NCBI GenBank assembly: GCA_018221105.1
Contig: JAAOYA010000005.1
Coordinates: 1 to 64,000, forward strand
From: Candidatus Woesearchaeota archaeon
GTDB lineage: Archaea > Nanobdellota > Nanobdellia > Woesearchaeales > JAAOYA01
Direction of reading: 5' to 3'
Length of the DNA stretch: 64,000 bases
Shown: positions 1 to 64,000 of the stretch, piece after piece
Layout of the letters: each line of letters opens with the position of its first letter
How positions within the stretch are numbered: the first letter of the stretch is position 1
Program-made: the position numbers and the translations under genes
Notes under the pieces: generated by a model
What the model was told of the DNA's origin: nothing
The model's database searches: none
Seen by the model: the letters and a program-made list of their open reading frames with translations, nothing else

Positions 1-3000
1 CTGATGACAGCCCAAACACTATCTATTAAGTCACCGCCAATATTAATGCTTGGAATCGAAACTGAAATGTTTATTGTCTCATTGATATGAGCGTGATTAG
101 TTGTGGTGATTGTGCTTGTAGCGTTTTGATTGCTTAAGTTAATGTTAACCGCTATTATCGTGCTGTTTTGGCCTGTGTTGCCAAACTCGTCTGTGAAGTT
201 CACTGTGACATTGTGCCATCCTGCAGTTAGTGGTACGATAAGTGTGTAATTGTAGTAACCGCTAGCGTTTGTCGCGACTGGCTTGTAACCTAGTGTTACG
301 TTGTAAACCTCAGGAGTAATACTTGTATCGTTAGTTTCAAAAAATAATTTGTACTTAAAATATCCTCCTGTGATATTTGTTAGCATTGTAAAATTCTGCA
401 CTCCGCTACCATTGACTAAATTGTAGTAAGTGCTTGATGTTCCGTCACTACCAACAAAGTTAGAATCGATATCTGATGAGTTGTAACTGCCAGCAATTTG
501 GAATTTAACACTAGTATTGGTTAGAACACTAGCATCCACTGTCACAGAATCCAACAGTGCTGCTGCGTCTGTCTGAATTAGTTGAGAGGTGAAAGTAGCG
601 CTTGACGCGTAAGCGTTCGGATTGTATTCTTTTACGTTTAAGTATCCTGAAGGATTGGGGTAACCAAAGATTATTTTACCATCACTTTTAGCGTCTAAAT
701 CTGTAAATACTTCGTAGTCACTACCTGCTGAAGTTTCTGTTAATTGTGTGTTCCAATCACTTCCATTATAGCTTGAATAGTATACTGTTGTTGGAACTCG
801 ACTAATATGAGTCATTCCTGCCGGTTGATCTGTTAATGGATCGATTATTACTGCACCCATTCGCTGGTCTGAAGAAGAATGACTATATGTTGTTCCTATT
901 TGTTCAACATCAGTTCCATTAAATTTGAATACTCGATACCCATCACTATTTTGTCCTCCGGTATAATAAATATTGCCTGTTGAATCAACATCAATATCAT
1001 TCCAAAAGGCGTTCGTGGAACCGGGCAGTGTTTGATTACTCCAGGATTTATTAGTTAAATTATATATTGCTAGATTATTATTATATATGTTTATTAGTCT
1101 GTTTCTTGGAGTATCATGGTATAGTCTTACACCGTGAGTAAACACTACTTGTGTTTCGTTTAAGTATGATCCATTCCAAATTGCAAAAACGCTTCCAGTA
1201 GTATTATGGTACAACATGTAAACATTATCACCAACCATTGCCATAGGTGATGTTCTGCCTTGTTGTTGATTAACGTATTTTGTAAATTGTGCTTCAAAAT
1301 CAGTACCATTCCACACAAGCAAAGTCATGTTTTGTATTGTTCTTCTCTGACCAAATAAATACGGATAATTATTACTAGAATTAATATCTACCATTCCCTT
1401 AAAAGATATTACGTTGGTGTCAAAAATTGTAGTCCCCCACGAACCGTTGTACTTTGAATAATAACAATTGTTCAGTGTACAACTGAAAGCGTGAAAATTA
1501 TCTGTACCGTTTTCGTAATGTAAATTAAAGCCTGCATCAATACTTACCATGTAGTGTGATGATGCTGTTCCAAAGTCAGTCCAAGCACCTTCATAAGCTA
1601 TTGTTAGATTGTTAGTGTTTGCTTGCGTGCTTGAGTGCGCGCCACTGTCCCAACTACTATCACTGTCTTCTGTGTAATTGATTGTTGGAACTTGCGCTTG
1701 GTATGGCGCCCAATTGAAAATTGTTGCTAGGATTCCATCTATCCACAAACTGATTTTTTGGTATGCGAATGCTAGGCCGTCCTCCCAAGCTGCAAGGCCT
1801 GTTACTAGAATGCTTTGCAGGGCGTCAGCGATTGCTGGAATAACGCCGATTCCTATTGTAGTGTTTTGTACTGTGAAGTTAAAGATTCCGCTGGTGTCGT
1901 TGTTGCCAATATTGTCTGACGCGTAAACTTGCCAGTAAATTGTTCTTGCTTGTGTGCCGTTGGGGATTTGTTTTGTTATGTTGGACCAGTCGCCGTTGAT
2001 GCCTGTACCAAAGTTTTGCCATGTGTCATTAGTCCAACCACTGCCTGTGTTCCAGGAAAACTTGTACTGATTGAGTGTTGTCTCGCCATTATCTGTCCAG
2101 TTAAGTCTGAATTCAACGTTGTCCAATGGTTTTGGTTTTGTACTAGCTGAAGCATCACTGACTATTTCAGAATCGTCTAAGTTGTAGACTTCTTGATAAT
2201 CATAAACTGGCGCTAGTGTGTCAGGAGTTATTTGTATAATACCGTTGTAAGTTTGCGTTTCAAATAAACTACTTTCGCATGTGATGTTGTAAGTGTAATT
2301 GCCAACTGTTGAAAAATTGGTTTGATATTTGTATAAATCACTTGTTTTTGTAAATGTTTTGTTAAACGTGTTATTTATGCTAATGTAACAAGTAGTTAGT
2401 GGTTGGAAAAACAAGCTTACCCTGTCAGCATTCCTATCTGTTGTTGCAATATCCATTAATCCATCATTGTTCAAATCAGCAATCGCTACCATGTTGCCTG
2501 TGAGAGCTCCTGTACTGTAGTAATTGTTGCAACTTGTGTCGTTTGCTTTGTCACCCCACCCGTTTGTTGGCTGCAGGCATAAGTGAACCGCGTCGTCAGT
2601 TCCACTGTCTGCTATTGCGCCATCTAATAGTCCGTCATTGTTCAAATCTCCGAGTGCTAAGTCAGATGCTGATGTACCACCATATTGGTAGCGTGCATTG
2701 TAATCTGTTCCGTTGCTTCTTGTTTGAAAACCTCCAACGTCTTGGAAATATAGCATGAATCGATCTGGGTTAGAGTTATCCGCTATTGCAACGTCGTCTA
2801 ATCCGTCATCATTCAAATCCCCTGTTTTAATAGCGTAAGCACCACCTATACTATCACGCCAGTGGTCGTAGTTGCTGCCATTTGCTTTATCGCTCCAATC
2901 ACCGCTTGATGGTTGAAAGTAAAAGTCTATATCGCTTGACCCTGGAGATCCTACTACTATGTCTAACAAGCTATCATTGTTAAAATATCCAGTGGCGACA

Positions 3001-6000
3001 TCGTATGGGTTTGAATGTGTGTTGTAGTGCAAGTCTGATAAACTGCCATTAGCACGACTTGACCAACCGCTTAATGGCTGGAAATACAAGTCTATTTCAG
3101 TAGCACTAAAAGATACTGTGACTATATCTGTTAATCCATCATTGTTCAAGTCCCCGCCTGACACCCCATAATTAGTCCCTCCGCTAGCCGCGTAATACAC
3201 GTCTCGCTCACTGTTATTAGCTTTGTCTGACCAATTACCGCTAGATGGAGCAAATAATAAGCTTACCTGTGACCCGGTGTTAACCACTCCTACGTCTGTA
3301 AATGTGTCATTGTTCAAATCTGTAAGTATTAATCTTCTAGGACTGCTTCCTGTTTGATGATACGCGTCGCTTACGCTGTTATTGGCTTTTTCATACCAAT
3401 CTCCACTTGAAGGTTGAAAGAACATACGTACTGTTCCAGCACTACTATCAACTACCGCTATGTCTAATAACCCATCATTTGTAAGGTCTGCTATGGCAAT
3501 TCCGTCTGGCTGGTTAATATAAAAATATAGCTCTCCGCCAGTATTATTGTCCTTAAGATTCCAAGAGTTAAAAGTGGTTATGAGTTCGCTGTTATCATCT
3601 CTTGACCAATTGGTCCAAAAATTTACACCTTGGCCTGTTAGGTATGTTGGGTAAGTGCTGCCAATATCTGTTTTTATTGAAAGGTTAAAATCAGTGTATT
3701 GGCTGATGTTAATAACTCCACTATCGTAAAGATTGTTGTTTTCCCAAACTTCTTCAATAACTCCAACTTCGTCTACTGTGACGTTTATTGTGTGACTGTC
3801 TCCTCCTTCGCCTGTTAGTACTGTTCTAGTGCAGCTTGAATAATTGTAAGCTCCAGCACTAATATTAACTAAATAAGAATCGAATAAAGTATCATCAAAA
3901 TAACAAGATACGTTTGCATCAGTTGCTGTAGCAGTACCACTGTTGGAAATATTAATGTAAGTGTATAATGTTTCATTAGACCAAATATCGGGGTGCGTGA
4001 CAGAAGTCAAGTTTAAGTCTGGCGTTGGCTGAATAGTTACGTTGCTCTCAATTATTTGTGTTTGGTATCCTCCTTTACTGCAATTAACATCCCAATCAAT
4101 TATTCCATCTATAGAAAACGAAGCGTTGTACTCCCACAAGTTCAAAGATGAATTCCAAGTCATGCCTGCGGTGAAATCTGTGATGTTTGCATACGCGCCT
4201 TTTTTGTACAAATCAAAAATCTCAGTTGATGACAATGTTTTATTGTAAATCACTACTTCATCAATTAAACCTTTGAATTGGTGTCCGCTTAAATCATTTC
4301 CTATTTCCAAGTCTTCGGTGCCATCAGGAATTGTCTCGGTGTAAGTTGTGCTATCTACATATTCTCCGTTTAGATAAAAACTTACATTAGAATTGTTTCT
4401 AACAAATGCTACATGAGTCCAAGTTTGTGCTGGGATATAAGCAATATCACTCCATACTAGACCCCAATTACCAGTTGTGTTATCTCCTAACACAAAATTT
4501 ATTCTTTCATCTGCGCTAACAGTAATCCTGTGTTCTCTATGATTATCCGACGATCCTTTTCCAAGTATTGCTCTGTGATCAGCGAAACTATCAATGTTAA
4601 ACCACGCAGCCATTACAAAGGTGTCATTAACGTATAAACTAGGATGGTCAGAGATTTGGATGTCATCATCTATTCCATTAAACCTAAAAGAACTATTTAG
4701 TTTCCCAATCACATCATAAGCCGGGCAAGTAGTGCAACTCCCATTATTAATGCCAAGCGCCGAGTCAACAAAGTAATTATCATCTTCACCAATACTAGAA
4801 TCGTTGTTTAAGTGCAAAAGCAACACAGTGTTTGAATCAGGTGTTATCTCTGTTTTGTTATCAGAAAAGCTTATCTCGCATTGTGCTGTTTGCATTGCGT
4901 ATAAGTTATTTTGAGAGGTAGCAGTTGACACCACAATCATATCTTTTAAGCCGTCGTTTGCGTCTACTGCCCTAACAGCTGCTTGAGATGCGTAACTAGC
5001 ACTACCGACTGCTGCTTTAACATCTTGTTTGTAAAGCAATGTTGCGTTTTCGTCAAGTATTAACGCGTGATTAATAGGGTCACCGTATCCTCCAACTAGT
5101 ATCTCGTCTGTTCCATCATAATTAACATCTCCTGCGTGAAGGCTGTAACCGTAAGCACTTGTGCCTTCAGCAAAGTCATATACCCATTCAGCACCAGCGG
5201 AGTGGTTAAATTGGGCTACCATTGTAGTTGTTGTTGGAGAGTTATCTCTAAACGCCACAACCAATTTATCCTGATTAGTGATAACTGTGTCGTAATTGTA
5301 AAATGCGCCTGTACCAGGCGCGCCGATGCTTTGATAAGTGCTGTTCCACGCAGCTCCTCCGCTTCTACGGCCAAGATACACATCGTTTAATCCATCATTG
5401 TCTATGTCGTATATAGCTCCTGTTGATGGACCAATACCATTGTCTCCTGACGCGAATAATTGTGATCCATTAAAACTGTAAACCCAAACTTGTGGTGAGC
5501 CTCCCACATATAAGATTTCGTATTCTCCATCGCTGCCAACATCTCCTACGTGTATTTCCTTGATATCATCGCTGTGAGAGTCACTCCAGTAGGTACTCCC
5601 ATTAGATAAATAAACACCTAAAAAATTGTTTCCTCCTGCTGCTACGTCGTCAACGCCGTCATAGTTGAAATCAGCAACGTCAACTGCATAGAATAAACCT
5701 GTAATTGTACCTATTTGACCTCCTGTTTCATTGTAAAAGAATAATCCTCCCGGATTATAGGATGGAACCACTATGTCATCAACGTATCCATCACCATCAA
5801 AGTCTCCTTTGTCAATCTCATATGTTGTAATGTTAGCTGTTAATATTGGCCACCCATTCGTGTAGTTTGAACCGTTATTATAGTAAGCGTATAAGTCTCC
5901 AGCGTTAGTTGAGACAATAATTTCCTGGTCTCCATCGTGGTCTAAGTCAACTATTTCCAACGCGTAAGCTGTGTCCCCTCCACCAACAAGTATTTCCCAA

Positions 6001-9000
6001 ATCAAAGGACTAATAATGCTATTGTCAGACAACGACCAGTTCGCGTAGAACCGTGTTTGCTCATTCATCACCACTGTGGTTTCATTGCTTAAAGGATTAG
6101 TTTCTGAATCGTTTTCTTGATCAAAGATGTTTAGACTTGTGTTCCAGTTAACCATGACATCATCAAAAGTATTGATGGGAATCAGTGAAACTTCTGTGCA
6201 ATTAACTAAGAAGGTGTGATTGTTACGGCCAGATTCTGCAAAGCCACTTGCATCAGTGTAATTATAGATGTTGTTAGTGCTGTCCCATGTCATGCTATAA
6301 TAACTTGAGTAGCTTTCTTTTTCAAAACTAATCGAACAATTGCTACTGTAATTAGTTGGGTCAGCAACTGTGCCGTTAGTATAAGTTAAGTTGGCAAAGA
6401 AATCAACTGAGTCATTTCGCCACAAATCAGTGTGAGTACCTACAGCCATGTTAAAATCTGTTGTGTCCCAAATCTCCATTTGAAGATTGGCTTTGGTTGT
6501 GTAACTTGAAAAACTTGCCACGTCAAAGATTAGATTTCCTGAAGAATAACTGGTAAAATTGCAAGAAGGCACCCCGCAGTATTGTCTGTCTTTTAAAATT
6601 ACAAATTTGTTTCTGTTAGCCCATGACAAACCATACATAGACAAAGTTGCTGTTTTGTTTAACTCAGGCAAATTCCCACTATCTATTGAAATGTTGTTTG
6701 ATTGAATCTTGACATACGCGTCCAAGTCTTTACCACTTACATCGATTAGTTGGCTTCCAAACTCTATTTTCCCAGTTGCCGTGTTTTCTAAAACTAAGTT
6801 ATTGACTTGGGATAAATTAACTTCATAGTCAAAGTCAGTTGTTACACCGTTAAAACTGTTAGCTGTTGGACTAGTACCGATTTGTGTCACATTCAAAGAA
6901 ATATTAATCACTCCAGTAATGCCATCGTTTTCTGCTTCAACCACTACGCTACGGTTACCGATAGGAGATGGAACAGATACATTATATTCATAATAACCAT
7001 TTGAGTCAGATGCAGTTGTTAAGTAATTAACACTTAAACTAGATAATGTTGCTGCGGTGTCTCCATCGGTGTCTAATGTTGCTTTGTATTGTATCCAAGT
7101 GTCATTGACAGCGTCGCTGTGCAAAGTGTTTGTTGTTAATTCGCCACTAGTTTCATAATAATCATTTGTACTTGTTGACCCGTACCAATCTGTCCAAGTA
7201 CCAGGCGAACCAGCGTTGTCAGCAGCTGTTCTTATCTGAATCTTTACAGTTCCACTACCGCTAAAGTCAACTGAATAAACCCTTGTCAAGTTTGAGCCTG
7301 TGTTGTAAGGGTTTGATATTAAATTTGATGGGTAATAGCTTTCTAAGGGTTTACTATAAAAATTAACGGTTCCCCCGCCTCGAGTATAATATACAGTGTT
7401 TTCATTAATAGTAAAAGTCGCACCGTTATAATTTCCTACAGGTAAATCTGTGTATGAACTCCATGTATCTGTATCTATAGCATATTGCTCTGTGTACACT
7501 TGATTATTAGCGGCGCCTCTAATAAAGTATAATTTGTTTAAGTCAGCGTTGTAAGCGGTGTTTGAATACAATCCAGCACCCACGTTTTCAGACGCCGTTG
7601 AAATCGTCTCCCAGGTGTCTGTGACTATTGTGTATCTTACTAGTTTGTAGTTTGAGGCAATTGTGTATAAATAATCTCCTGCGCTTACAAGGTCGCTTCC
7701 TTGAGCAATGTTTTCTGTTAGGTTTGCTAGTTGAGTCCAATTATTATCTGTTATGTTATAAGCGTAAAAAGTTTTTTGATTATATATTGGCAATGCATAT
7801 ATTAATTCACCTCCATCCCAGCTAAGGCTCCCACCATTATCAGCCACTATTGGGATGTCTGGTAGAACACTCCACGTATCGTTTGTGATGTTGTACGCCC
7901 AGAATTCTTGTGAGTCTGTACCTCTCAAACCATATATTAAGTCGCCGCCATCCCAGGCTAAGCTTGCACCTGCAGCGTAAATACTTGATGGAGCCGCTGC
8001 TAATTCGTTAAAAGTTGTCCAAGAGTTATCTGAGACGTTGTATCTTACGAAATAAGCGTTGTTATTACCACTAAAAAAGTACATGTAATCTTTTGCGTAT
8101 TCATCAGGTGTATCTGTATAAGCAAAACTTGTAGATGAAGAAGTTAAAGTAATCCATGTGTCGCTGTCAAAAACGTTTAAGAACAAACCGCTTGAAGTGT
8201 TTAAGTAATCACCTATGAATCCTTCATCGCTATTGTTGTAGTACTGTGTCCATCCGGTGCTACTCGCGTACCCTGTTGTGTTGACACCGCTTGACCAATC
8301 TGTTTGGGTGAAGCTTCCATCAACGTAGACTTCGCCGTTTGTAGTTATCTTTATCGGCGCTTCAACAGCTGAGCCGTTTGTCAGATTCACATATCCGCTC
8401 ACAGATATGTTTTGAGAACTGTTTTGTGTTGATGGAACAACGCTTCCACTCACAAGCAAACTCTCATTTAAGTAGTTGAATGTGACGTTGTAAAGCTTAG
8501 GACTCGTCGTGTTGTAACTCGTGCTCAAAACCGCTTTGTATTGAAAATACTGATTAGTCTCCAAACTAAGCTCTGTCAAAGTATTGTTTGTGTAAGGACC
8601 ACTCCAACTCTCCCCGCTGCAAGCAGCGTCGTCACAAGAACGAGCGTAGAATGTTGTTGTGTTTCTTGGACCAGTATATGTATAGTTTTTTATGCCTCTT
8701 TGATATAAATCTATGATTTCTTGGGAAGACAAGGTTTTTTCATAAATTGCTACTTCATCAAGTAATCCGTGGTGATCAAGCGCAGAGTTACTATATGAAC
8801 TTCTTCCAATGTAAGTGTTGTTTTCTCCATGAAAATCGTTTAACATTGTTCCATTAGCAACATTTACTCCATCTCGATAAATAATTAATTCTTTGTTTGA
8901 AGTGTTATATGTTCCAGTCCAGAAGTGCCAGTCTGTATCATTATAAGTTGCAACAGTTGTTACCTCATCAATGCCGTCTACATCTATGTCGAATTGAACT

Positions 9001-10508
9001 GTGTTATCATTTATAAATCCGAATCTCATAGCATCTGTTGTAAGCGTGCCTCCTATTCCAAAGATTGTATCGTATTCATCTATATTGTCTCTTTTTGCCC
9101 ATGCAACAAGTGAAAAATCTTTGTTGGCTAAATCAATACCTGTACCATGACTTATTTCTACTCCTGTGAAATTGTATGCTCCTAAGATTTTTCCAGAAGA
9201 GGTATAATTTGGGCAATCACCTACTGTGCATGAACCATGATTATTATATCCACTAAAATCATAGAAAAACGTGTCGTTTTCATTGTAATCAGAATCATTA
9301 TTTAAATGAAGTAAAAGAACTGTTGAATCTTCAGCATCTATTTCATAAAGCTTTGTTTCTTGCTCCCAGCTTATGTTTTTCCACGTGACGTTTTTGCCTG
9401 CGTTAAAGATTGCTGATTCGTATGTTCCAGTTGAAACATATGCTCCGCCGGATTGATTGAGCTCGATGTAGGTTCCGTTGACTTGTGTGTCGTTGTGCGA
9501 GCCTTGACCACTCCAATCACTAGCGTTCTCAGTAACAGAGACGCCGACCCAAGCTGAAAAATGGTCAACGTCAAAGACTGCCTTGCCGCCTATAATGTTA
9601 AAACTCATTTGAGCTTCAACCCACTTATTTCCAGGACACTTGTTTTGAACAAAATTGAAGTTTTTACAGTAAAGAATTTCGTCAACATTATCAAAGGCTT
9701 CAAGTTCTATTGTTGCATTATCGATTACGATATCGTTGATTGCGAAAACTTCTGTTGAGTACTCGTAGCGTTTAGCTCCTTTGTAAAAATTGCCGTTTAA
9801 CACTCCAGTGTACAAGTCTGTAATATCAGCTGGCAGGTAATCGCCTTTGATTGTTGCTTTTGTCTTTGAGTTTTCTCCTTCAATTACTAGTTCTGTCTTG
9901 TTGGCAAAGCGCTCGAGTTTTTTGAACAATACTTTCTTGCCTGCGAACTTTTCTTCAAGTTTTGTTAACTCTTGCAGTTTATCAAAAGCTTCAATTACTG
10001 GTTCTGTTACATTATCTTCAACTATTGGTTCTTCAATTGTTGCATTATCATCAACAATTGTTGTGTTTGTCTTGTTAAGGACAGGCTCCTGCAAAGGCGC
10101 AGGAGCTGTGTCGTTAACGTTATCTTGTGATTGTTGCTCTGTTGTGGTGTTTTGGGCGGGCAACAATTCACTAGAATTTAAATCGGCGACTGAAAACGTG
10201 GTGTTGACAAACTCTGAGTAGCCAGCACCCCAAAGTAGTGCTTCTACAAAGTAATCGCCATAAAGTGTTGGAATATAAACGAGCTGTGATACGATAACTG
10301 TTTTGTTCGGGTGCTCAATTGTCAAAGAAAAGTTAGCGTTAGGTGGTGTGATGTTGAAGTTTACTTGTTCACTAAAAGAATACTTGTCTTTGTCTGTTGT
10401 AATGTTAAACGTTAATGGCGTTGAATTAAGTGCTAATACTATAGGAAGAATAAATATGACTAGCAAGACTATTGCTACTAGTGACCTCTTTTTTTTACTG
10501 TTGCCCAC
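1..10508 (-). CDS. Giant secreted surface protein with LamG, Kelch-like and FG-GAP/VCBS repeats (partial, C-terminus beyond window)
   Basis: One minus-strand frame stays open from a GTG at 10508 to the window edge, at least 3502 codons; the frame is the same at both ends, so there is no net frameshift. The first codons give a basic start (GNSKKKRS) and a hydrophobic signal or anchor segment at about residues 10-28. After an acidic, Thr/Asn-rich part come a LamG-type concanavalin-like domain (about 390-610), Kelch-like galactose-oxidase repeats (about 780-1040), FG-GAP/VCBS calcium-binding repeats with D-x-D-x-D-G type motifs (about 1500-1870), a second LamG domain (about 1890-2100), a CARDB-like segment (about 2160-2260), a second FG-GAP array (about 2320-2690) and Ig-like segments. 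Such proteins are typically cell-surface adhesins or carbohydrate-binding proteins; the ligand cannot be told. Asn-x-Ser/Thr sites are very frequent. A TATA box lies at 10576-10586 on this strand. GTG is the only usual start after the upstream in-frame stop at 10527. Confidence 0.9.
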   Translation of the reverse strand, partial: MGNSKKKRSLVAIVLLVIFILPIVLALNSTPLTFNITTDKDKYSFSEQVNFNITPPNANFSLTIEHPNKTVIVSQLVYIPTLYGDYFVEALLWGAGYSEFVNTTFSVADLNSSELLPAQNTTTEQQSQDNVNDTAPAPLQEPVLNKTNTTIVDDNATIEEPIVEDNVTEPVIEAFDKLQELTKLEEKFAGKKVLFKKLERFANKTELVIEGENSKTKATIKGDYLPADITDLYTGVLNGNFYKGAKRYEYSTEVFAINDIVIDNATIELEAFDNVDEILYCKNFNFVQNKCPGNKWVEAQMSFNIIGGKAVFDVDHFSAWVGVSVTENASDWSGQGSHNDTQVNGTYIELNQSGGAYVSTGTYESAIFNAGKNVTWKNISWEQETKLYEIDAEDSTVLLLHLNNDSDYNENDTFFYDFSGYNNHGSCTVGDCPNYTSSGKILGAYNFTGVEISHGTGIDLANKDFSLVAWAKRDNIDEYDTIFGIGGTLTTDAMRFGFINDNTVQFDIDVDGIDEVTTVATYNDTDWHFWTGTYNTSNKELIIYRDGVNVANGTMLNDFHGENNTYIGRSSYSNSALDHHGLLDEVAIYEKTLSSQEIIDLYQRGIKNYTYTGPRNTTTFYARSCDDAACSGESWSGPYTNNTLTELSLETNQYFQYKAVLSTSYNTTSPKLYNVTFNYLNESLLVSGSVVPSTQNSSQNISVSGYVNLTNGSAVEAPIKITTNGEVYVDGSFTQTDWSSGVNTTGYASSTGWTQYYNNSDEGFIGDYLNTSSGLFLNVFDSDTWITLTSSSTSFAYTDTPDEYAKDYMYFFSGNNNAYFVRYNVSDNSWTTFNELAAAPSSIYAAGASLAWDGGDLIYGLRGTDSQEFWAYNITNDTWSVLPDIPIVADNGGSLSWDGGELIYALPIYNQKTFYAYNITDNNWTQLANLTENIAQGSDLVSAGDYLYTIASNYKLVRYTIVTDTWETISTASENVGAGLYSNTAYNADLNKLYFIRGAANNQVYTEQYAIDTDTWSSYTDLPVGNYNGATFTINENTVYYTRGGGTVNFYSKPLESYYPSNLISNPYNTGSNLTRVYSVDFSGSGTVKIQIRTAADNAGSPGTWTDWYGSTSTNDYYETSGELTTNTLHSDAVNDTWIQYKATLDTDGDTAATLSSLSVNYLTTASDSNGYYEYNVSVPSPIGNRSVVVEAENDGITGVINISLNVTQIGTSPTANSFNGVTTDFDYEVNLSQVNNLVLENTATGKIEFGSQLIDVSGKDLDAYVKIQSNNISIDSGNLPELNKTATLSMYGLSWANRNKFVILKDRQYCGVPSCNFTSYSSGNLIFDVASFSSYTTKANLQMEIWDTTDFNMAVGTHTDLWRNDSVDFFANLTYTNGTVADPTNYSSNCSISFEKESYSSYYSMTWDSTNNIYNYTDASGFAESGRNNHTFLVNCTEVSLIPINTFDDVMVNWNTSLNIFDQENDSETNPLSNETTVVMNEQTRFYANWSLSDNSIISPLIWEILVGGGDTAYALEIVDLDHDGDQEIIVSTNAGDLYAYYNNGSNYTNGWPILTANITTYEIDKGDFDGDGYVDDIVVPSYNPGGLFFYNETGGQIGTITGLFYAVDVADFNYDGVDDVAAGGNNFLGVYLSNGSTYWSDSHSDDIKEIHVGDVGSDGEYEILYVGGSPQVWVYSFNGSQLFASGDNGIGPSTGAIYDIDNDGLNDVYLGRRSGGAAWNSTYQSIGAPGTGAFYNYDTVITNQDKLVVAFRDNSPTTTTMVAQFNHSAGAEWVYDFAEGTSAYGYSLHAGDVNYDGTDEILVGGYGDPINHALILDENATLLYKQDVKAAVGSASYASQAAVRAVDANDGLKDMIVVSTATSQNNLYAMQTAQCEISFSDNKTEITPDSNTVLLLHLNNDSSIGEDDNYFVDSALGINNGSCTTCPAYDVIGKLNSSFRFNGIDDDIQISDHPSLYVNDTFVMAAWFNIDSFADHRAILGKGSSDNHREHRITVSADERINFVLGDNTTGNWGLVWSDIAYIPAQTWTHVAFVRNNSNVSFYLNGEYVDSTTYTETIPDGTEDLEIGNDLSGHQFKGLIDEVVIYNKTLSSTEIFDLYKKGAYANITDFTAGMTWNSSLNLWEYNASFSIDGIIDWDVNCSKGGYQTQIIESNVTIQPTPDLNLTSVTHPDIWSNETLYTYINISNSGTATATDANVSCYFDDTLFDSYLVNISAGAYNYSSCTRTVLTGEGGDSHTINVTVDEVGVIEEVWENNNLYDSGVINISQYTDFNLSIKTDIGSTYPTYLTGQGVNFWTNWSRDDNSELITTFNSWNLKDNNTGGELYFYINQPDGIAIADLTNDGLLDIAVVDSSAGTVRMFFQPSSGDWYEKANNSVSDAYHQTGSSPRRLILTDLNNDTFTDVGVVNTGSQVSLLFAPSSGNWSDKANNSERDVYYAASGGTNYGVSGGDLNNDGLTDIVTVSFSATEIDLYFQPLSGWSSRANGSLSDLHYNTHSNPYDVATGYFNNDSLLDIVVGSPGSSDIDFYFQPSSGDWSDKANGSNYDHWRDSIGGAYAIKTGDLNDDGLDDVAIADNSNPDRFMLYFQDVGGFQTRSNGTDYNARYQYGGTSASDLALGDLNNDGLLDGAIADSGTDDAVHLCLQPTNGWGDKANDTSCNNYYSTGALTGNMVAIADLNNDGLMDIATTDRNADRVSLFFQPLTTCYISINNTFNKTFTKTSDLYKYQTNFSTVGNYTYNITCESSLFETQTYNGIIQITPDTLAPVYDYQEVYNLDDSEIVSDASASTKPKPLDNVEFRLNWTDNGETTLNQYKFSWNTGSGWTNDTWQNFGTGINGDWSNITKQIPNGTQARTIYWQVYASDNIGNNDTSGIFNFTVQNTTIGIGVIPAIADALQSILVTGLAAWEDGLAFAYQKISLWIDGILATIFNWAPYQAQVPTINYTEDSDSSWDSGAHSSTQANTNNLTIAYEGAWTDFGTASSHYMVSIDAGFNLHYENGTDNFHAFSCTLNNCYYSKYNGSWGTTIFDTNVISFKGMVDINSSNNYPYLFGQRRTIQNMTLLVWNGTDFEAQFTKYVNQQQGRTSPMAMVGDNVYMLYHNTTGSVFAIWNGSYLNETQVVFTHGVRLYHDTPRNRLINIYNNNLAIYNLTNKSWSNQTLPGSTNAFWNDIDVDSTGNIYYTGGQNSDGYRVFKFNGTDVEQIGTTYSHSSSDQRMGAVIIDPLTDQPAGMTHISRVPTTVYYSSYNGSDWNTQLTETSAGSDYEVFTDLDAKSDGKIIFGYPNPSGYLNVKEYNPNAYASSATFTSQLIQTDAAALLDSVTVDASVLTNTSVKFQIAGSYNSSDIDSNFVGSDGTSSTYYNLVNGSGVQNFTMLTNITGGYFKYKLFFETNDTSITPEVYNVTLGYKPVATNASGYYNYTLIVPLTAGWHNVTVNFTDEFGNTGQNSTIIAVNINLSNQNATSTITTTNHAHINETINISVSIPSINIGGDLIDSVWAVI

Positions 10509-10575
10509 CCTAAAAACACCACGTAATCAATGTAGTACTAAATTAATACAATAAATAGTTTAACTGCAGGCTTTG

Positions 10576-10586
10576 CTATATAAAGG
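10576..10586 (-). promoter_or_regulatory. TATA box of the giant surface protein gene
   Basis: The minus strand reads CCTTTATATAG, close to the archaeal box A. It lies about 70 bases before the GTG start at 10508, which predicts a leader of roughly 40 bases. Confidence 0.5.
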
Positions 10587-10641
10587 TTTTTATTTTCTTT
10601 AGAGAAAAAAACAACAATTAAAACAAAAAACGCGTTATTAC

Positions 10642-10659
10642 TATGTTAGTACTAACATA
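10642..10659. promoter_or_regulatory. 18-bp perfect palindrome, operator candidate before rfcL
   Basis: TATGTTAGTACTAACATA reads the same on both strands. It sits immediately upstream of a TATA-like stretch (TTATTAAATAAAA, about 10661-10673), where a regulator would control TFB/TBP access. The TATA-to-ATG distance (about 25 bases) suggests a leaderless rfcL transcript. Function as an operator is inference. Confidence 0.45.
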
Positions 10660-10694
10660 ATTATTAAATAAAAACAAAAAAAACAATTGTTACT

Positions 10695-11894
10695 ATGAGC
10701 CCTTGGACTAAAAAATACCAGCCTGCAAGTACTGCAAAAATCAAAGGCCAACACGTTGCAATAGCAAAACTTGTTGATTTTATTAAAAATTACAAAAAAC
10801 AAAAAAAACGCTCTTTAATATTGCACGGTCCAACAGGCACCGGCAAAACAGCCAGTGTTTATGCAATAGCAACAGAGTTAGACTTAGAACTAATTGAAGT
10901 CAACGCGTCAGATTTCAGAAATGCTGATCAAATAGAGCAAAAACTAGGTAATGCACTAGGACAACAATCACTATTTTTTAAGCAAAAACTCATTCTTGTC
11001 GACGAGATTGATGGTTTGTCAGGAACTAAAGATCGTGGTGGCGCAAAAGCATTAAACCAATTAATCAAAACATCAACTTATCCAATAATTTGCACAGCAA
11101 ACGACGTTTACGAAAAAAAACTCTCGACAATCAGAAAAAGCAGTGAACTAGCACAATTTCACAGTTTACAATATATTACAATCTATAATGAATTAAAAAA
11201 AATAGTAACACAAGAAAACATCACAGTTGATGACACAACACTAAAAAGCCTAGCGCGCAGAGCAGGCGGAGATCTCAGAGGCGCCATTACAGACTTACAA
11301 ACACTAGGCAAAAAAATCACTACAGAAGACCTAGACTATTTAGGCGGCAGAGCACAAGAAGAAAACATCTTGCAAGCACTAGCCAGGATTTTTAAAACCA
11401 GTGATTTGAAAATAGCGCTTGAGGCAATGCAAAATGTTGATATGACACCACAAGAAATAATGTTATGGTTAGAGCACAACATACCGTTAGAATACAAAAA
11501 ACCACAAGACCTAGTAAGAGCGTACGATGCACTATCAAGAGCCGATGTTTTTTTGGGCAGGATTAGACGGTGGCAGCACTGGCGTTTTTGGGTCTACGCA
11601 GGAGCACTACAAACAGGCGGTGTGGCAGTAGCAAAAGACGAAAAACAACAAGGTTTCACAAAATACTCTCCAACAGACAGAATACTAAAAACTTGGATTG
11701 CAAACCAAAAAAACAATAAGAAAAAAATAGTAGCGCAAAAACTTGCAGAGCACACTCACACCAGCACTCGAAGAGCGTTTAAAGACACAGTACCACTATT
11801 AAAAAACATTTTTAAACACGACAAAGCACAAGCAGCGCAAATAGCTAGTTCTCTAGAATTGCAAAATGATGAAATAGAATGGTTAAAGGCATAA
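10695..11894 (+). CDS. rfcL: Replication factor C large subunit (clamp loader)
   Basis: AAA+ ATPase that, with RfcS, opens the PCNA ring and loads it on primed DNA. The Walker A motif GPTGTGKT is at about residues 45-52 and the Walker B motif LILVDEIDGL at about 97-106; a Ser-Ser-Glu-like sensor region follows, then the helical collar domain. At 399 residues it is shorter than many euryarchaeal large subunits and lacks the long charged C-terminal tail with a PCNA-binding peptide. Divergent from the giant surface protein gene. TATA box close to the ATG suggests leaderless expression. Confidence 0.93.
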   Translation: MSPWTKKYQPASTAKIKGQHVAIAKLVDFIKNYKKQKKRSLILHGPTGTGKTASVYAIATELDLELIEVNASDFRNADQIEQKLGNALGQQSLFFKQKLILVDEIDGLSGTKDRGGAKALNQLIKTSTYPIICTANDVYEKKLSTIRKSSELAQFHSLQYITIYNELKKIVTQENITVDDTTLKSLARRAGGDLRGAITDLQTLGKKITTEDLDYLGGRAQEENILQALARIFKTSDLKIALEAMQNVDMTPQEIMLWLEHNIPLEYKKPQDLVRAYDALSRADVFLGRIRRWQHWRFWVYAGALQTGGVAVAKDEKQQGFTKYSPTDRILKTWIANQKNNKKKIVAQKLAEHTHTSTRRAFKDTVPLLKNIFKHDKAQAAQIASSLELQNDEIEWLKA

Positions 11895-11990
11895 TCTTTA
11901 TAAATAACGCCAGTAAAACTTTTGTGATGACCTGTTCAATGAAAGCCAAGAGTGGACTGGGGAACTAAAAGCTTTCTCATAATTTATAAT
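11893..11990 (+). promoter_or_regulatory. Promoter and structured 5' leader of glyS (possible C/D-box-like RNA)
   Basis: A TATA box (CTTTATAAATA, about 11893-11903) begins just after the rfcL stop and would start transcription near 11925, about 80 bases before the GlyRS ATG. The leader begins CTTTTGTGATGA, which looks like a C box (RUGAUGA), and a CTTTT/AAAAG end pairing is possible. A good D box (CUGA) is missing, so a C/D guide RNA is only a weak possibility; it may just be a leader. Confidence 0.25.
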
Positions 11991-12005
11991 CAATAGGTGA
12001 TAATA

Positions 12006-13571
12006 ATGACACAACAAGATACGAAAAAAGAAGAAGAATTAAAGCATTCAACAGATGAAATGGCAAGTTTTTGCAAACGCAAAGGCTTTGTATACCAAAA
12101 CAGTGAAATTTATGGCGGTTACGCAGGACTATTCGATTACGGACCAGTAGGAGTAGACCTAAAAAATAATTTAAAAAGTGAATTATGGAAGCACTTCGTG
12201 CACGGTCGCGATGACGTTGCAGGAATTGACGGCAGTATAATCACACACCCACAAGTGTGGGTTTCAAGCGGTCACGCAGAAGGCTTTGGCGACATACTAA
12301 TAGATTGCACAAAGTGCAGGGCAAAAATACGCGCTGATCATCACATAACAGACAATTTAGGACTGCAAACTGACGGTATTACAGTAGAGCAAGTTGATGA
12401 AATCGTGAAAAAAGAAAATCTTGTTTGTCCAAATTGTGGTGGCGACTTTTCAAAAGCGCAAAAGTTCTTATTAATGTTCACAACACAAGTTGGAGCAGCA
12501 CAGACAAAGACAAGCACTGCGTTTTTGCGCCCTGAAACTGCACAAGTCATTTTTACAGATTTTAAACTAGTACAAGAAAACGCTAGAATGAAACTGCCAT
12601 TTGGTATTGCACAAACAGGAAAAGCATTCAGAAATGAGATAAGCCCTAGAAATTTCTTGTTTCGAATGCGCGAGTTCGAACAATTCGAAATAGAATATTT
12701 TGTTGACCCAAAAAAAATCGGTGAGTGCCCGTACCACAACGAAGTAAAAGATCGCAAGCTTTTAGTGTGGACTCAAAAAGCACAAAACAGTGGAGCGGAC
12801 CACGAAGAAATGACAATGCAACAATTACTTGACACAAAAGAAGTAAAAAGCCCGTGGCACACGTACTGGTTGATACAATTACGTGATTGGTTTGTAAAAG
12901 TAGGTTGTAAAGCTGAAAACTTCCGCTTAAGAGTACACTTAAAAGAAGAATTAGCGCATTACGCAGCAGCATGTGTCGACATAGAGTACAAATACCCTTT
13001 TGGTTGGGCAGAACTGCACGGCATGGCTGACAGGACAACATATGATTTAGACCAGCACATAAAACATAGCGGCAAAGACCTGGCTTTTTTTGATGAAGAA
13101 ACAAAAACTAAAATAGTAGGGCATGTCATTGAACCATCACAAGGTGTTGACAGAGCATTTTTGACAATAATGTATGACGCGTACAACGATGACAAAGAAC
13201 GCGGCAACATAGTCTTAAAGTTCGACCCAAAACTATCACCAGTGAAAGCAGCAATCTTTCCACTAGTCAATAAAGAAGGACTGCCCGAAATTGCTACAGA
13301 GATTTATAAAGAATTACGACAACGCTATAACGTACAATACGACAGAAGCGGCAGTGTTGGCCGGCGTTACGCCCGCCAGGACGAAATTGGAACTCCGTAT
13401 TGTATAACAGTAGATTTTGACACATTAAAAGATAATGCGGTAACAATCAGGGACCGTGACACAACAACACAACGACGTGTTAAAATCAATGAATTAAAAA
13501 ACATCATTCGAGACCTTATAGAGGGAGATGTAAAATTTGAAAGTGTAGGTGAAAAAATTGCAAATAAGTGA
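12006..13571 (+). CDS. glyS: Glycyl-tRNA synthetase, archaeal/eukaryotic class II type
   Basis: Charges tRNA-Gly with glycine in the cytoplasm. The 521-residue protein has the homodimeric GlyRS hallmarks: N-terminal FCKRKGFVYQNSEIYGG and GLFDYGPVG, a Cys pair insert (CTKCRAK and CPNCGG, a zinc-ribbon-like element), RPETAQVIF, class II motif 2 (GKAFRNEISPRNFLFRMREF), motif 3 region (GVDRAFLTIM) and a C-terminal anticodon-binding domain. I chose the ATG at 12006 over the in-frame GTG at 11997 because GGTGAT, a strong archaeal ribosome site, lies just before it and the GTG sits inside that site. The 3' end overlaps the start of the SSB gene. Confidence 0.95.
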   Translation: MTQQDTKKEEELKHSTDEMASFCKRKGFVYQNSEIYGGYAGLFDYGPVGVDLKNNLKSELWKHFVHGRDDVAGIDGSIITHPQVWVSSGHAEGFGDILIDCTKCRAKIRADHHITDNLGLQTDGITVEQVDEIVKKENLVCPNCGGDFSKAQKFLLMFTTQVGAAQTKTSTAFLRPETAQVIFTDFKLVQENARMKLPFGIAQTGKAFRNEISPRNFLFRMREFEQFEIEYFVDPKKIGECPYHNEVKDRKLLVWTQKAQNSGADHEEMTMQQLLDTKEVKSPWHTYWLIQLRDWFVKVGCKAENFRLRVHLKEELAHYAAACVDIEYKYPFGWAELHGMADRTTYDLDQHIKHSGKDLAFFDEETKTKIVGHVIEPSQGVDRAFLTIMYDAYNDDKERGNIVLKFDPKLSPVKAAIFPLVNKEGLPEIATEIYKELRQRYNVQYDRSGSVGRRYARQDEIGTPYCITVDFDTLKDNAVTIRDRDTTTQRRVKINELKNIIRDLIEGDVKFESVGEKIANK

Positions 13572-13950
13572 AATAAACGCAGGACAAACAATAACCGAAG
13601 TAACAGTCAACATTGTTGATGTTGCAGAACCAAGAGAATTTCAAAAATTTGGAAAACAAGGAAGAGTTGCAACCGCAACAGTCAAAGACAGTAGTGGTCA
13701 GTGCAAGTTAACACTTTGGAATGAGCAAATTGACCAAGTAAAAGCCGGTGACACTGTAAAAATCACTAATGGTTACGCTCGAGAGTGGCAGTCGGAAGTG
13801 CAAATCACAACTGGCAAAAATGGCACACTTGAAGTTGTTGGCTCAGCAGAAGCAGCAGCACAACCAACAGCTGATGCAGAAACGACTACAGAGGATTCTT
13901 CTAAAGAAGATGAAGAAAAGCTTGATGTAGAAGAAGAAACAATAGAATAA
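13549..13950 (+). CDS. Single-stranded DNA-binding protein, single OB fold with acidic tail
   Basis: About 100 residues form one OB fold (VNIVDVAEPREFQKFGKQGR, followed by LTLWNEQIDQVKAGDTVKI), followed by a low-complexity acidic C-terminal tail (DSSKEDEEKLDVEEE). This is the architecture of the crenarchaeal SSB and resembles bacterial SSB in having an acidic tail for partner binding. It overlaps the last codons of glyS. The GTG at 13549 is inside the AGGTGA ribosome-site sequence, so the TTG at 13558 is a reasonable alternative start that drops only three residues. A T-rich run follows the stop (13955-13980), consistent with archaeal T-run termination. Confidence 0.85.
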   Translation: MKKLQISEINAGQTITEVTVNIVDVAEPREFQKFGKQGRVATATVKDSSGQCKLTLWNEQIDQVKAGDTVKITNGYAREWQSEVQITTGKNGTLEVVGSAEAAAQPTADAETTTEDSSKEDEEKLDVEEETIE

Positions 13951-14039
13951 AACTTTTTTCTTTTTTTAATATTTTTTCAAAAACATTGTGCATTTTTCAA
14001 TAATTTTTTAAATACAGCACTAAAACCAATACTACTTTT

Positions 14040-14137
14040 GGGGCTATAGCTCAGACTGGGAGAGCACTACGCTGAAGAAACCATTCAAAGTGGTTGTTGA
14101 AACGTAGGTGTCCCGGGTTCAAATCCCGGTGGCCCCA
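14040..14137 (+). tRNA. tRNA-Phe (GAA) with a 24-nt intron
   Basis: Full cloverleaf: acceptor GGGGCTA (14040-14046) with TGGCCCC (14130-14136), D stem GCTC/GAGC, anticodon stem CTACG (14067-14071) with CGTAG (14103-14107), T stem CCGGG/CCCGG with loop TTCAAAT, discriminator A. The spliced anticodon loop is CTGAAGA, giving anticodon GAA (Phe) with G37, as in other archaeal tRNA-Phe. The intron (14078-14101) sits at the canonical 37/38 site and has an AACCA/TGGTT internal stem for the splicing helix. CCA is not encoded. The 3' end is duplicated at 16731-16753. Confidence 0.95.
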
Positions 14138-14140
14138 TTC
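14118..14140 (+). repeat. attL: 23-bp direct repeat inside tRNA-Phe 3' end
   Basis: The T loop to 3' end of tRNA-Phe plus three bases (positions 14118-14140) recur exactly at 16731-16753. Flanking bases differ on both sides. This is the classic footprint of tyrosine-recombinase integration into the 3' end of a tRNA gene, leaving the tRNA intact on the left. Confidence 0.85.
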
Positions 14141-14145
14141 ACACT

Positions 14146-14189
14146 TTAAGTTCTTTAGACGCTAATAGTCATTCTGGTAAAGAACTTAA
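14146..14189. repeat. 12-bp perfect inverted repeat next to attL
   Basis: TTAAGTTCTTTA (14146-14157) and TAAAGAACTTAA (14178-14189) are perfect inverted repeats with a 20-base spacer, six bases inside the left attachment site. It may bind the recombinase or a regulator, or form a transcript-end hairpin for tRNA-Phe. Confidence 0.5.
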
Positions 14190-14317
14190 CCAAAATTGTA
14201 CGTACAAAAACGCTAGTTTACAGCTAAAATTTGATAATTTTGAAGATTAGCTAAAAACTTCTATTTCTAAGCAAAATTTATAAATTAGTTTAATAATTAT
14301 TTAATAAGGGTATAACG

Positions 14318-15040
14318 ATGGAGAGAAAATCCAAAAATAACTCTAAAAGAATTCTATTAACATTACTGATTTTATTTTGGCCTGCAGGCGTGATATATTA
14401 TTTTATAAAAAGAAAAGATATTAAAGAAGTTAAAGAAAAGGTTTGGTTTTTAGACCATCCTTTTTTAACATGGCTTATTGTTATGTTCGCTTTTGGGATG
14501 TTATTATCATCTGTCGATACTCCTACAATTACCAGTAATAGTTCCTCAACAACGAACACAGAACAAGTCCAAATTATTAATGAAAATTTTGCAGAATTCA
14601 AAAACGATTTTTGGAGCATGACAGATTTACAAAGAGAAAAATATTGGGATGAAGTAGATGGAAAATACGTAAAATGGACATTTTATGTTAATAAAGTCGA
14701 TGAAGATATTTGGGGCACACTCGTAGTTTTAGGTTCTGCATCAAAACAAGGAGAATATGACATTGGTAGTGACACTGCTGTGAAATTTACTAATGATCAA
14801 AAAAATAAATTATTACAGTATAGCGAAGGCGATGTAATGACTGTTACTGGTAAACTATCATACTATGGAAATATAATGAAACAAATAGATTTAAGTGATG
14901 CAAAAGTTATGCCTACAGAACAAGTAAAATATGCTAGTGGTGGCGAAAATAGTCAAGAATGTCAAGAATTAAAAGATATGTGCAGTATGGGAATAGATTG
15001 CACTGGTTATCTAATGGCGCAAAATGAAGGATTATGCTAA
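14318..15040 (+). CDS. Membrane-anchored protein with possible OB-like domain
   Basis: A 240-residue protein. Two hydrophobic segments near the N-terminus (about residues 10-28 and 47-66) are followed by a Ser/Thr/Asn-rich linker and a soluble domain of about 130 residues. The stretch KYVKWTFYVNKVDED, then VVLGSASKQGE and EGDVMTVTGKLSYYG, has the beta-strand rhythm of a tRNA_anti-like OB fold seen in small bacterial and archaeal membrane-linked proteins; this is a weak resemblance. The C-terminus has four Cys (QECQELKDMCSMGIDCTGYL...C), perhaps disulfide-bonded outside the cell. It lies within the tRNA-Phe element. Confidence 0.6.
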   Translation: MERKSKNNSKRILLTLLILFWPAGVIYYFIKRKDIKEVKEKVWFLDHPFLTWLIVMFAFGMLLSSVDTPTITSNSSSTTNTEQVQIINENFAEFKNDFWSMTDLQREKYWDEVDGKYVKWTFYVNKVDEDIWGTLVVLGSASKQGEYDIGSDTAVKFTNDQKNKLLQYSEGDVMTVTGKLSYYGNIMKQIDLSDAKVMPTEQVKYASGGENSQECQELKDMCSMGIDCTGYLMAQNEGLC

Positions 15041-15072
15041 GAGACTAAAGTATAGAATTTGATTAATTAAAC

Positions 15073-15702
15073 TTATGAAGAAAAAGTTACTTGTTTTTCA
15101 GCAGTTGCTAAAGGTTTTGCACTTATGCCTTTTCTTACAATTATTTTTAATGTATACATGCCACTTGTAAATCCCTCAGTATTACCATTATATATCATAA
15201 CATTAAGATATCCTTTCACTGCATCGTTTGAAGGTACACTAGTTATATAATTACTACCCGATTCATATATTACATCAGTATCTACCGCCACAAGATTTGA
15301 ATTTTTGTATAATTCAATATCGAAAACTAAATCGCTAACACTACTTCCTTCATTAGCAACAGTAATTGTTGGATTATGAAGATATCTGGAAGTATCTGAA
15401 GCACTATTAATAGTTATTAATAAATCAGGATTTGTATTTGTTGATACTTGAGTTTCGATTGATGTTGATGGACATTCAGAAATTGATTCTACAATTATTC
15501 CATTAGCGCATTGATATTTCGTTACTATCTTCTCAATCGTTTTCGTCTCAGTCAGTTCAGGATAAGATAATTGAGAACAGAGTTCGCTTGAGTCAACAAA
15601 TGAACCATCTTGACACTGATATTTAACAGTAGTTGGAATACAACCACTAAATAAAAAAAATGCTATTACTGAAAATGATACAATAATTACTTTTTTATTC
15701 AT
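15073..15702 (-). CDS. Predicted lipoprotein with duplicated Cys motif
   Basis: A 209-residue protein with an N-terminal lipid-attachment signal (hydrophobic run ending LFSGC, Cys at about 21). Two tandem copies of a small motif follow, KYQCQDGSFVDSSELC and KYQCANGIIVESISEC. A C-terminal beta-rich domain (about 95-205) resembles CARDB-type adhesion modules (PTITVANEGSSVSDLVFDIEL). Likely exposed on the cell surface. Encoded opposite to its neighbours in the tRNA-Phe element. Confidence 0.6.
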   Translation of the reverse strand: MNKKVIIVSFSVIAFFLFSGCIPTTVKYQCQDGSFVDSSELCSQLSYPELTETKTIEKIVTKYQCANGIIVESISECPSTSIETQVSTNTNPDLLITINSASDTSRYLHNPTITVANEGSSVSDLVFDIELYKNSNLVAVDTDVIYESGSNYITSVPSNDAVKGYLNVMIYNGNTEGFTSGMYTLKIIVRKGISAKPLATAEKQVTFSS

Positions 15703-15785
15703 ATTAATATCAATATTTATTTAATTTATAAATATGTCTAATTAGCGTAGAAAAATTTTTAAAGAATAAAGGAACGTGACATAAC

Positions 15786-16169
15786 ATGACATTTAAAAAA
15801 AGAAAGTTAATTTTTCATAGTATCATCGCATTATTTTTAAGTACTGCTATGATGTCTTTTATATCTGAATCTGTCTTTAATAATCTTGGAGAATTATTGA
15901 CTTTATTTACATTACCGTTTATAATTGGTACTTTTATATTAAAAGATTATAAAGTAGAAGGAAGATTATTTATGGATTCTGCAATGACATTCATATGGGC
16001 ATTTTTATTATTTAAACTCGTAATCATATTTGGTAATTCTCTTCCTTCATGGGTTAATTGGTTACCAGTTATACTATTAAGAATCGGTACAATTTTCTTT
16101 GCATTCGGATTGATTTTATTTCATGAAGATTTAACTAAATGGAAAGATTTTAAAGAAAAATATGAATGA
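15786..16169 (+). CDS. Small four-helix membrane protein
   Basis: A 127-residue protein with about four hydrophobic segments (residues 9-28, 33-51, 64-83, 92-112) and a lysine-rich C-terminus. I do not recognise a family. The ATG follows a GAACGTGAC leader and AT-rich promoter-like DNA (TTTATTTAATTTATAAATAT, about 15716-15735). The stop overlaps the next frame. Confidence 0.5.
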   Translation: MTFKKRKLIFHSIIALFLSTAMMSFISESVFNNLGELLTLFTLPFIIGTFILKDYKVEGRLFMDSAMTFIWAFLLFKLVIIFGNSLPSWVNWLPVILLRIGTIFFAFGLILFHEDLTKWKDFKEKYE

Positions 16170-16287
16170 ATTTTTAAGTTTTAAACCTAACAAAAAACTA
16201 ATTATTGTATTAAAAAGTAACATAATGGTAAAATTTAAATACGTAGAACTTCGTTTTTTAATATATGAATCTTTAAAGAAAATTAGT

Positions 16288-16584
16288 ATGAGCAAAAAAC
16301 AAACCATAAAATTGTTGAAAGAGAAAAGAAATAGGTTAGTTAGTCAATGGTGGGCTGGAATAATATTGGCAGAAATATCATTTTTTGTTCTACTTTATTT
16401 TTACATAATTGATTCTCTTATGCTGTTATTTTTTATAGCGTTCATATTTTTTATCATGGGTCTGTTATCTACTCTTACTAAAACAACACCTTATCAACTA
16501 AAAGAAACAATACATGACGTTGATTTAGAATTGTCAAAGTATTCAGCATATGAAAAAATACCAATTTGGAAATACATCAAATAA
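16288..16584 (+). CDS. Small two-helix membrane protein (start uncertain)
   Basis: From the ATG at 16288 this gives about 98 residues: a Lys/Arg-rich N-terminus, two hydrophobic segments and a C-terminal amphipathic helix. In-frame ATGs also exist at 16162 (overlapping the previous gene) and 16225. I prefer 16288 because a TATA-like TTTAAATA lies at 16230-16237 and the N-terminus then reads as a normal cytosolic flank. No family recognised. Confidence 0.4.
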   Translation: MSKKQTIKLLKEKRNRLVSQWWAGIILAEISFFVLLYFYIIDSLMLLFFIAFIFFIMGLLSTLTKTTPYQLKETIHDVDLELSKYSAYEKIPIWKYIK

Positions 16585-16596
16585 TGTACGTACACA

Positions 16597-16818
16597 ATGA
16601 AAAGAAACCGTAAGAGAATCAGCTTGACTCTGGATAAGGATTTGTATACTTCTCTAAAGAGAAAGACCCTTAATATTAGTCGATATGTTGAAAAATTATT
16701 GTACAAAGATTTAGCATTAAAAAAAGGAGCTTCAAATCCCGGTGGCCCCATTCTAAAAAATTTTATTATAATCCGCCACAACCAGCAAAAGCGCCTTCTA
16801 AAATTTGTCCTGCAATAA
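16597..16818 (+). CDS. Ribbon-helix-helix DNA-binding protein spanning attR
   Basis: A 73-residue protein. The first 45 residues, RISLTLDKDLYTSLKRKTL followed by ISRYVEKLL, match the ribbon-helix-helix (CopG/Arc) fold: one DNA-contacting strand and two helices. The C-terminal GASNPGGPI is encoded by the tRNA-derived attR repeat and the remaining residues come from host DNA beyond it. In the excised circle the same frame would instead run into the left end of the element and stop at about 14250, giving a different and longer tail. Likely a repressor or excision factor of the element. Confidence 0.6.
   Translation: MKRNRKRISLTLDKDLYTSLKRKTLNISRYVEKLLYKDLALKKGASNPGGPILKNFIIIRHNQQKRLLKFVLQ
16731..16753 (+). 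repeat. attR: second copy of the 23-bp tRNA-Phe repeat
   Basis: Exact copy of 14118-14140. It forms the right border of the element and is translated as part of the ribbon-helix-helix gene. Confidence 0.85.
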
Positions 16819-18958
16819 GATTAAACACTAGCATTACAATAAGCGCTACAAAAGCATAAAATAATGGGCTTCTAATAAGATTTTGTCCGAGCAAAAACCT
16901 TTCGTTTAGGGTATCCGAACCGTTTTCAACACCGTTTGATACTATTGTTAGAATATAAACTATTTGCACAACATAAATTCCCACCATTACTTGAAAGTAA
17001 TACGTTGGAATGCCATCACCAAATAACGTCAAAACATTAGCGCTTGCCCCGCCAGTTCCAGCAAAACACTCAGCGTTTTTAGAAAGTTGTCCCAGAATTG
17101 CTGTTATCATACTAGTAATTCCTATGACAATACCGCTAATGACAGGGGTCATAAAACTGATCTGGCTTTTCATATTACTGATAATGTCTGCTAGCAAATC
17201 TTTTAATCGCTCGTCAACCGTATGAATTTGTTTAATGTAGCGCGATATGTTCATCAATGCTTGCGCTGCAATTTTAGGACCCTTCTTGACACTTTCGACC
17301 AAAACTTTCATACTGCTCTCAATCAAATTACTTGGAAAATAACGTGCAGCCCCATTTTGAGGATCAAAAATCGCTTGCTCGACCCCCATACCCATACGGG
17401 TGATATTACTACTGACTGTTGCAAAAAAGTTTCCACTAATGGTTTCCCCCATCACGTCAGCAACTTTTCCAAAAGCCACTTCAGCAGCCAAACCATCACC
17501 CAAGCGACTGCCAAGCTGAAATAATGCACTAGAAAACTCTGTCTCGAGTTTTTTTGCGTCATTTCGAATCTTGATAACGTTTTTTGAGCGCATACGATAA
17601 TACAATCCAATACTAAGCGCGAAACTTAATGGTACAGCAAGCGAGATAATCGCAGCACCCAAACCATAAGGTCCAATCTTCAAACCATCTAATGATGTTT
17701 TATAACCAATAAATTCAATAGAGCTAAAGTATGAACCAAAAAGTGAGAAGTCTGCAAAGCCAGCTTTAAACAAAATCATCGGCATCAAACCAATAAAGAA
17801 CAGAATTCCTCCAATAGACGCTGCTAAAGTCATTGGTGTTGCTTTGATTACCAAACCAGCAATATTAAAACCTTTTTTTTGATTGTCGCCAGCGCTTACA
17901 AGACTTGCAATATCGGTCTCGCCATAGCCTGTCGGCCTACGAGAAAGTATGCTTTTTGATAGAAAATACACTAGTACTGGCAGTGTAACATTGTAAAGTA
18001 AAACTAGGTGATACCATTTGACTTGTGTCATAAAACTAACTACTAAAGGCAAAATCACAAGTCCTAAAATTGGCAGTATGACACCAAGCATGTGAAGCAT
18101 TGTAATAGGGCTTTTTAGGTCTTGAGCGTAATGGAGCATTTTTTCATAAGTTTCATCAAGTATTACTTCCAATGCTTTGTCCAATAATTCTAGTCTTCTA
18201 TCGTTTGATGATTCAAAAAGACTTGATTCGATTAAGTGTATTGCTTCAATAAATTCTAAGTTGTAATCGCGCCAAGTCTCCAAATAAAAATCCAATGCTT
18301 CTTTGATGCTTTCAAAAACACCGCTTTCAACATCCCACAACAATTTTTTAAAATCAAGTGACAGTGGAGGGCTTAAATGGCTCGATGCAAATTCCATAGC
18401 ACGCTCTAAGTTTGACGTGTGGCGCATGTAAGTAACAATGTAAAAAACTGATAATACCATTTGATTGCTCGCGCGCATTCGCCAACCATTAGCTAAAAAT
18501 TCCGGGATTTTAATAAAAGCTGGAATGAATACCAAGCTTGCAATAACAAAAAAGAACATGAAAAAAAATGAAGGATCACTGCCAGCAATCAAAGGAATCA
18601 TCAGTGATGCGCCAAGGCCAAGAACTAGCATCATCACAGGAAATATTATTGCAAAACTACGAGCTCCTTCAGGGGTAATGTTCAAATGTGTTACATTAAT
18701 GTTTTTTAACAAAGCAATTTTTTGTTCTTCTTTGATTTTTATCTTGAAAATTTTCTCTGACCAATTACAAAGTTTTTCATACAATGAGTAATGTGCAGGC
18801 ATAGCATCATTTTTGAATTGTTTATACTCGCTAGTAAAACCTTTATCTGCTGCTTGCGCTTGCATATCATCAACTTTTAGCGGTTTATCTTCTACGCTTT
18901 TATCCAAGCGCCTTCGATAACGCCCTTTCAACTCCCGTATTTTGTCATCATCAACCAT
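16766..18958 (-). CDS. Type II/IV pilus or archaellum assembly membrane protein, FlaJ/TadC-like
   Basis: A 730-residue polytopic membrane protein with two GspF-type (T2SSF) helical domains, at about residues 165-310 and 465-600, each followed by membrane segments. This is the inner-membrane platform of archaeal type IV pili and archaella; it works with the FlaI/GspE-type ATPase encoded at 20166-22475. At 730 residues it is longer than typical FlaJ, with a basic N-terminal cytoplasmic extension (residues 1-95). The C-terminus ends 13 bases outside attR, so the element inserted just downstream of this gene. Confidence 0.85.
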   Translation of the reverse strand: MVDDDKIRELKGRYRRRLDKSVEDKPLKVDDMQAQAADKGFTSEYKQFKNDAMPAHYSLYEKLCNWSEKIFKIKIKEEQKIALLKNINVTHLNITPEGARSFAIIFPVMMLVLGLGASLMIPLIAGSDPSFFFMFFFVIASLVFIPAFIKIPEFLANGWRMRASNQMVLSVFYIVTYMRHTSNLERAMEFASSHLSPPLSLDFKKLLWDVESGVFESIKEALDFYLETWRDYNLEFIEAIHLIESSLFESSNDRRLELLDKALEVILDETYEKMLHYAQDLKSPITMLHMLGVILPILGLVILPLVVSFMTQVKWYHLVLLYNVTLPVLVYFLSKSILSRRPTGYGETDIASLVSAGDNQKKGFNIAGLVIKATPMTLAASIGGILFFIGLMPMILFKAGFADFSLFGSYFSSIEFIGYKTSLDGLKIGPYGLGAAIISLAVPLSFALSIGLYYRMRSKNVIKIRNDAKKLETEFSSALFQLGSRLGDGLAAEVAFGKVADVMGETISGNFFATVSSNITRMGMGVEQAIFDPQNGAARYFPSNLIESSMKVLVESVKKGPKIAAQALMNISRYIKQIHTVDERLKDLLADIISNMKSQISFMTPVISGIVIGITSMITAILGQLSKNAECFAGTGGASANVLTLFGDGIPTYYFQVMVGIYVVQIVYILTIVSNGVENGSDTLNERFLLGQNLIRSPLFYAFVALIVMLVFNLIAGQILEGAFAGCGGL

Positions 18959-18962
18959 TTTT

Positions 18963-20129
18963 TTAGTGTAATAATTGCGGCTTTTTTTTAATGAAATGTT
19001 TCACCATCAATGGAAATAATAAAGTGGTTAGTATTGCCATAAAAACAATCGCGCTATAAACTTGAACATCAATAAGATTATTAGTCAATGCTATTTGCGC
19101 TATTATCAACTCTACTGCCCCTCGAGCATTAAGACCCCAACCTAAAAAATGCAATTGGTCAAATGAAAGCTTTGTAAAAGGTTTTACCAAAAAAACCCCG
19201 CCAATTTTTCCAACAATAGCAACAACTGTTATTAAAAAAAACAATAATGGACTCGCCACTATAGCACCAAAATCAAAGTTTAGTCCAACACTTACAAAAA
19301 AGAATGGCACTACGAAACTAAAAGCGATGAGACGCGTGTTTTTTAACAATTTTTTTTCTTCAGCACGCTTTTTTACAGAAAACTTCAATAGCATTCCTCC
19401 AATAAAAGCTCCAATGATAGTTCCAAAACCCAAAAAACTAGTAATCGAAGCAATAAACAATCCAACTATTATTGCAGTGCTGAGAGCACGCATCTCTGAT
19501 GGCTCGTTGTCAAGAGCATGCAATATTGCTGGAACTATTTTGAAAAGCAAGTATGTCATCACTGCAAACAAACTTATTTTTATTGGAAATAATGCTAGTG
19601 CAAAAACGTCATTATGAACAAAAATCAAAATAATTGATAAAATAAAAAGCTCTAAAATATTATCTAATATGCTAGCGCCAACCATTATACTGCCAAGTTT
19701 TGTGTTAAGCTTTTTTAAGTCCATCAAAATCTTTATTGTGATGCCTTCTGCGGTCACCGCTAATGCTCCGCCAACAATAAAAGCCGTAAGATAAGAATAA
19801 CCAAGCACCACCATCAAGCCAAAACCTAGTAGTGCCGGGACCAATGCTGAAAAAATTGCCACTAGCAAACTTTCCTTTTTTGTTTTTGACAAACGCCAAT
19901 AATTAACTTCCATTCCAGCCAGCAAAAGCAAAAAAATTATTCCAAGCTCGGATAACACGTTAAAAGTTGCTGGAGTGCCATTTGCAAACAATAATTTTTT
20001 TATAAATGGAATGCCTATTAGAAATCCGGCAACCAATTGTCCTAAAACACGAGGGTATTGCAAGCGAAAAAATAATTCTCCAAACACGTAAGCTAAAAAC
20101 AATGTTATTGCTATTATCAATAAATCCAT
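18963..20129 (-). CDS. Cation/proton antiporter, CPA2 (KefB/NapA-like) family
   Basis: A 388-residue membrane protein with about 12 hydrophobic segments. The order of motifs fits Na+(K+)/H+ exchangers of the CPA2 type: GQLVAGFLIGIPF near residue 35, LLLLAGMEVNYWRL near 68-81 and GWGLNARGAVELIIAQI near 330-345. No C-terminal TrkA-N domain is present. It lies between the two pilus-assembly genes, 4 bases before flaJ-like, so probably co-transcribed, which is an unusual partner for a pilus operon. Confidence 0.88.
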   Translation of the reverse strand: MDLLIIAITLFLAYVFGELFFRLQYPRVLGQLVAGFLIGIPFIKKLLFANGTPATFNVLSELGIIFLLLLAGMEVNYWRLSKTKKESLLVAIFSALVPALLGFGLMVVLGYSYLTAFIVGGALAVTAEGITIKILMDLKKLNTKLGSIMVGASILDNILELFILSIILIFVHNDVFALALFPIKISLFAVMTYLLFKIVPAILHALDNEPSEMRALSTAIIVGLFIASITSFLGFGTIIGAFIGGMLLKFSVKKRAEEKKLLKNTRLIAFSFVVPFFFVSVGLNFDFGAIVASPLLFFLITVVAIVGKIGGVFLVKPFTKLSFDQLHFLGWGLNARGAVELIIAQIALTNNLIDVQVYSAIVFMAILTTLLFPLMVKHFIKKKPQLLH

Positions 20130-20165
20130 ACCTTTACCCCTTTTTTAATGTTTAATTTTGTTTTT

Positions 20166-22475
20166 TTATTCGAATAAACTATCAGTCTTTTTTGCACGAC
20201 GATGCTTTTTTAGCTCGTGCTCTAACCACTCATCCCACACTTCAAAAATTTTTTGGCTATCAAGTTTTTTATGTGTTTTTTTTACTTGATCACTAAACAA
20301 GTGAAACATGTCATTGCACTTTATGACAAATTGTGCTTCTAAAATTTCAGGATCTTTTTCTTTTTTGCTAGCCTCAACTATTGCTTCTTTAATTTTAGCG
20401 CGCAATTCAATATTTTTCCATACTGCATCCCAATCACCTGCAAATTCTTTAATGTTGCCGGCGACAGCTTTAATGATTTCACTATCACCATCTATTAAAT
20501 TACTCGTTGGCTCTATAACATCTTTTTTTGAATCATACTTCATCAAATCAATAAAAGCCCCTTCGAGCAGTGGATCGTCACTCCACTGTTTTCTAACTTC
20601 AGTTATTTGTGTAACCCTACGATTACGACTAAGCCCATCGGCAGAGCGAACAGGATTGGCAACTATTATTATGTCTGTTGCTTTAAAGCTTGTTTTTGGA
20701 ACTCCAATATCATTGACTACCCTGTCAAAAACTCCATACGGGCTATCACCATGAATTGTTCCTGCAACAACATTTGCTGCAGCTCCAACACGCATCGCTT
20801 CATACAATGCTTTTGCTTCATCACTTCTAACCTCTCCAATTATCAAAGATGAATCGCCAAGTCGCAAAGTGCTCCTAATGCCAATACTGGCGTTTACTTC
20901 ACTACTACTAGAACCTAAAGCGCTAGCAACACGCATTGATTGTATGTTATAACCTAATTTTCTCATACTAGCAGTTGGTAATTCTAGCGTGTCCTCAATT
21001 GTTATAACACGATAACGACGCATTAATTCTATCATCAAAGCAGACAAAAGTGATGATTTTCCACTGCTGCGAGTTCCAGCAATTATAATAGTTCTATTGC
21101 CATCAACTAAAAAACTGATCAGGCCAGCAGCCAAAGGCGATAACATTCCAAATTTAATAAAAAGTGGCAGTGTCCAAGGCCTATCACGGTGACGTCTAAA
21201 ACTAAAAGCTAGACCGCTAGGATTTAACGGTTCACTGATAGCTGACACTCTAGCATTAGCCCCTGGCAGTTGCAGTTCAGTATCAAGTATTGGGTTAGCT
21301 TCATCTAATGGCCTGCCACTGATAAGGCGCAGTTTTGAAGCCCAACTTTCTGTCTCAGTCCGTGTTGGAACGATATTAGTGTAACAGTCGCCAAAATCTT
21401 GGTGTACGATAAATATGGGTGTCTGACCTGGCGGGCTGTTAACACTAATATCTTGAATTCTATCATCTTGCAATAACACTTCAACAAGTCCAAAACCAAC
21501 AGTGTATCGCACTAAAATATTTGTTAATAAATCAATTTTTTTTCGACCTAAGTTATAACCTTTGTACTCTACGAGTTCTGTTATCAGATCATTGCCAACA
21601 TTGTAAAAAACTTCTCTCATTCGCTCAGGATCTACAAAGTCGGAGCGTTTTGGCTTGTGCTCTGCCAAAATTTTTCTTGCCATATCCAAAATCTCGTATT
21701 CTTCTTCTTCAAGCCTAAACTCTGGGGGAACTAAATGATACAAGTATTGTACAGTATCATCAAATTTGAAAATTGTGACTTCAGTCTCGCCAAGCTTATA
21801 ATGCTCTAATTCTTGGCCATTACTAGGGTACTGCGCCATTAACTTGGTAAACATGAAATCTGGCTTTATAGTAGGCTGAAACAAATTACGGTAAACTTCG
21901 CGATCACCAACATGATAACCTGCAAGGTAAGGTTTTGCAATTGTTATCAATTTTGTTTTATCAAGCTGATCTATTAAATAAATCAATAGTGCAGAAAACT
22001 TTTTTGAGCAGTCAACAAGCTCACCTGGCAAAACTTTTGTTGCTGCAATATTTTCATCACGCAAAAACCTTTTTAATTCTACAAAAGCACCAATAGGATC
22101 ACTTTTTAACATGTTATAAACAAGATTTTGCAATTGAGCATATTTTGGCTCTAAATAATTAGCGCAAGAGTCACCAGCAAAACGTTTATACTCTAAAATT
22201 TTCTCTTTTAATGCTTGATTGTAAACTTTTGCTATTTCAACAACAAGTTGTGTTTGTGCGAAATCATACTCGAAATCTCGCTTTTGTGAGAAAACAATTT
22301 TTGTAATGTTAGGACTTTCTGCAAGCTTGTCAATAGTTCTAGCCATGCAAATAGGACTGTCTTCTAGCGAAGGCGCAAAAGGGCAATGTTCACAATTAGC
22401 TTTTAGGACATTGTCTTCGCCTTCACGTACAATAGTGTAATCGCACACCCCTTTTACTTGCATACCACCCATCAT
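20166..22475 (-). CDS. Type II/IV secretion system ATPase, FlaI/VirB11/GspE-like
   Basis: Hexameric ATPase that powers pilus or archaellum assembly with the FlaJ-like platform. The 769-residue protein has an N-terminal Cys-containing segment (CEHCPFAPSLEDSPIC, possibly metal-binding), a central N-domain, Walker A GTRSSGKSS at about residue 467, Asp-box VITIEDTLELP, and Walker B/His-box region (SLIIGEVRSDEAKALYEAM, GTIHGDSPYGVFDRVVND). A C-terminal helical extension of about 130 residues is longer than in typical FlaI. Promoter: a TATA at 22514-22524 reads on both strands and serves this gene and the gene at 22552. Confidence 0.9.
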   Translation of the reverse strand: MMGGMQVKGVCDYTIVREGEDNVLKANCEHCPFAPSLEDSPICMARTIDKLAESPNITKIVFSQKRDFEYDFAQTQLVVEIAKVYNQALKEKILEYKRFAGDSCANYLEPKYAQLQNLVYNMLKSDPIGAFVELKRFLRDENIAATKVLPGELVDCSKKFSALLIYLIDQLDKTKLITIAKPYLAGYHVGDREVYRNLFQPTIKPDFMFTKLMAQYPSNGQELEHYKLGETEVTIFKFDDTVQYLYHLVPPEFRLEEEEYEILDMARKILAEHKPKRSDFVDPERMREVFYNVGNDLITELVEYKGYNLGRKKIDLLTNILVRYTVGFGLVEVLLQDDRIQDISVNSPPGQTPIFIVHQDFGDCYTNIVPTRTETESWASKLRLISGRPLDEANPILDTELQLPGANARVSAISEPLNPSGLAFSFRRHRDRPWTLPLFIKFGMLSPLAAGLISFLVDGNRTIIIAGTRSSGKSSLLSALMIELMRRYRVITIEDTLELPTASMRKLGYNIQSMRVASALGSSSSEVNASIGIRSTLRLGDSSLIIGEVRSDEAKALYEAMRVGAAANVVAGTIHGDSPYGVFDRVVNDIGVPKTSFKATDIIIVANPVRSADGLSRNRRVTQITEVRKQWSDDPLLEGAFIDLMKYDSKKDVIEPTSNLIDGDSEIIKAVAGNIKEFAGDWDAVWKNIELRAKIKEAIVEASKKEKDPEILEAQFVIKCNDMFHLFSDQVKKTHKKLDSQKIFEVWDEWLEHELKKHRRAKKTDSLFE

Positions 22476-22512
22476 TTTAATGCAAAATTATTTATAGAAC
22501 AATAAGAATTAT

Positions 22513-22524
22513 GGGTGTATATAA
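22513..22524. promoter_or_regulatory. Bidirectional TATA box between FlaI-like and coiled-coil genes
   Basis: GTGTATATAAAAC lies 30-40 bases before both divergent starts (22475 minus, 22552 plus). The plus-strand GTG would be reached with essentially no leader. Confidence 0.5.
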
Positions 22525-22551
22525 AACTTATGCAATAATAAGAGTTTAAAA

Positions 22552-22983
22552 GTGGTGAGCGCAAACACACAAAAAAATTCAAATGTGCAACAACAAAAAG
22601 GAGTTGGCACTTACGGCGTAGCAATTGATGATTTACACGCACAATTTAATAGTTTTAATAGGCGCCTAAGAATGCTTGAAGAACGTTTTAGTTCAACGCG
22701 CCAAAAACTACAAGTTATTGAAGAAAACATGATATCAAACGCTCGCTCAAATTCAAGCGAGGTCAGCACTTTAGTTGAAGAAATCAGAGAATTGCGCTTA
22801 GATATGAGCGATGTTAAAGACAAATTCAAACTTATGGCAACAGAATTCGTCTCAACTGCAAAAAAAGAAGATTTTCAAGTATTAAAAAAATATGTTGAAT
22901 TGTGGGAGCCTATAAATTTTGTCACAAGACAAGAAGTACAAAGAATAGTAAAACAAATACTATCAGAAAAAGAAAAACTTTAA
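22552..22983 (+). CDS. Coiled-coil protein, possibly FlaC/FlaD-E-like pilus accessory
   Basis: A 143-residue soluble protein starting at GTG. Residues 25-100 are heptad-rich coiled coil (NSFNRRLRMLEERFSS, then LVEEIRELRLDMSDVKDKF), and the C-terminus has a compact motif (WEPINFVTRQEVQRIVKQIL) reminiscent of the FlaCE domain. It is divergent from the FlaI-like ATPase and followed by a second coiled-coil gene. A role in the pilus/archaellum motor is inferred from position and shape only. Confidence 0.6.
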   Translation: MVSANTQKNSNVQQQKGVGTYGVAIDDLHAQFNSFNRRLRMLEERFSSTRQKLQVIEENMISNARSNSSEVSTLVEEIRELRLDMSDVKDKFKLMATEFVSTAKKEDFQVLKKYVELWEPINFVTRQEVQRIVKQILSEKEKL

Positions 22984-23007
22984 ATAAGCTTCAAACTCCA
23001 ATGTTTT

Positions 23008-23658
23008 ATGGAGTTTTTAGAAAAACTTGGCATTAAAAAAACTCAAAACACAACACAACAACCAAGTGCGTCAGTTGTTGACCAAGTGCTTCAAATGCGC
23101 TCGCAAGGGCTAAGTGACAATCAAATAATTCAAAACCTTCAACGCTCAGGCGTTGACCAAACAAGCATTTATAATGCTTTTAACCTTGCAGATATAAAAA
23201 AAGGAGTCACTAGCACTCCACTACCAGGTGAAACCATGACTGATCAACCACCACCACTTCCAAGTTTTGAAGGCCCGCCAAAACCACAAGAATTTTCGCC
23301 AACTCCAACTATGGGTTCTGAAAGTATTAGCATGCGAGAGCACGTTAGTGAAGTTGCAGAAGCCATTATTGAAGAAAAATGGAACGAGTTAGTGAATAGT
23401 GTTGGCAAAATTGCAGAGTGGAAGGATCGTGTTGAAGGACGTGTTCAACGTTTAGAAGATAATTTTGTAATCTTAAAAGCTGATTTTGATAAATTACACC
23501 AAGCATTACTCGCAAAAATTAATGATTATGATGAGAGCGTCAAAGAAGTCGGCTCTAATATTAAGGCAATGGAGAAAGTTTTTACTAAGGTTTTGCCAAC
23601 ACTAACAGATAATGTTAGTGAATTATCGCGTATTACTGATAACATGAAAAAACCATAA
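23008..23658 (+). CDS. Coiled-coil protein with N-terminal UBA-like helices
   Basis: A 216-residue soluble protein. The N-terminus (VVDQVLQMRSQGLSDNQIIQ) looks like a short three-helix, UBA-like segment that recurs in the protein at 30474. A Pro-rich linker (residues 70-105) leads to a long C-terminal coiled coil (115-212). It lies 24 bases after the preceding coiled-coil gene, so the two are likely one transcript serving the pilus system. No named family recognised. Confidence 0.6.
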   Translation: MEFLEKLGIKKTQNTTQQPSASVVDQVLQMRSQGLSDNQIIQNLQRSGVDQTSIYNAFNLADIKKGVTSTPLPGETMTDQPPPLPSFEGPPKPQEFSPTPTMGSESISMREHVSEVAEAIIEEKWNELVNSVGKIAEWKDRVEGRVQRLEDNFVILKADFDKLHQALLAKINDYDESVKEVGSNIKAMEKVFTKVLPTLTDNVSELSRITDNMKKP

Positions 23659-23670
23659 AAGAATATTTTT

Positions 23671-24246
23671 TTATTCTCTTGCTATAAATTTTATTGTTAG
23701 TGCAGCAATCAAAAAAATCAGTATTGCGCCCAAGACTTTAGGGTGGAAAAGTGTTGCAAACAAAGCGCTTGTTCCTTGTCCGCCAACAGCACCGTCATCA
23801 ACACCATTTTCAATGCTTGCTTGCTCCACAGCACCTTCAACACTTATTGCTTCTTGTCCTGTAAAAAAGACTTTTCCTAAAACTCCCAAAAATATTAACA
23901 CGCTGATAATGATTATCCAATAAAGTAGTACTTGACCGTTAGATCCAACCACTGGACTTTTGATGTTTTCTTCTGTCGCTCCAAACATCATCAAAAGCAA
24001 TATTACTAGTAAAGCAAAAATAAATATCAGTGTAAACCATGGGACTAACAATGCTACAACTTCGCTCATGTTTGGAACAGCAACCACCATGATGCCAGCA
24101 GTAAAAGCTATCATAGCATTTACTGATGGGTGATCGCTTGGAAATTTCGTCTTTGTTAAAATAGCGTAAACTATTGTCCAAACGAACAAGAATACCATCA
24201 GCCCATTAAGAGCTCCAAATAAACTAAAATCAAGGATTGACGCCAT
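23671..24246 (-). CDS. Small polytopic membrane protein of a tandem trio
   Basis: A 191-residue protein with about four hydrophobic segments (12-30, 40-58, 62-88, 95-120 and one near the C-terminus at 170-187). The N-terminal pattern (LFVWTIVYAILTKTKF) matches the two genes upstream, PFMLIFTIVFVVLKKVQIF and PFLLVFTVVYAILEKTKIF. The three genes form one minus-strand operon convergent on the coiled-coil genes. Function unknown; the location suggests a pilus or envelope complex. Confidence 0.65.
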   Translation of the reverse strand: MASILDFSLFGALNGLMVFLFVWTIVYAILTKTKFPSDHPSVNAMIAFTAGIMVVAVPNMSEVVALLVPWFTLIFIFALLVILLLMMFGATEENIKSPVVGSNGQVLLYWIIIISVLIFLGVLGKVFFTGQEAISVEGAVEQASIENGVDDGAVGGQGTSALFATLFHPKVLGAILIFLIAALTIKFIARE

Positions 24247-24263
24247 TTTTTATAAGTGTGGTT

Positions 24264-24896
24264 TTAAGGATATTTTCTTCTAAAAAATTCTCTCGCTCTG
24301 GATCCAGGAGGAGGATAATCTTTAGGTTCATGATAATGTCTTTTTCCATGCTCATCAATTTCTCGGAGGTATTTTTCAGAAGAATCTTTTGTGACAAACC
24401 ACACAATAAGTCCAAACACTAAAATTATTATTAGTGCTGCTTGCGTTGCAGGGTCTTTACTAAAGCTAAGCCATCTTGGTAATCTATCGCCGAACCATCC
24501 TGCTGAAACTCCAAAAATATAAACAATAATGCCTACTGCTGCTAAGACCCACCAAGAACCCCAAGTTCCAAGATTAGCATCAAGCTCAAATCCTATAATG
24601 CCTACCATTATCAATAACATTACTATTGCGACTAAAACTACTGAAACGCTTGGCAGTGCAGTGTTGATAATATCTACTACGTCTTTTCCTCTTGGATAAC
24701 TGTTTGTAACGTGAGGAATAATGACTGCTAATGCCATAACTAATGCTATAACAATTTGTGATTTTTTATCTTCTCTAAAAATTTGTACTTTTTTTAGCAC
24801 AACAAATACTATTGTAAATATAAGCATAAATGGAATGATAATATCTGTTAACCCCCAATTAATGAGTGTGTTCAATCCTTGTTCTAAAAATGCCAT
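24264..24896 (-). CDS. Small polytopic membrane protein of a tandem trio
   Basis: A 210-residue protein, second of three tandem paralogs. About five hydrophobic segments followed by a basic cytoplasmic C-terminus rich in Arg, Pro and Lys (KDYPPPGSRAREFFRRKYP). The start motif LNTLINWGLTDIIIPFMLIF parallels LDKLGIYDVVLPFLLVF in its neighbour. GGAGG lies in the leader before the ATG (24901-24909 on this strand). Confidence 0.65.
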   Translation of the reverse strand: MAFLEQGLNTLINWGLTDIIIPFMLIFTIVFVVLKKVQIFREDKKSQIVIALVMALAVIIPHVTNSYPRGKDVVDIINTALPSVSVVLVAIVMLLIMVGIIGFELDANLGTWGSWWVLAAVGIIVYIFGVSAGWFGDRLPRWLSFSKDPATQAALIIILVFGLIVWFVTKDSSEKYLREIDEHGKRHYHEPKDYPPPGSRAREFFRRKYP

Positions 24897-24914
24897 TTTT
24901 TTATTCCTCCTTTA

Positions 24915-25493
24915 TTATGAGTTATCTTCTCCTTCTGGTTTTGTTTCTTTGTGATCTTTTTTATCGAATGATCCTGTGATCCACATCATAAACAAAATGA
25001 TTAATGCAACAAATACTATTGCTCCAAACCATTGTGCTTGAAAGTTCTGCATTACAAAATTGTATATTAATGTTAAATAGCCTAACTGGTTTAAAAAGAT
25101 TGCTAAAACTGATACTGCTGCAATGGCTATGAAGACGTGTTTCCACATTCCTGCTTTTTCAATGTCGAATTCGTCTTTGCCTGAGTACATTGCTCCTACA
25201 GCCATCAAAAAGGTAACAATAAGCAATAATAATAGTACAAAGTTTGCAAGTGCTGCTGAAATTATAGCGACTAGTTTTGTGCTTGCCACGACAAAGAATG
25301 CCATTACAAAGGCAGTTATTGAATTAAGATTCTTTTTCGGGTAGTCAGTACCGTCAATTCTTTCTGTTCCGAAAATTTTTGTTTTTTCAAGTATTGCGTA
25401 CACAACAGTGAAAACCAACAAGAACGGCAGTACTACGTCGTAAATCCCTAATTTATCTAAAAATCCTATCACGCCACGAAACATTGATACCAT
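24915..25493 (-). CDS. Small polytopic membrane protein of a tandem trio
   Basis: From the ATG at 25493 this gives 192 residues, MVSMFRGVIGFLDKLG onward, with about five hydrophobic segments and an acidic/basic tail. The frame is open further upstream but that would overlap the divergent translin gene and lose the TATA box (TTTATATACG on this strand, about 25515-25525), which lies about 25 bases before the chosen start. First gene of the trio operon. Confidence 0.7.
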   Translation of the reverse strand: MVSMFRGVIGFLDKLGIYDVVLPFLLVFTVVYAILEKTKIFGTERIDGTDYPKKNLNSITAFVMAFFVVASTKLVAIISAALANFVLLLLLIVTFLMAVGAMYSGKDEFDIEKAGMWKHVFIAIAAVSVLAIFLNQLGYLTLIYNFVMQNFQAQWFGAIVFVALIILFMMWITGSFDKKDHKETKPEGEDNS

Positions 25494-25511
25494 AGACAAA
25501 AAATGTCCTTT

Positions 25512-25535
25512 GAACGTATATAAAGTTTTCGAATA
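25512..25535 (-). promoter_or_regulatory. TATA box with TTCGAAAAC element for the membrane-protein trio
   Basis: The minus strand reads TTCGAAAACTTTATATACG. A nearly identical arrangement, TTCGAAAACCTTATAAACG, precedes the gene at 30474, suggesting a shared BRE or regulator site. Confidence 0.5.
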
Positions 25536-25578
25536 AAAACAATAGTTTTTAATAAATTGCAAGAAAACATCACTTAAT

Positions 25579-26151
25579 ATGGTAGATGTTAAAGAATTTA
25601 GGGCAATGCAACAAGAAATTGCTGCAAATGATGCTAAAAGAGAGCAATTAATCAAGGATTCTCGCGATGTTGTTGTGCTTTCAAAAAAAATTATTTATTC
25701 AACTCATCGCTCTGACATGACCAACGCTAAAAAATTCATTGTTAACATTAAAAAAAACATTGCAAGCCTGAAAAAACAAGCTGTGAAAACTGATGGTTTA
25801 AAAAATGTTGGCGCTTACAAAGTAGCACTGCAAGAGTATGTTGAAGCAATAGCTTTTTATGAGTACGTAAAAAATGGCACTCTTACAAACAAAATTAGTT
25901 TAGGTGTTGACACTGAAAGTTATTTACTGGGCATTTGTGACTTAGTAGGAGAACTAACACGTTACGCCGTCAATAGCATCACGCGAAAAGACTTGGACAC
26001 GCCAAAAAAAGTTCTTGATTTTGTGCAAACAATTTATGGTTTAATGATGGAATTTGACTTTCGCAATTCAGAGCTTAGGAAAAAATTTGATTCTATAAAG
26101 TACAATCTTAAAAAGCTTGAAGAAATAAATTATGATATTAGTATTAGGTGA
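25579..26151 (+). CDS. Translin-family protein (archaeal translin/TRAX homolog)
   Basis: A 190-residue all-helical protein. The C-terminal half has the translin signature order: LQEYVEAIAFYEYVKNG, then VDTESYLLGICDLVGELTRY, then VLDFVQTIYGLMMEFDF. Translin forms octameric nucleic-acid-binding shells and, with TRAX, an endoribonuclease; archaeal members are usually single. The conserved acidic residues EAIAFYE and DLVGEL that form the TRAX active site are visible (E-x-x-x-x-x-E and D/E positions), so RNase activity is possible. Stop overlaps the ribosome site of the next gene. Confidence 0.85.
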   Translation: MVDVKEFRAMQQEIAANDAKREQLIKDSRDVVVLSKKIIYSTHRSDMTNAKKFIVNIKKNIASLKKQAVKTDGLKNVGAYKVALQEYVEAIAFYEYVKNGTLTNKISLGVDTESYLLGICDLVGELTRYAVNSITRKDLDTPKKVLDFVQTIYGLMMEFDFRNSELRKKFDSIKYNLKKLEEINYDISIR

Positions 26152-26155
26152 TACT

Positions 26156-26809
26156 ATGCAAGGTTTAGAAAATGTTAATTGGCTTGGCCATGCAGGCTTT
26201 AAACTAACTCTTGGCAGTAAATTATTGTTTATTGACCCGTACCAAATTGAAACCGATGAGAAAGCTGACATTTTGCTCATCACACACTCACACTATGATC
26301 ATTACAGTATTTCAGATATTCAAAAAATTGTAAAAGATGATACTATAATTTTCATGCCAGCAGATTGCACAAGTAAACTTTCTGGCAAAGTTGGCGGTGG
26401 CAGGACACAACTTGTAGAGCCGAACAAAGAATACTCAGTTGATGATATAAAAATTAAAACTGTTGCAGCTTATAATTCTAATAAAAGTTTTCACCCAAAA
26501 GACAACGCGTGGGTAGGCTACATAATAGAGTTTGATGGCAGTCGATACTATCACGCAGGAGACAGTGATGTGATACCTGAAATTGCACACTTGCAAAACC
26601 TGACTGTTGCATTTTTGCCAGTTAGCGGCACCTACACCATGGATGCAAAAGAAGCAGCAACACTAGCACTGCACTTAAAGCCAAAAATTGCCATTCCAAT
26701 GCACTTTGGCAGTGTTGTAGGCGATGAGAGTGACGCAAAAGCTTTCAAAAATGTTGTAGAGCGAAGTGGCAATCAAACAACAGTAATAATACCACAAAAA
26801 AACAGTTAA
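26156..26809 (+). CDS. Metal-dependent hydrolase, metallo-beta-lactamase fold (UPF0173 type)
   Basis: A 217-residue protein with the family motifs WLGHAGFKL (start), THSHYDHY (HxHxDH, residues about 45-52), GDSDVIPE with a metal-bridging Asp, and a final IAIPMHFG. The substrate is unknown for this subgroup. I chose the ATG at 26156 because GGTGAT precedes it by a few bases; the GGTGA also contains the translin stop codon, so the two genes are translationally coupled. Confidence 0.85.
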   Translation: MQGLENVNWLGHAGFKLTLGSKLLFIDPYQIETDEKADILLITHSHYDHYSISDIQKIVKDDTIIFMPADCTSKLSGKVGGGRTQLVEPNKEYSVDDIKIKTVAAYNSNKSFHPKDNAWVGYIIEFDGSRYYHAGDSDVIPEIAHLQNLTVAFLPVSGTYTMDAKEAATLALHLKPKIAIPMHFGSVVGDESDAKAFKNVVERSGNQTTVIIPQKNS

Positions 26810-26857
26810 TTCTCACGAGTAAAGCTTTTAAATAAGTGTTAACCAACACTAATTACT

Positions 26858-28627
26858 ATGATGCGAACACACACTTGCGCACAAGCAACAACAAAACTTA
26901 GTGGCAAAAAAGTAACACTCGCCGGGTGGGTACACTCGCGCAGAGACCACGGAGGAGTAATATTTATTGACCTGCGCGACCGCTATGGGATAACACAAAT
27001 AGTTTTTGAGCCAAAACACGGAAAAAAAGTTCATTCTCAAAGCGAAAGCCTGCGCCGTGAATTCGTAATACAAGTCACTGGGGTTGTTCGAGCTCGCAAA
27101 AAAGGCATGGAAAATCCGAAATTACAAACAGGCCAAGTAGAACTATTAGTTGACGAATTAAACATTTTAAACACAAGCGAGGTAGTACCTATTGAAATTG
27201 ATGACAGAAAAGTCGCAAACGAGGATATGAGATTAAAATACCGTTATCTTGACCTGCGACGCCCACAAATGCATTATAATCTTATAACACGTCATAAAAT
27301 CATACAATCAGCCAGAGAATACTTTTACAAAAACGGTTTTATAGAAGTTGAAACCCCAATGCTTGCAAAAAGCACACCTGAGGGAGCACGCGATTACCTA
27401 GTTCCAAGCCGTGTGCAACAAGGAAAGTTTTTTGCACTGCCACAATCACCACAACTATTTAAGCAATTATTAATGGTTGCAGGGATGGACCGTTACGTTC
27501 AAATAGTCAAGTGTTTTCGTGATGAAGACCTCAGGGCTGACCGCCAACCAGAATTCACACAAATCGATTTAGAAATGAGTTTTGTAGACGAAAACGACAT
27601 TTATTCTATTATGGAAGGCATGATAGTGAAAATTTGGAAAGAAGTTCTAGGCATTAACATTAAAACTCCTTTTAATCGTATTAGTTATCAAGAATCACTC
27701 AACCGTTTTGGCACTGACAGGCCAGACACTCGATTCGGCCTAGAATTAATTGACATAACACAAATGAGCGCAAAATGCGATTTTAGTGTTTTCAAAAACG
27801 CTGCAATTGAAGGTGGATTAGTAAAATGCTTAAACACTGTAGGCGGCGCAGGTTTTTCAAGAAAAGACATTGATGAACTAACAGAACTCGCACGTATTTA
27901 TGGCGCTAAAGGACTAGCATGGGCTAAAATGACTGACAAACTTGAGGGTACTGTTGCAAAGTTTTTATCAGAAGAGCAACAAAATAGTATAATAAAAATA
28001 ACAAACGCGAAAAAAGGCGACATAATATTTTTTGTAGCAGACAAAAACGAGCAAGTAGTCAATGACGCGTTAGCAAATTTAAGACTAGAAATTGCAAAAC
28101 GCCAAAACCTCATAGATGATAACAAGTTTGAATTCTTATGGGTTGTTGACTTTCCACTAGTTGGTTGGGAGGAAGAAGAACAACGCTTCATGGCATTGCA
28201 CCATCCTTTTACCAGCCCAAAAGATGACCACATCAATCTTATGCACTCAGACCCGAAAAAAGTTTTAGCAAAAGCCTATGACATGGTATTAAACGGCACT
28301 GAAATTGGCGGTGGCAGTATCAGAATTCACAAACGAGAAATTCAACAAAAAATGTTTGAACTATTAGGAATCACTCCCGATGAAGCACAAGCAAAGTTTG
28401 GCTTTTTGCTTGACGCTTTCAAATACGGAGCTCCGCCACACGGCGGCATAGCCTTTGGCCTTGACCGCTTAGCAGCCATCATAACAAAAAATGATAGTAT
28501 TCGAGAAGTAATAGCATTTCCAAAAAATAAGACTGCTATGAGTTTAATGGACGGGGCTCCGAATGTTGTCGATGATAAACAACTTAAAGAATTACACTTA
28601 AAACTTGATTTTGTCAAGAAAAAATAA
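26858..28627 (+). CDS. aspS: Aspartyl-tRNA synthetase, bacterial type with GAD insertion
   Basis: Charges tRNA-Asp (and perhaps tRNA-Asn). The 589-residue length and layout are bacterial: N-terminal anticodon-binding OB fold (VTLAGWVHSRRDHGGVIFID), class II motif 2 (FRDEDLRADRQPEFTQIDLE), an inserted GAD domain of about 120 residues, motif GGGSIRIH, and motif 3 GIAFGLDRLAAI. Archaeal AspRS are normally about 430-440 residues and lack the GAD domain, so this copy was probably acquired from bacteria, as seen in some DPANN genomes. TATA-like TTTTAAATAAG at 26826-26836 gives a nearly leaderless mRNA. Confidence 0.95.
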   Translation: MMRTHTCAQATTKLSGKKVTLAGWVHSRRDHGGVIFIDLRDRYGITQIVFEPKHGKKVHSQSESLRREFVIQVTGVVRARKKGMENPKLQTGQVELLVDELNILNTSEVVPIEIDDRKVANEDMRLKYRYLDLRRPQMHYNLITRHKIIQSAREYFYKNGFIEVETPMLAKSTPEGARDYLVPSRVQQGKFFALPQSPQLFKQLLMVAGMDRYVQIVKCFRDEDLRADRQPEFTQIDLEMSFVDENDIYSIMEGMIVKIWKEVLGINIKTPFNRISYQESLNRFGTDRPDTRFGLELIDITQMSAKCDFSVFKNAAIEGGLVKCLNTVGGAGFSRKDIDELTELARIYGAKGLAWAKMTDKLEGTVAKFLSEEQQNSIIKITNAKKGDIIFFVADKNEQVVNDALANLRLEIAKRQNLIDDNKFEFLWVVDFPLVGWEEEEQRFMALHHPFTSPKDDHINLMHSDPKKVLAKAYDMVLNGTEIGGGSIRIHKREIQQKMFELLGITPDEAQAKFGFLLDAFKYGAPPHGGIAFGLDRLAAIITKNDSIREVIAFPKNKTAMSLMDGAPNVVDDKQLKELHLKLDFVKKK

Positions 28628-28633
28628 TTTGTT

Positions 28634-28939
28634 TTATTGTTTGTTAAATAACTCGTCAAATTTTTCTTTGCACCTGTTTTCTTTCCAGTACACAACATGA
28701 CTTGCGCGCTTTTCAAAAAGTGCTAACACCAAAGTTATCATATCACTTTGAAAATCTTTGAGTCCTTTGTCACTAATAATTTTTTTTGCGTCACTAACGC
28801 ACTCTTTTAACAATTCAAGGTTTGTCTCGTGCGCAACTTCTTCTATTTTTTTCTCTTCATCATCTGTTAAAAATATTTCTTCCCAACGCGGATAATTACT
28901 ACCTTCAATATTGCGCGGAAAACTTTTGCTAAAAGCCAT
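28634..28939 (-). CDS. Small acidic helical protein, unknown
   Basis: A 101-residue soluble protein with several amphipathic helices (EEKKIEEVAHETNLELLKEC, then ALFEKRASHVVYWKENRCKE). No motif recognised. It is convergent with aspS and just downstream of the HerA-like ATPase, with 36 bases between them, so it may be co-transcribed with it. Confidence 0.65.
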   Translation of the reverse strand: MAFSKSFPRNIEGSNYPRWEEIFLTDDEEKKIEEVAHETNLELLKECVSDAKKIISDKGLKDFQSDMITLVLALFEKRASHVVYWKENRCKEKFDELFNKQ

Positions 28940-28975
28940 AAAGAAACGTTTAGATTGTACTATTTATTAAGTTTA

Positions 28976-30319
28976 TTAATTTTTTTGATTTTCTTGTTCA
29001 AACTTGAAAATCTTTTTTTCGTGAGTTAGTGCCGTAGGACTTTCACCACCATGCCACGTGAATCGTGGTCGCACCCGCATTGGATACATTTTCTCATTAC
29101 TATCATCAAATATTAATGCTGCACCTTTAACGCGTGGCAGGTTATCAAGTTGTTCAACAAGTCCTTCGCGCATGTACGATTGCATCAACATTCCTAATGC
29201 TTCAACATCTGGTTTTGCAGTTATACGGTGCGCTATCACAGTGTCAGATTGTGTCATCACATCAGTGTGAATTTTGCCTGGTTGTTGTGTTGCAAGAACA
29301 AGACTTATTCCTGGTTGGCGTCCCTCTCGCAGGATAGTGACTAATGGTTCTGTCGCGAGTGTTTTGCCAGTTTTTGGCAAGAACTCGTGAGCTTCATCAA
29401 TTACAAGCCATACTAGTGGAAAACTTTGCTTTTTTGTTTTTTGTGCATCGCCAAAAAAGTGCGTGCTAGAATGTACTTGTTCGTACTCTTCGTTTTTTCT
29501 TGCTATCATTCGCTCAACAAACAATTTTTGACTGATTAATCCGACAACTAATGCTTTGATACCCCAACTGCCAGCAATTGTGGCGTAACAGCTCAAGTCT
29601 AATACTGTTACTTGTCCCCCGCGAGCGATGTCGCGCAGTGGCGTTGCATTATCGTCAAACAAACCCCAAGTTTTTGCATTGTCAAAACGATTTATTGCTG
29701 CATCTTTGACTTTTTGTGTTGTGTGATCATCAGTTTTTGTAGCTTTTAATATGTCGTCAATATTATAATCTTTAGAATTCTTTTTTAATTGGTTAATTAT
29801 TCTTGTGATAAAAACTCCTAACTCGTCATTTTCGTCAACTTCAAAAGTCATACACCAATCACGACCGTTTAACTCTGATGGTTTTATTGCAAAACCAAAA
29901 TCTGTTGGAATACCTTTTTCTTTGTATGCATTATGATAGCCTGTCGGAGTGTAAATTTGAACATCCAAACCTTTAGATTGTAATCCCCACTCGTCTAAAA
30001 GTAGCATGTCTTTTTGGTTGGCGTATTTCATAGTCCAATAAACGCCCATTGTATCAAGAAGTATTATTGAAACATTGTCTTTTATTTCTTGTGGCAGGTC
30101 GCTGACGCCCTCTGCTAAAACTCCCAAAGTATAACTTTTCCCGCTTCCGCGCTTGCCACACACAAAAATTACGTGTGAGCGGGCAACATCTAATAGCACA
30201 GGGTTTGCAAGGCTAGTGGTCTGACCCATTTTTACGTAGTGCTTGCCAAGAAATATTGTTCCAGCATCACCCTCTTTTTGTCGCTGGGCCTCTAAGCGTC
30301 CAACGATGATTTTATTCAT
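28976..30319 (-). CDS. HerA-like (DUF87) ATPase
   Basis: A 447-residue P-loop ATPase of the HerA/FtsK superfamily. Walker A GKRGSGKS at residues 55-62, Walker B LVWLVIDEAHEF at about 305, a sensor glutamine region (LVLATQQPGK) and an arginine-finger region (REGRQPG). HerA pumps DNA with the nuclease NurA during end resection, but the N-terminal barrel here is short and NurA is not next to it. A role in DNA translocation is likely; assignment to recombination rather than another process is uncertain. Confidence 0.85.
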   Translation of the reverse strand: MNKIIVGRLEAQRQKEGDAGTIFLGKHYVKMGQTTSLANPVLLDVARSHVIFVCGKRGSGKSYTLGVLAEGVSDLPQEIKDNVSIILLDTMGVYWTMKYANQKDMLLLDEWGLQSKGLDVQIYTPTGYHNAYKEKGIPTDFGFAIKPSELNGRDWCMTFEVDENDELGVFITRIINQLKKNSKDYNIDDILKATKTDDHTTQKVKDAAINRFDNAKTWGLFDDNATPLRDIARGGQVTVLDLSCYATIAGSWGIKALVVGLISQKLFVERMIARKNEEYEQVHSSTHFFGDAQKTKKQSFPLVWLVIDEAHEFLPKTGKTLATEPLVTILREGRQPGISLVLATQQPGKIHTDVMTQSDTVIAHRITAKPDVEALGMLMQSYMREGLVEQLDNLPRVKGAALIFDDSNEKMYPMRVRPRFTWHGGESPTALTHEKKIFKFEQENQKN

Positions 30320-30427
30320 AATAAGTACTCTTGCTTTGGTGTTTTTATAATTATTGGAAAAATTTATATCCGTTGCAATGTTTTATTTGGGCTTGCAATC
30401 ACTTTTTGAGAGTGTGCCACCAGCATA

Positions 30428-30449
30428 GTTTTCGAAAACCTTATAAACG
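30428..30449 (+). promoter_or_regulatory. Palindrome plus TATA box before the gene at 30474
   Basis: GTTTTCGAAAAC (30428-30439) is a perfect 12-bp palindrome that runs directly into CTTATAAACG. It is the same TTCGAAAAC-TATA unit seen at 25512-25535. Confidence 0.5.
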
Positions 30450-30473
30450 TAGAAAAGCCTTTTTTAATGTGTT

Positions 30474-31040
30474 ATGGTTGATCAAAAACTAGTACAGTAT
30501 TTTAAGACTGGGATAGAACGTGGCTTTGATGAAGAATACATAAAGTCAACACTCCTAAAAAAAGGTTATAATGCTCTTAGAGTGAAAATGGCCTTGGAAG
30601 TTGCTACTAGAGGTAAAAGTTCAAAAAGCGAAGAAGAAGTGCGATCACTTGATTCTTTTTACAAGCCAACAACACCAAAAAAAAGTCGTGTTGACTGGCT
30701 AAAATGGTCTTTGATAACAATTTTAACAATCGCAGTTATTGTATTATTAGTTTTTGATGCTAGTATTGGGCCAGTGCGCGAAAAAAAGGCTGATGAAAAC
30801 TTGCAAACGCAATTGACAGATTTGACAACTCTTTCAGGCCAGATTGACGAGAGACAAAAAGTTTTGGATGCACAACTTGACTTGATAAAATCATTAAACA
30901 CTAGTGTCGAAGAAAAAGAAGTCAGGGTAAAACAATTAATTGATAATATTGACTCGTTAAACAACGATATTAAAGAAGAAAGGGGAAAGATTAAAAAGAT
31001 ATTGTTCCAATTATTAGAACAAATACTGCAAAAAGGGTGA
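30474..31040 (+). CDS. Membrane-anchored coiled-coil protein
   Basis: A 188-residue protein. An N-terminal UBA-like helical segment (YFKTGIERGFDEEYIKSTLL) resembles that of the protein at 23008. One transmembrane helix follows at about residues 76-94, then a long external or cytosolic coiled coil (100-185). It lies 4 bases before the next membrane gene. Shared promoter design and N-terminal segment tie it to the pilus-cluster genes. No named family. Confidence 0.65.
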   Translation: MVDQKLVQYFKTGIERGFDEEYIKSTLLKKGYNALRVKMALEVATRGKSSKSEEEVRSLDSFYKPTTPKKSRVDWLKWSLITILTIAVIVLLVFDASIGPVREKKADENLQTQLTDLTTLSGQIDERQKVLDAQLDLIKSLNTSVEEKEVRVKQLIDNIDSLNNDIKEERGKIKKILFQLLEQILQKG

Positions 31041-31044
31041 TTTC

Positions 31045-31476
31045 ATGGTATACAAATCTAGACACAAGCCAATAACAGGACTTTTAGTGTTGTTTGTTTT
31101 TTTGATAGTATTATTCAAAACTGTCAAGACAATGATTGATTACAAAAAATTTGTTGGTGAAAGCCCTTATAGTTTTACAATAGAATTCTTGCTTACAATT
31201 CTTCTAGGAATGGCATTCATTTTCATCATAGAACATATTGCTATTGATTTTGAATGGTTGCACCACAAAAAAAAATTTTATCACTCTATGAGCTGGATAA
31301 TAATAGGCTTATGGTTGTTTATCTCTTTTTTTATAGGCTTTAACATATTGCTCATCATGATGCCTTTAATAGCTCTATTTTTGTGGATAAAAACTTATCA
31401 TACACACCGTCACATAAAAAGAGAGCATCAAAAAGCAAGTGTTAAAAAATCGTTAAATAAACATTCAAAAAAATAA
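31045..31476 (+). CDS. Four-helix membrane protein, unknown
   Basis: A 143-residue protein with four hydrophobic segments (about 9-25, 46-66, 81-99, 100-118) and a His/Lys-rich cytosolic tail. It is translated right after the coiled-coil gene, with GGGTGAT as ribosome site, and the two are probably partners. Confidence 0.6.
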   Translation: MVYKSRHKPITGLLVLFVFLIVLFKTVKTMIDYKKFVGESPYSFTIEFLLTILLGMAFIFIIEHIAIDFEWLHHKKKFYHSMSWIIIGLWLFISFFIGFNILLIMMPLIALFLWIKTYHTHRHIKREHQKASVKKSLNKHSKK

Positions 31477-31482
31477 AAAAAA

Positions 31483-31752
31483 TTAGTCTTCTTCTTCTGG
31501 ATTGTAGCTTGGCACCGCACTTTTTGCGATAATCATGATGTTGCCAATTGCTTTGACTAATTGGTGTGGCACGATGACGCCTTTAGCACTTCCCAAAACT
31601 TTGTTCAAATAAGAGTTTTTTGCTGCTTTAACTCTCCAACCGTTAATCTTATTTTTTGTAAGTAGTGCTTCTTCAACATCACCAAAATAGTCTCCTCCGT
31701 CGGTGTAGACTTGCATGTCGTAAGTGTCCGTTATTCTTTGCATCTTAAGCAT
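31483..31752 (-). CDS. PRC-barrel domain protein
   Basis: An 89-residue protein whose pattern (MQVYTDGGDYFGDVEEALLT, then VPHQLVKAIGNIMIIAKSAV) fits the PRC-barrel fold, found in photosynthetic H subunits, RimM and many small archaeal proteins. In archaea such proteins are tied to RNA metabolism or cell division (CdpB-like). I start at the ATG at 31752, preceded by GGAGG, rather than the TTG upstream. Confidence 0.7.
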   Translation of the reverse strand: MLKMQRITDTYDMQVYTDGGDYFGDVEEALLTKNKINGWRVKAAKNSYLNKVLGSAKGVIVPHQLVKAIGNIMIIAKSAVPSYNPEEED

Positions 31753-31824
31753 TTTTTTAGTATCCTCCAAAAAACCTGTGTTGAGAACAAAACTTTTTAA
31801 GTTTATATAATTTTCTCTTTAGAA

Positions 31825-32508
31825 ATGACTGCTTTAAAAATCATTGGCACGAGCCATATATCACGAGAGAGCATTAATGAGATAAAGAATGCTTTTAATA
31901 GTTTTGAGCCTACAATATTAGCTTTAGAGTTAGATGTTAACAGGGCTCAAGCTTTGCTGTCTAAACAGAAAAGTTCTGGTTTTGGTTTTAGAGCTATTAA
32001 ACAAGTTGGATTGCAGGGCTATTTGTTTGGTGTTATTGCCTCGTGGGTTCAGCGCAGACTAGCAAAAAAGACTGGTCTGAACCCTGGTGATGAAATGAAG
32101 CAAGCATTGCTCCTTGCTAGAAAAAATAAATTGAAAGTTTTTTTTATTGATCGTGACATCGCTATTACTTTACGCCGCTTATCACAAAGTATTACTTGGC
32201 GTGAAAAACTACGAGTTTTCAAAGACTTGTTTTTTGGTGTTTTCACAATAAAAAAACAATTGCGAGCGGCAGGAGTTGAAACACTTGATTTGAGCAAGGT
32301 TCCGCCAAAAACTGTTATTAAAAAATTAATGCTCGCGCTAAAGAGCAAGTACCCTACAATTTACAAAGTATTAGTTTATGAGCGCGACCACATCATGGCC
32401 AATAATTTAGAAAAAATTATACAAGAATTTGGCGATGACAAAATCTTAGCTGTGATGGGTGCTGGTCACGAGGACAGTGTTAAAAAATTATTAGAAAAGT
32501 ATTTATAA
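31825..32508 (+). CDS. TraB/PrgY/GumN family protein
   Basis: A 227-residue protein with the family N-terminus ALKIIGTSHISRESINEI and the conserved E-x-D-x-x-R (LALELDVNRAQAL), plus a C-terminal MGAGHEDSVKKLL. The family (TIKI/TraB) is thought to be membrane-linked proteases or pheromone inhibitors. The C-terminal transmembrane part seen in archaeal homologs is absent; the next gene encodes a membrane protein and starts 21 bases later. Confidence 0.8.
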   Translation: MTALKIIGTSHISRESINEIKNAFNSFEPTILALELDVNRAQALLSKQKSSGFGFRAIKQVGLQGYLFGVIASWVQRRLAKKTGLNPGDEMKQALLLARKNKLKVFFIDRDIAITLRRLSQSITWREKLRVFKDLFFGVFTIKKQLRAAGVETLDLSKVPPKTVIKKLMLALKSKYPTIYKVLVYERDHIMANNLEKIIQEFGDDKILAVMGAGHEDSVKKLLEKYL

Positions 32509-32529
32509 CGCTAGTAGCACTAATTGTTT

Positions 32530-33255
32530 ATGAAATTAAGTTTTAAAGATTTTTTCACTCAAAAATTTGTAAAAAGCAAAGACGAGTTAATCGATATAAT
32601 ACTTGCTGTAATATTTCTGGGTTTTATTGCTAGTTTTAATGATTGGGGCGATGCAACATTTAATTTTTTAGAGGGACTTAAAAACTTTTTTCTGGCTATT
32701 GTTTTGTCAACTATTGTTGTACTTGTCAGCATTGCTGGACAAAAAATCGTTGGTTTTAAGCGTGGCTACATTGTAGAATTTAAAAAATGGTTTTATGGCA
32801 TTTTGATAATTCTAGCTTTTACAATAGTGACACGTGGAACACTTTGGGCTCCAATAGTTGGAGGAGTAGTATTGCACCATCACGAGGGATTGCGACTTGG
32901 TCGTTTTCGCTATCAAGTAAACCAACGCGCTATTGCACTCGTTGCCTTTGCAGGCCCACTATCAAACATTGCACTGGCACTACTTTTGAAACCTTTAATT
33001 TTTTTAAATCCAACAGCTATTGAAACATTGATAGTTTTCAATCTTACTTACGCACTCTTTAACATGCTGCCATTACCACCACTTGTTGGTTTTAACGTGA
33101 TATATTATTCTAGAACGTTATACTTTTTGCTTTTGGGGTTTGTGACTAGCGTGTGGCTTTTTTTAACATTTTATTCTACAATAATTACTTTAATTCTGGC
33201 GTTCGTTGTCAGTATTGTAGCGTGGGCTGCTTACTTGTATTTTGTTGAATTATAA
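32530..33255 (+). CDS. M50-like (site-2 protease) membrane protein with altered zinc motif
   Basis: A 241-residue protein with about six hydrophobic segments. The region LHHHEGLRLGRFRY aligns in place with the HExxH zinc helix of site-2 proteases, but the second His is Arg (HEGLR). The downstream FNMLPLPPLVGFN corresponds to the NPxP/DG metal-binding segment and has Val-Gly where an Asp is normal. It is therefore probably an inactive relative, or binds metal differently. ATG at 32530 preferred to TTG at 32524. Confidence 0.7.
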   Translation: MKLSFKDFFTQKFVKSKDELIDIILAVIFLGFIASFNDWGDATFNFLEGLKNFFLAIVLSTIVVLVSIAGQKIVGFKRGYIVEFKKWFYGILIILAFTIVTRGTLWAPIVGGVVLHHHEGLRLGRFRYQVNQRAIALVAFAGPLSNIALALLLKPLIFLNPTAIETLIVFNLTYALFNMLPLPPLVGFNVIYYSRTLYFLLLGFVTSVWLFLTFYSTIITLILAFVVSIVAWAAYLYFVEL

Positions 33256-33290
33256 CAAGCTTTTTAAAAAAAGAGATGGTGAGTTTTTTT

Positions 33291-34784
33291 ATGAAAGTAT
33301 TATTTGTAATGCCTGACTTTAATTATGTTGGAGAATACATGCCAGACTATAAAGGTCACAGCTCTCTAGGAGTTGGTTATTTGTCGGCTTGCCTAAAAAA
33401 AGCAGGACATAGCACCGCGCTAGCGCACATAAGCAATGAAAAAATCACGAAAAAAGAATTTGTTGATATTTTAAAAAAACACAATCCTGACCTCATAGGT
33501 TTTAGTTTTTTTACACACCAGTTTAGCGCTGTAAAAAAATGGTCTTTTTGGATTAAACAATATTCTAACATTCCAATTGTTTGTGGCGGCATTCACTCAA
33601 CAATCGACCCTAATAGTGTGATAAATTTGAAAAGTGTTGACTTTGTTTGTGTTGGTGAAGGAGAAGAAGCAATTGTAGAGTTAGCTGATAGTATAGGAAA
33701 AAAGCAGGACACTACTAAAATAAAAAACTTGATTGTTCGCAAAGGATATAAAATAATAAGAAATCCTGTAAGAAAACTAGTACAAAACCTTGACGATTTG
33801 CCATTTACTGACAAGTCAATATTTGATATTAAAAACATTACAGATGGCACGATGGGGCTCTTATCTATTATTGCTACCAGAGGTTGTCCTTACAGGTGCA
33901 CTTATTGTGTTAATCACCAATTACAAAAAATTTATTCTAATCAGAGTTTTGTTCGCTTTCGAAGTGTTGATAACGTGATTCGAGAGATTAAACAGCACAA
34001 AAAAGATTATCCGTTTTTGCGCTATGTTGAACCTTTAGATGATACTTTTGCTATTCGAAAAGACTGGCTAATAGAGTTTTGCAAGCGTTACAAGAAAGAA
34101 ATTAAGATGCCGCTGCGTGCAAACGTGCGTGTTGACTTGCTTGATGAAGCTAAGATTAAAGCATTAAAAAGTGCTGGTTGTCAGCGATTGGCTCTTGGCT
34201 TGGAGTCTGGTAATGAAAAAATTCGCTCTAATATATTAAAACGTTCAATGAATAATGAAAAAATTATTGAAGCTTTGAAACTTTGCAAAAAGCACGGTAT
34301 TAAAACAACAACTTATAACATGGTGGGGATTCCAGAAGAGACAATTCATAATTGTTTGGAAACTATAAAATTAAATGTTGCAAGTGAGGCTGATGACATG
34401 CACGTCTCTATTTTGCAACCATACCCTCACACTGACTTGTATAATTACAGTGTAAGAAAAGGTTATATGAAAAAAACAAAACAAGTAAGCACTTTTTTTG
34501 GCGAGTCGGTGCTGAAATTGCCAACAATCTCAAAGCAAGAAATTCATTTTGCTTACGAATACTTTGTGATATTTGCACGGCTTTACCAGCGCTTTGGCAG
34601 GTTTAGACGAGTTGAGCGTTTTTTAGATAATTTGTATGTTAACAAAAAACGTCACAAGTTTTTATTAAAAATTAAGCCTTTGATTAGTTTTTTTGTCTCG
34701 CCAATTTTGACGACTTATCATTTAATGCTGCGCGTCAGTCCAGGCTTTACTCGAAAAGTCAAAGAAATAGTTTACAACCAATAA
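33291..34784 (+). CDS. B12-binding radical SAM protein
   Basis: A 497-residue protein with an N-terminal cobalamin-binding-like Rossmann domain (VLFVMPDFNYVGEYMPD, GHSSLGVGYLSACL) and a radical SAM core with the CxxxCxxC cluster motif in RGCPYRCTYC at about residue 200. It has the BchE/HpnJ-type layout with a C-terminal helical region. Members do methylation or cyclisation on lipids, pigments or other natural products; the substrate cannot be told. The chosen ATG is preceded by GGTGAG at 33278-33283. Confidence 0.88.
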   Translation: MKVLFVMPDFNYVGEYMPDYKGHSSLGVGYLSACLKKAGHSTALAHISNEKITKKEFVDILKKHNPDLIGFSFFTHQFSAVKKWSFWIKQYSNIPIVCGGIHSTIDPNSVINLKSVDFVCVGEGEEAIVELADSIGKKQDTTKIKNLIVRKGYKIIRNPVRKLVQNLDDLPFTDKSIFDIKNITDGTMGLLSIIATRGCPYRCTYCVNHQLQKIYSNQSFVRFRSVDNVIREIKQHKKDYPFLRYVEPLDDTFAIRKDWLIEFCKRYKKEIKMPLRANVRVDLLDEAKIKALKSAGCQRLALGLESGNEKIRSNILKRSMNNEKIIEALKLCKKHGIKTTTYNMVGIPEETIHNCLETIKLNVASEADDMHVSILQPYPHTDLYNYSVRKGYMKKTKQVSTFFGESVLKLPTISKQEIHFAYEYFVIFARLYQRFGRFRRVERFLDNLYVNKKRHKFLLKIKPLISFFVSPILTTYHLMLRVSPGFTRKVKEIVYNQ

Positions 34785-34817
34785 AGTTTTTAAAGAGTAA
34801 AAAAATAGTTTTTTTCT

Positions 34818-35672
34818 ATGTCAATGAATCGATTAAAAACATTTGTGCTGCTTGCAACACTTTCAGCGCTGCTTTTGGGAGTTGGACAATTATTAGGCGG
34901 TTATAGTGGCTTGATTTTTGCCGGAGTGTTTGTTTTGGTTATGAATTTTGGAAGTTATTTTTTTAGTGATAAAGTTGTTCTTAAGATGTATCGTGCAAAG
35001 CCAGCAAGTCAAACTGAGCACCCGCAACTTTTCAAGGCAGTTCGTGAAGTAGTACATTTGGCAGGTATTGAAATGCCTAAAGTTTATGTTATTCCATCAG
35101 CAAACCCTAATGCTTTTGCCACGGGGCGCAACCCAAAGCATTCTGCAATAGCAGTCACCACTGGAATTATAGATTTACTTAGTTATTCAGAACTTAAAGG
35201 TGTTATAGCACACGAGATCAGCCATATTAAAAATCGCGATGTTTTAATTCAAACAATTGCTGCGACTATTGCAGGAGTAATATCGTATGTTGCTTTTATG
35301 GCTCGATGGGCTGCAATTTTTGGCGGTTTTGGCAGTGGTCGCGATGATGATGGCGGAGGACTAATAGGGCTTTTGGTTTTAGCTATAGTGACTCCTCTTA
35401 TAGCAACAATTTTACAATTAGCTATTAGTCGCTCTCGTGAATACTTGGCTGATGAGAGTGCTGCTAAAACTTTACACGAGCCATACGGTCTTGCTAGTGC
35501 ACTGCAAAAATTAAAGACAGGAGTTGTTAGAAATCCTATGCGTTTTGGCAGTCCTGCAACAAGCGCTTTGTTTATAGCAAATCCTTTTCGCGATAAAGGC
35601 ATGCTGCACTGGTTTTCAACGCACCCGCCGCTTGATGAGAGAATTAAAAAATTGCACAATATGAAAATCTAA
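34818..35672 (+). CDS. htpX: Membrane zinc metalloprotease HtpX (M48)
   Basis: A 284-residue membrane protease that degrades misfolded membrane proteins. Two N-terminal hydrophobic segments (about 8-47), zinc helix HEISH at about residues 131-135, two further membrane segments around a Gly/Asp-rich loop (FGGFGSGRDDDGGG), third ligand in REYLADESA, and the C-terminal FSTHPPLDERIKKL. Length and motifs are standard. Convergent with hef. Confidence 0.95.
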   Translation: MSMNRLKTFVLLATLSALLLGVGQLLGGYSGLIFAGVFVLVMNFGSYFFSDKVVLKMYRAKPASQTEHPQLFKAVREVVHLAGIEMPKVYVIPSANPNAFATGRNPKHSAIAVTTGIIDLLSYSELKGVIAHEISHIKNRDVLIQTIAATIAGVISYVAFMARWAAIFGGFGSGRDDDGGGLIGLLVLAIVTPLIATILQLAISRSREYLADESAAKTLHEPYGLASALQKLKTGVVRNPMRFGSPATSALFIANPFRDKGMLHWFSTHPPLDERIKKLHNMKI

Positions 35673-35674
35673 TT

Positions 35675-37846
35675 TTATGGGGTGTAATCTTTTTCTAAAA
35701 TGTCTTTTATCAGTTTAGCTTTTTTTAATCCTATCTTTTCGACTTCTTGCAATTGTTCTAGTGAAGCGTTAACAATATTTTTTATTGTTTTAAACTTCTC
35801 TAATAATGGTTTTGCTAGTGTTGGCCCAACTCCTGGAAGAGATGCTATTATGTACTCTTGCAATTGTGCGTCTGTTATGGTTGGTTTTTGAGAGTGCAAT
35901 GCCACTTCTTTGAATTTGCTGGTTTGCTCTCTTTTTGCAATCATTGCTATTAACGCTGCAGTATCAAAAGAATTTTTTGTGGTGATTAATGGAACATTAA
36001 AACTTACAGTTATTGCTGCTAACGCTCCCCTTATTGCTTGAGAGTTAATATTTCTTAGTGAGTAAAGGTCCTCTTCACCCTCTATAATGAACAATGGCTT
36101 GCGATAATGTTTTTTTAATTGTTTGACTTGCTCGAGTAATCGCCCGTCAACAATAGAGTCTACAAAATCTTTTTTTGTTTTAAACTCTATAGCACAATCC
36201 TCAGATACTACGTAATCTCCAACAATTAATTGTTCTAGTTTTACTTTGCAATCCATGTTTAATAGTTCTTTTACTATCGCACTGCTTTTTTCTCTATAAT
36301 CAACAATTATTTTCGGGTTAGTTGTTGTTTTAGTGTACTTTTCTAAAGTTGTTGGAGTGCTTTTTTTTGTTAACACTAATTTATTTTTTAGCTCGCTTAG
36401 GCTGCGGTGCATTCTTTTTTCTTTGTGGTGACTGCTCCACTTATAAGCTTCGTCACGTGTGCCTTTAGTGTAAATCATTGTCACAATGCCTTTTTCTAAT
36501 CGACCTGTACGCCCACGTCTTTGCACTGTTCTTATGGCTGATGGTACTGGCTCGAAAAAAATCACGTTATCAACTGCTGGGATGTCAAGTCCTTCTTCTG
36601 CAACGCTTGTGGCTATTAACGCATCAAATTCATTATTTTTGAATTCTTCAATAATTTTTTTTTGTTCTTTTTGTGTTAGCCCTGTACCCTTTTTTTTTGC
36701 TTGTCCAACAAAAATTTTTGAAGTTATATTGACATTATCTAGTGTTTCTTTTATTTTTTTAGCAGTGTCACGGTATTGTGTGAAAATAATTGTTTTTTGG
36801 TTAGTGTTTTCTAGTAAGCTTTTGAGTTTTTGAAATTTCGGGTGCTCTACATTAGCATCATATAATTTTGTTGTGTAAGCGTAAGCTGTTTTCCAATCAA
36901 TGTCACTTGCAAGGTTTTTTGTGGCTTTTGTGCTGGTTGTTAGCGCTTCACCTTGAATTTTTTTGATGTACTCGTAGAGTGGTGTGATGCCTTGTGTTTC
37001 TATTAGTTCTAGGGCGTGCTGTATTTTTAGTGCTTGTGCACTAATAGATAATACTTGCATTTCTTCAAAGTTTTTCTCTCCAGAACGTATTTTTGCCTGA
37101 ATTTGTCCTTGAAGTTTTAATAATTCTAGTTTCCCAGAACCATTGATTGTCAAACCTGTTTTTTTTATTTCCCTGACTTTTTTATTATAACAATCTTGCA
37201 AAGTTTTTTGAATTCTTTTTAGTGTTGGCGTTAATTCTACAGGCTCCCAATTAATGTCAACTTTTTGAATGTATGATTTTACGTCAGGACTGTCAGAATC
37301 TCGAACTTCTATTGCTTCAATTAATAAATTGTCAATGACTTCTTGTATTGTTTGGTTGTCGCTTCCGGGACTAGCGCTTAATGCTAGTATTCGCTCATAA
37401 TTAGCTATTTTGTGGTATTGACGAGCTACAAAAACATAAGCGTAATCGCCTACTGCGCGGTGTGCTTCATCAAAAACTATTAGCGAGACTTCTTTTAGAT
37501 TAATTCTTTCATTTATGATGTCATTTTCTAAGCCTTGAGGAGTAGAGAAAAAGATTTTGGCTTCACTCCAAATTTCTTGTCTTTTTAGTGGTGGCACGCC
37601 ACCAGTGAAAACTGTTAAGTCATCTTCTTTGAAGGTTTGCAAAAATGTTTGATAATGTTGCTGCACAAGTGGTTTTGTTGGAGCCAAAAATAGTATTTTG
37701 CTATTAGGGTATTGTTTTAGACGATGTTTTGCCAGCATTAATGCAATAAGTGTTTTTCCCAGTCCTGTAGGCAGCACAACTAAAGTGTTTTTTGTTGTGG
37801 TAGTTGCAAAAATTGTTTGTTGATATAATCGTGGCTCTAATTTCAT
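35675..37846 (-). CDS. hef: Hef-type helicase/nuclease (XPF/FANCM family)
   Basis: A 723-residue protein for replication-fork repair. Order: superfamily 2 DEAH-type helicase (Walker A PTGLGKT at about 26-32, DEAH at about 125-128, motif VI QRRGRTGR at about 455), ERCC4 nuclease domain (about 510-650) and a tandem helix-hairpin-helix end (LPGVGPTLAKPLLEKF, VEKIGLKKAKLI). The nuclease signature ERKxxxD reads EFKTKKD here, so the Arg is Phe while the catalytic Glu, Lys and Asp remain. Divergent from the zinc-ribbon gene at 37938. Confidence 0.93.
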   Translation of the reverse strand: MKLEPRLYQQTIFATTTTKNTLVVLPTGLGKTLIALMLAKHRLKQYPNSKILFLAPTKPLVQQHYQTFLQTFKEDDLTVFTGGVPPLKRQEIWSEAKIFFSTPQGLENDIINERINLKEVSLIVFDEAHRAVGDYAYVFVARQYHKIANYERILALSASPGSDNQTIQEVIDNLLIEAIEVRDSDSPDVKSYIQKVDINWEPVELTPTLKRIQKTLQDCYNKKVREIKKTGLTINGSGKLELLKLQGQIQAKIRSGEKNFEEMQVLSISAQALKIQHALELIETQGITPLYEYIKKIQGEALTTSTKATKNLASDIDWKTAYAYTTKLYDANVEHPKFQKLKSLLENTNQKTIIFTQYRDTAKKIKETLDNVNITSKIFVGQAKKKGTGLTQKEQKKIIEEFKNNEFDALIATSVAEEGLDIPAVDNVIFFEPVPSAIRTVQRRGRTGRLEKGIVTMIYTKGTRDEAYKWSSHHKEKRMHRSLSELKNKLVLTKKSTPTTLEKYTKTTTNPKIIVDYREKSSAIVKELLNMDCKVKLEQLIVGDYVVSEDCAIEFKTKKDFVDSIVDGRLLEQVKQLKKHYRKPLFIIEGEEDLYSLRNINSQAIRGALAAITVSFNVPLITTKNSFDTAALIAMIAKREQTSKFKEVALHSQKPTITDAQLQEYIIASLPGVGPTLAKPLLEKFKTIKNIVNASLEQLQEVEKIGLKKAKLIKDILEKDYTP

Positions 37847-37937
37847 GAATATTGTAGTAGTGTTTTTTTATTTAAAAACTTGGCGTGCGCTTGACCAGTG
37901 AGAAAACCTTTTATAAAACTCTAATTTTGTGTGATTT

Positions 37938-38285
37938 ATGGCTAGAAAGGTTTATGGGCAGAGCAAAAATGAAAAATGCTATTTTTGCAATAAATTGTCT
38001 TTTGAGCGTAACACGCAGGGTTTTATAGTGTGCCAAGAGCACAAAAATAAGCCAGTAGAAGATATTCGTTGTGTTTGTGGCTCTTGGCTTGAAGCCAAAA
38101 CTTCAAAATGGGGAGCTTTTTTTGTTTGTTCCAATTGCGGTCCAATATCGCTTGCTAAAGCACTGCATTTGCGTTCAAGTGAAGGTTATAACGTTAATAA
38201 AAAATTCAAGCAAAAAAAAGAGATAGTTTATGAAAAAAATAAGATTTACACATTAAAAGAGTTAGAAGAATTGTGGAGTCAATAA
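37938..38285 (+). CDS. Small zinc-ribbon protein
   Basis: A 115-residue protein with CYFCNK, CQEH, CVCGSW and CSNCGP motifs, enough for two zinc knuckles. The N-terminus is basic and the C-terminus helical. It may bind nucleic acid; no named family. TATA box TTTTATAAAA at 37909-37918, with an upstream GAAAACC, puts the start about 20 bases downstream of the expected transcription start. Confidence 0.7.
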   Translation: MARKVYGQSKNEKCYFCNKLSFERNTQGFIVCQEHKNKPVEDIRCVCGSWLEAKTSKWGAFFVCSNCGPISLAKALHLRSSEGYNVNKKFKQKKEIVYEKNKIYTLKELEELWSQ

Positions 38286-38803
38286 TCATGTCCTGGAGCT
38301 AGTATTTTGTGATCTAATTCTACTAGTTTTAGTATGCTCTCTTGTTGTTTTTGTGGTTGTGAAAAAGGCAGGTCTGTTCTGCCAAGAATTTTCTTGTCAA
38401 AAATTGTGTCTCCGCTGAACAATATCTTGTTTTCTTTATCGTATAAACAAATGCACCCGCCAGTGTGGCCTGGAGTGTGAATGACTTGTAAATTGCAAAT
38501 TTCGTCTTGTAATGGCTCGATTTTTTTTGGTTTGAAGTGGTTTGCTGTTTCTTCTTTTAGTATTGATAATTTTGAATCCTCTTGCCAATCTTTGATTTCT
38601 TTTTCGTGTGCGTAAAATGTCGCGTTTTCAAACAAATCCCAATTACCAATGTGATCGTAGTGTAAATGTGTGAAAACCACAGATTTTATGTCTTTTGGGT
38701 TGACTAGTGGGGCTAGAAATCTCATGATTTCTTGGCGGTCTTTGCGATCTCCAGTATCAATTAATAATTGACATTTTTTTATGTAGTACAGGTTAGCATT
38801 CAA
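38279..38803 (-). CDS. Metallo-beta-lactamase fold hydrolase (start uncertain)
   Basis: Motifs THLHYDHIGNW (HxHxDH), HTPGHTGGCICL, FSGDTIF with the bridging Asp and LAPGHDY at the C-terminus define a glyoxalase II-like MBL hydrolase. From the TTG at 38803 it is 174 residues, but the upstream frame encodes KLADGVYKIS, which is the usual first strand of the fold. No ATG, GTG or TTG exists between that and the stop at about 38868, so translation may begin at an ATT or ATA codon near 38854, inside the 3' end of the next gene. Last 7 bases overlap the 3' end of the zinc-ribbon gene. Confidence 0.75.
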   Translation of the reverse strand: MNANLYYIKKCQLLIDTGDRKDRQEIMRFLAPLVNPKDIKSVVFTHLHYDHIGNWDLFENATFYAHEKEIKDWQEDSKLSILKEETANHFKPKKIEPLQDEICNLQVIHTPGHTGGCICLYDKENKILFSGDTIFDKKILGRTDLPFSQPQKQQESILKLVELDHKILAPGHDY

Positions 38804-38838
38804 ACTTATTTTGTAGACTCCGTCAGCTAGTTTTGCGA

Positions 38839-39162
38839 CTATTTTTTTGATAATATCAACCCCGCGTCAACCGCTTTGTATGAAAGAGAACTTACTACTA
38901 AAAATATTATCAGAAATGGTATTGAATGAGTATAATGACCCATCATAAAACCTATCAGAAACCCTAATATTATGATTCTTAGTGGCGTTTTCTTGCTTTT
39001 TTGCTCTGCTAATAGCACTCCTGCCATAAAAGCAAACAAGATTAGTAATATGTATGATACTAACATGTTTTGCGCGCTCACTGAAAAAATCAATCCTATT
39101 GCTAAAAGTAATGCAAATGATAGTTCTACCCAGTAAACGTGCAAGTTTGCCTTTTTGTTCAT
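38839..39162 (-). CDS. Four-helix membrane protein, unknown
   Basis: A 107-residue protein with four hydrophobic segments separated by short loops. It overlaps the probable 5' end of the MBL hydrolase gene, so the two are one transcript. No recognisable family. Confidence 0.6.
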   Translation of the reverse strand: MNKKANLHVYWVELSFALLLAIGLIFSVSAQNMLVSYILLILFAFMAGVLLAEQKSKKTPLRIIILGFLIGFMMGHYTHSIPFLIIFLVVSSLSYKAVDAGLILSKK

Positions 39163-39240
39163 TTTAAGTTGCGTTTTGTTTGTTTATTTAATAGTTTTAT
39201 TGTACAAAAGCTTAAATATAGCGCTGGATTTGCAAAATTT

Positions 39241-39648
39241 ATGGATTATGAAAAAATGTTAAAGCGTGGACGCGACAAATTACCAAAAGTTGTTTTTGAG
39301 CGTGAGCGCTTTGAAATTCCAAAAGTTAGCGGTCACATTCAAGGCAATAAAACTGTGATTAACAATTTTTCGCAAATTGCACAGTACTTGCACCGTGACG
39401 TGATACACTTACAAAAGTATCTTTCGCGTGAATTGGCAGCTCCTGGTAATTTGACATCTACTGCGCTGATTTTGAATACTAAAATTCCTGCGGCCAGGAT
39501 TAATGAAAAAATTCGCCAGTACGCTAATGAATTTGTTCTATGTAGTGATTGTGGAAAACCTGATACAGTACTTGAAAAGGATAAAACACTCACTTTTATC
39601 AAATGCACTGCTTGTGGTGCCAAGCATCACGTGAAAACAAAAATTTAA
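39241..39648 (+). CDS. Translation initiation factor aIF2 subunit beta
   Basis: A 135-residue protein. N-terminal helix (MDYEKMLKRGRDKLP) binds aIF2-gamma, the central domain contains the conserved TVINNFSQIA and YLSRELAAPG, and the C-terminal zinc ribbon has C-x2-C...C-x2-C (LCSDCGKPD, KCTACGAKHH). Part of the initiator-tRNA delivery complex. The ATG at 39241 gives the standard length. The following DUF424 gene is the usual archaeal neighbour. Confidence 0.96.
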   Translation: MDYEKMLKRGRDKLPKVVFERERFEIPKVSGHIQGNKTVINNFSQIAQYLHRDVIHLQKYLSRELAAPGNLTSTALILNTKIPAARINEKIRQYANEFVLCSDCGKPDTVLEKDKTLTFIKCTACGAKHHVKTKI

Positions 39649-39649
39649 G

Positions 39650-39946
39650 ATGATTGTCAAAAAGCATACATCTAGTGGTAAGTTGTTGCTCGCGGTGTGT
39701 GATTCTGAAATTTTGGGTAAGAAGTTTAGTGAAGGTTCTAAAGTTGTTGATGTATCTGCTAGTTTTTACGGCGGCGATGAAGTCTCAGTTGATGAATTTT
39801 TGAAGTTATTATCTCAAGCTTATATGATTAATGCTGTTGGTAATGAGTGTGTTGGGCTTTTGGTTAATAATGGTTTTGTTGATAGTTCTAATGTGTTAAT
39901 GATTGATGGTGTTAAGTGCGCCCAATGCCTGATGGAAAAACACTAA
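39650..39946 (+). CDS. DUF424 family protein
   Basis: A 98-residue protein with the family pattern VAVCDSEILGKKF-like start, FYGG-D near the middle, and AVGNECVGLLVNNGFVD near residue 62. DUF424 proteins are archaeal and encoded beside aIF2-beta, suggesting a role around tRNA or initiation. The start overlaps the aIF2-beta stop region by spacing of one base. It is the last core gene before the island. Confidence 0.88.
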   Translation: MIVKKHTSSGKLLLAVCDSEILGKKFSEGSKVVDVSASFYGGDEVSVDEFLKLLSQAYMINAVGNECVGLLVNNGFVDSSNVLMIDGVKCAQCLMEKH

Positions 39947-40303
39947 TTCAAGCGGAAAACCTACGGAGAAGCCTGGAAAACCCGAAATTCTATAGTTTTT
40001 TGGCTTGTTATGGTTTTCGTACGCGTAAATATTGTTGTTACTATAAAGTAACGAAATAGTAGAAAGTTTTATATATTAGCGTACTTTCACCGTCATAAAC
40101 ACATTACGCGCATTCGATAACACCCACGAGAACATTAAGAGCTAAAAAGCCCGCTCTCAAAGGCTATTCGAACAAAACCTTACAAAAAACAGTCAAATCC
40201 CAAAAGATTGATTGAAATTAAGGCCTGGAAAACGTGAAATAACAACAAACTAACTCACGAAATTAACTAGTACAAACTATGTTCTACAAAAAAGGAGGTT
40301 TTC
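39947..40303 (+). promoter_or_regulatory. Island module 1 promoter and long leader
   Basis: A 357-base gap without a gene. It contains GGAAAACCCGAAA (39975-39987) and GGAAAACGTGAAA (40227-40239), an inverted repeat GTTACT-ATAA-AGTAAC (40037-40052) and a TATA box TTTTATATATTA (40067-40078). Transcription from the TATA would give a leader of about 200 bases before the first ORF at 40304. The same 12-base TATA starts module 2. Confidence 0.55.
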
Positions 40304-40435
40304 ATGCAAGGGATGATTTTCTTCAGTTTCTTCGCAGCTATAGGATTGATCTTTATTTCTATAGCAATTCTCTGTCTTGTGCGCTCTACTATCAAAAGTC
40401 TTTTTCAGCTAGCCAAAAGAGTGCTGACAACATAA
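40304..40435 (+). CDS. 43-residue single-helix membrane peptide
   Basis: ATG eight bases after AAAAGGAGG. One hydrophobic helix (residues 4-27), then a short basic tail. First gene of island module 1. Unknown function. Confidence 0.65.
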   Translation: MQGMIFFSFFAAIGLIFISIAILCLVRSTIKSLFQLAKRVLTT

Positions 40436-40482
40436 AACAAGAACTGTTGTGACGAATCACAACAACAAAAAAGGAGGAAGTA

Positions 40483-40935
40483 ATGAAAAAGTTTATTATA
40501 CTACTCGCTCTTGCTTTTATGTCTGCCGTAATAATGGCAACGTACTACAACGCGTGGAATATCTGGGCAAAAATAGTATGGTCCAGACCACTACCTTCAA
40601 CTTTATTCGCTCGAGCACAACTGGCTTTTGTAATTATTTCAATTGCCGCCATCATCATCGGAATGTTCCCAGTATTTTTTAAGATGGGGACTAGCAAAAA
40701 AGCCAATACTAAACAATTGCTCGGCACCATCTGCACCATAGGTTTTATGATCGTTTGGTTTATTGGAACGTTTCACTGCATTTTTCAAGTCTTAGACTGG
40801 GCTGTGCTGGGCAAGAAAATAACCAGCCCTTACGAATTATTTATTGCTGAAGCAATGTTTACCGGCGTGTTAATCGCGATAATTAGTGTTACATTTCGTG
40901 ATTCGTTTAAGCATTTGCGTTCAACAGCACAGTAA
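40483..40935 (+). CDS. Four-helix membrane protein, unknown
   Basis: A 150-residue protein with hydrophobic segments at about 4-22, 47-68, 80-102 and 120-138 and a His/Arg tail. AAAAAGGAGG lies just before the ATG. No family recognised. Confidence 0.65.
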   Translation: MKKFIILLALAFMSAVIMATYYNAWNIWAKIVWSRPLPSTLFARAQLAFVIISIAAIIIGMFPVFFKMGTSKKANTKQLLGTICTIGFMIVWFIGTFHCIFQVLDWAVLGKKITSPYELFIAEAMFTGVLIAIISVTFRDSFKHLRSTAQ

Positions 40936-40984
40936 AAAAATGCAGTTGTGCTAGACACAAAAAGAAAAATAAAGGAGGTTTAAC

Positions 40985-41332
40985 ATGTTAAATGATACTA
41001 TCGTTTGCTCCATCATCATATCAACCATAATGTTCATCGGTCCTGTGCGCTGGTGGCAACACTACGTCAACGCCGGCAAAGGCCAGAAGCTATTTCAACA
41101 TGTCTTCAACTTCGCGCTATGGATTGGCATCTTTGCACTGCTGACCTACCAAGTCTGGCTGGATTACAACAACAACGCTATTGTAAACGATTCTCTCACT
41201 CACTGGCTTCTCATAATCGTTATTCCAATGCTGACCAGCTTTATAGGCAATGCCTTCTGGTATTGGATTATCAATTACACAAAGATTGGCCAGGACTCAG
41301 TGCCAAGATCGCGTCCGATAAACTGCCAATAA
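40985..41332 (+). CDS. Three-helix membrane protein, unknown
   Basis: A 115-residue protein with three hydrophobic segments (about 4-20, 37-54, 72-95). AAAGGAGG seven bases before ATG. Overlapping frames here are shadows. Confidence 0.6.
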   Translation: MLNDTIVCSIIISTIMFIGPVRWWQHYVNAGKGQKLFQHVFNFALWIGIFALLTYQVWLDYNNNAIVNDSLTHWLLIIVIPMLTSFIGNAFWYWIINYTKIGQDSVPRSRPINCQ

Positions 41333-41337
41333 ACATA

Positions 41338-41402
41338 TTCGGCTTTTCGAACAACTCCCAATCCGTTACTTCTTTCAGGTTGGGAGGATTCGACAAGTCG
41401 AA
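41338..41402 (+). ncRNA. Intercistronic hairpin
   Basis: Stacked stems TTCGGCTT/AAGTCGAA, TCGAA/TTCGA and CTCCCAA/TTGGGAG around an 18-base loop, between two ORFs. Probably a processing or stability element of the mRNA. Confidence 0.5.
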
Positions 41403-41430
41403 AATAAAACTTATTTCAAGGAGGTTTATT

Positions 41431-41964
41431 ATGAGACCAAGATTGTTTGAAGTAACACTGGTAATGCTTACAATGCTAATCCTGCTTGGTATTGTCTCGT
41501 ATAAGGTCTTCGAGTTCGAAAACTACCAAGCTATCGAAGTCCTCGAGCAAAAAACCAAGATAATATCGGCACAGGCAAGCTTTTCCAAGTACGATAAGAA
41601 CCTTAAAGTCTATGAAGATATTGTCTTTGGGCTACTTAATGATTATAACAAAGACCTCAAAGATGACGCTGTAAAAGTCGCCTGGTGGACTGAAAAGCTT
41701 GAAGGTCTTGAGACAAGCCTGGTAGAGCTTGACAGTAGAAAGATATTGTTTGAGCGCAATCACCCTGACTATCAGACTTTACTACCGGAGTATGCCAAAA
41801 GGACAACAGAGCTTTTCATTGCTTTAGAAAGACTAGTGGTTATCGAACTTGAAGGGCGAAAAGTTCTCCCACCTGGTTTTTTTGAGTCAAAACTTTCTCG
41901 TGAGATTGCTTGGTCTTATCAATTTATTACTGATTACACAATGATGCTTCAAGAAAAAAGTTAA
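41431..41964 (+). CDS. Membrane-anchored helical protein, unknown
   Basis: A 177-residue protein from the ATG at 41431, which follows AAGGAGG. One transmembrane helix (8-26), then an entirely helical soluble part with heptad-like spacing. The frame is open much further upstream, but that part is a shadow of the previous gene and of the hairpin. Confidence 0.65.
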   Translation: MRPRLFEVTLVMLTMLILLGIVSYKVFEFENYQAIEVLEQKTKIISAQASFSKYDKNLKVYEDIVFGLLNDYNKDLKDDAVKVAWWTEKLEGLETSLVELDSRKILFERNHPDYQTLLPEYAKRTTELFIALERLVVIELEGRKVLPPGFFESKLSREIAWSYQFITDYTMMLQEKS

Positions 41965-41996
41965 CAAGTCTTCGCCCAAAAATAAAGGAGAATATC

Positions 41997-42392
41997 ATGA
42001 AAACTTTGTGGATTTTCACTTTCTTTTCTTTAATTGCCGCTATCATCATCTCGATTTGCTCGTTTTACGTTTCTGTTAAATTACAAGAAACTGTTGGCGA
42101 GCTAGCCGATAAAAACAAGGCCGAGCAGGAACATATAATTCTCGGTTTAGCTCAGCTAGTTTTAATACTTGGACTGTTCATCTTAGGAATTTATTTTTCA
42201 GTAAAGCTTGGCAGTTTCAAGTACGTAACAATAACCTTGGGTCTTATTGCAGCATCACAAATACCTTCAGCATCACACGAAGATGATCAAGAAGCAGAAC
42301 AATCGTTGCAACCCTCAAGGCGAAGCAACAAGTTACATACTGTAATATATGCTGCAATGGGTTTTTTTGGCGCTGCAGTATTGCTGCCCTAA
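41997..42392 (+). CDS. Small membrane protein, unknown
   Basis: A 131-residue protein: hydrophobic helices at 4-27, 48-68, 76-86 (weak) and 112-130, with a charged loop (HEDDQEAEQSLQPSRRSN) in between. AAAGGAG before ATG. Confidence 0.6.
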   Translation: MKTLWIFTFFSLIAAIIISICSFYVSVKLQETVGELADKNKAEQEHIILGLAQLVLILGLFILGIYFSVKLGSFKYVTITLGLIAASQIPSASHEDDQEAEQSLQPSRRSNKLHTVIYAAMGFFGAAVLLP

Positions 42393-42420
42393 CTCTTTAC
42401 AATAACAAAGGAGGAGAATT

Positions 42421-42756
42421 ATGGAACAATTACTTATAGGTTTTTTCGCGCTCATCGGTATCTGTACTGTTTTCTGGGCTGGTTATCAGCTGATAAAGCT
42501 CGCAGTTGAGAGCTCTTTCAAGGCCAAAAAAGATCACAAGCTCAGCTTCGCTCTATACCTGGGCGGAACAGTCCTTACAGGTCTGGGTATGTTGAGCGTG
42601 CCATTGCTTGAGGTTGTCGGCTTTGGTCCGAAAAGCTTCACTCCTGCTGAAGAATTACTCCCGGGAGCTGCTTTTTTCACTCTCATAGCTGTTGGTTTAA
42701 TGAGGATATTTCTTTCTGATCACTTCAAAAAGCAGGCCAAAGAAGCCACTTCTTAA
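42421..42756 (+). CDS. Three-helix membrane protein, unknown
   Basis: A 111-residue protein with hydrophobic segments at about 4-28, 43-65 and 82-98, basic ends. AAAGGAGG before the ATG. The following 160 bases hold a structured RNA. Confidence 0.6.
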   Translation: MEQLLIGFFALIGICTVFWAGYQLIKLAVESSFKAKKDHKLSFALYLGGTVLTGLGMLSVPLLEVVGFGPKSFTPAEELLPGAAFFTLIAVGLMRIFLSDHFKKQAKEATS

Positions 42757-42767
42757 CTGTTGAACCT

Positions 42768-42873
42768 AAGAGACCAACTGGGTTGGTCTCTTGCGAGCTC
42801 TCGGTCATTGACTGGCAGCGGTAACCCTTTCTCCCCTCCTTAAAAGTCCTGCTGGGTGATTGATTGCTCGCAA
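42768..42873 (+). ncRNA. Structured intercistronic RNA
   Basis: A perfect 11-bp hairpin AAGAGACCAAC-TGG-GTTGGTCTCTT (42768-42792) abuts TTGCGAGC (42791-42798), which pairs with GCTCGCAA (42866-42873). No ORF. Either a terminator/leader structure or a small RNA. Confidence 0.5.
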
Positions 42874-42918
42874 AAGATCAATCCAACGAACAATATAATA
42901 TTAAAAGGAGATTCAACA

Positions 42919-43200
42919 ATGAAACAAATTACTGATTCACAATGGACAAGTATAGCGGAGCAGCACTCTGATACCATTACCAAAATCGAAAAAGCAGTAA
43001 TTGGAGAATTGGACTGTTCTGTTGTTGTAACAAAGCAAGATGTAGGTCTCAAGTACTTGAAACTTATCATGAAATCTGCCGATCCTCCCGTGCAAGTTGT
43101 GTTACTGTATCATCTTTGCAAGGCATTTCATGATAATCCTTGCCAGCACGTTATCGAAGAAAAAGTTTTAGAAGCCTCAAGTGGAGCGTCGCACCATTAA
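42919..43200 (+). CDS. Small soluble helical protein, unknown
   Basis: A 93-residue protein without membrane segments (ITDSQWTSIAEQHSDTITK, CSVVVTKQDVGLKYLKLI, ending GASHH). Starts at the ATG nine bases after AAAAGGAG. The longer open frame starts in the structured RNA and is unlikely. Confidence 0.6.
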   Translation: MKQITDSQWTSIAEQHSDTITKIEKAVIGELDCSVVVTKQDVGLKYLKLIMKSADPPVQVVLLYHLCKAFHDNPCQHVIEEKVLEASSGASHH

Positions 43201-43231
43201 ATAAAACTTTTTAGGAAAAGGAGGTTTTGTT

Positions 43232-43843
43232 ATGGCTATTGCTTTTAGTTTGTTGTTCATCATGGTGTTGTTTTTTATCAGCACTGAAGTTTTCAGACAG
43301 TTAAAGAACGTGAAATCTCCTGGCAAGTCCTTTATTTTTCTTACTTGTTATATTACCATTTGGACTTTTGTTGCTTGGTTTTCAATAACACTTTTTTACA
43401 CTGTCACAATCAATGATTTATACAATCTTTTTGTTGGCGCGTGGTTGATGTTTATCTGTGCTTCTACAATAGTATTTTTTGCTGATATAACTCTCAACCG
43501 AGAACTTTCAATTTTCACATTTACAATACAATTACCCGGTTTTGCAGCGTCAATTTTTGCTGGAATCATGGCTTTTTTGTTTATTGATTGGGGTTGGTCG
43601 TTAGCGAAAAATTATGAACAAGTAAAAGCCGACCCTATACTATCAAAATTGACAACAGTTGTTTTGGCTGTTGTGGCAATTCTTTTTTGGCTTTCTATAG
43701 ATAGAAGTTTGTCGAAAAAGTTTGACAAGTCTTTTGCCAAAAAAGATGTGTTTTCTGGCGATAGAATTATTATCAAAAAGGTTGTTTTCAAGCGCAACCT
43801 TGCAATCATAGTAATAACGTGTTTTCTGGCATTCATTCTATAA
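43232..43843 (+). CDS. Polytopic membrane protein, unknown
   Basis: A 203-residue protein with about six hydrophobic segments and a basic loop (SLSKKFDKSFAKKDVF) before the last. AAAAGGAGG before ATG. No family recognised. Confidence 0.65.
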   Translation: MAIAFSLLFIMVLFFISTEVFRQLKNVKSPGKSFIFLTCYITIWTFVAWFSITLFYTVTINDLYNLFVGAWLMFICASTIVFFADITLNRELSIFTFTIQLPGFAASIFAGIMAFLFIDWGWSLAKNYEQVKADPILSKLTTVVLAVVAILFWLSIDRSLSKKFDKSFAKKDVFSGDRIIIKKVVFKRNLAIIVITCFLAFIL

Positions 43844-43863
43844 TTAAAAGGAGGTGTGTTGTT

Positions 43864-44499
43864 ATGGCAAAAAAACAGTATGTTTGGCTTGTGTGTAATG
43901 AGTGCGGCAATAAAAAGGGTGGTCGTGCGACGGCCTACCAGCAACATGAACAAGGTTACCTTGATACGCACTGCAACAAATGTCACAAGAGTACCCGCCA
44001 CGATATCCATAGTAGGCGACACGAAGCAGCGCAAAGAAGTAAGACTTTAATATCTGCGCTAGCAATAGTGATGCTTACGGTGCTAATCCTTCCTTCAATA
44101 ACCTTTGCTACAGGTCCACAACTCGCCATTATTGTTGATGATCAAGTATTTTATGACCAGCAAGAAATGCTTGTTGATCCTCTTGACAAGTATGACATCA
44201 AAGTCACAATTGGCGACCTCCCAATCTTCGTTGTTTTCGAGCCTGGGCTTTTTGAAGAAGACATCGATGATTATGCAACTACAGTTTACGAACGTTCCAA
44301 GAGCAAGCGCTTAAAAAATGGCGGCGTACTGCTAGTTTTTAGCGATCACGATGTCGTTGGCGTTCAAGGTAATAAAGTCACTGTTCAAGTTCGCCAGCAA
44401 GTAAACAAAAAAGCTCTCGACCATCTCTTAGTAGACATTTATGTGTTGGCAGTCTGGGACGTCATCGACGTCTTGAAAATCATGCTCTTTGAAGAATAA
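43864..44499 (+). CDS. Zinc-ribbon protein with one membrane helix
   Basis: A 211-residue protein. N-terminal zinc ribbon VCNECGNKKGG plus HCNKCHKSTRH (C-x2-C, 23-base-pair-scale loop, C-x2-C), resembling ribosomal L44/L33-type ribbons. A transmembrane helix at about 62-82 is followed by an external alpha/beta domain of 125 residues. The ATG at 43864 follows AAAAGGAGG; upstream open frame ignored. Confidence 0.65.
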   Translation: MAKKQYVWLVCNECGNKKGGRATAYQQHEQGYLDTHCNKCHKSTRHDIHSRRHEAAQRSKTLISALAIVMLTVLILPSITFATGPQLAIIVDDQVFYDQQEMLVDPLDKYDIKVTIGDLPIFVVFEPGLFEEDIDDYATTVYERSKSKRLKNGGVLLVFSDHDVVGVQGNKVTVQVRQQVNKKALDHLLVDIYVLAVWDVIDVLKIMLFEE

Positions 44500-44519
44500 A
44501 AAAAGGAGGTGATACTATA

Positions 44520-45005
44520 ATGAATTCAGAATCTACTATTGAATTGTTCGAGGGTTTTTTGCGGGGTCCTGATTTAGGTTTTGGTGTTCGCGAGTGCCTG
44601 GCTTTTATTTTAAAAGCTGATCACTCACAATGGGTGTCGCTCGTGAATGATTTTTTTATGGTTTACTATGTTAATGGTTTGGTAGCGCCACAAAGTTTCG
44701 AGTCCGACAACGAGATTGCATGGACAGTTATTGATTCTTTTGCTGATAACAGTCCTTCGTTGGAATCTCACACTGAAATGGTTGTTGACTTTCTCAAAGC
44801 TTTAGAGTCGTTTAATGGCTCTTTTGAGGAACAACTATCATTTCTTAAGGCTTTGCTGGCTTCAAAACGCATTAGTATGACTTTCGAGCAGTCTGTTAGC
44901 AGCGCCTTAGAAACAACTGTCGCGCTAACAATTTTTGAGGCGATAACTAACGCCTTCAACTCTGAAGAAGAAACAGAAGACGACACACCAATCGTTATCC
45001 ACTAG
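44520..45005 (+). CDS. Soluble acidic helical protein, unknown
   Basis: A 161-residue all-helical protein with an acidic tail (NSEEETEDDTPIVIH). Perfect AAAGGAGGTGAT ribosome site, fully complementary to the usual 16S 3' end. Unknown function. Confidence 0.6.
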   Translation: MNSESTIELFEGFLRGPDLGFGVRECLAFILKADHSQWVSLVNDFFMVYYVNGLVAPQSFESDNEIAWTVIDSFADNSPSLESHTEMVVDFLKALESFNGSFEEQLSFLKALLASKRISMTFEQSVSSALETTVALTIFEAITNAFNSEEETEDDTPIVIH

Positions 45006-45068
45006 TAAAATCGGTTGTACAAGATTTTGAAAGCTTAAACCTTAACAAAGAATGCGGAGGGTGAGAAA

Positions 45069-46220
45069 ATGAAAAGGTTAATGATTGTGATACTAGCAGC
45101 GTTCGTTCTGATTATCACTGGTTGTGGTGGTAGTTCTAGTCAGTCAAAGATTGACGAGGTTCCTATGGTTCCAGTGACTAGCGAGTTTTTCGCGCAGGTT
45201 AATTCTGCTTCAAAGACCCTTTATGGTCACATTGACAGCTTGCTGGTTAACGGCTCTGTTGTTGACGAGGAATTCGAGTATTTGGTTGTCAACTGGGATC
45301 CTGAATACTCCAAAATCGAGTCTTTTGTTCTGGAGTTTTGGGGCTCTGACAATTCACTGACTGCCGCCGGGCCTAACGGTGAAGTCGTGAGTCTGGTACT
45401 TGAAGAACACCGTTACGCTGATGGCTGGGTTGGAGAACTCATCTTTGATGATGGTGAAGTCCTTACAACTTATGTTGTCAGGCTTTTAGAGCCAGATATG
45501 TTCACTAATCTAGTCATGCTCAACGATCCTTTCACTGGTTATGACTGGGACGGCCCTGGTAATTGGGATCATGAGTCAGAACACGTGAGCTTTTACGTGA
45601 GCACCAGCCAGTACACTGACAATCCCTACGATGTTGCTGTTGGAGCGCACTGGGGGCAGTGGGTTGACAGTAACAACTCTGAAGATTATGTGGTGCACTT
45701 TTTCGGCCAGGACATCAGTGTTTATGATACAAGTATCATCGTAACTGGTGAAATGATCAAAGGTCACTCTGTAAAACAACCTGTTAGTAGTAGTACAGAA
45801 CCTGTTACGCTGTCAAGTGGTCAGACTGGCTGGTTTAGCAATGACTACGATTTTTACGTTAAGTACGAAGAAGATGGTTGGCTGCGCTTTGACGGCGACT
45901 ACTATGTCTGGCCTGTTGCTGGAATGCCGCCAATACCAACGTATAACGGCACGCTTTCAATCACTGCCGTTGATATTGATGCTGGCACTGTCACTTTCAC
46001 TTACGAGCAAGAAGGCGGCTTTGTTATTGAGGACCCTCACAGTTATTACGGTTTCGAGTTGGTCATCAGCGAACCACCAAGTCCCGGCAATTGTTATCAG
46101 TCAACGCTCACAGTCTACGACACTACAGGCCCTGAAACCATTACCTTGCCCATTTGTCCAACTCCACAAGCAAGCGCAGGTGGCGGTGGAAGCTCAGGCG
46201 GGGGCGGGGGAGGATCATAA
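45069..46220 (+). CDS. Predicted lipoprotein with Gly-rich C-terminus
   Basis: A 383-residue exported protein. Signal with lipobox LIITGC (Cys at about 19), then a beta-rich ectodomain in which Trp, Tyr and Asp are frequent (DWDGPGNWDHESEHVSFY), and a C-terminal Gly/Ser run (AGGGGSSGGGGGGS). It is the largest exported protein of the island and a candidate surface or virion spike, though nothing in the sequence proves that. GCGGAGGGTG precedes the ATG. Confidence 0.7.
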   Translation: MKRLMIVILAAFVLIITGCGGSSSQSKIDEVPMVPVTSEFFAQVNSASKTLYGHIDSLLVNGSVVDEEFEYLVVNWDPEYSKIESFVLEFWGSDNSLTAAGPNGEVVSLVLEEHRYADGWVGELIFDDGEVLTTYVVRLLEPDMFTNLVMLNDPFTGYDWDGPGNWDHESEHVSFYVSTSQYTDNPYDVAVGAHWGQWVDSNNSEDYVVHFFGQDISVYDTSIIVTGEMIKGHSVKQPVSSSTEPVTLSSGQTGWFSNDYDFYVKYEEDGWLRFDGDYYVWPVAGMPPIPTYNGTLSITAVDIDAGTVTFTYEQEGGFVIEDPHSYYGFELVISEPPSPGNCYQSTLTVYDTTGPETITLPICPTPQASAGGGGSSGGGGGGS

Positions 46221-46271
46221 CAGATAAAAAAATGTTGTCTTTTTTAAGGTGAAGAAATTAACATTGAACTA

Positions 46272-46312
46272 TTCGGTGTCACTCAACATTACTGGTGTAG
46301 TGTGACATCGAA
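46272..46312 (+). ncRNA. Intercistronic hairpin
   Basis: TTCGGTGTCAC (46272-46282) pairs with GTGACATCGAA (46302-46312), an 11-bp stem followed by CTTTTTCTTT. May be a terminator or processing site between the lipoprotein and the next gene. Confidence 0.5.
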
Positions 46313-46334
46313 CTTTTTCTTTAAGGAGTCAATC

Positions 46335-47651
46335 ATGAAAGTTAAAACAAGTATGGGACGTTGGGTTGTTGAAGCCACTGACGGTAGGGAAGCGCGCGAT
46401 TTGCACAATGTAATCGCAAACATGTCAATGGGAAACTCTCTCACTTACGTAGGCCATGACATTTTAACGGGCGAGGTGTTGGCTCTGCGCTTTACTTTCG
46501 CTTATGGTAAAAAGCTCACCATCAAAGCAAAGCCTGGTGATGATAGTGAAAATCATCGAATGGTTGGCGATCTACACTTGGCTATTCGCGCGGCCGATAA
46601 AAAGGCCATATACGCTGGCAACAGTCCTGGTGAAGGGCCGGTCATTCATTTGATCACTGGCCATTGCACGCACTGTAATAGCGGCGTTTGCACTCCTTTA
46701 GAGATCCAGACCAGAATCTGTGACCGGTGCAGCGTGATCAAGTGCGAGCACGAGTACATCCTGGGCGAATTCGAGCCGGAAAATTGCAGGCATTGCTTGC
46801 GTGAAAAGCCTGAAGATTTTATCGATGAATCGGAGCTTTACCATGATGCTCTGATCGGGCTCAAGAACATCATGAGCATGAGGTACCACTACACGGACGC
46901 TGTTGCTCGAAAGATGGTAGAGTATATCGAAGCCCAGAAAGATGCTTTTCGCCCACTGCTCTACACGCACCTGCTTTTGCATTATGATATTAGCAGTTGT
47001 TCTTCGCCAGCACGCAACGATCATGATGTCGTGGTTTCTGAGCGTTGGAAATTTGCTCTCGCGCATACTTCAATGGTCTACATGGGGCTTTGTAAGGATC
47101 TCGAGAGAGCTGGTTATTCGTATCATCCTGAAGAAGTTGGTGAAATGGTCAACAACGCCATCAACGGCGCGGGGCTCAAGACTGAAAAGTGGGCCATGTT
47201 CGCTCACATCTTTTTGAATGGACAGCACTTTTTCCCGTACGTTCAAATTCCCCATGAAGCGGCCCGTTTTCTCAAGCCAGACAAAGAGCTTAACCTGGTG
47301 TTCGAGCACGGAAAGCTCAGCGAAAAATATGGTGCTCTGATACGCAGGATCCTCAGATCTCCAATGGTAGAAAATAATATTCCTACAGCAATCGGGGTGT
47401 TCTTTGCTTTTGCCAATGAGGAATTCAAAAGTCCTGTTGAGAAAGGCATGTTCATGACAATGGCTTTGAAGGAAATGGCACAGTTCAAAAAAGACCATGT
47501 CAAAGTCGGGATCAGCCACATCATCAAGGGCCTCTTCGAAGACGACGACGAAGAAGGTGATGGTGTCATTGTAATAGGAGAACAGGGCCTTGGCATTCCG
47601 CCAGAGCTCATCGAACACTTAAAGCGCCGGGCGGGTCTTGGCGGCCTTTAA
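46335..47651 (+). CDS. Soluble protein with zinc-binding Cys cluster, unknown
   Basis: A 438-residue cytosolic protein. Residues 108-155 carry a Cys cluster: HCTHCNSGVC, CDRCSVIKC, CRHCLREK, consistent with two zinc sites. The rest is largely helical (ELYHDALIGLKNIMSMRYHY, SPVEKGMFMTMALKEMAQF) with an acidic stretch (EDDDEEGDG) near the end. Largest soluble protein of module 1. ATG chosen after AAGGAG. Confidence 0.65.
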   Translation: MKVKTSMGRWVVEATDGREARDLHNVIANMSMGNSLTYVGHDILTGEVLALRFTFAYGKKLTIKAKPGDDSENHRMVGDLHLAIRAADKKAIYAGNSPGEGPVIHLITGHCTHCNSGVCTPLEIQTRICDRCSVIKCEHEYILGEFEPENCRHCLREKPEDFIDESELYHDALIGLKNIMSMRYHYTDAVARKMVEYIEAQKDAFRPLLYTHLLLHYDISSCSSPARNDHDVVVSERWKFALAHTSMVYMGLCKDLERAGYSYHPEEVGEMVNNAINGAGLKTEKWAMFAHIFLNGQHFFPYVQIPHEAARFLKPDKELNLVFEHGKLSEKYGALIRRILRSPMVENNIPTAIGVFFAFANEEFKSPVEKGMFMTMALKEMAQFKKDHVKVGISHIIKGLFEDDDEEGDGVIVIGEQGLGIPPELIEHLKRRAGLGGL

Positions 47652-47693
47652 ACTTTAACAACAATTTGCAAAAACAATGAAAGGAGCGTTATT

Positions 47694-48344
47694 ATGAAGT
47701 GTAGAGTGCCTGCTCCTTGGGAAGCTATTGCCACTAATTTTCCTGTTGACACATTGTGTTTTGTTGGCAGTAGTTTTCCCAATATGAGCAGCTTTGCTAG
47801 AATTGTCGAGGTTGTAGAAGATGATTCTTCAAAGCTAATCGTTAACATCCTATCATGGCCTGACTGTTCGTTAAGCACGGGAAAAAAAGTTGCCAGTGAC
47901 TTGTTATTGGTGACTACAAAGGCCAAGCGCGAGTGGATCAATGACTTTTTGACGCATCAACTCGAATATAAGGTGATTGCGCGTGATAACGCTGAGGCCA
48001 TCAAAGAGTTTTTCGCCGAGCTCAAAGAGCATGGTGATGATTTTTGGCGTCACGCTCGCTATTACTGGGTCGAGTACCCGTACCTTACTGGTCGCGGTCG
48101 CACTTACGTGGTCAAGGCAATAGGCCAGTTTCCAGGCAAGGACATGAAAATTGCCAGCACTCTTGTAGTTTCTACTGGCCAAGTACGAGAAGCTGATGAA
48201 GAAGCTGAAGCTGCAAGGCCTTACCTTAACGGCGAGATCTACAAGTTAGACATTGTACAACTCGAAACCCTGGCCTTGGACTTTGCGAGCGCCTGCAAAG
48301 CAGCTGCCAACATCGAAAAGTTTCTAGGCCGCGAAAAAGCCTAA
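47694..48344 (+). CDS. Soluble alpha/beta protein, unknown
   Basis: A 216-residue protein with no membrane segment; starts MKCRVPAPWEAIATNFPVDT and has an acidic helical C-terminal third. GAAAGGAGCG before ATG. No motif recognised. Confidence 0.6.
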   Translation: MKCRVPAPWEAIATNFPVDTLCFVGSSFPNMSSFARIVEVVEDDSSKLIVNILSWPDCSLSTGKKVASDLLLVTTKAKREWINDFLTHQLEYKVIARDNAEAIKEFFAELKEHGDDFWRHARYYWVEYPYLTGRGRTYVVKAIGQFPGKDMKIASTLVVSTGQVREADEEAEAARPYLNGEIYKLDIVQLETLALDFASACKAAANIEKFLGREKA

Positions 48345-48379
48345 GAAAAAAACTCGTTTAACTGAAAGGAGATTATATC

Positions 48380-48739
48380 ATGCATTTGTTAGAGAAAATC
48401 ATCAATAACCCTTTAATCGCAATTTCTATCATCGCCGGCGTCATCGCCTTTTTTGGCATCGGAATATTTCTGGCCTACTTTCCTCAGCGCCGCCTTAGAG
48501 ACCAGCACGTGCTGATTCGCTGCTTGATATCTCTTTGCAGCACTGCTTTTATCATCCTTTCTATCTCGTGCGTCATCACCTTTCTTAACCAATACTTCTT
48601 TAGCAAGCCTATGGGTTTTGAGCACAAAGCCATCGCTGTCGGCATAGGCCTGGCAATATGTTTTTCCACCACTGTCTTTGGAGCTTTTTCGGCTCGCCAA
48701 GAAGAAGTATCGATGGCAGAAGAGAAGAGTTACGCGTAA
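48380..48739 (+). CDS. Three-helix membrane protein, unknown
   Basis: A 119-residue protein with hydrophobic segments at about 14-34, 47-68 and 82-101. GAAAGGAG before ATG. Ends one transcription block; a GC-rich hairpin follows. Confidence 0.6.
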   Translation: MHLLEKIINNPLIAISIIAGVIAFFGIGIFLAYFPQRRLRDQHVLIRCLISLCSTAFIILSISCVITFLNQYFFSKPMGFEHKAIAVGIGLAICFSTTVFGAFSARQEEVSMAEEKSYA

Positions 48740-48769
48740 GCAATATAATTCACAATAAAATCCCTAGCG

Positions 48770-48803
48770 CGCGCGGCAAACATGACATTTTGTTTGTCGC
48801 GCG
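48770..48803 (+). terminator. GC-rich hairpin after gene block
   Basis: CGCGCGGCAAAC (48770-48781) pairs with GTTTGTCGCGCG (48792-48803), 12 bp. It is followed by ACTAACTTTTT, similar to the ACTTT run after hairpins at 52688 and 54726. Confidence 0.5.
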
Positions 48804-48831
48804 TTACTAACTTTTTATTTGGAGGTTGGCC

Positions 48832-49050
48832 ATGAAAAAAGAACGTAAGGTTTATTGGAGTGGTCAACTGCCTGATGAGGAGTTGGATCGCTTGAAAAAA
48901 AAGCATGGTGAAGGACCTTTTAAAGTTGTTAAAACAAGTACTTCAAAATCAACAAATCCTCCACCTAGGAAGCTTCCGTACGTTTGTTTTATCGATGAAA
49001 ACGGCAAAGAAGTGCACATGCCAATGTGTACTTTCATTTTTTGTCAATAA
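48832..49050 (+). CDS. Small basic soluble protein, unknown
   Basis: A 72-residue protein: charged N-terminal half (YWSGQLPDEELDRLKKKHGE), Pro-rich linker and a short beta-rich end with two Cys. ATG 6 bases after GGAGG. Confidence 0.55.
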   Translation: MKKERKVYWSGQLPDEELDRLKKKHGEGPFKVVKTSTSKSTNPPPRKLPYVCFIDENGKEVHMPMCTFIFCQ

Positions 49051-49336
49051 TAATCTATGCGCTCTTTTTTCGCGTAAGTTTTTTATATTACTTCATGAGT
49101 ACTAATTGCCCTATAATATTCACTTAATAAAAAACTGTTTTCTGCAATTGCAATGAACTCTCGCGCTTGAGCAAAAGCCTGCCAATCGCCTCATTGCTTT
49201 ATAGCAGAACAAAACCCTTGTTAGTAGCTTCAAACTAAACTGTTGTTGTCAAAAGCAAGACTTGTAAACAATGCGGAAAACCCGAAAAACGTTGTATGAA
49301 TTCTAATAGTTAATACTATGAAAGGAGGTTTATATT
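49051..49336 (+). promoter_or_regulatory. Gene-free gap with GGAAAACCCGAAA motif
   Basis: No ORF. TTTTTTATATTAC at 49079-49091 could be a TATA box. GCGGAAAACCCGAAAAACG at 49273-49291 repeats the motif seen at 39953/39975 and 58815/58826, and AAAGGAGG (49321-49328) leads into the next small ORF. Otherwise I see nothing definite. Confidence 0.35.
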
Positions 49337-49468
49337 TTGAAAAGCTCGATTAAAAAGTTCAAGGTTGGTGCTTTGGAGTACTGGAGCGAGCAAGGTAAAG
49401 CGACAGCAATATTGTTGTTTGCTATCTTGGTGGTTCTGGCAATACCTTATGGTTTTTTTCTCAAGTAG
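49337..49468 (+). CDS. 43-residue single-helix membrane peptide
   Basis: Starts at TTG eight bases after AAAGGAGG. Amphipathic basic N-terminus then one transmembrane helix (residues 24-41), ending FFLK. Confidence 0.55.
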   Translation: MKSSIKKFKVGALEYWSEQGKATAILLFAILVVLAIPYGFFLK

Positions 49469-49475
49469 TTTTTGT

Positions 49476-49649
49476 GCGCTTAGCACGGCAACATTTCATA
49501 GGCAATGGTTTCCTTGATGGGTTTTCTATGACCCAAAGGTCTTTTCCTAAAGGAACCTTTCAAACTCCCCAAGGTCCGGCCACTTTCTCTCCCCTTCCAT
49601 AGGAGAGTCCCCACCTGACCTTTTGGAATGCCTTTGTCGTGCTAAGCGC
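49476..49649 (+). ncRNA. Structured RNA domain, 174 nt
   Basis: Closed by a 16-bp helix: GCGCTTAGCACGGCAA (49476-49491) with TTGTCGTGCTAAGCGC (49634-49649), one G-U pair. Inside are TCATAG/CTATGA, TTCC-TAAA-GGAA, CTCTCC/GGAGAG hairpins and a long-range CCAAAGGTC/GACCTTTTGG helix, giving a multibranched fold. No ORF with a ribosome site lies in it. Unknown family; could be a riboregulator or an independent RNA. Confidence 0.7.
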
Positions 49650-49676
49650 TACCCAAAACAAAGGAGGTAGACTTTA

Positions 49677-49940
49677 ATGAACGCGAGTGCAGTAGTGTTG
49701 GTTTATCCAACTGATGTAAACGTGCAGGCTAAAGCTCATGATTTTGAAAGTGCTGGCTTGCGCACTGTTGCTGTTGGCAATCACGCAGTGGTGATGAGAG
49801 ATGGCAAACAACAAAGAGTGTCAGATGTTATCACAAAACAAGTGGCAGAGGATTACGCTGCTAAAGAAGTGTTAGTGATTATTGCTAACACACACCCCTA
49901 CATTCCCTCAAAGGTTGACTGGGATAGAAGAAGGAGGTAA
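49677..49940 (+). CDS. Small alpha/beta protein, unknown
   Basis: An 87-residue protein (VVLVYPTDVNVQAKAHDFES...AVVMRDGKQQRVSDVI) ending in a run of Arg (DRRRR). AAAGGAGG before ATG. Follows the structured RNA by 27 bases, so the RNA may be its leader. Confidence 0.55.
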   Translation: MNASAVVLVYPTDVNVQAKAHDFESAGLRTVAVGNHAVVMRDGKQQRVSDVITKQVAEDYAAKEVLVIIANTHPYIPSKVDWDRRRR

Positions 49941-49946
49941 AGTCTT

Positions 49947-50153
49947 ATGATTGGGGGAATTGTTTGTACAGATTGTGGTCAGTCCAAGAGCACCGCAAGT
50001 AATTGCGATCGCTGTAATAGAAAGGTATGTCCTGACTGTGTCAGAAAATTTAGCGATGATGAAAGGCTTCGCTGTAACTCATGTCACAAGTACGTTGAGA
50101 AAAACGGTCCTGACTTTTCAAACAGTGCGGTAAACCAATGTGAAAGGGGGTGA
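49947..50153 (+). CDS. Small zinc-finger protein
   Basis: A 68-residue protein with five C-x2-C type pairs (VCTDCGQ, CDRCNRKVCPDC, CNSCHKY), like a FYVE/RING-style double zinc finger. Likely a nucleic-acid or protein-binding module. AAGGAGG ribosome site lies inside the end of the previous gene. Confidence 0.6.
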   Translation: MIGGIVCTDCGQSKSTASNCDRCNRKVCPDCVRKFSDDERLRCNSCHKYVEKNGPDFSNSAVNQCERG

Positions 50154-50158
50154 AGTTG

Positions 50159-50362
50159 ATGACTGGTTATAACTGCAAGGCCTGTAAAACAGAAAACGCC
50201 AAACCAGTAGAGTGCCAGTCGCTTATTTGTCAAAAACAAGGTTGCACCGCTTGTTTTGTCGTTTCAAATGATGACTTGCGACGGTGTCCTGCGTGTGCTG
50301 AAATTCATCAAAGAGAGTTCGATATAGCCACGCAGAAAAAACCTTTGTCTGTAAGAGTCTAA
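50159..50362 (+). CDS. Small zinc-finger protein
   Basis: A 67-residue protein with CKACK, CQSLICQKQGCTAC and CPACAE, a second zinc-finger protein directly after the first. ATG at 50159 chosen; GGGGGTGA precedes it and the GTG at 50150 lies within that site. Confidence 0.6.
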   Translation: MTGYNCKACKTENAKPVECQSLICQKQGCTACFVVSNDDLRRCPACAEIHQREFDIATQKKPLSVRV

Positions 50363-50416
50363 GAAAGGAGGAACAAACTACTTTTAACAACCTTTTAACT
50401 CTTGTAGGAGATGACA

Positions 50417-50605
50417 ATGACACAACATTGGAAAACCTGCCCATTCTACAGGACACATGATCAAAGTGGTTGCAACAGTAAAAGAATGTACGAAGAAGGG
50501 CTTGGTCCTGCCAGTCGTTGCAAAACTTGCCCTTACAACAAAAGCTTACAAAATAATTTAGGAGGAGGTGCTATAACAAAAAACTTGCACGATAGACGCT
50601 ACTAA
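50417..50605 (+). CDS. Small Cys-rich protein
   Basis: A 62-residue protein with CPFY, GCNSK and CKTCPYN, suggesting one metal site. Third Cys-rich small protein in a row. TAGGAG precedes the ATG by seven bases. Confidence 0.5.
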   Translation: MTQHWKTCPFYRTHDQSGCNSKRMYEEGLGPASRCKTCPYNKSLQNNLGGGAITKNLHDRRY

Positions 50606-50637
50606 AAAAAACAATAATTTTAAGGAGGAAACAAACA

Positions 50638-50877
50638 ATGGCAAAAGTGGACTTACGTGAAATAAAAAAGATCGATCTTCTCGTATCGGATGAAACTGAT
50701 GTTGCTCTTTTCATCGAAAACCTAAAGACAGAAGGTCTTTCCGCCCACACCGATACCAGAGAAAATGGTAAAAGATGTATTGTTATTGAACCTGATGGAA
50801 TGGATTTTGTCAGTGCAATTGGAGAAAGAAGTGTTAGGCACTTTCTCAAACAACCAGGAGCCATATTCGAAAGATAA
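50638..50877 (+). CDS. Small soluble alpha/beta protein, unknown
   Basis: A 79-residue protein, charged, no membrane segment (LREIKKIDLLVSDETDVALF...). AAGGAGG before ATG. Confidence 0.55.
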   Translation: MAKVDLREIKKIDLLVSDETDVALFIENLKTEGLSAHTDTRENGKRCIVIEPDGMDFVSAIGERSVRHFLKQPGAIFER

Positions 50878-50892
50878 AGGAGGATTGACGTT

Positions 50893-51168
50893 ATGAATAT
50901 TGCCAACGAACGAGAAGGACCATTCAATGTTTCAGATATTGAATTTGGGCCTTTCAATGGCATTGTTACAAAACTGCTACGTAATTACGTGGTAGTTCAC
51001 TGTAATAGCATCCAAGGAACTTCTGTTACTGTTTCACTAACTTCCGAAAGTTGGGATGGTGGAGAAGGAGGTTATCCTACTAAAGCAGGCCAGCCTGTTG
51101 TTGTCCGAAATGTTCTTATTCATAAAAAAGGAGCACGGGCAAAAAACGCCAGAGTAGTCTGTCAGTAA
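50893..51168 (+). CDS. Small beta-rich protein, unknown
   Basis: A 91-residue protein with regular beta-strand pattern (FNGIVTKLLRNYVVVHCNSI...PVVVRNVLIHKKGARAKN); could be an OB or SH3-like barrel. AAAGGAGG before ATG. Confidence 0.55.
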   Translation: MNIANEREGPFNVSDIEFGPFNGIVTKLLRNYVVVHCNSIQGTSVTVSLTSESWDGGEGGYPTKAGQPVVVRNVLIHKKGARAKNARVVCQ

Positions 51169-51175
51169 AGAACAC

Positions 51176-51247
51176 AGCAAACAGCAAGCAATAACGTTTT
51201 TTCTAGCAAACAGCAAAGGAGCAAGAAAATGCCAAGCAAAACAGCAA
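51176..51247 (+). repeat. Three short direct repeats, about 30-bp period
   Basis: AGCAAACAGCAA at 51176-51187 and 51205-51216, and AGCAAAACAGCAA at 51235-51247. They surround the ribosome site and first codons of the next gene, so could bind a regulator or be chance low complexity. Confidence 0.4.
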
Positions 51248-51645
51248 ACACTATGACGCCTATTGAAGCAGTATTCGAAGACATCATGCATTTTGCAGAA
51301 GAAAAAAGGGGCGAGGGAAATTTTTCAGGATTGTTAATGCAAACCTGGAAAAATAAAGTCGTAAGTTCTGGTCTAATATCATCATCAAAAGACCAAGAAT
51401 ATCTCAACCCTCTTGTTGACTTATTCTTAGGAGATCTGCCATCAGATTTTCTGGATCGGGTGTGGAATGACTTGGAGAACCATGATCTGTCAACAAAAAA
51501 CCTTTTGATGATATCCAGAAACTGTACATGCTTGAAAGTTTGCAAGGCGGCAACTAATCTTTTGTGCTTTCGCAAAGGAAAAGGTTTGCTGTCAGAATCT
51601 GAGCTTCAAGAGTTGGAACTTGTTGAATTTCTTCAACGAGAATAA
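51229..51645 (+). CDS. Helical (HEAT-like) protein, paralog of the gene at 51748
   Basis: A 138-residue helical protein. LSTKNLLMISRNCTCLKVCK matches LSNQSLLLISKYCDVSSVRL in the 229-residue protein that follows, so the two share a helical repeat. AAAGGAGC before ATG. Confidence 0.6.
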   Translation: MPSKTANTMTPIEAVFEDIMHFAEEKRGEGNFSGLLMQTWKNKVVSSGLISSSKDQEYLNPLVDLFLGDLPSDFLDRVWNDLENHDLSTKNLLMISRNCTCLKVCKAATNLLCFRKGKGLLSESELQELELVEFLQRE

Positions 51646-51747
51646 CTTAAGATAAAAAAATTGAAACTCGTTCTAGCTCATAAAAATATACTATTTACAA
51701 CTTGCAATTCGCGAATTTAAAATATTGTTATAAGGAGGGAGTGAACA

Positions 51748-52437
51748 ATGCAAAAAGTATTCTTGGAAGATAGAATCCGTCATATGTTGGAAAACTGCGA
51801 GTTAAGAAAAAACTTTTCGCGGTTGACTAAGATGCTTAATACTCTGATCTCAAAACCTGGAGCGCTTTTGGGATTGCAGACCAATCCTACAGAGCTGCTC
51901 AAAGATCAAAGTATTCCTGCAGCGGTGCGCGCCAAACTCTTAGAAGTTGTTGGCGGGCGTCATGTGATGGCCTTGCTTAAACTTGGGGGGCTTTGTGCGG
52001 AGGCAAAACTTATTAAGTGGAACTCTTTGAGTGTTGACTTTTCACAACTCTCAAACCAGTCACTGCTTTTAATCAGCAAGTACTGTGATGTGAGCAGTGT
52101 TCGACTGGCAGCCTTTCGAAAATTTCATTATAGGAGGGCTTGCGAGTATCAGGTTATCAAAAGTGAAGTGGATTATTATTACGAGTTGTTTGAAGAGTTT
52201 CTCACATGCCAAGATTATAGTGATGATACAATTATAGAATTGTGGAATTTTTTGACGCATTTTACCAGTGATCCTGAAAATTCCCTACTATTGTCAATTC
52301 ACGAATCCTGTCCTGTCAAAACGATTAGGGATTGGGCCGGTCAGAAACTTGTGGTTCGTCGGCGTCAAGAAAGACTGGGAAGATATGAAAGGGCACAGTT
52401 TGCAGAGCAAACCCTTCTAGCTCTTGTCCAGTCATAA
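51748..52437 (+). CDS. Helical (HEAT-like) protein
   Basis: A 229-residue soluble protein composed of helices in HEAT-like pairs; shares a repeat with the preceding gene. Own AAGGAGGGAGTG ribosome site and an AT-rich gap (51646-51735) that could contain a promoter. Confidence 0.6.
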   Translation: MQKVFLEDRIRHMLENCELRKNFSRLTKMLNTLISKPGALLGLQTNPTELLKDQSIPAAVRAKLLEVVGGRHVMALLKLGGLCAEAKLIKWNSLSVDFSQLSNQSLLLISKYCDVSSVRLAAFRKFHYRRACEYQVIKSEVDYYYELFEEFLTCQDYSDDTIIELWNFLTHFTSDPENSLLLSIHESCPVKTIRDWAGQKLVVRRRQERLGRYERAQFAEQTLLALVQS

Positions 52438-52481
52438 AAAGAGAGCTGTCAACAGCTGTTTTTTGAAAGGAGTCATGTTTT

Positions 52482-52619
52482 ATGACGCGCAAAAATCGAG
52501 AGTCCACTGCAACTCGCAAGTCCAAAGGTCATCGTCCAACAGCACGCAACAGGATGGCGCATAGAACCACCCAACATTCACGTGGTAGACGCCGTAAACC
52601 TGTAGACAATAACAGCTAG
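52482..52619 (+). CDS. 45-residue very basic peptide
   Basis: MTRKNRESTATRKSKGHRPT and onward: about one third Arg/Lys, no hydrophobic core, like a nucleic-acid-condensing or ribosomal-protein-like tail. GAAAGGAG upstream; an AGCTGT/ACAGCT hairpin with T-run (52446-52464) precedes it and AACAGCT-AGA-AGCTGTT (52611-52627) overlaps its stop. Confidence 0.5.
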   Translation: MTRKNRESTATRKSKGHRPTARNRMAHRTTQHSRGRRRKPVDNNS

Positions 52620-52647
52620 AAGCTGTTAAGGGTTTACCCCCGCAAAA

Positions 52648-52728
52648 GCGAAGCGCGCCTCAACCTAAAAAATTGGGGCGTGCTTCGCACCTAACTTTGA
52701 AAACACGAAAGCAACAGCTTTTTTTTCA
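52648..52728 (+). terminator. Double hairpin terminator cassette
   Basis: GCGAAGCGCGCCTC (52648-52661) pairs with GGGGCGTGCTTCGC (52675-52688); then CTAACTTTGAAAAC, then AAAGC-AACA-GCTTT with a T-run (52708-52726). A second copy of this design is at 54694-54762. Confidence 0.6.
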
Positions 52729-52769
52729 AATATCAAAAAAAATTTATTAAAATAAAGGAGGGTTTTGTT

Positions 52770-53189
52770 ATGTTATCATTTATTGAAACAGCAAATTCTA
52801 TTCTACCTATTTATCTTATGGTAACGACTGTTTTTTTGATGGCTTGTTGTGCTGTCATCATGAGTCGGCATTACCAAAGCAAGTTACAAAAGTGTTTTGC
52901 TGTCAGCGTCGGTCTTGCCATGGGAATATTAGCATTGCTTGGCGGAATGTTATCTGTTGATCAATTAATGGTAAGCAATCCGCCAATACCTCACGAGGTT
53001 CAATCTTTAGGGTTTTCAGATGCCCAAGAAGGTATCTTGTACGTTGTCTTTGTCAGAGTAAACAATGGCGTACCTTACCGGGCTGGTCCAATGCTAAAAG
53101 CAAAGGATCTTAGCGCAACACAAAAACCAAAGACTGCCATTAAACCTTCATCGAAAACTCCTATAATAGTTCGTGGCAGTCCAGGATAA
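52770..53189 (+). CDS. Two-helix membrane protein with soluble tail
   Basis: A 139-residue protein: hydrophobic helices at about 11-33 and 44-64, then a basic, Pro-rich tail (AKDLSATQKPKTAIKPSSKT). AAAGGAGG before ATG; an AT-rich TTTATTAAAATAA just upstream may be a promoter. Confidence 0.6.
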   Translation: MLSFIETANSILPIYLMVTTVFLMACCAVIMSRHYQSKLQKCFAVSVGLAMGILALLGGMLSVDQLMVSNPPIPHEVQSLGFSDAQEGILYVVFVRVNNGVPYRAGPMLKAKDLSATQKPKTAIKPSSKTPIIVRGSPG

Positions 53190-53203
53190 AAGGAGGTTAT
53201 ACA

Positions 53204-53419
53204 ATGGAACGGGTAATTGTTAGCCTGATTCTTATCGTTATTGGCGGATTGTTAGTTTACAAAAACTTCGACTATATGAGGGCTCCCTTTCTTGTCTTTG
53301 ATGGTCATGCGGGCCCTATTGATCTATTTTATAGCTTCTTGTTTTATGCTGGATTCACTATGCTATTTGGTGGCGCAGCCATAGGGGCTGTAGCAATGTT
53401 TCATGCAATTCCAAAATAA
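53204..53419 (+). CDS. Two-helix membrane protein, unknown
   Basis: A 71-residue protein with hydrophobic segments at about 4-22 and 45-66. AAAGGAGG before ATG; 14 bases after the previous stop. Confidence 0.55.
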   Translation: MERVIVSLILIVIGGLLVYKNFDYMRAPFLVFDGHAGPIDLFYSFLFYAGFTMLFGGAAIGAVAMFHAIPK

Positions 53420-53431
53420 AAGGAGGGTGTG

Positions 53432-53758
53432 ATGCTATGGTCAGGGTACTTTTTTAGTCTGTTTCTCATCTTCATAGGCATACAAACCGCGAGAGCTTAC
53501 AAATCCTACGCTCGTACACCAATTTTCGAGGCCAAAATCTTTGAAATAAAAGGTTGGTCAGTGTTTTGGTTTGTTGGTGGCGGACTCACAACTTGGGGCG
53601 TTATAGGCCTTTGGTTTCCAACATTTCAGGCCATGGCATACATTGCAATAGTAGGATTGGGTGTTTTTGCAGGCATCATGATCGCGTCTCGTAATCAACA
53701 CCGAGCAAAACATAAGCTTCGTCGCCAAGCAAAACAAAACCAGCAAATGGAGGGTTGA
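53432..53758 (+). CDS. Two/three-helix membrane protein with basic tail
   Basis: A 108-residue protein; hydrophobic segments near residues 2-18, 42-60 and 70-88, ending in a basic stretch (NQHRAKHKLRRQAKQNQQ). AAAGGAGGGTGTG leads to ATG at 53432. Confidence 0.55.
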   Translation: MLWSGYFFSLFLIFIGIQTARAYKSYARTPIFEAKIFEIKGWSVFWFVGGGLTTWGVIGLWFPTFQAMAYIAIVGLGVFAGIMIASRNQHRAKHKLRRQAKQNQQMEG

Positions 53759-53761
53759 GTT

Positions 53762-53968
53762 ATGGAAAAACTTGGTGCTAACGGAATTTTAGGACTGCTT
53801 ACTTTCATAATTTTTGGTATTTTGTTTTTCTTGCCAAAAAAACCTTCAACCCCTGACTGGGCACTCTGGGTTATTGGCGCGATAGCATTAATGGGGCTTG
53901 TGTTTTGCATCGACCCATTAATCAAAACATTCTTTCCAGGATGGCACAAAAGAATAACAGGCGAGTAA
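53762..53968 (+). CDS. Two-helix membrane protein, unknown
   Basis: A 68-residue protein, hydrophobic segments 8-22 and 35-52. GGAGGGTTG site overlaps the end of the previous gene. Confidence 0.5.
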   Translation: MEKLGANGILGLLTFIIFGILFFLPKKPSTPDWALWVIGAIALMGLVFCIDPLIKTFFPGWHKRITGE

Positions 53969-53992
53969 AAAAAAAGAAATGGAGGGGAGACT

Positions 53993-54187
53993 ATGGAAAG
54001 CAAACTGGTACAAGCACTGTTTCTTTTGGTAGTGGGAGTGGTGTTTTTTGTTGGCCTGCTCTTTGAAGAAAACATCAAAAAGTTTTTCAGGCGCGCACGC
54101 GACATTATAAGCGTGTTGTCGGTTCTACCGTTTATTCGCCTTTTTCGAGAAGATCCTGATGATCGTTGTGAATATGAAGAAGGATAA
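53993..54187 (+). CDS. Single-helix membrane protein, unknown
   Basis: A 64-residue protein with one transmembrane helix (5-24) and a basic then acidic tail (RARDIISV...EDPDDRCEYEEG). TGGAGGGG before ATG. Confidence 0.5.
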   Translation: MESKLVQALFLLVVGVVFFVGLLFEENIKKFFRRARDIISVLSVLPFIRLFREDPDDRCEYEEG

Positions 54188-54203
54188 AAAGGAGGGGAGT
54201 GTC

Positions 54204-54479
54204 ATGCAAAAGTTTCGTATTCTAAAGAGGATTTTACTTGGATTGTGGGAGCTAACAGTTATCGTTTGGTGGACCTTCGTATTCGTAGTGCTGTTCATTT
54301 GCGGGGCTTACGAGTATGACGACTGCCCAAGATCTCAAAAAAGACTTCTAACAAAAGGAGGTGTTAAATTTGTTTTCAGACAATATTTTAATCACAGCTT
54401 TAATACATCTTTTCATAATATTTATTGGCGTAGTTATGTGTCGGGGTACAATAAAAGAGTCTCCTTACACTGGCTATAA
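54204..54479 (+). CDS. Single-helix membrane protein overlapping the next gene
   Basis: A 91-residue frame with one strong transmembrane helix (13-36). AAAAGGAGGGG before ATG. After DDCPRSQKRLLT it reads through the next gene's ribosome site and overlaps that gene by 110 bases; the last 37 residues look like shadow sequence, so a stop may have been lost. Confidence 0.45.
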   Translation: MQKFRILKRILLGLWELTVIVWWTFVFVVLFICGAYEYDDCPRSQKRLLTKGGVKFVFRQYFNHSFNTSFHNIYWRSYVSGYNKRVSLHWL

Positions 54480-54687
54480 AACACCTTTTACTTTAGGCGT
54501 GTTCTGCAGCGCTGGTTTGTTTAGCTTTTCAATAATGGCTATGGCTATTAGTACTGCCAAACCACTTCCTACTTTCACGGCTTTTTTCTGGTTGACAGAG
54601 TGCTACATCCTTGGCTTGATAATAACTATTACACTCTACATATTTTTTCTCAAGTTAGAACAAAAAAATAATGCTTCATCACTCTAA
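54370..54687 (+). CDS. Three-helix membrane protein, faintly SdpI-like
   Basis: A 105-residue protein starting at TTG after AAAAGGAGG. Hydrophobic segments at about 8-25, 44-65 and 75-97; the loop TIKESPYTGYKTPFTLG recalls the G-x-R-T-P loop of SdpI-family immunity proteins, which is weak evidence only. Confidence 0.5.
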   Translation: MFSDNILITALIHLFIIFIGVVMCRGTIKESPYTGYKTPFTLGVFCSAGLFSFSIMAMAISTAKPLPTFTAFFWLTECYILGLIITITLYIFFLKLEQKNNASSL

Positions 54688-54693
54688 TTTTAT

Positions 54694-54762
54694 GAGCGCA
54701 CTCACAAAACAGCGTGTGCTGCGCTCTCCAACTTTGAAAATTCAAAAGCAAATGCTTTTTTT
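54694..54762 (+). terminator. Double hairpin terminator cassette
   Basis: GAGCGCA/TGCGCTC stem (54694-54726), then CCAACTTTGAAAA, then AAAAGCA-AA-TGCTTTT with T-run (54744-54761). Same design as 52648-52728. Confidence 0.6.
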
Positions 54763-54806
54763 ACAAATAAAAAATAATAATTACACTTTTTATGGAGGGT
54801 AAAATC

Positions 54807-55058
54807 ATGAATAATTTTATTATTGGACAATTTGCAGTATCAGTTATTTTGATGTTTACAATGGCATTTTCATTAAAAAGTGAAAGGGGAGGACCAGAAG
54901 ATAGTGTTCTAAGCGTTTGTGGCATCGTATGGCTTGTCGCACTAGTGACGGGTGTTGGCGCAATGTTCATTTTTAAAGACCCTTCTCTTCTTATAATTTC
55001 AACAATTGTTTGTGCCTTCCTGCCTGTTATGCCAATAATAGTTGGCGAAGGAGCGTAA
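54807..55058 (+). CDS. Three-helix membrane protein, unknown
   Basis: An 83-residue protein with hydrophobic segments at about 3-18, 35-55 and 58-78. TGGAGGG before ATG at 54807. Confidence 0.5.
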   Translation: MNNFIIGQFAVSVILMFTMAFSLKSERGGPEDSVLSVCGIVWLVALVTGVGAMFIFKDPSLLIISTIVCAFLPVMPIIVGEGA

Positions 55059-55101
55059 AACTGACTAGAACCAATAACCATTTTTTGTGGGGGTGTTACC
55101 T

Positions 55102-55228
55102 ATGGCTAGAGGGAAAAAAGGGGTGGCCTGGAAGACCTAAAAAGTGTTCTAATGAGCCAGGCTCTAAGGCGTGCAAGAAAACGCGCAAAAACAATGGGAT
55201 GTATTGCGTTAATTGCGCTTACGCATAA
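55102..55228 (+). pseudogene. Small Cys-rich basic protein with apparent frameshift
   Basis: The ATG frame gives MARGKKG and then stops at 55138. Removing one G from the GGGG run (55121-55124) joins it to GWPGRPKKCSNEPGSKAC followed by CVNCAYA, a plausible basic zinc-binding protein of about 41 residues with an AT-hook-like GRPKK. It is either a broken gene, a sequencing error in a homopolymer, or a programmed frameshift. Confidence 0.45.
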
Positions 55229-55243
55229 GGGAGGTATTATATT

Positions 55244-55513
55244 ATGGGATTAATTATTCGATTATTGGCTTTGGCTGCATTGTTACTCGTCATGCTTGTC
55301 GCTCCCGCCAGCAACCTATTACTTTTGTACTTGACAGCCAACATTCTAATAGAAAAAAGCCAGTATGCCATCATATTAATACCTGGCAGTCTATCATGCT
55401 TTCTTTTCTTAAACGCTCGGCTGTCACACGATGAGTTTTGGGATTGTTGGAGGCCAAAAAGCATAAGTGCTTATATTAAAGTGCTCAAGTATGTCAGGGT
55501 AAAAGTCAAATAA
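55244..55513 (+). CDS. Two-helix membrane protein, unknown
   Basis: An 89-residue protein with two hydrophobic segments (about 4-29 and 31-58) and a basic tail (YIKVLKYVRVKVK). GGGAGG before ATG. Confidence 0.5.
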   Translation: MGLIIRLLALAALLLVMLVAPASNLLLLYLTANILIEKSQYAIILIPGSLSCFLFLNARLSHDEFWDCWRPKSISAYIKVLKYVRVKVK

Positions 55514-55545
55514 TAATCCTTAGATTTTAATGATGGGGGTGAATT

Positions 55546-55728
55546 ATGACGTTTAAAGATTTAATTGCAGGCTTTTTACTGGCAACACTTTTCTGGGCTG
55601 CTGCGGAACTTGCAGTTTTGGGTTATTGTATCGATGTTGGAGTGATCACCATAGAACAAGAGTCATCACAACCTTCAAAGCAAGAAGACACCATCAAAGC
55701 GTTGCCAAGTCAACTAAAACTCGTTTAA
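55546..55728 (+). CDS. Single-helix membrane protein, unknown
   Basis: A 60-residue protein with one membrane helix (6-28) and a polar tail. GATGGGGGTGA before ATG. Confidence 0.5.
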   Translation: MTFKDLIAGFLLATLFWAAAELAVLGYCIDVGVITIEQESSQPSKQEDTIKALPSQLKLV

Positions 55729-55744
55729 AAGAAAGGACTTTGTT

Positions 55745-56086
55745 ATGAAGGAATTGTTAATCATTCAAACAGCATCCTTTGCTTGTGCGTGGATATTTTT
55801 TGCTTTTCTGGTTTTCGGCTCTTTTAGCCCTGTCAACTATTATGAAGAAGAAGAGGTAAGCTTGGCAAGGCGAATAACCTGGCTTGCTGGCTGCTTTCTA
55901 ACTTCTGCCGGTTTATTTATCGGGGCCATTTTATCACTTATCATTGGCATCGGGCTCGTCTATACACCCTACAACTACGTTGTGGGTTATGAACTTTTTA
56001 CCAGTGTGATGCTTTTTAGTGCTATCGTGTGGTTTTTGGGTATTCAACCAGATCCTATCGATCAGCTAAGGCCTTTTCACTATTAA
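55745..56086 (+). CDS. Three-helix membrane protein, unknown
   Basis: A 113-residue protein with hydrophobic segments at about 6-26, 45-70 and 84-101 and an acidic loop (YEEEEVSLARR). AAAGGAC before ATG. Confidence 0.55.
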   Translation: MKELLIIQTASFACAWIFFAFLVFGSFSPVNYYEEEEVSLARRITWLAGCFLTSAGLFIGAILSLIIGIGLVYTPYNYVVGYELFTSVMLFSAIVWFLGIQPDPIDQLRPFHY

Positions 56087-56120
56087 CAACTCACTTTTGT
56101 GAGAGAAAGGAAAAAAAGCC

Positions 56121-56264
56121 ATGAGCCAGGGTCTTGAGAACCATGTCTTTGATAAGTTGAAGTGCACCCTAGACTGTTGCGGATTATCAGATGAGGGGAA
56201 AAAGCGTGTAGCAGAGTTGTTAGTAATTACATTTTCCAGAGCTACTAAACAAAATCAAGAATAA
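56121..56264 (+). CDS. 47-residue soluble helical protein
   Basis: Short protein with three Cys (CTLDCCG) and two helices. AAAGGAAAAAAAGCC before ATG. Last gene of module 1. Confidence 0.45.
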   Translation: MSQGLENHVFDKLKCTLDCCGLSDEGKKRVAELLVITFSRATKQNQE

Positions 56265-56276
56265 TCTATCGATAAA

Positions 56277-56340
56277 AAGAAGCTTTGTATGTTTGGCTTC
56301 TTTTTTCGTTTTTTGTTTTCTATATTGAAAATAAAAACAT
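56277..56340 (+). terminator. Module 1 terminator, repeated at 63702
   Basis: AAGAAGC (56277-56283) pairs with GCTTCTT (56296-56302), then a T-run. The hairpin plus TTTCTATATTGAAAATAA tail is nearly identical to 63702-63771. Confidence 0.65.
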
Positions 56341-56428
56341 TCAAAAATCGGTTTTTGTGCGGAAGAAGTTGGAATACCATGAAAAAACATCGAATCGGTT
56401 TATTACTGTTTGGTTGTAAACGCGTTAG

Positions 56429-56440
56429 TTTTATATATTA
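56429..56440 (+). promoter_or_regulatory. Island module 2 TATA box
   Basis: TTTTATATATTA, the same 12 bases as at 40067-40078, about 40 bases before the ATG at 56482. Confidence 0.6.
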
Positions 56441-56481
56441 TAAGCTCTTACTAATAACAAAACACTAGAGGTAATAGCAAA

Positions 56482-56841
56482 ATGACCGACATCTTAAAAG
56501 ACATTCAAGAAGCTAAAACAATCACATTAAAAGAATTAATCGGCGAAATCAACACATTAGTAAGTGAAAGACAACATCTCTCGAAAACATTACTTGATGA
56601 AATAGAAAAGATTTCTATGGCTGTCAACAGCGTATTAGTAAACGCTCGCGCAGTGCAGCCAACACCAGAACACTTAAAACTTGAACAAAAAAAAATCGAG
56701 CTAGAAGAACTTAAACTGCAAGAAAAACTCAATTGTTGGCGCGACATAGCACTATTAAAACGCGAACTACGCGAGGCCAGCAAAGAATTTAGGGGAGCTG
56801 AAAGTCGCTCACAATTAATTGACAGCCTATTAGAAAAATAA
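56482..56841 (+). CDS. Coiled-coil protein preceding the ATPase
   Basis: A 119-residue all-helical coiled-coil protein (LKDIQEAKTITLKELIGEIN..., then LKLEQKKIELEELKLQEKLN). It has no AAAGGAGG site and its codon use resembles host genes. It ends 5 bases before the ATPase gene and is probably its partner. Confidence 0.65.
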   Translation: MTDILKDIQEAKTITLKELIGEINTLVSERQHLSKTLLDEIEKISMAVNSVLVNARAVQPTPEHLKLEQKKIELEELKLQEKLNCWRDIALLKRELREASKEFRGAESRSQLIDSLLEK

Positions 56842-56846
56842 GCACG

Positions 56847-58793
56847 ATGCAATCAAGCCTAACAGTCGAAGAACTATGTCGAAAACTAAAACCTGTTTTT
56901 GGCGACAAAATAGACAAGTTATACCTAAAGTATTCTTTAAGCGTTGATCGTGAAGAGCGCACAGAAATAGAACAAGCATTAAACGCGTTATATCACAAGC
57001 ACATCAACGAAGAGATGATAACAGAAAAAGTACTTCTTGAACCCCCTTCTAAGGACATCAGTGACGGCCAATACCCTTTAGGCGTCATTCATTACGCCAA
57101 AAAAAACTTGTACCCCTTTTATCTGCGAGAAAAAGATTGGGTTCGACACGTTTGCGTCAGTGGAATGAGCGGCAGTGGAAAAACAACATTCGCCTATAAT
57201 GTGTTAGGGGCTTTCGTGCTAAAAAAGAAACCATTCATAGTTTTCGATTGGAAAAAAAGTTTTAGGCCACTACTAAAAACAAATGAAAAAATGCTATTTT
57301 TTACTGTAGGCAACGAACGAGTAACAAATTTTTTCAAACTAAACATTAACAAACCACCAACAGGTGTTGGACCAAAAGAATGGATAGGAATACTTTGTGA
57401 CATCATCAACGAAAGCTACTTTGCAAACTTTGGAGTTCATAAGATATTATCAGAAACACTCGATCAAGCATTCACAGATTTTGGAATATACAAAGGCAGT
57501 GAAAACTATCCAACATGGCTACAAATAAAAGATCGCTTAGAAGAAAAAGCCAACAACACAAAAGGCCGGCCAAACCGTGAAAACGAATGGTTAGCTTCGG
57601 CGTTAAGGATAGCTCATTCACTAACTTTTGGCGCTTTTGGCGAGAGCACAAGCTACAAAGGAAAAGATTTGATAGGTGTTGAAGACCTACTAACAAATCA
57701 AGTAGTCTTCGAACTAGACTCGCTCTCAACTAGTGAGAAAAAATTCTTTTGTGAATTCATTCTAACTTATATTTACAAAGCAAAAAAAAGCAATCCAAAA
57801 GCACTAACAAACACTTTTGAAAGCGCTATAATAGTAGACGAAGCACACAACATATTCTTAAAAGAAAGACCATCATTTCTAACAGAAACAATCACAGACA
57901 TGATCTATCGAGAACTACGAGAGTACGGCATAGGACTCATTTGTTTAGACCAACACATAAGCAAACTATCAGAAGTCGTCGCTGGAAACAGCGCTTGCAA
58001 CATAGCATTTCAGCAAATGCTACCACAAGACATAGAAACAGTCAGTGGCATAATGCAATTAAAAGATCACAAAAAATACTTTTCAATGCTGCCAGTAGGA
58101 ACAGCAATAGTAAAACTAGCAGAGCGTTATTACAGACCATTCTTAATCAAAGTACCGTTCATCGACATCAAAAAAAACAGATATTCGGACGAAGAACTAG
58201 AAAGTTTAATGAGCGAGCGAATGAAATTTGCTCGCAGAATGGTATTATTTGATCAAAGTGTAAAACCAGAAAAACTAGTAGAAAACACGAAAAAATTAGA
58301 CGGAATACTAAAAAGTCAAGGCATCAAACCAACAAACGAATTCTTAGAGACAGAAAGCAACACAATGCTAGCACAACAAAGCATAACACAAAAACCACTC
58401 ACTTTTGAACTAGGTAATGACATGATAGGAAAAATAGTCGACAAAATAAGCCAAAATCCCATCAAAACAACACCAAAAGAACCAATAAGTGACGAATTAG
58501 AACTAGAAAATGATAACGTTTATAAATATCCTATCGACAATAGTATACTTACAAATAAAATATCAATAGAAGAAGAACTCTTCCTCTCAACCCTACAAGG
58601 TGAGACCGAAGGTCTTCCAACGACACTACTATACCAAAAACTAAACAGTCTATCAACACGCAAAGCCAACACGATAAAGAAAAAACTTATCGAACAAGGC
58701 AAGGTAGAAGAAGTGGTCGAAAAAACCGCGAGCGGTTGGAAGAAAAAACTTTCACTAACCGAAATCGGAGTACAAATTCTAGAAAAACAATAG
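56847..58793 (+). CDS. HerA/VirB4-like P-loop ATPase (DUF87 type)
   Basis: A 648-residue ATPase of the HerA/FtsK/VirB4 superfamily. N-terminal helical part, Walker A GMSGSGKT at 106-113, IVFDWKKSFRPLL as the second strand, Walker B AIIVDEAHNIF at about 328-338, sensor region YGIGLICLDQHISKLSE, and a C-terminal winged helix (LSTRKANTIKKKLIEQGKVE) after a disordered linker. Such ATPases move DNA or drive conjugation/packaging. It is the only island protein with a clear family. No strong ribosome site; host-like codon use, so its history may differ from its neighbours. Confidence 0.88.
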   Translation: MQSSLTVEELCRKLKPVFGDKIDKLYLKYSLSVDREERTEIEQALNALYHKHINEEMITEKVLLEPPSKDISDGQYPLGVIHYAKKNLYPFYLREKDWVRHVCVSGMSGSGKTTFAYNVLGAFVLKKKPFIVFDWKKSFRPLLKTNEKMLFFTVGNERVTNFFKLNINKPPTGVGPKEWIGILCDIINESYFANFGVHKILSETLDQAFTDFGIYKGSENYPTWLQIKDRLEEKANNTKGRPNRENEWLASALRIAHSLTFGAFGESTSYKGKDLIGVEDLLTNQVVFELDSLSTSEKKFFCEFILTYIYKAKKSNPKALTNTFESAIIVDEAHNIFLKERPSFLTETITDMIYRELREYGIGLICLDQHISKLSEVVAGNSACNIAFQQMLPQDIETVSGIMQLKDHKKYFSMLPVGTAIVKLAERYYRPFLIKVPFIDIKKNRYSDEELESLMSERMKFARRMVLFDQSVKPEKLVENTKKLDGILKSQGIKPTNEFLETESNTMLAQQSITQKPLTFELGNDMIGKIVDKISQNPIKTTPKEPISDELELENDNVYKYPIDNSILTNKISIEEELFLSTLQGETEGLPTTLLYQKLNSLSTRKANTIKKKLIEQGKVEEVVEKTASGWKKKLSLTEIGVQILEKQ

Positions 58794-58867
58794 AACGCGC
58801 AAATTAAAAACATGCGGAAAACCTTGGAAAACGCTGAAAAACCCAAAATTTGTTTTTGGAGGCAGTT

Positions 58868-59026
58868 ATGAAAAAAGAAGTGAAACAAATAAAATTCACC
58901 AAAGTATCACTAGAAGAAGCAAACAGGCGACTATCAGAATCAGCACAAAAAATGGCCGAAGCGCGAGAGCACAGCGAAAAAATAAATCGATTAACACCAG
59001 AAGACCTCGAAAAAATCTATTATTAA
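58868..59026 (+). CDS. 52-residue charged helical peptide
   Basis: ATG seven bases after GGAGG. Highly charged coiled-coil-like peptide ending IYY. The gap before it holds GCGGAAAACC and GGAAAACGCTGAAAA (58815-58840). Confidence 0.55.
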   Translation: MKKEVKQIKFTKVSLEEANRRLSESAQKMAEAREHSEKINRLTPEDLEKIYY

Positions 59027-59082
59027 TCAAATGTGAAAAGGAGCCTTCACTTTTTTTCACCAAAACAAAAAGGAGGGAGGAA

Positions 59083-59160
59083 ATGACAAAGCGGGGAATC
59101 GTTGTTTTTGCTATGTTTGCCAGCTTCTATTTTTTTTATCTAGGCCCTATATTTAATTAA
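59083..59160 (+). CDS. 25-residue single-helix membrane peptide
   Basis: AAGGAGGGAGG precedes the ATG. One helix from residue 5 to the end with a Phe/Tyr-rich face. Confidence 0.5.
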   Translation: MTKRGIVVFAMFASFYFFYLGPIFN

Positions 59161-59177
59161 GAAATAAGGAGAGGGTG

Positions 59178-59291
59178 ATGGCAGATCCGAATTCTGTAAC
59201 ATGGATTTTTCCAACAGTCTTTTCATACGGCGCTTACATTTTAATCATGATAACTATGGGAGGTAAAAACAAAAAAGACGGAGGTGAGTGA
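59178..59291 (+). CDS. 37-residue single-helix membrane peptide
   Basis: AAGGAGAGGGTG precedes the ATG. One helix (8-28) then a basic tail GGKNKKDGGE, whose codons contain the next ribosome site; stop overlaps the next ATG (TGATG). Confidence 0.55.
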   Translation: MADPNSVTWIFPTVFSYGAYILIMITMGGKNKKDGGE

Positions 59292-59446
59292 TGGGGGACA
59301 TGAGCTTTGAAATGAACGCATTAAAAAAAGCAGTAAGCAACTGGGACTTTCTTAAGTACATTGAGTGCACAGCGTTCATCATATTACTACTCGTAGCAAT
59401 CTACATCCTAAGCCGGAGCTTTAAAAAAACCCCTTCAGCAAAATAA
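59291..59446 (+). CDS. 51-residue single-helix membrane peptide
   Basis: Starts at the ATG of a TGATG overlap, after GGAGGTGAGTG. Soluble N-terminus then helix at about 26-43. Confidence 0.55.
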   Translation: MGDMSFEMNALKKAVSNWDFLKYIECTAFIILLLVAIYILSRSFKKTPSAK

Positions 59447-59450
59447 CAAT

Positions 59451-59541
59451 AGCGCGATGACTAAAACTTTTTTGTGAGCTGTCGGACCAAAAACAAACAC
59501 TTAAGTTTTGTGGTCGCTCCAAACTAGTAAAAGTCAGCGCT
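59451..59541 (+). ncRNA. Structured RNA domain
   Basis: AGCGC-GA-TGACT (59451-59462) pairs with AGTCA-GCGCT (59532-59541). Inside, GAGC...GACCAAAAAC pairs with GTTTTGTGGTC...GCTC. It begins right after the last small ORF of this run. Confidence 0.55.
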
Positions 59542-59612
59542 TAGAAATAGTACTGCCAGTACAACATGGTCTTTTTCACAACATCTTGTTAAAACAGTAG
59601 TACCTCCTTTTA

Positions 59613-59707
59613 GGGGCTCATAACATTGGGTTGTGAGCTCCGCTTACAAATAAGAGCTTTTCAAGCTCTTCAAAATACAAACCTTGCATGCGGGATAGTC
59701 CTGCAAG
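59613..59707 (+). ncRNA. Three hairpins before the ORF at 59732
   Basis: GGGGCTCATAAC/GTTGTGAGCTCC (59613-59641, 12 bp), AAGAGCTT-TTC-AAGCTCTT (59652-59670) and CTTGCA/TGCAAG (59683-59707). Possible leader or processing elements. Confidence 0.5.
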
Positions 59708-59731
59708 CAACAACAGAGAAAGGAGTGTTCA

Positions 59732-59935
59732 ATGGCGGACAATAGAGAGGCTATGACTACTGATACTGGCGGGGGGAACGGAAAAAGAATCAAGGATCGT
59801 CCCCATATGCGTCCACGCCACGACCCTGTATTTCAACAGCAGGCAAGAGTGTGCATCGATGGCGCCGGCCAAGTGCTCGGTCATAGTCTTTCACCAGACC
59901 AGCTCACGAGAGCTAAAAGGAGGATAGAATATTGA
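59732..59935 (+). CDS. 67-residue basic soluble protein
   Basis: Gly/Arg/Asp-rich peptide (GGGNGKRIKDRPHMRPRHDP) without hydrophobic core. GAAAGGAG before ATG. Stop overlaps the next TTG start. Confidence 0.5.
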   Translation: MADNREAMTTDTGGGNGKRIKDRPHMRPRHDPVFQQQARVCIDGAGQVLGHSLSPDQLTRAKRRIEY

Positions 59936-60003
59936 AAAAATTCTACATTATCATGTTGGCAATGGTGCCTGCGATGGCGGCGTTCGCCACCGTCCTGCTC
60001 TGA
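59932..60003 (+). CDS. 23-residue signal-peptide-like peptide
   Basis: TTG start after AAAGGAGG, KKFYIIMLAMVPAMAAFATV. It resembles the signal sequence of the exported protein at 60889, as if the mature part had been lost. Confidence 0.4.
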   Translation: MKKFYIIMLAMVPAMAAFATVLL

Positions 60004-60134
60004 GGATATTCGACGTGTTTTTTGCAGGATTTACCTAGCTACCTAAAAAATTATGGACTAACCCTACCAAAACCGGATAAACCCGGCAAATCTCGCCAGA
60101 AACGAGATGGAACGAAGTACTGTTCAACTAAAAG
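60004..60134 (+). ncRNA. Hairpin-rich gap
   Basis: No ORF with a ribosome site. ATCTCG-CCAGAAA-CGAGAT (about 60091-60109) and TCAACT-AAA-AGTTGA (about 60123-60137) are perfect hairpins. Likely part of the structured RNA tract. Confidence 0.35.
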
Positions 60135-60368
60135 TTGACTTTGGCCAGTCAAAACAAAAAATTAGCCAGTGACAGTCCTAGCCCTAAAGCAGTCACTAAA
60201 AAAAGGGTCGGTCCTTCAAAGCACCTAAACGCCGGGACAATAGCGAGTAGTTCAAAGCGGACGCTCGTGTCTGGTGTGTTGGACCGTGAAAGCACGGCGC
60301 AAGAAAGAACAGAGAAACAACTCCTTAACATGAGACAAGGAGGAAACAAATGGACAAGACACTCGTGA
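60135..60368 (+). CDS. Doubtful Ser/Lys-rich ORF
   Basis: A 77-codon frame starting at TTG without a ribosome site; composition is Ser/Thr/Lys-rich and it runs through the next gene's ribosome site. Possibly not expressed. Confidence 0.2.
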   Translation: MTLASQNKKLASDSPSPKAVTKKRVGPSKHLNAGTIASSSKRTLVSGVLDRESTAQERTEKQLLNMRQGGNKWTRHS

Positions 60369-60475
60369 TGGCCTGCCGCGGCAGTCCTGTCTCCAACGCC
60401 AGTTCAAGGATGAAGATGCGGCGCCATGACGCCATTGCCCAGGCAAACAATGCCGAGAAGGGGCAGCGCCAGTGA
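60350..60475 (+). CDS. 41-residue basic peptide
   Basis: ATG after AAGGAGG. MDKTLVMACRGSPVSNASSR onward, rich in Arg and Ala, no hydrophobic helix. GC-rich codons. Confidence 0.45.
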   Translation: MDKTLVMACRGSPVSNASSRMKMRRHDAIAQANNAEKGQRQ

Positions 60476-60888
60476 TCAATTCGACGTGAAAACCCGGAGG
60501 ATTTTTCAAATGGTCTCCTGTTTAAACGGGCTCTAAACCCGTAAAAGAGTACAGTATTAGAAGATCTCCGAAGCGGCCTGCAATCCAAAAAGGTCAAACA
60601 AGGACTAAACATTTGAAAGGGGGAATGAGGTGCGAAGAATTCTACTACTCCACATGCCTAACGCAGATATCCTAGGCCTTGCATGAAAGATGTCAGCGCT
60701 TTCCGCTGCAAAGAGTAGACACCAACTCACTAGGAGAGATTGCCTTGAACAACAAGACCTCTCCTATTACCTAAACCATAACCCACAACATCAAGGAAAA
60801 ATACACCAAAGAAAAAAAGGCTCTACTTTTCTCAACCTTGCCCCAGTAACTGTTTTTTTCTGGGCTAAAGAGAAAGGAGGTAATGGAC
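60476..60888 (+). ncRNA. 413-base hairpin-rich gap with tiny ORFs
   Basis: Contains hairpins ACGGG-CTCTAAA-CCCGT (about 60525-60541), CAGCG-CTTTC-CGCTG (about 60693-60707) and AGGAGAG/CTCTCCT (60731-60764). A GGAGG-led 8-codon ORF (MVSCLNGL, 60510-60536) lies directly against the first hairpin, like a leader peptide. No convincing larger gene. Confidence 0.4.
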
Positions 60889-61347
60889 ATGAAAAAGTTG
60901 TCCATTATCTTGTTGGCGCTTGCCCTCGCACTTGTGATGACGATACCCGCGATGGCAGCCATGACCCAGGACATGATCAGAGGTCCGACTGCCAGTGGCA
61001 CGGCCCTCCTGACCGCGCAAGAAGCCCTCGACATCGGAATGAGCGCGGAGATCTCCCGCGATATGATCGCACCCTCATATGAAGCCATTAATCCGCTCGT
61101 CAAAGAAGTGGTACTGGCTGAAGAGGAAATCCTCGACACCGGACGAATCCAAGCAACCTTGGAGGTGTTGTCGCCTGTTACCGAAGTGTTTTTCGCCTCT
61201 GGTTCCGACGTCATCGCCATTGACGGCCTCCTTTACGGCGCTCTACCCCAAGCAACCTCGGAGGTGTTGCCGGCCTGTACTCTTGCAGTGAACACCCTTC
61301 GTAATGTCATGGCAGGCACCGCCGAGATGGCCTTTGACACCTCCTAA
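60889..61347 (+). CDS. Exported protein with signal peptide
   Basis: A 152-residue protein with a Sec signal (KKLSIILLALALALVMTIPA, cleavage near AMA-AM). The mature part is Ala/Glu/Ile-rich with a partial internal repeat (QATLEVLSPVTEV and QATSEVLPACTLAV). AAAGGAGG before ATG at 60889. Ends before a strong intrinsic-type terminator. Confidence 0.6.
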   Translation: MKKLSIILLALALALVMTIPAMAAMTQDMIRGPTASGTALLTAQEALDIGMSAEISRDMIAPSYEAINPLVKEVVLAEEEILDTGRIQATLEVLSPVTEVFFASGSDVIAIDGLLYGALPQATSEVLPACTLAVNTLRNVMAGTAEMAFDTS

Positions 61348-61389
61348 AGGAAGATCATCCTGGAGTGTTGAAAAGGCACTGTAACACTT

Positions 61390-61442
61390 AAGGGCGCTCC
61401 TAATAACTACCAGAAATGGAGTGTTGGGAGCGCCCTTTTTTT
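61390..61442 (+). terminator. Strong hairpin/T-run terminator
   Basis: AAGGGCGCTCC (61390-61400) pairs with GGAGCGCCCTT (61427-61437) and runs into TTTTTTT. Looks like a bacterial Rho-independent terminator; a 26-base loop is unusually large. Confidence 0.65.
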
Positions 61443-61495
61443 AGGAGGTGATACTACCCAAAAAAACTAATTCTGCAGAGAGGAGGTGAAAAACA

Positions 61496-61681
61496 ATGGG
61501 TAAAAGAGAAGACATGGGCGGATATGTCCAGTACAATAATCCCATAGATGGAACCACTCGCCAGTATCCAAAAGATGAAGCAGGCAATACCAATGAGTCC
61601 ACAAGTCAGACAATTCATCACGAAAGCGGTAATGTAACAGACTCTCGTGGCGACATCGTCGGCAATGTTAAGGACAAATAA
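61496..61681 (+). CDS. 61-residue polar protein
   Basis: Gly/Asp/Asn-rich, no hydrophobic segment (GGYVQYNNPIDGTTRQYPKD). GAGAGGAGGTGA before ATG. Unknown. Confidence 0.5.
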   Translation: MGKREDMGGYVQYNNPIDGTTRQYPKDEAGNTNESTSQTIHHESGNVTDSRGDIVGNVKDK

Positions 61682-61789
61682 AATAATTATTTTTTTGTTT
61701 TTGGAAAAACTTTGAACTCTTAATTAATTGTGAAATTAAAAATTAGCACGGCTTTTTTGTGCTTTAAATATTGTAAAAACTACTTTTGA

Positions 61790-62220
61790 CGCGTCTCAAA
61801 ACTTTTTGGGATGCTTCTTTTTTTCTTGTGTTGCTTTCTAACACTCTTTGTGAGCTTGGTGCGATGAGAGTTGCGGGCTCTTGTTAAAGGTTCAACTCCT
61901 TACAAGCAAAAAGTGTTTTGAAAGGGGCTTTTCCTCCTTAAGTTGTTGATAGGAAAAGTTCGGTTGCGACCACTCCGGGTTGAGGGTGTCGGGAAAGCCT
62001 TGCTTTTCATGATTCCTCCAAGGCAGGGCTCTCCCTTCACCCAACACAAAATAAGTTATGGGTGCTGTGCGGAATCTAATATAATGTGAAAGGGTTTCCG
62101 TTAGTTTGCAGAGGACTGGAGACGGCCTCTTAAAAAAATAATATGTTGTGAAATTCTTTCCTGGGCTTAGCCTGTCAGGTCTGCATCCTGACCTGAGACT
62201 GTTCCGTACAGCACCTGTTT
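61790..62220 (+). ncRNA. Large structured RNA, left part
   Basis: No convincing protein gene. Contains tRNA-like element 1 (61854-61907) inside an AACACT/AGTGTT helix (61840-61917), hairpin CTTTTCCT/AGGAAAAG (61928-61958), GCCTTG/CAAGGC (61997-62024), and a 14-bp helix GGTGCTGTGCGGAA/TTCCGTACAGCACC (62061-62215) enclosing AGAGG/CCTCT and GTCAGG/CCTGAC hairpins. Confidence 0.65.
61854..61907 (+). ncRNA. tRNA-like element 1 without normal D arm
   Basis: GCTTG (61854-61858) pairs with CAAGC (61903-61907). After GCGAT comes an anticodon-like arm GAGAG-TTGCGGG-CTCTT (61866-61882, loop triplet GCG after T33), then a T-arm-like AAGG-TTCAACT-CCTT (61887-61901). The D arm is missing. Its GCTTGGTGC head is shared with element 2 at 62744. 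Whether it is charged or used is unknown. Confidence 0.5.
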
Positions 62221-62700
62221 ATACCCTTTGACCGATCAGACCACCTGAACCTCGCGGGCCCTCTACAAGGGAGAAAAGAGGATAAGTCTTGGTGGATCGA
62301 AGAGTCTGATAGGGAACAATAATCTTATGAGGTGGCTGGCAGTTAAAAGATCTTAGCAATTCGTTCTTCTCGCACCCGCCAACCAACCAGTTGGCTTGCG
62401 AAATAAAGCGCTGCAATCGCCTGCCATAAGGTGATAACCGAGCCATATTAAACTGTGACTTCCCAACAGAAAAAAGGCCTTTATGCCCTTCTTCTGGAGC
62501 CTTCGAAACATAGGGGGTTATCTGGGGATGACAGTCTTGTGGGAAGTAACATAAAAATAAAAAAAAGGCGCTCGGTCTTGACAGCCCAACGCGTTGCCAA
62601 AGAACTATACTAACTCGCCAGTCACCTCTCCAATTACCCCCAGCAGCACCCCCAGACCCGGAGCATAAAGCAAAGTGCATTGTGCTCCGGGTCAACACTT
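62221..62700 (+). ncRNA. Large structured RNA, middle part
   Basis: Nested ATCAGACCACC with GGTGG...GTCTGAT near 62232-62321, hairpin CCAAC-CAACCA-GTTGG, and two crossing helices GATAACC/GGTTATC (about 62432-62522) and ACTTCCCA/TGGGAAGT (about 62458-62546) that would form a pseudoknot. The segment ends with a 14-bp hairpin GACCCGGAGCATAA/TTGTGCTCCGGGTC (62655-62693). A 159-codon minus-strand frame exists but looks like a shadow. Confidence 0.6.
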
Positions 62701-62736
62701 GCTTTTGAGAGCTTTCGGGCCAGCAGAAAAAAAAGT

Positions 62737-62804
62737 TTTTGGTGCTTGGTGCTATAAGAGGTTCATACCCTCTTACTAATAGGGTTCGAATCCCTTACCA
62801 AAGC
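62737..62804 (+). ncRNA. tRNA-like element 2 with CAT anticodon loop and tiny D region
   Basis: Acceptor TTTTGGT (62737-62743) with ACCAAAG (62797-62803), or GCTTGGT (62744-62750) with ACCAAAGC plus a bulge. Anticodon arm AAGAGG-TTCATAC-CCTCTT (62756-62774) with T33 and triplet CAT. T arm TAGGG-TTCGAAT-CCCTT (62780-62796) with a canonical loop. Only 13 bases (GCTTGGTGCTATA) replace the D arm. Not a standard tRNA. Confidence 0.6.
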
Positions 62805-63026
62805 TTTAGCTAGCAAGGAGGCTGCTTCTTCCACCATCTCTCCTAGCTGGCACCCTTGTGGATGGCCAAAGGCTCTTAAGAGAAAGGGTGATTTCTCAGT
62901 TCTCAAGAAAAAGGAGTCCTTGACCTCTCCTATTCTGCTTGAGATCTTGAGAAGTCTCTCCTGGTCCAGCGCTGACACCTCGGAATTTTTCTGCCGATTT
63001 CTTCGCCGGGGTGTCAGCGCGTTTTT
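62805..63026 (+). ncRNA. Structured RNA with terminator-like end
   Basis: AGCTAG/TAGCT, CACCCTT/AAGGGTG and TTCTCAAG/CTTGAGAA helices lead to a 15-bp hairpin GCGCTGACACCTCGG (62969-62983) with CCGGGGTGTCAGCGC (63006-63020), followed by GTTTTTC. Probably one RNA unit ending in a terminator. Confidence 0.6.
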
Positions 63027-63094
63027 CTAGCCATTACTTGCTATGTTTTTGGCCCCCAACAAAAGCGTTGCAAGTTTTTGGTAGTGGTTTATTT

Positions 63095-63149
63095 GCGGGC
63101 TTACAGGCACACCCCCTTACCAAGCGGCCACCCGTGCCTGTAAGCTCGC
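63095..63149 (+). ncRNA. 16-bp hairpin
   Basis: GCGGGCTTACAGGCAC (63095-63110) pairs with GTGCCTGTAAGCTCGC (63134-63149); A-rich and T-rich runs follow. Confidence 0.55.
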
Positions 63150-63229
63150 ACCTTAAAAAAAAGTTTTTTTTATGCAATTTTGAAAGAGTGGCCATCCCGT
63201 CATACGGGTTTTGTGTCTTAACATTCTCC

Positions 63230-63480
63230 TTCTTGTGAGGCGAAGCTGTCACTAGTCCCTTCTTCCGATCTTTTGACTGGTGAACGGTTAAAAGACACAC
63301 CCTCCTGTTATTGGGAACTCGAGGTCTACACCTTCCTTTGTGGCGGGGTGGCCGCTCATTCGATTAAAGGTGTGGTGGTGTCGCCAGAGAAAAAAAGCAG
63401 AAAGGAACTCGCTGCCTCTCTGTTGGAATGACGTCGCTGGCGGTACCACCGCTCGTTTGAGAAAAATCGCTGAAAACAAA
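63230..63480 (+). ncRNA. Structured RNA before the last island gene
   Basis: ACACCTT/AAAGGTGT (about 63327-63373) and a 14-bp helix GGTGGTGTCGCCAG (63374-63387) with CTGGCGGTACCACC (63437-63450) enclosing a GCAG/CTGC hairpin. Could be the leader of the gene at 63497 or the end of the large RNA. Confidence 0.5.
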
Positions 63481-63496
63481 AAAAGGAGGAAAACTA

Positions 63497-63703
63497 ATGG
63501 GTCATCATGATACAGATTGTGACAGTCCAAGGTTTCGAAGTGACCCTAGCATTTATGCTGGTGCTGGTGGTCTAAATCGCGATACTATAAAAACGTTCTA
63601 TGATCGCTGTACAGATTGTGGAGCTAAAACTGAGTTTAAAGTTAGTTGGGGCGATCTTAACACCTTTGAGCGGCTTTGTGTGAACTGTCGTGAAAAAAAA
63701 TAA
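63497..63703 (+). CDS. Small zinc-ribbon protein
   Basis: A 68-residue protein with CTDCGAKTEF and LCVNCREKK, a probable zinc ribbon of the CxxC-x(n)-CxxC type. AAAAAAGGAGG before ATG. Last gene of the island. Confidence 0.6.
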   Translation: MGHHDTDCDSPRFRSDPSIYAGAGGLNRDTIKTFYDRCTDCGAKTEFKVSWGDLNTFERLCVNCREKK

Positions 63704-63771
63704 GAAGCCTTTTGTATTTTGGCTTCTTTTTTTCACTATTTCTTTTCTATATTGAAAATAATTACTTGAAA
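63702..63771 (+). terminator. Module 2 terminator, repeat of 56277
   Basis: AAGAAGCC (63702-63709) pairs with GGCTTCTT (63721-63728), then a T-run and TTTCTATATTGAAAATAA, as at 56277-56340. The hairpin begins at the stop codon of the zinc-ribbon gene. Confidence 0.65.
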
Positions 63772-63782
63772 AAAAAGGTTTT

Positions 63783-64000
63783 TTAGCCAAACCAGCTTCC
63801 GAGTCCTACTTGTTTGTCTACTTCTTTGCCAAAATTATCCTCAAACCGAACTTTTGTCAACTCCAAAGATTGCCGCAGGTATGCTCCTACATTATATTGT
63901 TTAGCTAATGAAATTGAAGGCTCTAAATATTTTGCAATACTGCCCTCTGAAATTGTAAAAATAATTCTGCCGCCACAATTGGTGCATTTTCCAACTAGTG
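63783..64000 (-). CDS. polC: DNA polymerase D large subunit DP2, C-terminal end (partial)
   Basis: The minus strand ends with a frame reading GKCTNCGGRIIFTISEGS, KYLEPSISLAKQYNV, then LRQSLELTKVRFEDNFGKE and KQVGLGSWFG before TAA at 63783-63785. This matches the C-terminal zinc motif and helical tail of the archaeal replicative polymerase D large subunit. It marks a return to core chromosome. The rest of the gene lies beyond the window. Confidence 0.85.
   Translation of the reverse strand, partial: LVGKCTNCGGRIIFTISEGSIAKYLEPSISLAKQYNVGAYLRQSLELTKVRFEDNFGKEVDKQVGLGSWFG

Follow-up and report, generated by a model that had tools for sequence, protein, structure and literature searches.

We have found that a 24-kb island in the chromosome of a woesearchaeote is an insertion, and that it represents a recurring and apparently undescribed class of islands in Woesearchaeota and related Nanoarchaeota (DPANN). 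The reading we tentatively favour, to which we give a probability of roughly 0.4, is that the island is an exchangeable chromosomal unit made up of a fixed DNA motor and an interchangeable polycistronic cargo. The island occupies positions 39947 to 63782, on the forward strand, of the window (the whole 64,000-nucleotide stretch of DNA that was analysed), as judged from an empty site in relatives and from the density of Shine-Dalgarno (SD) sites. Its limits are exact, running from the stop codon of the DUF424 gene (39946) to that of the gene for DP2 of PolD (63783). In 15 of 29 relatives DP2 directly faces DUF424, the two genes being adjacent and convergent, and in 7 of these 15 the gap between them is at most 10 bp; in 8 further relatives of the 29, aIF2-beta adjoins DP2. 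A first-pass annotation of this DNA had proposed a search of related genomes for an empty site, and these adjacent genes provide it. That annotation had also stated that the island interrupts the core genes DUF424 and PolD; comparison with relatives shows that a conserved convergent pair has indeed been broken, but neither ORF is cut, since the island sits between them. The host is a tiny, symbiont-type archaeon with a genome of 1.15 Mb.

The genes of the island begin differently from those of the host. Pattern searches of the genome for AAAGGAGG-N3-9-ATG returned 19 sites, 15 of which lie on the forward strand within the 23.8 kb between 39947 and 63782; 3 fall in the rest of the genome, and 1, a chance match, on the minus strand of the island. 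Taken alone, AAAGGAGG has 24 occurrences in the window, where shuffled sequence would give 1.5, and 19 of the 20 on the forward strand of the island are followed by a start codon. When the first ATG of each ORF is used, such that starts are chosen without regard to the SD, an SD is present in 25 of 32 island ORFs versus 3 of 30 host ORFs. The earlier suggestion that the island has a translation grammar unlike that of the host is thus upheld. The 3' tail of the host 16S rRNA (...GGATCACCTCCTTTTTTTTT) pairs with AAAGGAGG, and such a site is therefore usable by the host itself. Composition differs too, GC3 being 0.41-0.46 in the runs of the island versus 0.28 in host genes.

The island appears to comprise two transcription units. 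Unit 1 would start from a TATA-like promoter, AGTTTTATATATTA, at 40064-40078 (forward strand), and the same motif is repeated 5' of a coiled-coil gene at 56429-56443 (forward strand), where it would serve unit 2. Each unit ends, as far as the sequence indicates, in a terminator-like hairpin and tail on the forward strand, copy 1 (56277-56356) closing unit 1 and copy 2 (63704-63783) closing both unit 2 and the island; the 73-nt tails with their GAAGC...GGCTTCTTTTTT hairpin (56284-56356 and 63711-63783) are 77% alike. The description of two modules with a common TATA and terminator is therefore accurate. A leader motif, GCGGAAAACC..GGAAAAC, is found at 58812-58850 (forward strand), with further copies at 39953 and 49273. 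Hairpin/T-run terminators had likewise been put forward as part of the grammar of the island, and this we could not substantiate: there are 21 between 39947 and 56300 versus 15.9 +/- 4.1 in shuffles, and 18 versus 14.4 +/- 4.6 in host DNA, neither of which is an enrichment. The excess of sigma-70-like promoters in the island is no greater than that in the host. Bacterial promoters and terminators were accordingly rejected as an island grammar, there being no enrichment over shuffles and none in the cargo gaps of relatives. Promoters of either type show no enrichment inside the runs of relatives, and we therefore read the runs as operon tails.

Unit 1 (40304-56264) holds about 37 small SD-led ORFs, mostly encoding membrane, secreted or Cys-rich proteins, with no relatives at other loci. 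Among its products are a 211-aa protein (43864-44499) with a zinc-ribbon-like N-terminus, one transmembrane segment (TM) and a TPM-like domain that falls barely under the Pfam cut-off, a 383-aa protein (45069-46220) whose translation has a lipobox (LIITGC), a Gly-rich tail and weak lipoprotein-type matches, and a 438-aa protein with a Cys cluster (46335-47651) that has no relative in 287 genomes of the order. The cargo of unit 2 (58868-61681) consists of small SD-led ORFs, including one for a secreted 152-aa protein (60889-61347), and is followed by a 1.8-kb stretch with strong hairpins and no convincing ORFs (61682-63496) and by the final gene of the unit, which encodes a 68-aa Cys-rich protein (63497-63703); all of these features are on the forward strand. 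A D-arm-less tRNA-Met-like element (62737-62804) lies inside the ORF-poor stretch. Folding of 61690-63490 beats shuffles only locally, and the idea of a large ornate non-coding RNA there was dropped, only chance-level pieces of it being present in the 287 genomes. Relatives of the cargo genes of the window are absent from all other loci, and in the case of the largest gene from the order as a whole (287 genomes).

Between the second promoter and the cargo of unit 2 lies a conserved module (56482-58793, forward strand) that encodes a 119-aa coiled-coil protein (56482-56841), conserved in the order, and a 648-aa ATPase (56847-58793) that has both Walker motifs, A and B, and, at its C-terminus, a winged helix. 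The first-pass annotation had considered the island's products to be without families, which is wrong for the ATPase: it scores above the cut-off for Pfam DUF87 (HerA), and both it and its partner are found across the order and class. The ATPase is a member of the FtsK-HerA superfamily with a RecA-type DNA-pump fold. Its motor fold is nearest to those of DndH-C, HerA and VirB4, its family matches to CedD, HerA and VirB4 are distant (3e-14 and 52 bits against a cut-off of 600 for the NCBIfam CedD model; 18 against a cut-off of 643 for VirB4_CagE), and the winged helix, which is seen in the structure model, has a weak match to the F-93 family. Among 31 ATPase sequences the Walker A motif GMSGSGKT and the DEAH motif are invariant or nearly so. 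Relatives of the ATPase were found at 34 loci in named genomes; it is present in 34 of the 287 genomes of the order (about 12%), patchily and mostly in single copy, and in 25 of 281 genomes in a class-wide draw that included other families. The coiled-coil partner accompanies it at 32 of the 34 loci. The GC3 of the pair is host-like, and between families the ATPase has diverged as much as a core gene does, a pattern that long vertical inheritance could also produce.

Downstream of the pair, co-directional AGGAG(G)-ATG sites occur at 0.80 per kb, as against 0.16 for the opposite strand and 0.27 for the upstream side (paired Wilcoxon p = 5e-5 for the excess, 26 loci). In all 15 of the 15 loci compared, GC3 is higher in the cargo than in the upstream genes, and a TM is predicted for 60% of cargo genes as against 26% of upstream genes. 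Within genera the motor and the upstream genes are held in common and the cargo almost never is, the run having changed; of 573 downstream ORFs, 38 have a relative at another locus, and none of these 38 comes from the window. In one congener (G140) the whole unit is absent between shared flanks. Comparison of sequences shows that the unit as a whole is gained or lost between conserved genes, and that within genera the pair persists while its operon is replaced. For cargo that different species have in common, pN is far below pS in most cases. Against the exchangeable-unit reading, some pair-bearing islands (G373, G385, G457 and L037) have few SD genes, and in G082 the run is positioned upstream of the pair. 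One suspected outer-membrane protein in a run (L024:17287-18066) gave a structure model with a pLDDT of 31, which is uninformative.

If the island is an exchangeable unit of motor and cargo, its archaeal promoters would give rise to long polycistronic messages, within which a strong SD paired with the host 16S tail would start each internal gene because leaderless starts are unavailable inside a message. The ATPase would then act as a ring-shaped pump of double-stranded DNA, which its winged helix might load onto its own locus. We infer that it may drive island DNA across the envelope by way of an apparatus to which the membrane proteins contribute, in a manner resembling conjugation or Ced-type DNA exchange. 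A transfer of this kind would account for the turnover of cargo. Against it, we could identify no relaxase, integrase, pilus or channel protein in the island of the window.

Several known systems resemble the island in part. Archaeal 'dark matter islands' bring together fast-evolving ORFans, with membrane and secreted proteins abundant among them, and one of their commonest recognisable families is a HerA-like ATPase, arCOG00280, annotated as a 'possible viral DNA pumping ATPase' (Makarova et al. 2014, PMC4158269). The island is like them in its ORFans, its membrane and secreted proteins and its HerA-like ATPase, and its grouping of rapidly evolving genes that belong to no known family brings it under their definition. 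A search of the text of PMC4158269 found mention of neither Nanoarchaeota nor Shine-Dalgarno, and the parts of the literature that we read contain no description of a conserved coiled-coil/ATPase pair as the fixed anchor of a co-directional, SD-led run. The archaeal Ced and Ted systems of DNA exchange also combine HerA/VirB4-type ATPases (CedB/CedD) with small membrane proteins (PMC9905601, PMC11868833). However, the island ATPase lies far under the CedD cut-off, no channel (CedA/VirB6) or pilin subunit was recognised among the many small TM proteins of the island, which have no family match, and descriptions of Ced treat its genes as belonging to the host, whereas the island is a block that has been inserted and carries cargo of its own. 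HerA itself, as found in HerA-NurA and in SIR2-HerA defence, shares superfamily and fold with the island ATPase, which differs in having no NurA or SIR2 partner, another N-terminal domain and an extra C-terminal winged helix. A defence system was considered and rejected, the PADLOC results (8 proteins) being HerA-type ATPase matches except for one weak CARF match (0.005). In FtsK a flexible linker connects the motor to a winged helix at the C-terminus, an architecture that the island ATPase shares, but the motor fold of the latter is nearest to HerA, DndH-C and VirB4 and it has no membrane domain.

It is also quite possible, if somewhat less likely in our view, that the island is instead a resident cell-surface locus, in which the pair would be host genes for secretion or regulation and the run would encode fast-evolving surface, secreted and conflict proteins, with no transfer of DNA. 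The fixed address of the pair within genera, the conservation of the upstream genes and the host-like GC3 of the pair are all consistent with this, as are the abundance of membrane, lipobox and prepilin-type proteins in the runs and the FHA, kinase-like and peptidase genes at some loci. Yet between conserved flanks the block may be there or missing, and it has a new insertion site in the window, the ATPase belongs to a superfamily of DNA pumps, and the composition of the run differs from that of the host in all testable loci.

Rather improbable, in our estimation, is that the run is captured bacterial DNA or an integron-like array of cassettes expressed from the promoter of the pair. Integrons, which are also known from archaea (PMC9668308), resemble the island in being co-directional, promoterless arrays of RBS-bearing ORFans beside a stable anchor, and both the foreign composition of the runs and the bacterial-type proteins in some of them, namely a TonB C-terminal domain (G200), MacA (G036), PEP-CTERM (L022) and prepilins, would be accounted for. 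But most of the genes have no recognisable relative, no integron integrase lies beside the array, and in the window the majority of gaps could not accommodate an attC site. Repeated inter-gene hairpins are found in few loci (L030, L028 and L021), do not fit the attC consensus and are absent from the window, which has no attC-like sites, and we rejected an integron as such.

The first-pass annotation had spoken of an undescribed mobile element or virus-like island. An inserted island with an empty site, of an apparently undescribed class, is what we find; the likeness to a virus is not borne out. A cryptic provirus or virus-derived element, in which the conserved gene would be a packaging ATPase and the small membrane proteins virion parts, could explain the insertion with its empty site, the long co-directional units of small ORFans and the membership of the ATPase in the packaging superfamily, with its match to a PHROG terminase (4e-12). 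We nevertheless consider it improbable. As had been noted at first pass, no replication, integration or capsid gene can be named: the island has no Pfam or PHROG match to an integrase or replication gene, and the same databases revealed no capsid, portal or replication family among 46 cargo proteins of the window and 118 of relatives. PF00589 (tyrosine recombinase) was found only on contigs C4 and C5, and no tyrosine recombinase on contig C10. Neither the ATPase (as a single protein or as a profile) nor the 438-aa and 383-aa proteins have a relative among 2.9 million viral contigs, and tblastn returned two weak phage records only. Moreover, the ATPase stays while the cargo turns over, and inheritance of the pair at a fixed address within genera is not what one would expect of a virus that moves freely. 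The runs are GC-richer than the host, whereas phages and plasmids tend to be richer in AT.

We give very little credence to the idea that the genes of the run are meant for expression in another cell, the pump delivering the neighbouring segment into a partner, possibly a diderm bacterium, whose ribosomes would translate it, much as with Agrobacterium T-DNA but from an archaeal donor. This would explain the strong SD sites, the shifted codon composition and the proteins of bacterial-envelope type (those listed above and beta-barrel-like secreted proteins) in hosts that have no outer membrane. However, the runs are not enriched in bacterial promoters and those of the window begin at archaeal TATA boxes, the beta-barrel call rests on sequence end motifs only, and neither a border nor a relaxase was found. 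An assembly chimera or contamination is scarcely credible: although the genomes appear to be drafts and the composition of the runs differs from that of the hosts, the same arrangement is seen again at about 40 independent loci, flanked on at least one side by conserved archaeal genes.

Most of what is known of DPANN archaea comes from their genomes, and at stake here are the ways in which they trade genes and associate with partner cells. The coiled-coil/ATPase pair provides a searchable marker with which such loci can be found and compared in hundreds of genomes, and SD density together with GC3 can expose cargo where strong SD sites are otherwise rare in the genome. That the island recurs makes it testable whether the motor moves DNA and whether the cargo differs from one population to the next.

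We find that the island at 39947-63782 ends exactly at the stop codon of DUF424 on one side and, on the other, at that of DP2, the minus-strand gene for the large subunit of PolD. The remaining genes of its 70,949-base contig, part of a 1.15-Mb genome, include aIF2-beta, DUF424, DP2, DP1 and Cdc6. The first-pass annotation had supposed a mobile or virus-like island interrupting core genes, and an empty site is indeed seen among 29 relatives of the same order, whose DP2 loci were compared together with 1.5 kb of flank: DUF424 faces DP2 in 15 of the 29, their stops lying 3 to 1044 bases apart (within 10 bases of each other in seven of the 15), the neighbouring aIF2-beta faces DP2 in eight more, and no comparable island was seen in these flanks. 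Judged by this comparison of gene order, the window island is an insertion.

The sole part of the island with relatives is a gene pair at 56482-58793, which encodes a 119-aa protein with a predicted coiled coil and a 648-aa FtsK-HerA-type ATPase. The ATPase passes the Pfam cut-off for DUF87 and, more distantly, matches models of CedD, HerA and VirB4 and a PHROG terminase family; comparison establishes that its motifs are intact, with Walker A and B kept in an alignment of 31 sequences. In its structure model (mean pLDDT 77) a helical part at the N-terminus precedes the motor, which a disordered linker (503-568) joins to a winged helix at the C-terminus, and the closest solved folds are DndH-C, HerA and VirB4. 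The view that island products lack families therefore fails for the ATPase; the 46 proteins of the window cargo have weak or marginal matches only. We note that the host has a HerA-like ATPase at 28976-30319 of the window, a distant paralogue of the island enzyme. On contig C4 a second FtsK-HerA-like ORF (603 aa) and a tyrosine recombinase, some 6 kb apart (G000:C4:103220-110173), possibly mark another integrated element.

The motif AAAGGAGG-N3-9-ATG occurs 15 times on the plus strand of the island and 3 times in the remaining 1.13 Mb of the genome, and under unbiased start choice a Shine-Dalgarno (SD) sequence precedes 25 of 32 island ORFs as against 3 of 30 host ORFs, so the island is, as had been proposed, SD-rich in a way its host is not. 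Comparison also shows the SD to be competent for pairing, as the motif can pair over its full length with the tail of the host 16S, CACCTCCTTTTTTTT. GC3 is 0.41-0.46 in the cargo and 0.28 in host genes. The two modules (cargo at 40304-56264 and 58868-61681) do have a common TATA and a common terminator, as first suggested; terminators as a grammar special to the island did not hold up, since neither they nor sigma-70-like promoters stand out. Three copies of a leader motif, GCGGAAAACC..GGAAAAC, lie near the starts of gene runs (39953, 49273 and 58814); the motif may act as an RNA element or serve as a binding site. The non-coding stretch of the island contains a tRNA-Met-like element (62737-62804) with perfect anticodon and T arms and no D arm, called by ARAGORN and not by Rfam, and three long near-perfect hairpins within 500 bases (62655-62693, 62968-63018 and 63094-63150), the second followed by TTTTT.

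Recurrence of the pair is established: it is carried by 34 named genomes of Woesearchaeota, Pacearchaeota and other Nanoarchaeota, by 34 of 287 genomes of the order and by 25 of 281 from a class-wide draw. We compared 41 independent loci, the window included, with up to 20 kb per side; draft assemblies are common among the relatives, and in some cases the contig stops within the run, the co-directional SD-led series of small genes beside the pair. With the window excluded, strong SD-ATG sites reach 0.80 per kb on the ATPase's own strand downstream of it and 0.16 on the opposite strand, compared with 0.27 (same strand) and 0.11 (other strand) upstream, an association with the downstream side that is supported by a paired test on the 26 loci with both flanks (Wilcoxon p = 5e-5). 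Run position varies, being upstream of the pair in one genome (G082) and on both sides in the window. Run genes are short (median 116 aa). Because SD-based gene calls in relatives favour SD-bearing genes, three further gene-level contrasts are partly conditioned on SD: a transmembrane segment is predicted for 60% of run genes and 26% of upstream genes; GC3, compared among genes near the locus, is higher in the run than upstream in 15 of 15 loci with enough genes, the ATPase usually resembling the upstream genes; and the aromatic C-terminal residue of several secreted run proteins, as in outer-membrane barrels, is in small excess (8/278 run, 5/340 host). The motif counts, genome-wide, at the loci and in the window, are free of this bias. 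A structure model gave no confirmation of the barrel reading. Among the relatives, one locus has ten copies of an inverted repeat of about 57 nt between the small genes of its run (L030:13341-20624) and another (L021) four copies of a different one; both resemble repeated terminators or recombination sites and are unlike the attC consensus.

Comparison also establishes turnover of the cargo. Congeners have upstream genes in common (12 of 12 between G399 and G386, for example), whereas they have in common 3 of 7 cargo genes in that pair and none at all in nearly all others. When the 573 downstream ORFs of all loci are compared, 38 have relatives at a different locus; ordinary host genes account for several of the 38, and the window contributes none. 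In the few cargo genes common to two species pN is well below pS, and at least these are therefore not junk. Within genus g37, one genome (G140) has the genes flanking the unit of another (G104) on both sides, with neither pair nor run. Taken with the sharing within genera, this means, as read from these gene comparisons, that the whole unit comes or goes as a block and that within a lineage the motor is kept and the cargo replaced. A secreted protein of 2282 aa encoded downstream of the G373 ATPase (L156:8184-15029) is highly divergent from that of a congener, G385, at 32-36% identity, with flanking genes at 78-93%.

Very few of the relatives' 118 cargo proteins have Pfam matches: four have prepilin-type N-termini, and FHA, C39 peptidase, ankyrin, T2SSE ATPase, PEP-CTERM and others occur once each. 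Some runs encode proteins typical of the bacterial envelope. One of them, SD-led and on an archaeal contig, includes a protein with a TonB C-terminal domain (7e-12; G200, L108:6842-7612); another, in a genome of the same order, has a MacA-type adaptor (5e-24) followed by MacB-like genes (G036, L103:5457-6716).

We suggest, with a probability of about 0.4 for the full chain, that the two TATA boxes would drive two long messages, that SD sites would serve internal initiation within them, as the absence of promoters within the runs would fit, that the ATPase may pump DNA, that the membrane proteins may form or serve an envelope apparatus, and that cargo exchange would result from transfer. The nearest alternative, a resident surface locus that transfers no DNA, appears to us somewhat less likely. 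Capture of cassettes is improbable and a provirus no less so, both being weakened because their defining features were sought and not found.

HerA-like ATPases have been noted in the archaeal dark matter islands of Makarova and co-workers (PMC4158269), and the window island fits that broad kind. The Ced system (PMC11868833) is its closest functional analogue; judged by its ATPase, the island falls outside Ced itself. We found no description of the pair-plus-run arrangement in the open-access papers searched. To the dark matter islands the present comparison adds an anchor pair that is specific and conserved, and beside it an operon that is co-directional, SD-led, shifted in composition and interchangeable, in part of the DPANN archaea.

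Follow-up and report, generated by a model that had tools for sequence, protein, structure and literature searches.

Evidence for a large structured non-coding RNA locus in a HerA-ATPase element of a DPANN archaeon

The window analysed here is a 64,000-nucleotide stretch of a Candidatus Woesearchaeota archaeon (contig JAAOYA010000005.1, positions 1 to 64,000 of the forward strand). Towards its right end, a segment of 7.4 kb (56.3-63.8 kb) contains the gene for a HerA-like ATPase and is flanked by the conserved palindrome TTTTCTATATNGAAAATAA. The two ends are copies of a 73-nt plus-strand repeat, the left one at 56284-56356 with the palindrome TTTTCTATATTGAAAATAA at 56316, and the right one at 63711-63783 with the palindrome at 63743, its end coinciding with the stop codon of the polD large subunit. 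Rightwards, the contig continues with genes that, judging from their sequences, we take to encode two PolD subunits and Orc1/Cdc6. Exact copies of the palindrome occur in this genome only at the two segment ends; a near-identical copy adjoins orc1 (orc1/cdc6) at contig position 70456, a few weaker ones are found elsewhere, and the same palindrome is located near the ATPase at several of the related loci. It is possibly a recombination or protein-binding site. Archaeal dif sites are 28-bp inverted repeats (PMC2958812), and connecting the palindrome with Xer recombination would be guesswork. No integrase was identified in the segment, which we read as a putatively mobile element with palindromic ends.

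The HerA-like ATPase gene (56847-58793, plus strand), which serves as the element's marker, matched Pfam DUF87 and HerA chains in the PDB and has relatives at 65 loci. It is preceded on the same strand by a conserved gene for a 119-aa protein (56482-56841), relatives of which adjoin the ATPase in nearly all compared loci; the L143 row of alignment A4 was left out of account because its reading frame is wrong. Two small plus-strand ORFs, each with GGAGG before the ATG, bracket the stretch examined below: a 61-aa gene at 61496-61681 and, at 63497-63703, a 68-aa gene whose zinc-ribbon-like product has a CxxC...CxxC pattern and no Pfam match. A TATA-like box, TTTAAATATT (61764-61773, plus strand), lies some 25 nt ahead of the first hairpin and is a possible archaeal promoter, and a terminator-like hairpin follows the 68-aa gene at ~63703-63737. 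The gene at 60883-61347, for a predicted secreted protein of 154 aa, contains two copies of CCAAGCAACCTYGGAGGTGTTG (61146-61170 and 61249-61272), itself a palindrome-like repeat within coding DNA. From ~40 kb to 63.7 kb, the codon usage of the long element genes is unlike that of chromosomal genes. Left of the HerA segment, many small genes that share one orientation and have strong ribosome-binding sites follow one another over 40000-56250. Ten of them were tested and matched no Pfam family above the cut-off; the run may be a second element.

The right-hand cargo of the segment is the plus-strand stretch 61790-63480, which its folding z-scores, a coding test and an Rfam search lead us to read as one large structured non-coding RNA. 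A sequence-only reading had seen no convincing protein gene in it, and codon usage bore this out. All tested ORFs scored negative on the chromosomal codon table, on which chromosomal genes scored +0.22 to +0.34, and on the element's own table two ORFs of the region rose no higher than +0.03 to +0.05. No ribosome-binding site precedes the longest ORF, which lies on the minus strand and would encode 159 aa. Codon usage thus ruled out a protein-coding explanation of the region.

The claim that so dense a structure does not arise by chance was likewise sustained. Against shuffled sequences, the whole region gave a z-score of -10.5 on the plus strand and -10.6 on the minus strand, the good minus-strand fold being expected for long stems; the minimum free energy was -615 versus -550 kcal/mol. 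With dinucleotide-preserving shuffles, the 5' part (61790-62560) scored -7.3 and the 3' part (62560-63480) -13.1. For a genomic control, in which z was obtained by regression on dinucleotide content, 360 kb of the 1.15-Mb genome were scanned, comprising the whole of contig 10 and parts of the other ten contigs. The mean was -0.2 (sd 0.6), 62481-63820 scored -4.1, and the top stretch on any other contig scored -1.7, making the region the most structured stretch within the 360 kb scanned.

Folding resolved the region into a series of separate domains. A 5' hairpin, GCGTCTCAAAAC...GGGATGC (61791-61814), is followed by a multi-branched domain (61826-62049) and by a domain at 62058-62216 closed by a 14-bp stem (62061-62074/62202-62215). 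Long hairpins then occur at 62655-62693 (GACCCGGAGCA...TGCTCCGGGTC, 62655-62672/62676-62693, 18-nt arms, 89% complementary), at 62969-63020 (closed by 62969-62983/63006-63020, from the stem search) and at 63094-63150 (TGCGGGCTTACAGGCAC...GTGCCTGTAAGCTCGCA, 63094-63110/63134-63150, 17-nt arms, 94% complementary), with another hairpin domain at 63029-63087. A branched domain at 63186-63360 is closed by a GTGGCC.../...GGCCGC helix, and the 3' domain (63370-63453) by 63370-63386/63437-63453, a 16-bp helix with G-U pairs; all of these are plus-strand features. Of at least six domains that the sequence-only reading had described as closed by 14-16 bp stems, the five it listed are therefore present, the last of them in the form just given, and a sixth closing stem was not confirmed. 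Its possible pseudoknot did not hold up, as the predicted fold contains no 6-nt loop-loop complementarity. Nor were loop-loop contacts favouring self-association seen in that fold, or self-complementary loops that would bear on an RNA-only homo-oligomeric cage. Strong stems numbered four, versus a shuffle mean of 0.15 and a maximum of 1 (20 shuffles); at a looser cut-off there were ten, versus a mean of 4.5 and a maximum of 9 (40 shuffles).

Two tRNA-like parts had also been proposed, and the two fared differently. The second (62737-62804, plus strand) was called by ARAGORN as tRNA-Met(CAU)-like with a short D-arm, a call of any kind being returned by none of 300 shuffles of the region. It resembles a tRNA in its acceptor, anticodon and T arms and in the CAU at the anticodon position; it differs in the short D-arm, in lacking an encoded CCA and in giving no match to the Rfam tRNA model (RF00005) up to an E-value of 5. 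We regard it from these features as tRNA-like and not as a normal tRNA gene. The first (61846-61911, plus strand, within the multi-branched domain) is weaker. It was recognised by eye and by partial identity, carries GCG at the anticodon position, and has a T-arm and a D-region motif in common with the second, sharing GCTTGGTGCNATNAGAG with it; compensatory changes between the two fall in a sensible register only in the acceptor and T stems, and those counted for the anticodon stem, which rest on a shifted register, were set aside. Rfam accepted neither part. Elsewhere in the window, a tRNA-Phe gene of 100 nt (14039-14138) has a length that allows an intron.

Which strand folds was assessed from mismatches within stems, in this array and in four related ones described below. 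Stems were seeded with Watson-Crick pairs only and isolated mismatches of any type were bridged, so that G-T was not favoured. The five arrays together contained 29 G-T, 5 A-C and 22 other bridged mismatches (G-T versus A-C, p = 4e-5), compared with shuffle averages of 3.1, 2.8 and 11.1; a strict version of the count gave 13 G-T and 0 A-C, and this locus alone 12 and 3. Stems selected on the plus strand would tolerate G-U but not A-C, whereas palindromic DNA would show both types equally, so it is the plus strand that folds, with RNA as the simplest reading. Taken as a whole, the sequence evidence supports the initial interpretation of a large structured non-coding RNA locus in a DPANN archaeon, and we consider it very probable that a real structured RNA locus lies at 61790-63480.

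Searches for relatives of the RNA itself agreed with the suggestion that it belongs to no known family. Rfam gave no match at the gathering score, and the matches up to E = 5 were to unrelated eukaryotic and plastid models and were dismissed as noise. DNA searches with the region returned only chance-level matches among 99 relatives (E limit 1) and no homolog among 353 genomes of the order, phages and plasmids. In three pattern scans of viral contigs, a short hairpin was matched once and a 15-base motif 102 times, all of which were taken as chance. No description of these elements or RNAs turned up in the open-access literature.

The ATPase, by comparison, could be followed widely. Of 288 genomes of the order, 35 have it. 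GTDB supplied 65 loci, mostly DPANN and almost all under the labels Woesearchaeota, Pacearchaeota, Nanoarchaeota or archaeon, and the viral contigs of IMG/VR gave none. At least four of the related loci carry a non-coding hairpin array of their own, 0.7-1.5 kb long and on the ATPase strand. A folding-outlier scan of the 65 loci, scored by regression as in the genomic control, placed L083, L097, this locus and L080 first, each array lying on the ATPase strand. Shuffle-based z-scores were -26.1 for L083 (8705-10110), -11.3 for L097 (12200-13720), -10.5 for L080 (10300-11740) and -6.6 for L099 (2335-3060), with coding controls at -1.7 to -3.8, and the longest ORFs of these four arrays encode 66-91 aa. 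In L099, a minimal element of 3 kb bounded by palindromes at 48 and 3063, a 141-aa gene and the ATPase accompany the array, with no further predicted gene. DNA similarity between the arrays did not go past short matches attributable to chance, terminators or ribosome-binding sites, and searches with the L083 and L097 arrays in the respective families recovered nothing beyond the source genomes. Most HerA-element loci have no comparable array, which makes the array an optional part of the element.

Two of these arrays hold further detail. L083 has two copies of a two-hairpin unit, at 9419 and 9656, that retain the stems but have unrelated loops; between the stems of the copies there are one compensatory double change (T-A to A-T) and two changes of the G-T/G-C kind, a small but direct piece of evidence that pairing is under selection. 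Micro-RNA matches of L083 in Rfam were rejected as chance fits to long hairpins. The L097 array encloses a tRNA at 13261-13335 (plus strand) that Rfam accepts with a score of 51 bits; it has UUU at the anticodon position, a D-loop without the usual GG and an encoded CCA, and this tRNA(UUU)-like gene is possibly a tRNA decoy. Possible arrays that are weaker or mixed with small genes were seen at L086, L135, L143 and L082. Two candidates that also ranked in the outlier scan were not counted, namely L119, whose array is short (z -5.2) and holds a 137-aa ORF, and L129, which has no strong stems.

Among known giant RNAs, GOLLD and ROOL lie on mobile DNA near tRNAs and form RNA-only nanocages of unknown use, and GOLLD has a conserved 3' region (PMC12286853); ARRPOF is a Fusobacterium plasmid RNA forming a ring-like homodimer (PMC12641628). 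The sequence-only reading had noted a resemblance to the first two, and this stands as a likeness of style and setting only; their Rfam models gave no match at the gathering score or up to E = 5. GOLLD is a giant, many-domained, non-coding RNA on mobile DNA with tRNAs near or inside it (PMC12286853), and the present region is likewise giant, many-domained, non-coding and on putatively mobile DNA; of its two tRNA-like parts, one was called by ARAGORN, the other is weaker, and Rfam accepted neither. Unlike GOLLD, it belongs to an archaeal HerA-ATPase element and not to a phage or prophage, is about twice the size, lacks an Rfam match, and has related arrays that keep no sequence where GOLLD keeps its 3' region (PMC12286853). 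With ROOL, often found near tRNA islands, it has in common the large structured RNA on mobile DNA (PMC12286853); it differs in having no Rfam match and no conserved core, and no sign of a phage context was seen. ARRPOF, too, is a large structured RNA and belongs to a mobile replicon other than a phage (PMC12641628), but the host here is archaeal, there is no sequence or Rfam match, and size and role may differ. When ten element proteins were compared with PHROGs, no phage structural gene was recognised and the sole packaging-related match was the P-loop of the ATPase. As far as sequence can tell, the present RNA is a member of none of the three families and resembles them in style.

Other functions for the region were weighed against these data. 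It might be a replication or copy-number RNA, working in cis or in trans in the manner of ARRPOF and not as a host-directed particle; most ATPase loci do without an array, and the arrays have no sequence in common, which would be odd for a replication factor, and we judge this role unlikely. The region might also be a giant 5' leader controlling the 68-aa zinc-ribbon-like gene, which begins 17 nt past it on the same strand. No terminator-like hairpin lies between them in the sequence and one follows the gene, so a single transcript may hold both. Against this, no gene follows the L099 array, which runs up to the palindrome, the arrays of other elements are not followed by the 68-aa gene, and we know of no leader that approaches 1.7 kb and a dozen domains; such control is improbable. 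We give equally little weight to folding of the plus strand as single-stranded DNA, for example as an origin of replication, transfer or packaging. The element context with a HerA-like DNA translocase would suit it, as would the array's place beside the end of the element, seen here and in L099 and L083, and single-stranded DNA also permits a G-T excess. However, tRNA-like parts would be meaningful only in an RNA, the element contains no recognisable initiator (Rep) protein for replication or transfer, and the single-strand origins known to us have one or a few hairpins, never 1.7 kb. That a G+C-rich, recently acquired non-coding stretch simply folds by its composition is highly improbable and largely refuted, for although the G+C of the element exceeds that of its surroundings and other stretches of it are mildly structured, dinucleotide-preserving shuffles never approach the observed fold, element coding regions of similar G+C reach only z -1.7 to -3.1, and chance leaves the mismatch asymmetry unexplained.

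On balance, we lean towards a structured RNA of large size, encoded by an integrated, probably mobile element, that acts in trans and is like GOLLD, ROOL and ARRPOF in style. Granted a real structured RNA locus, action in trans by itself is probable. A stable RNA would be transcribed from the TATA-like box at 61764 and would work in trans for the element with no protein encoded, most likely in the manner of GOLLD and ROOL, as an RNA scaffold or sponge. Its independent hairpin domains might assemble compactly into a particle that possibly associates with itself, and host tRNA-binding factors or ribosomes might be engaged by the tRNA-like parts during replication or excision of the element. A scaffold or tRNA-factor mechanism specifically is somewhat unlikely. 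The persistence of architecture despite the loss of sequence suggests that the bulk of the fold counts for more than individual letters. The locus points to an undescribed archaeal counterpart of GOLLD and ROOL, and a giant RNA in an archaeal element would show that such RNAs are not confined to bacteria. More tentatively, and with doubt prevailing, the HerA-ATPase elements of DPANN archaea could carry a whole class of giant hairpin-array RNAs whose architecture is kept while the sequence is replaced between elements. If so, every array would be a private family invisible to Rfam-style searches, and a non-coding RNA would be selected for folded bulk, as a cage, sponge or decoy, and not for specific sequence. 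Recurrence in sister elements without sequence conservation would also mean that homology-based searches miss many such RNAs. Several independent examples, including the two-gene 3-kb element, allow tests of function.

Some observations at other HerA-element loci are recorded here. The contig of L110 (JAOTSI010000042.1) has the same HerA element and bears the label Desulfobulbaceae bacterium, probably through an error in binning. Downstream of the ATPase of L073, ARAGORN called a tRNA with a UCA anticodon ("tRNA-SeC") at 4566-4638 on the plus strand. L119 contains two Rfam matches to the self-cleaving ribozyme Twister-P5 on the plus strand (13943-14025 and 14372-14456), located ~2-2.5 kb downstream of its HerA ATPase.
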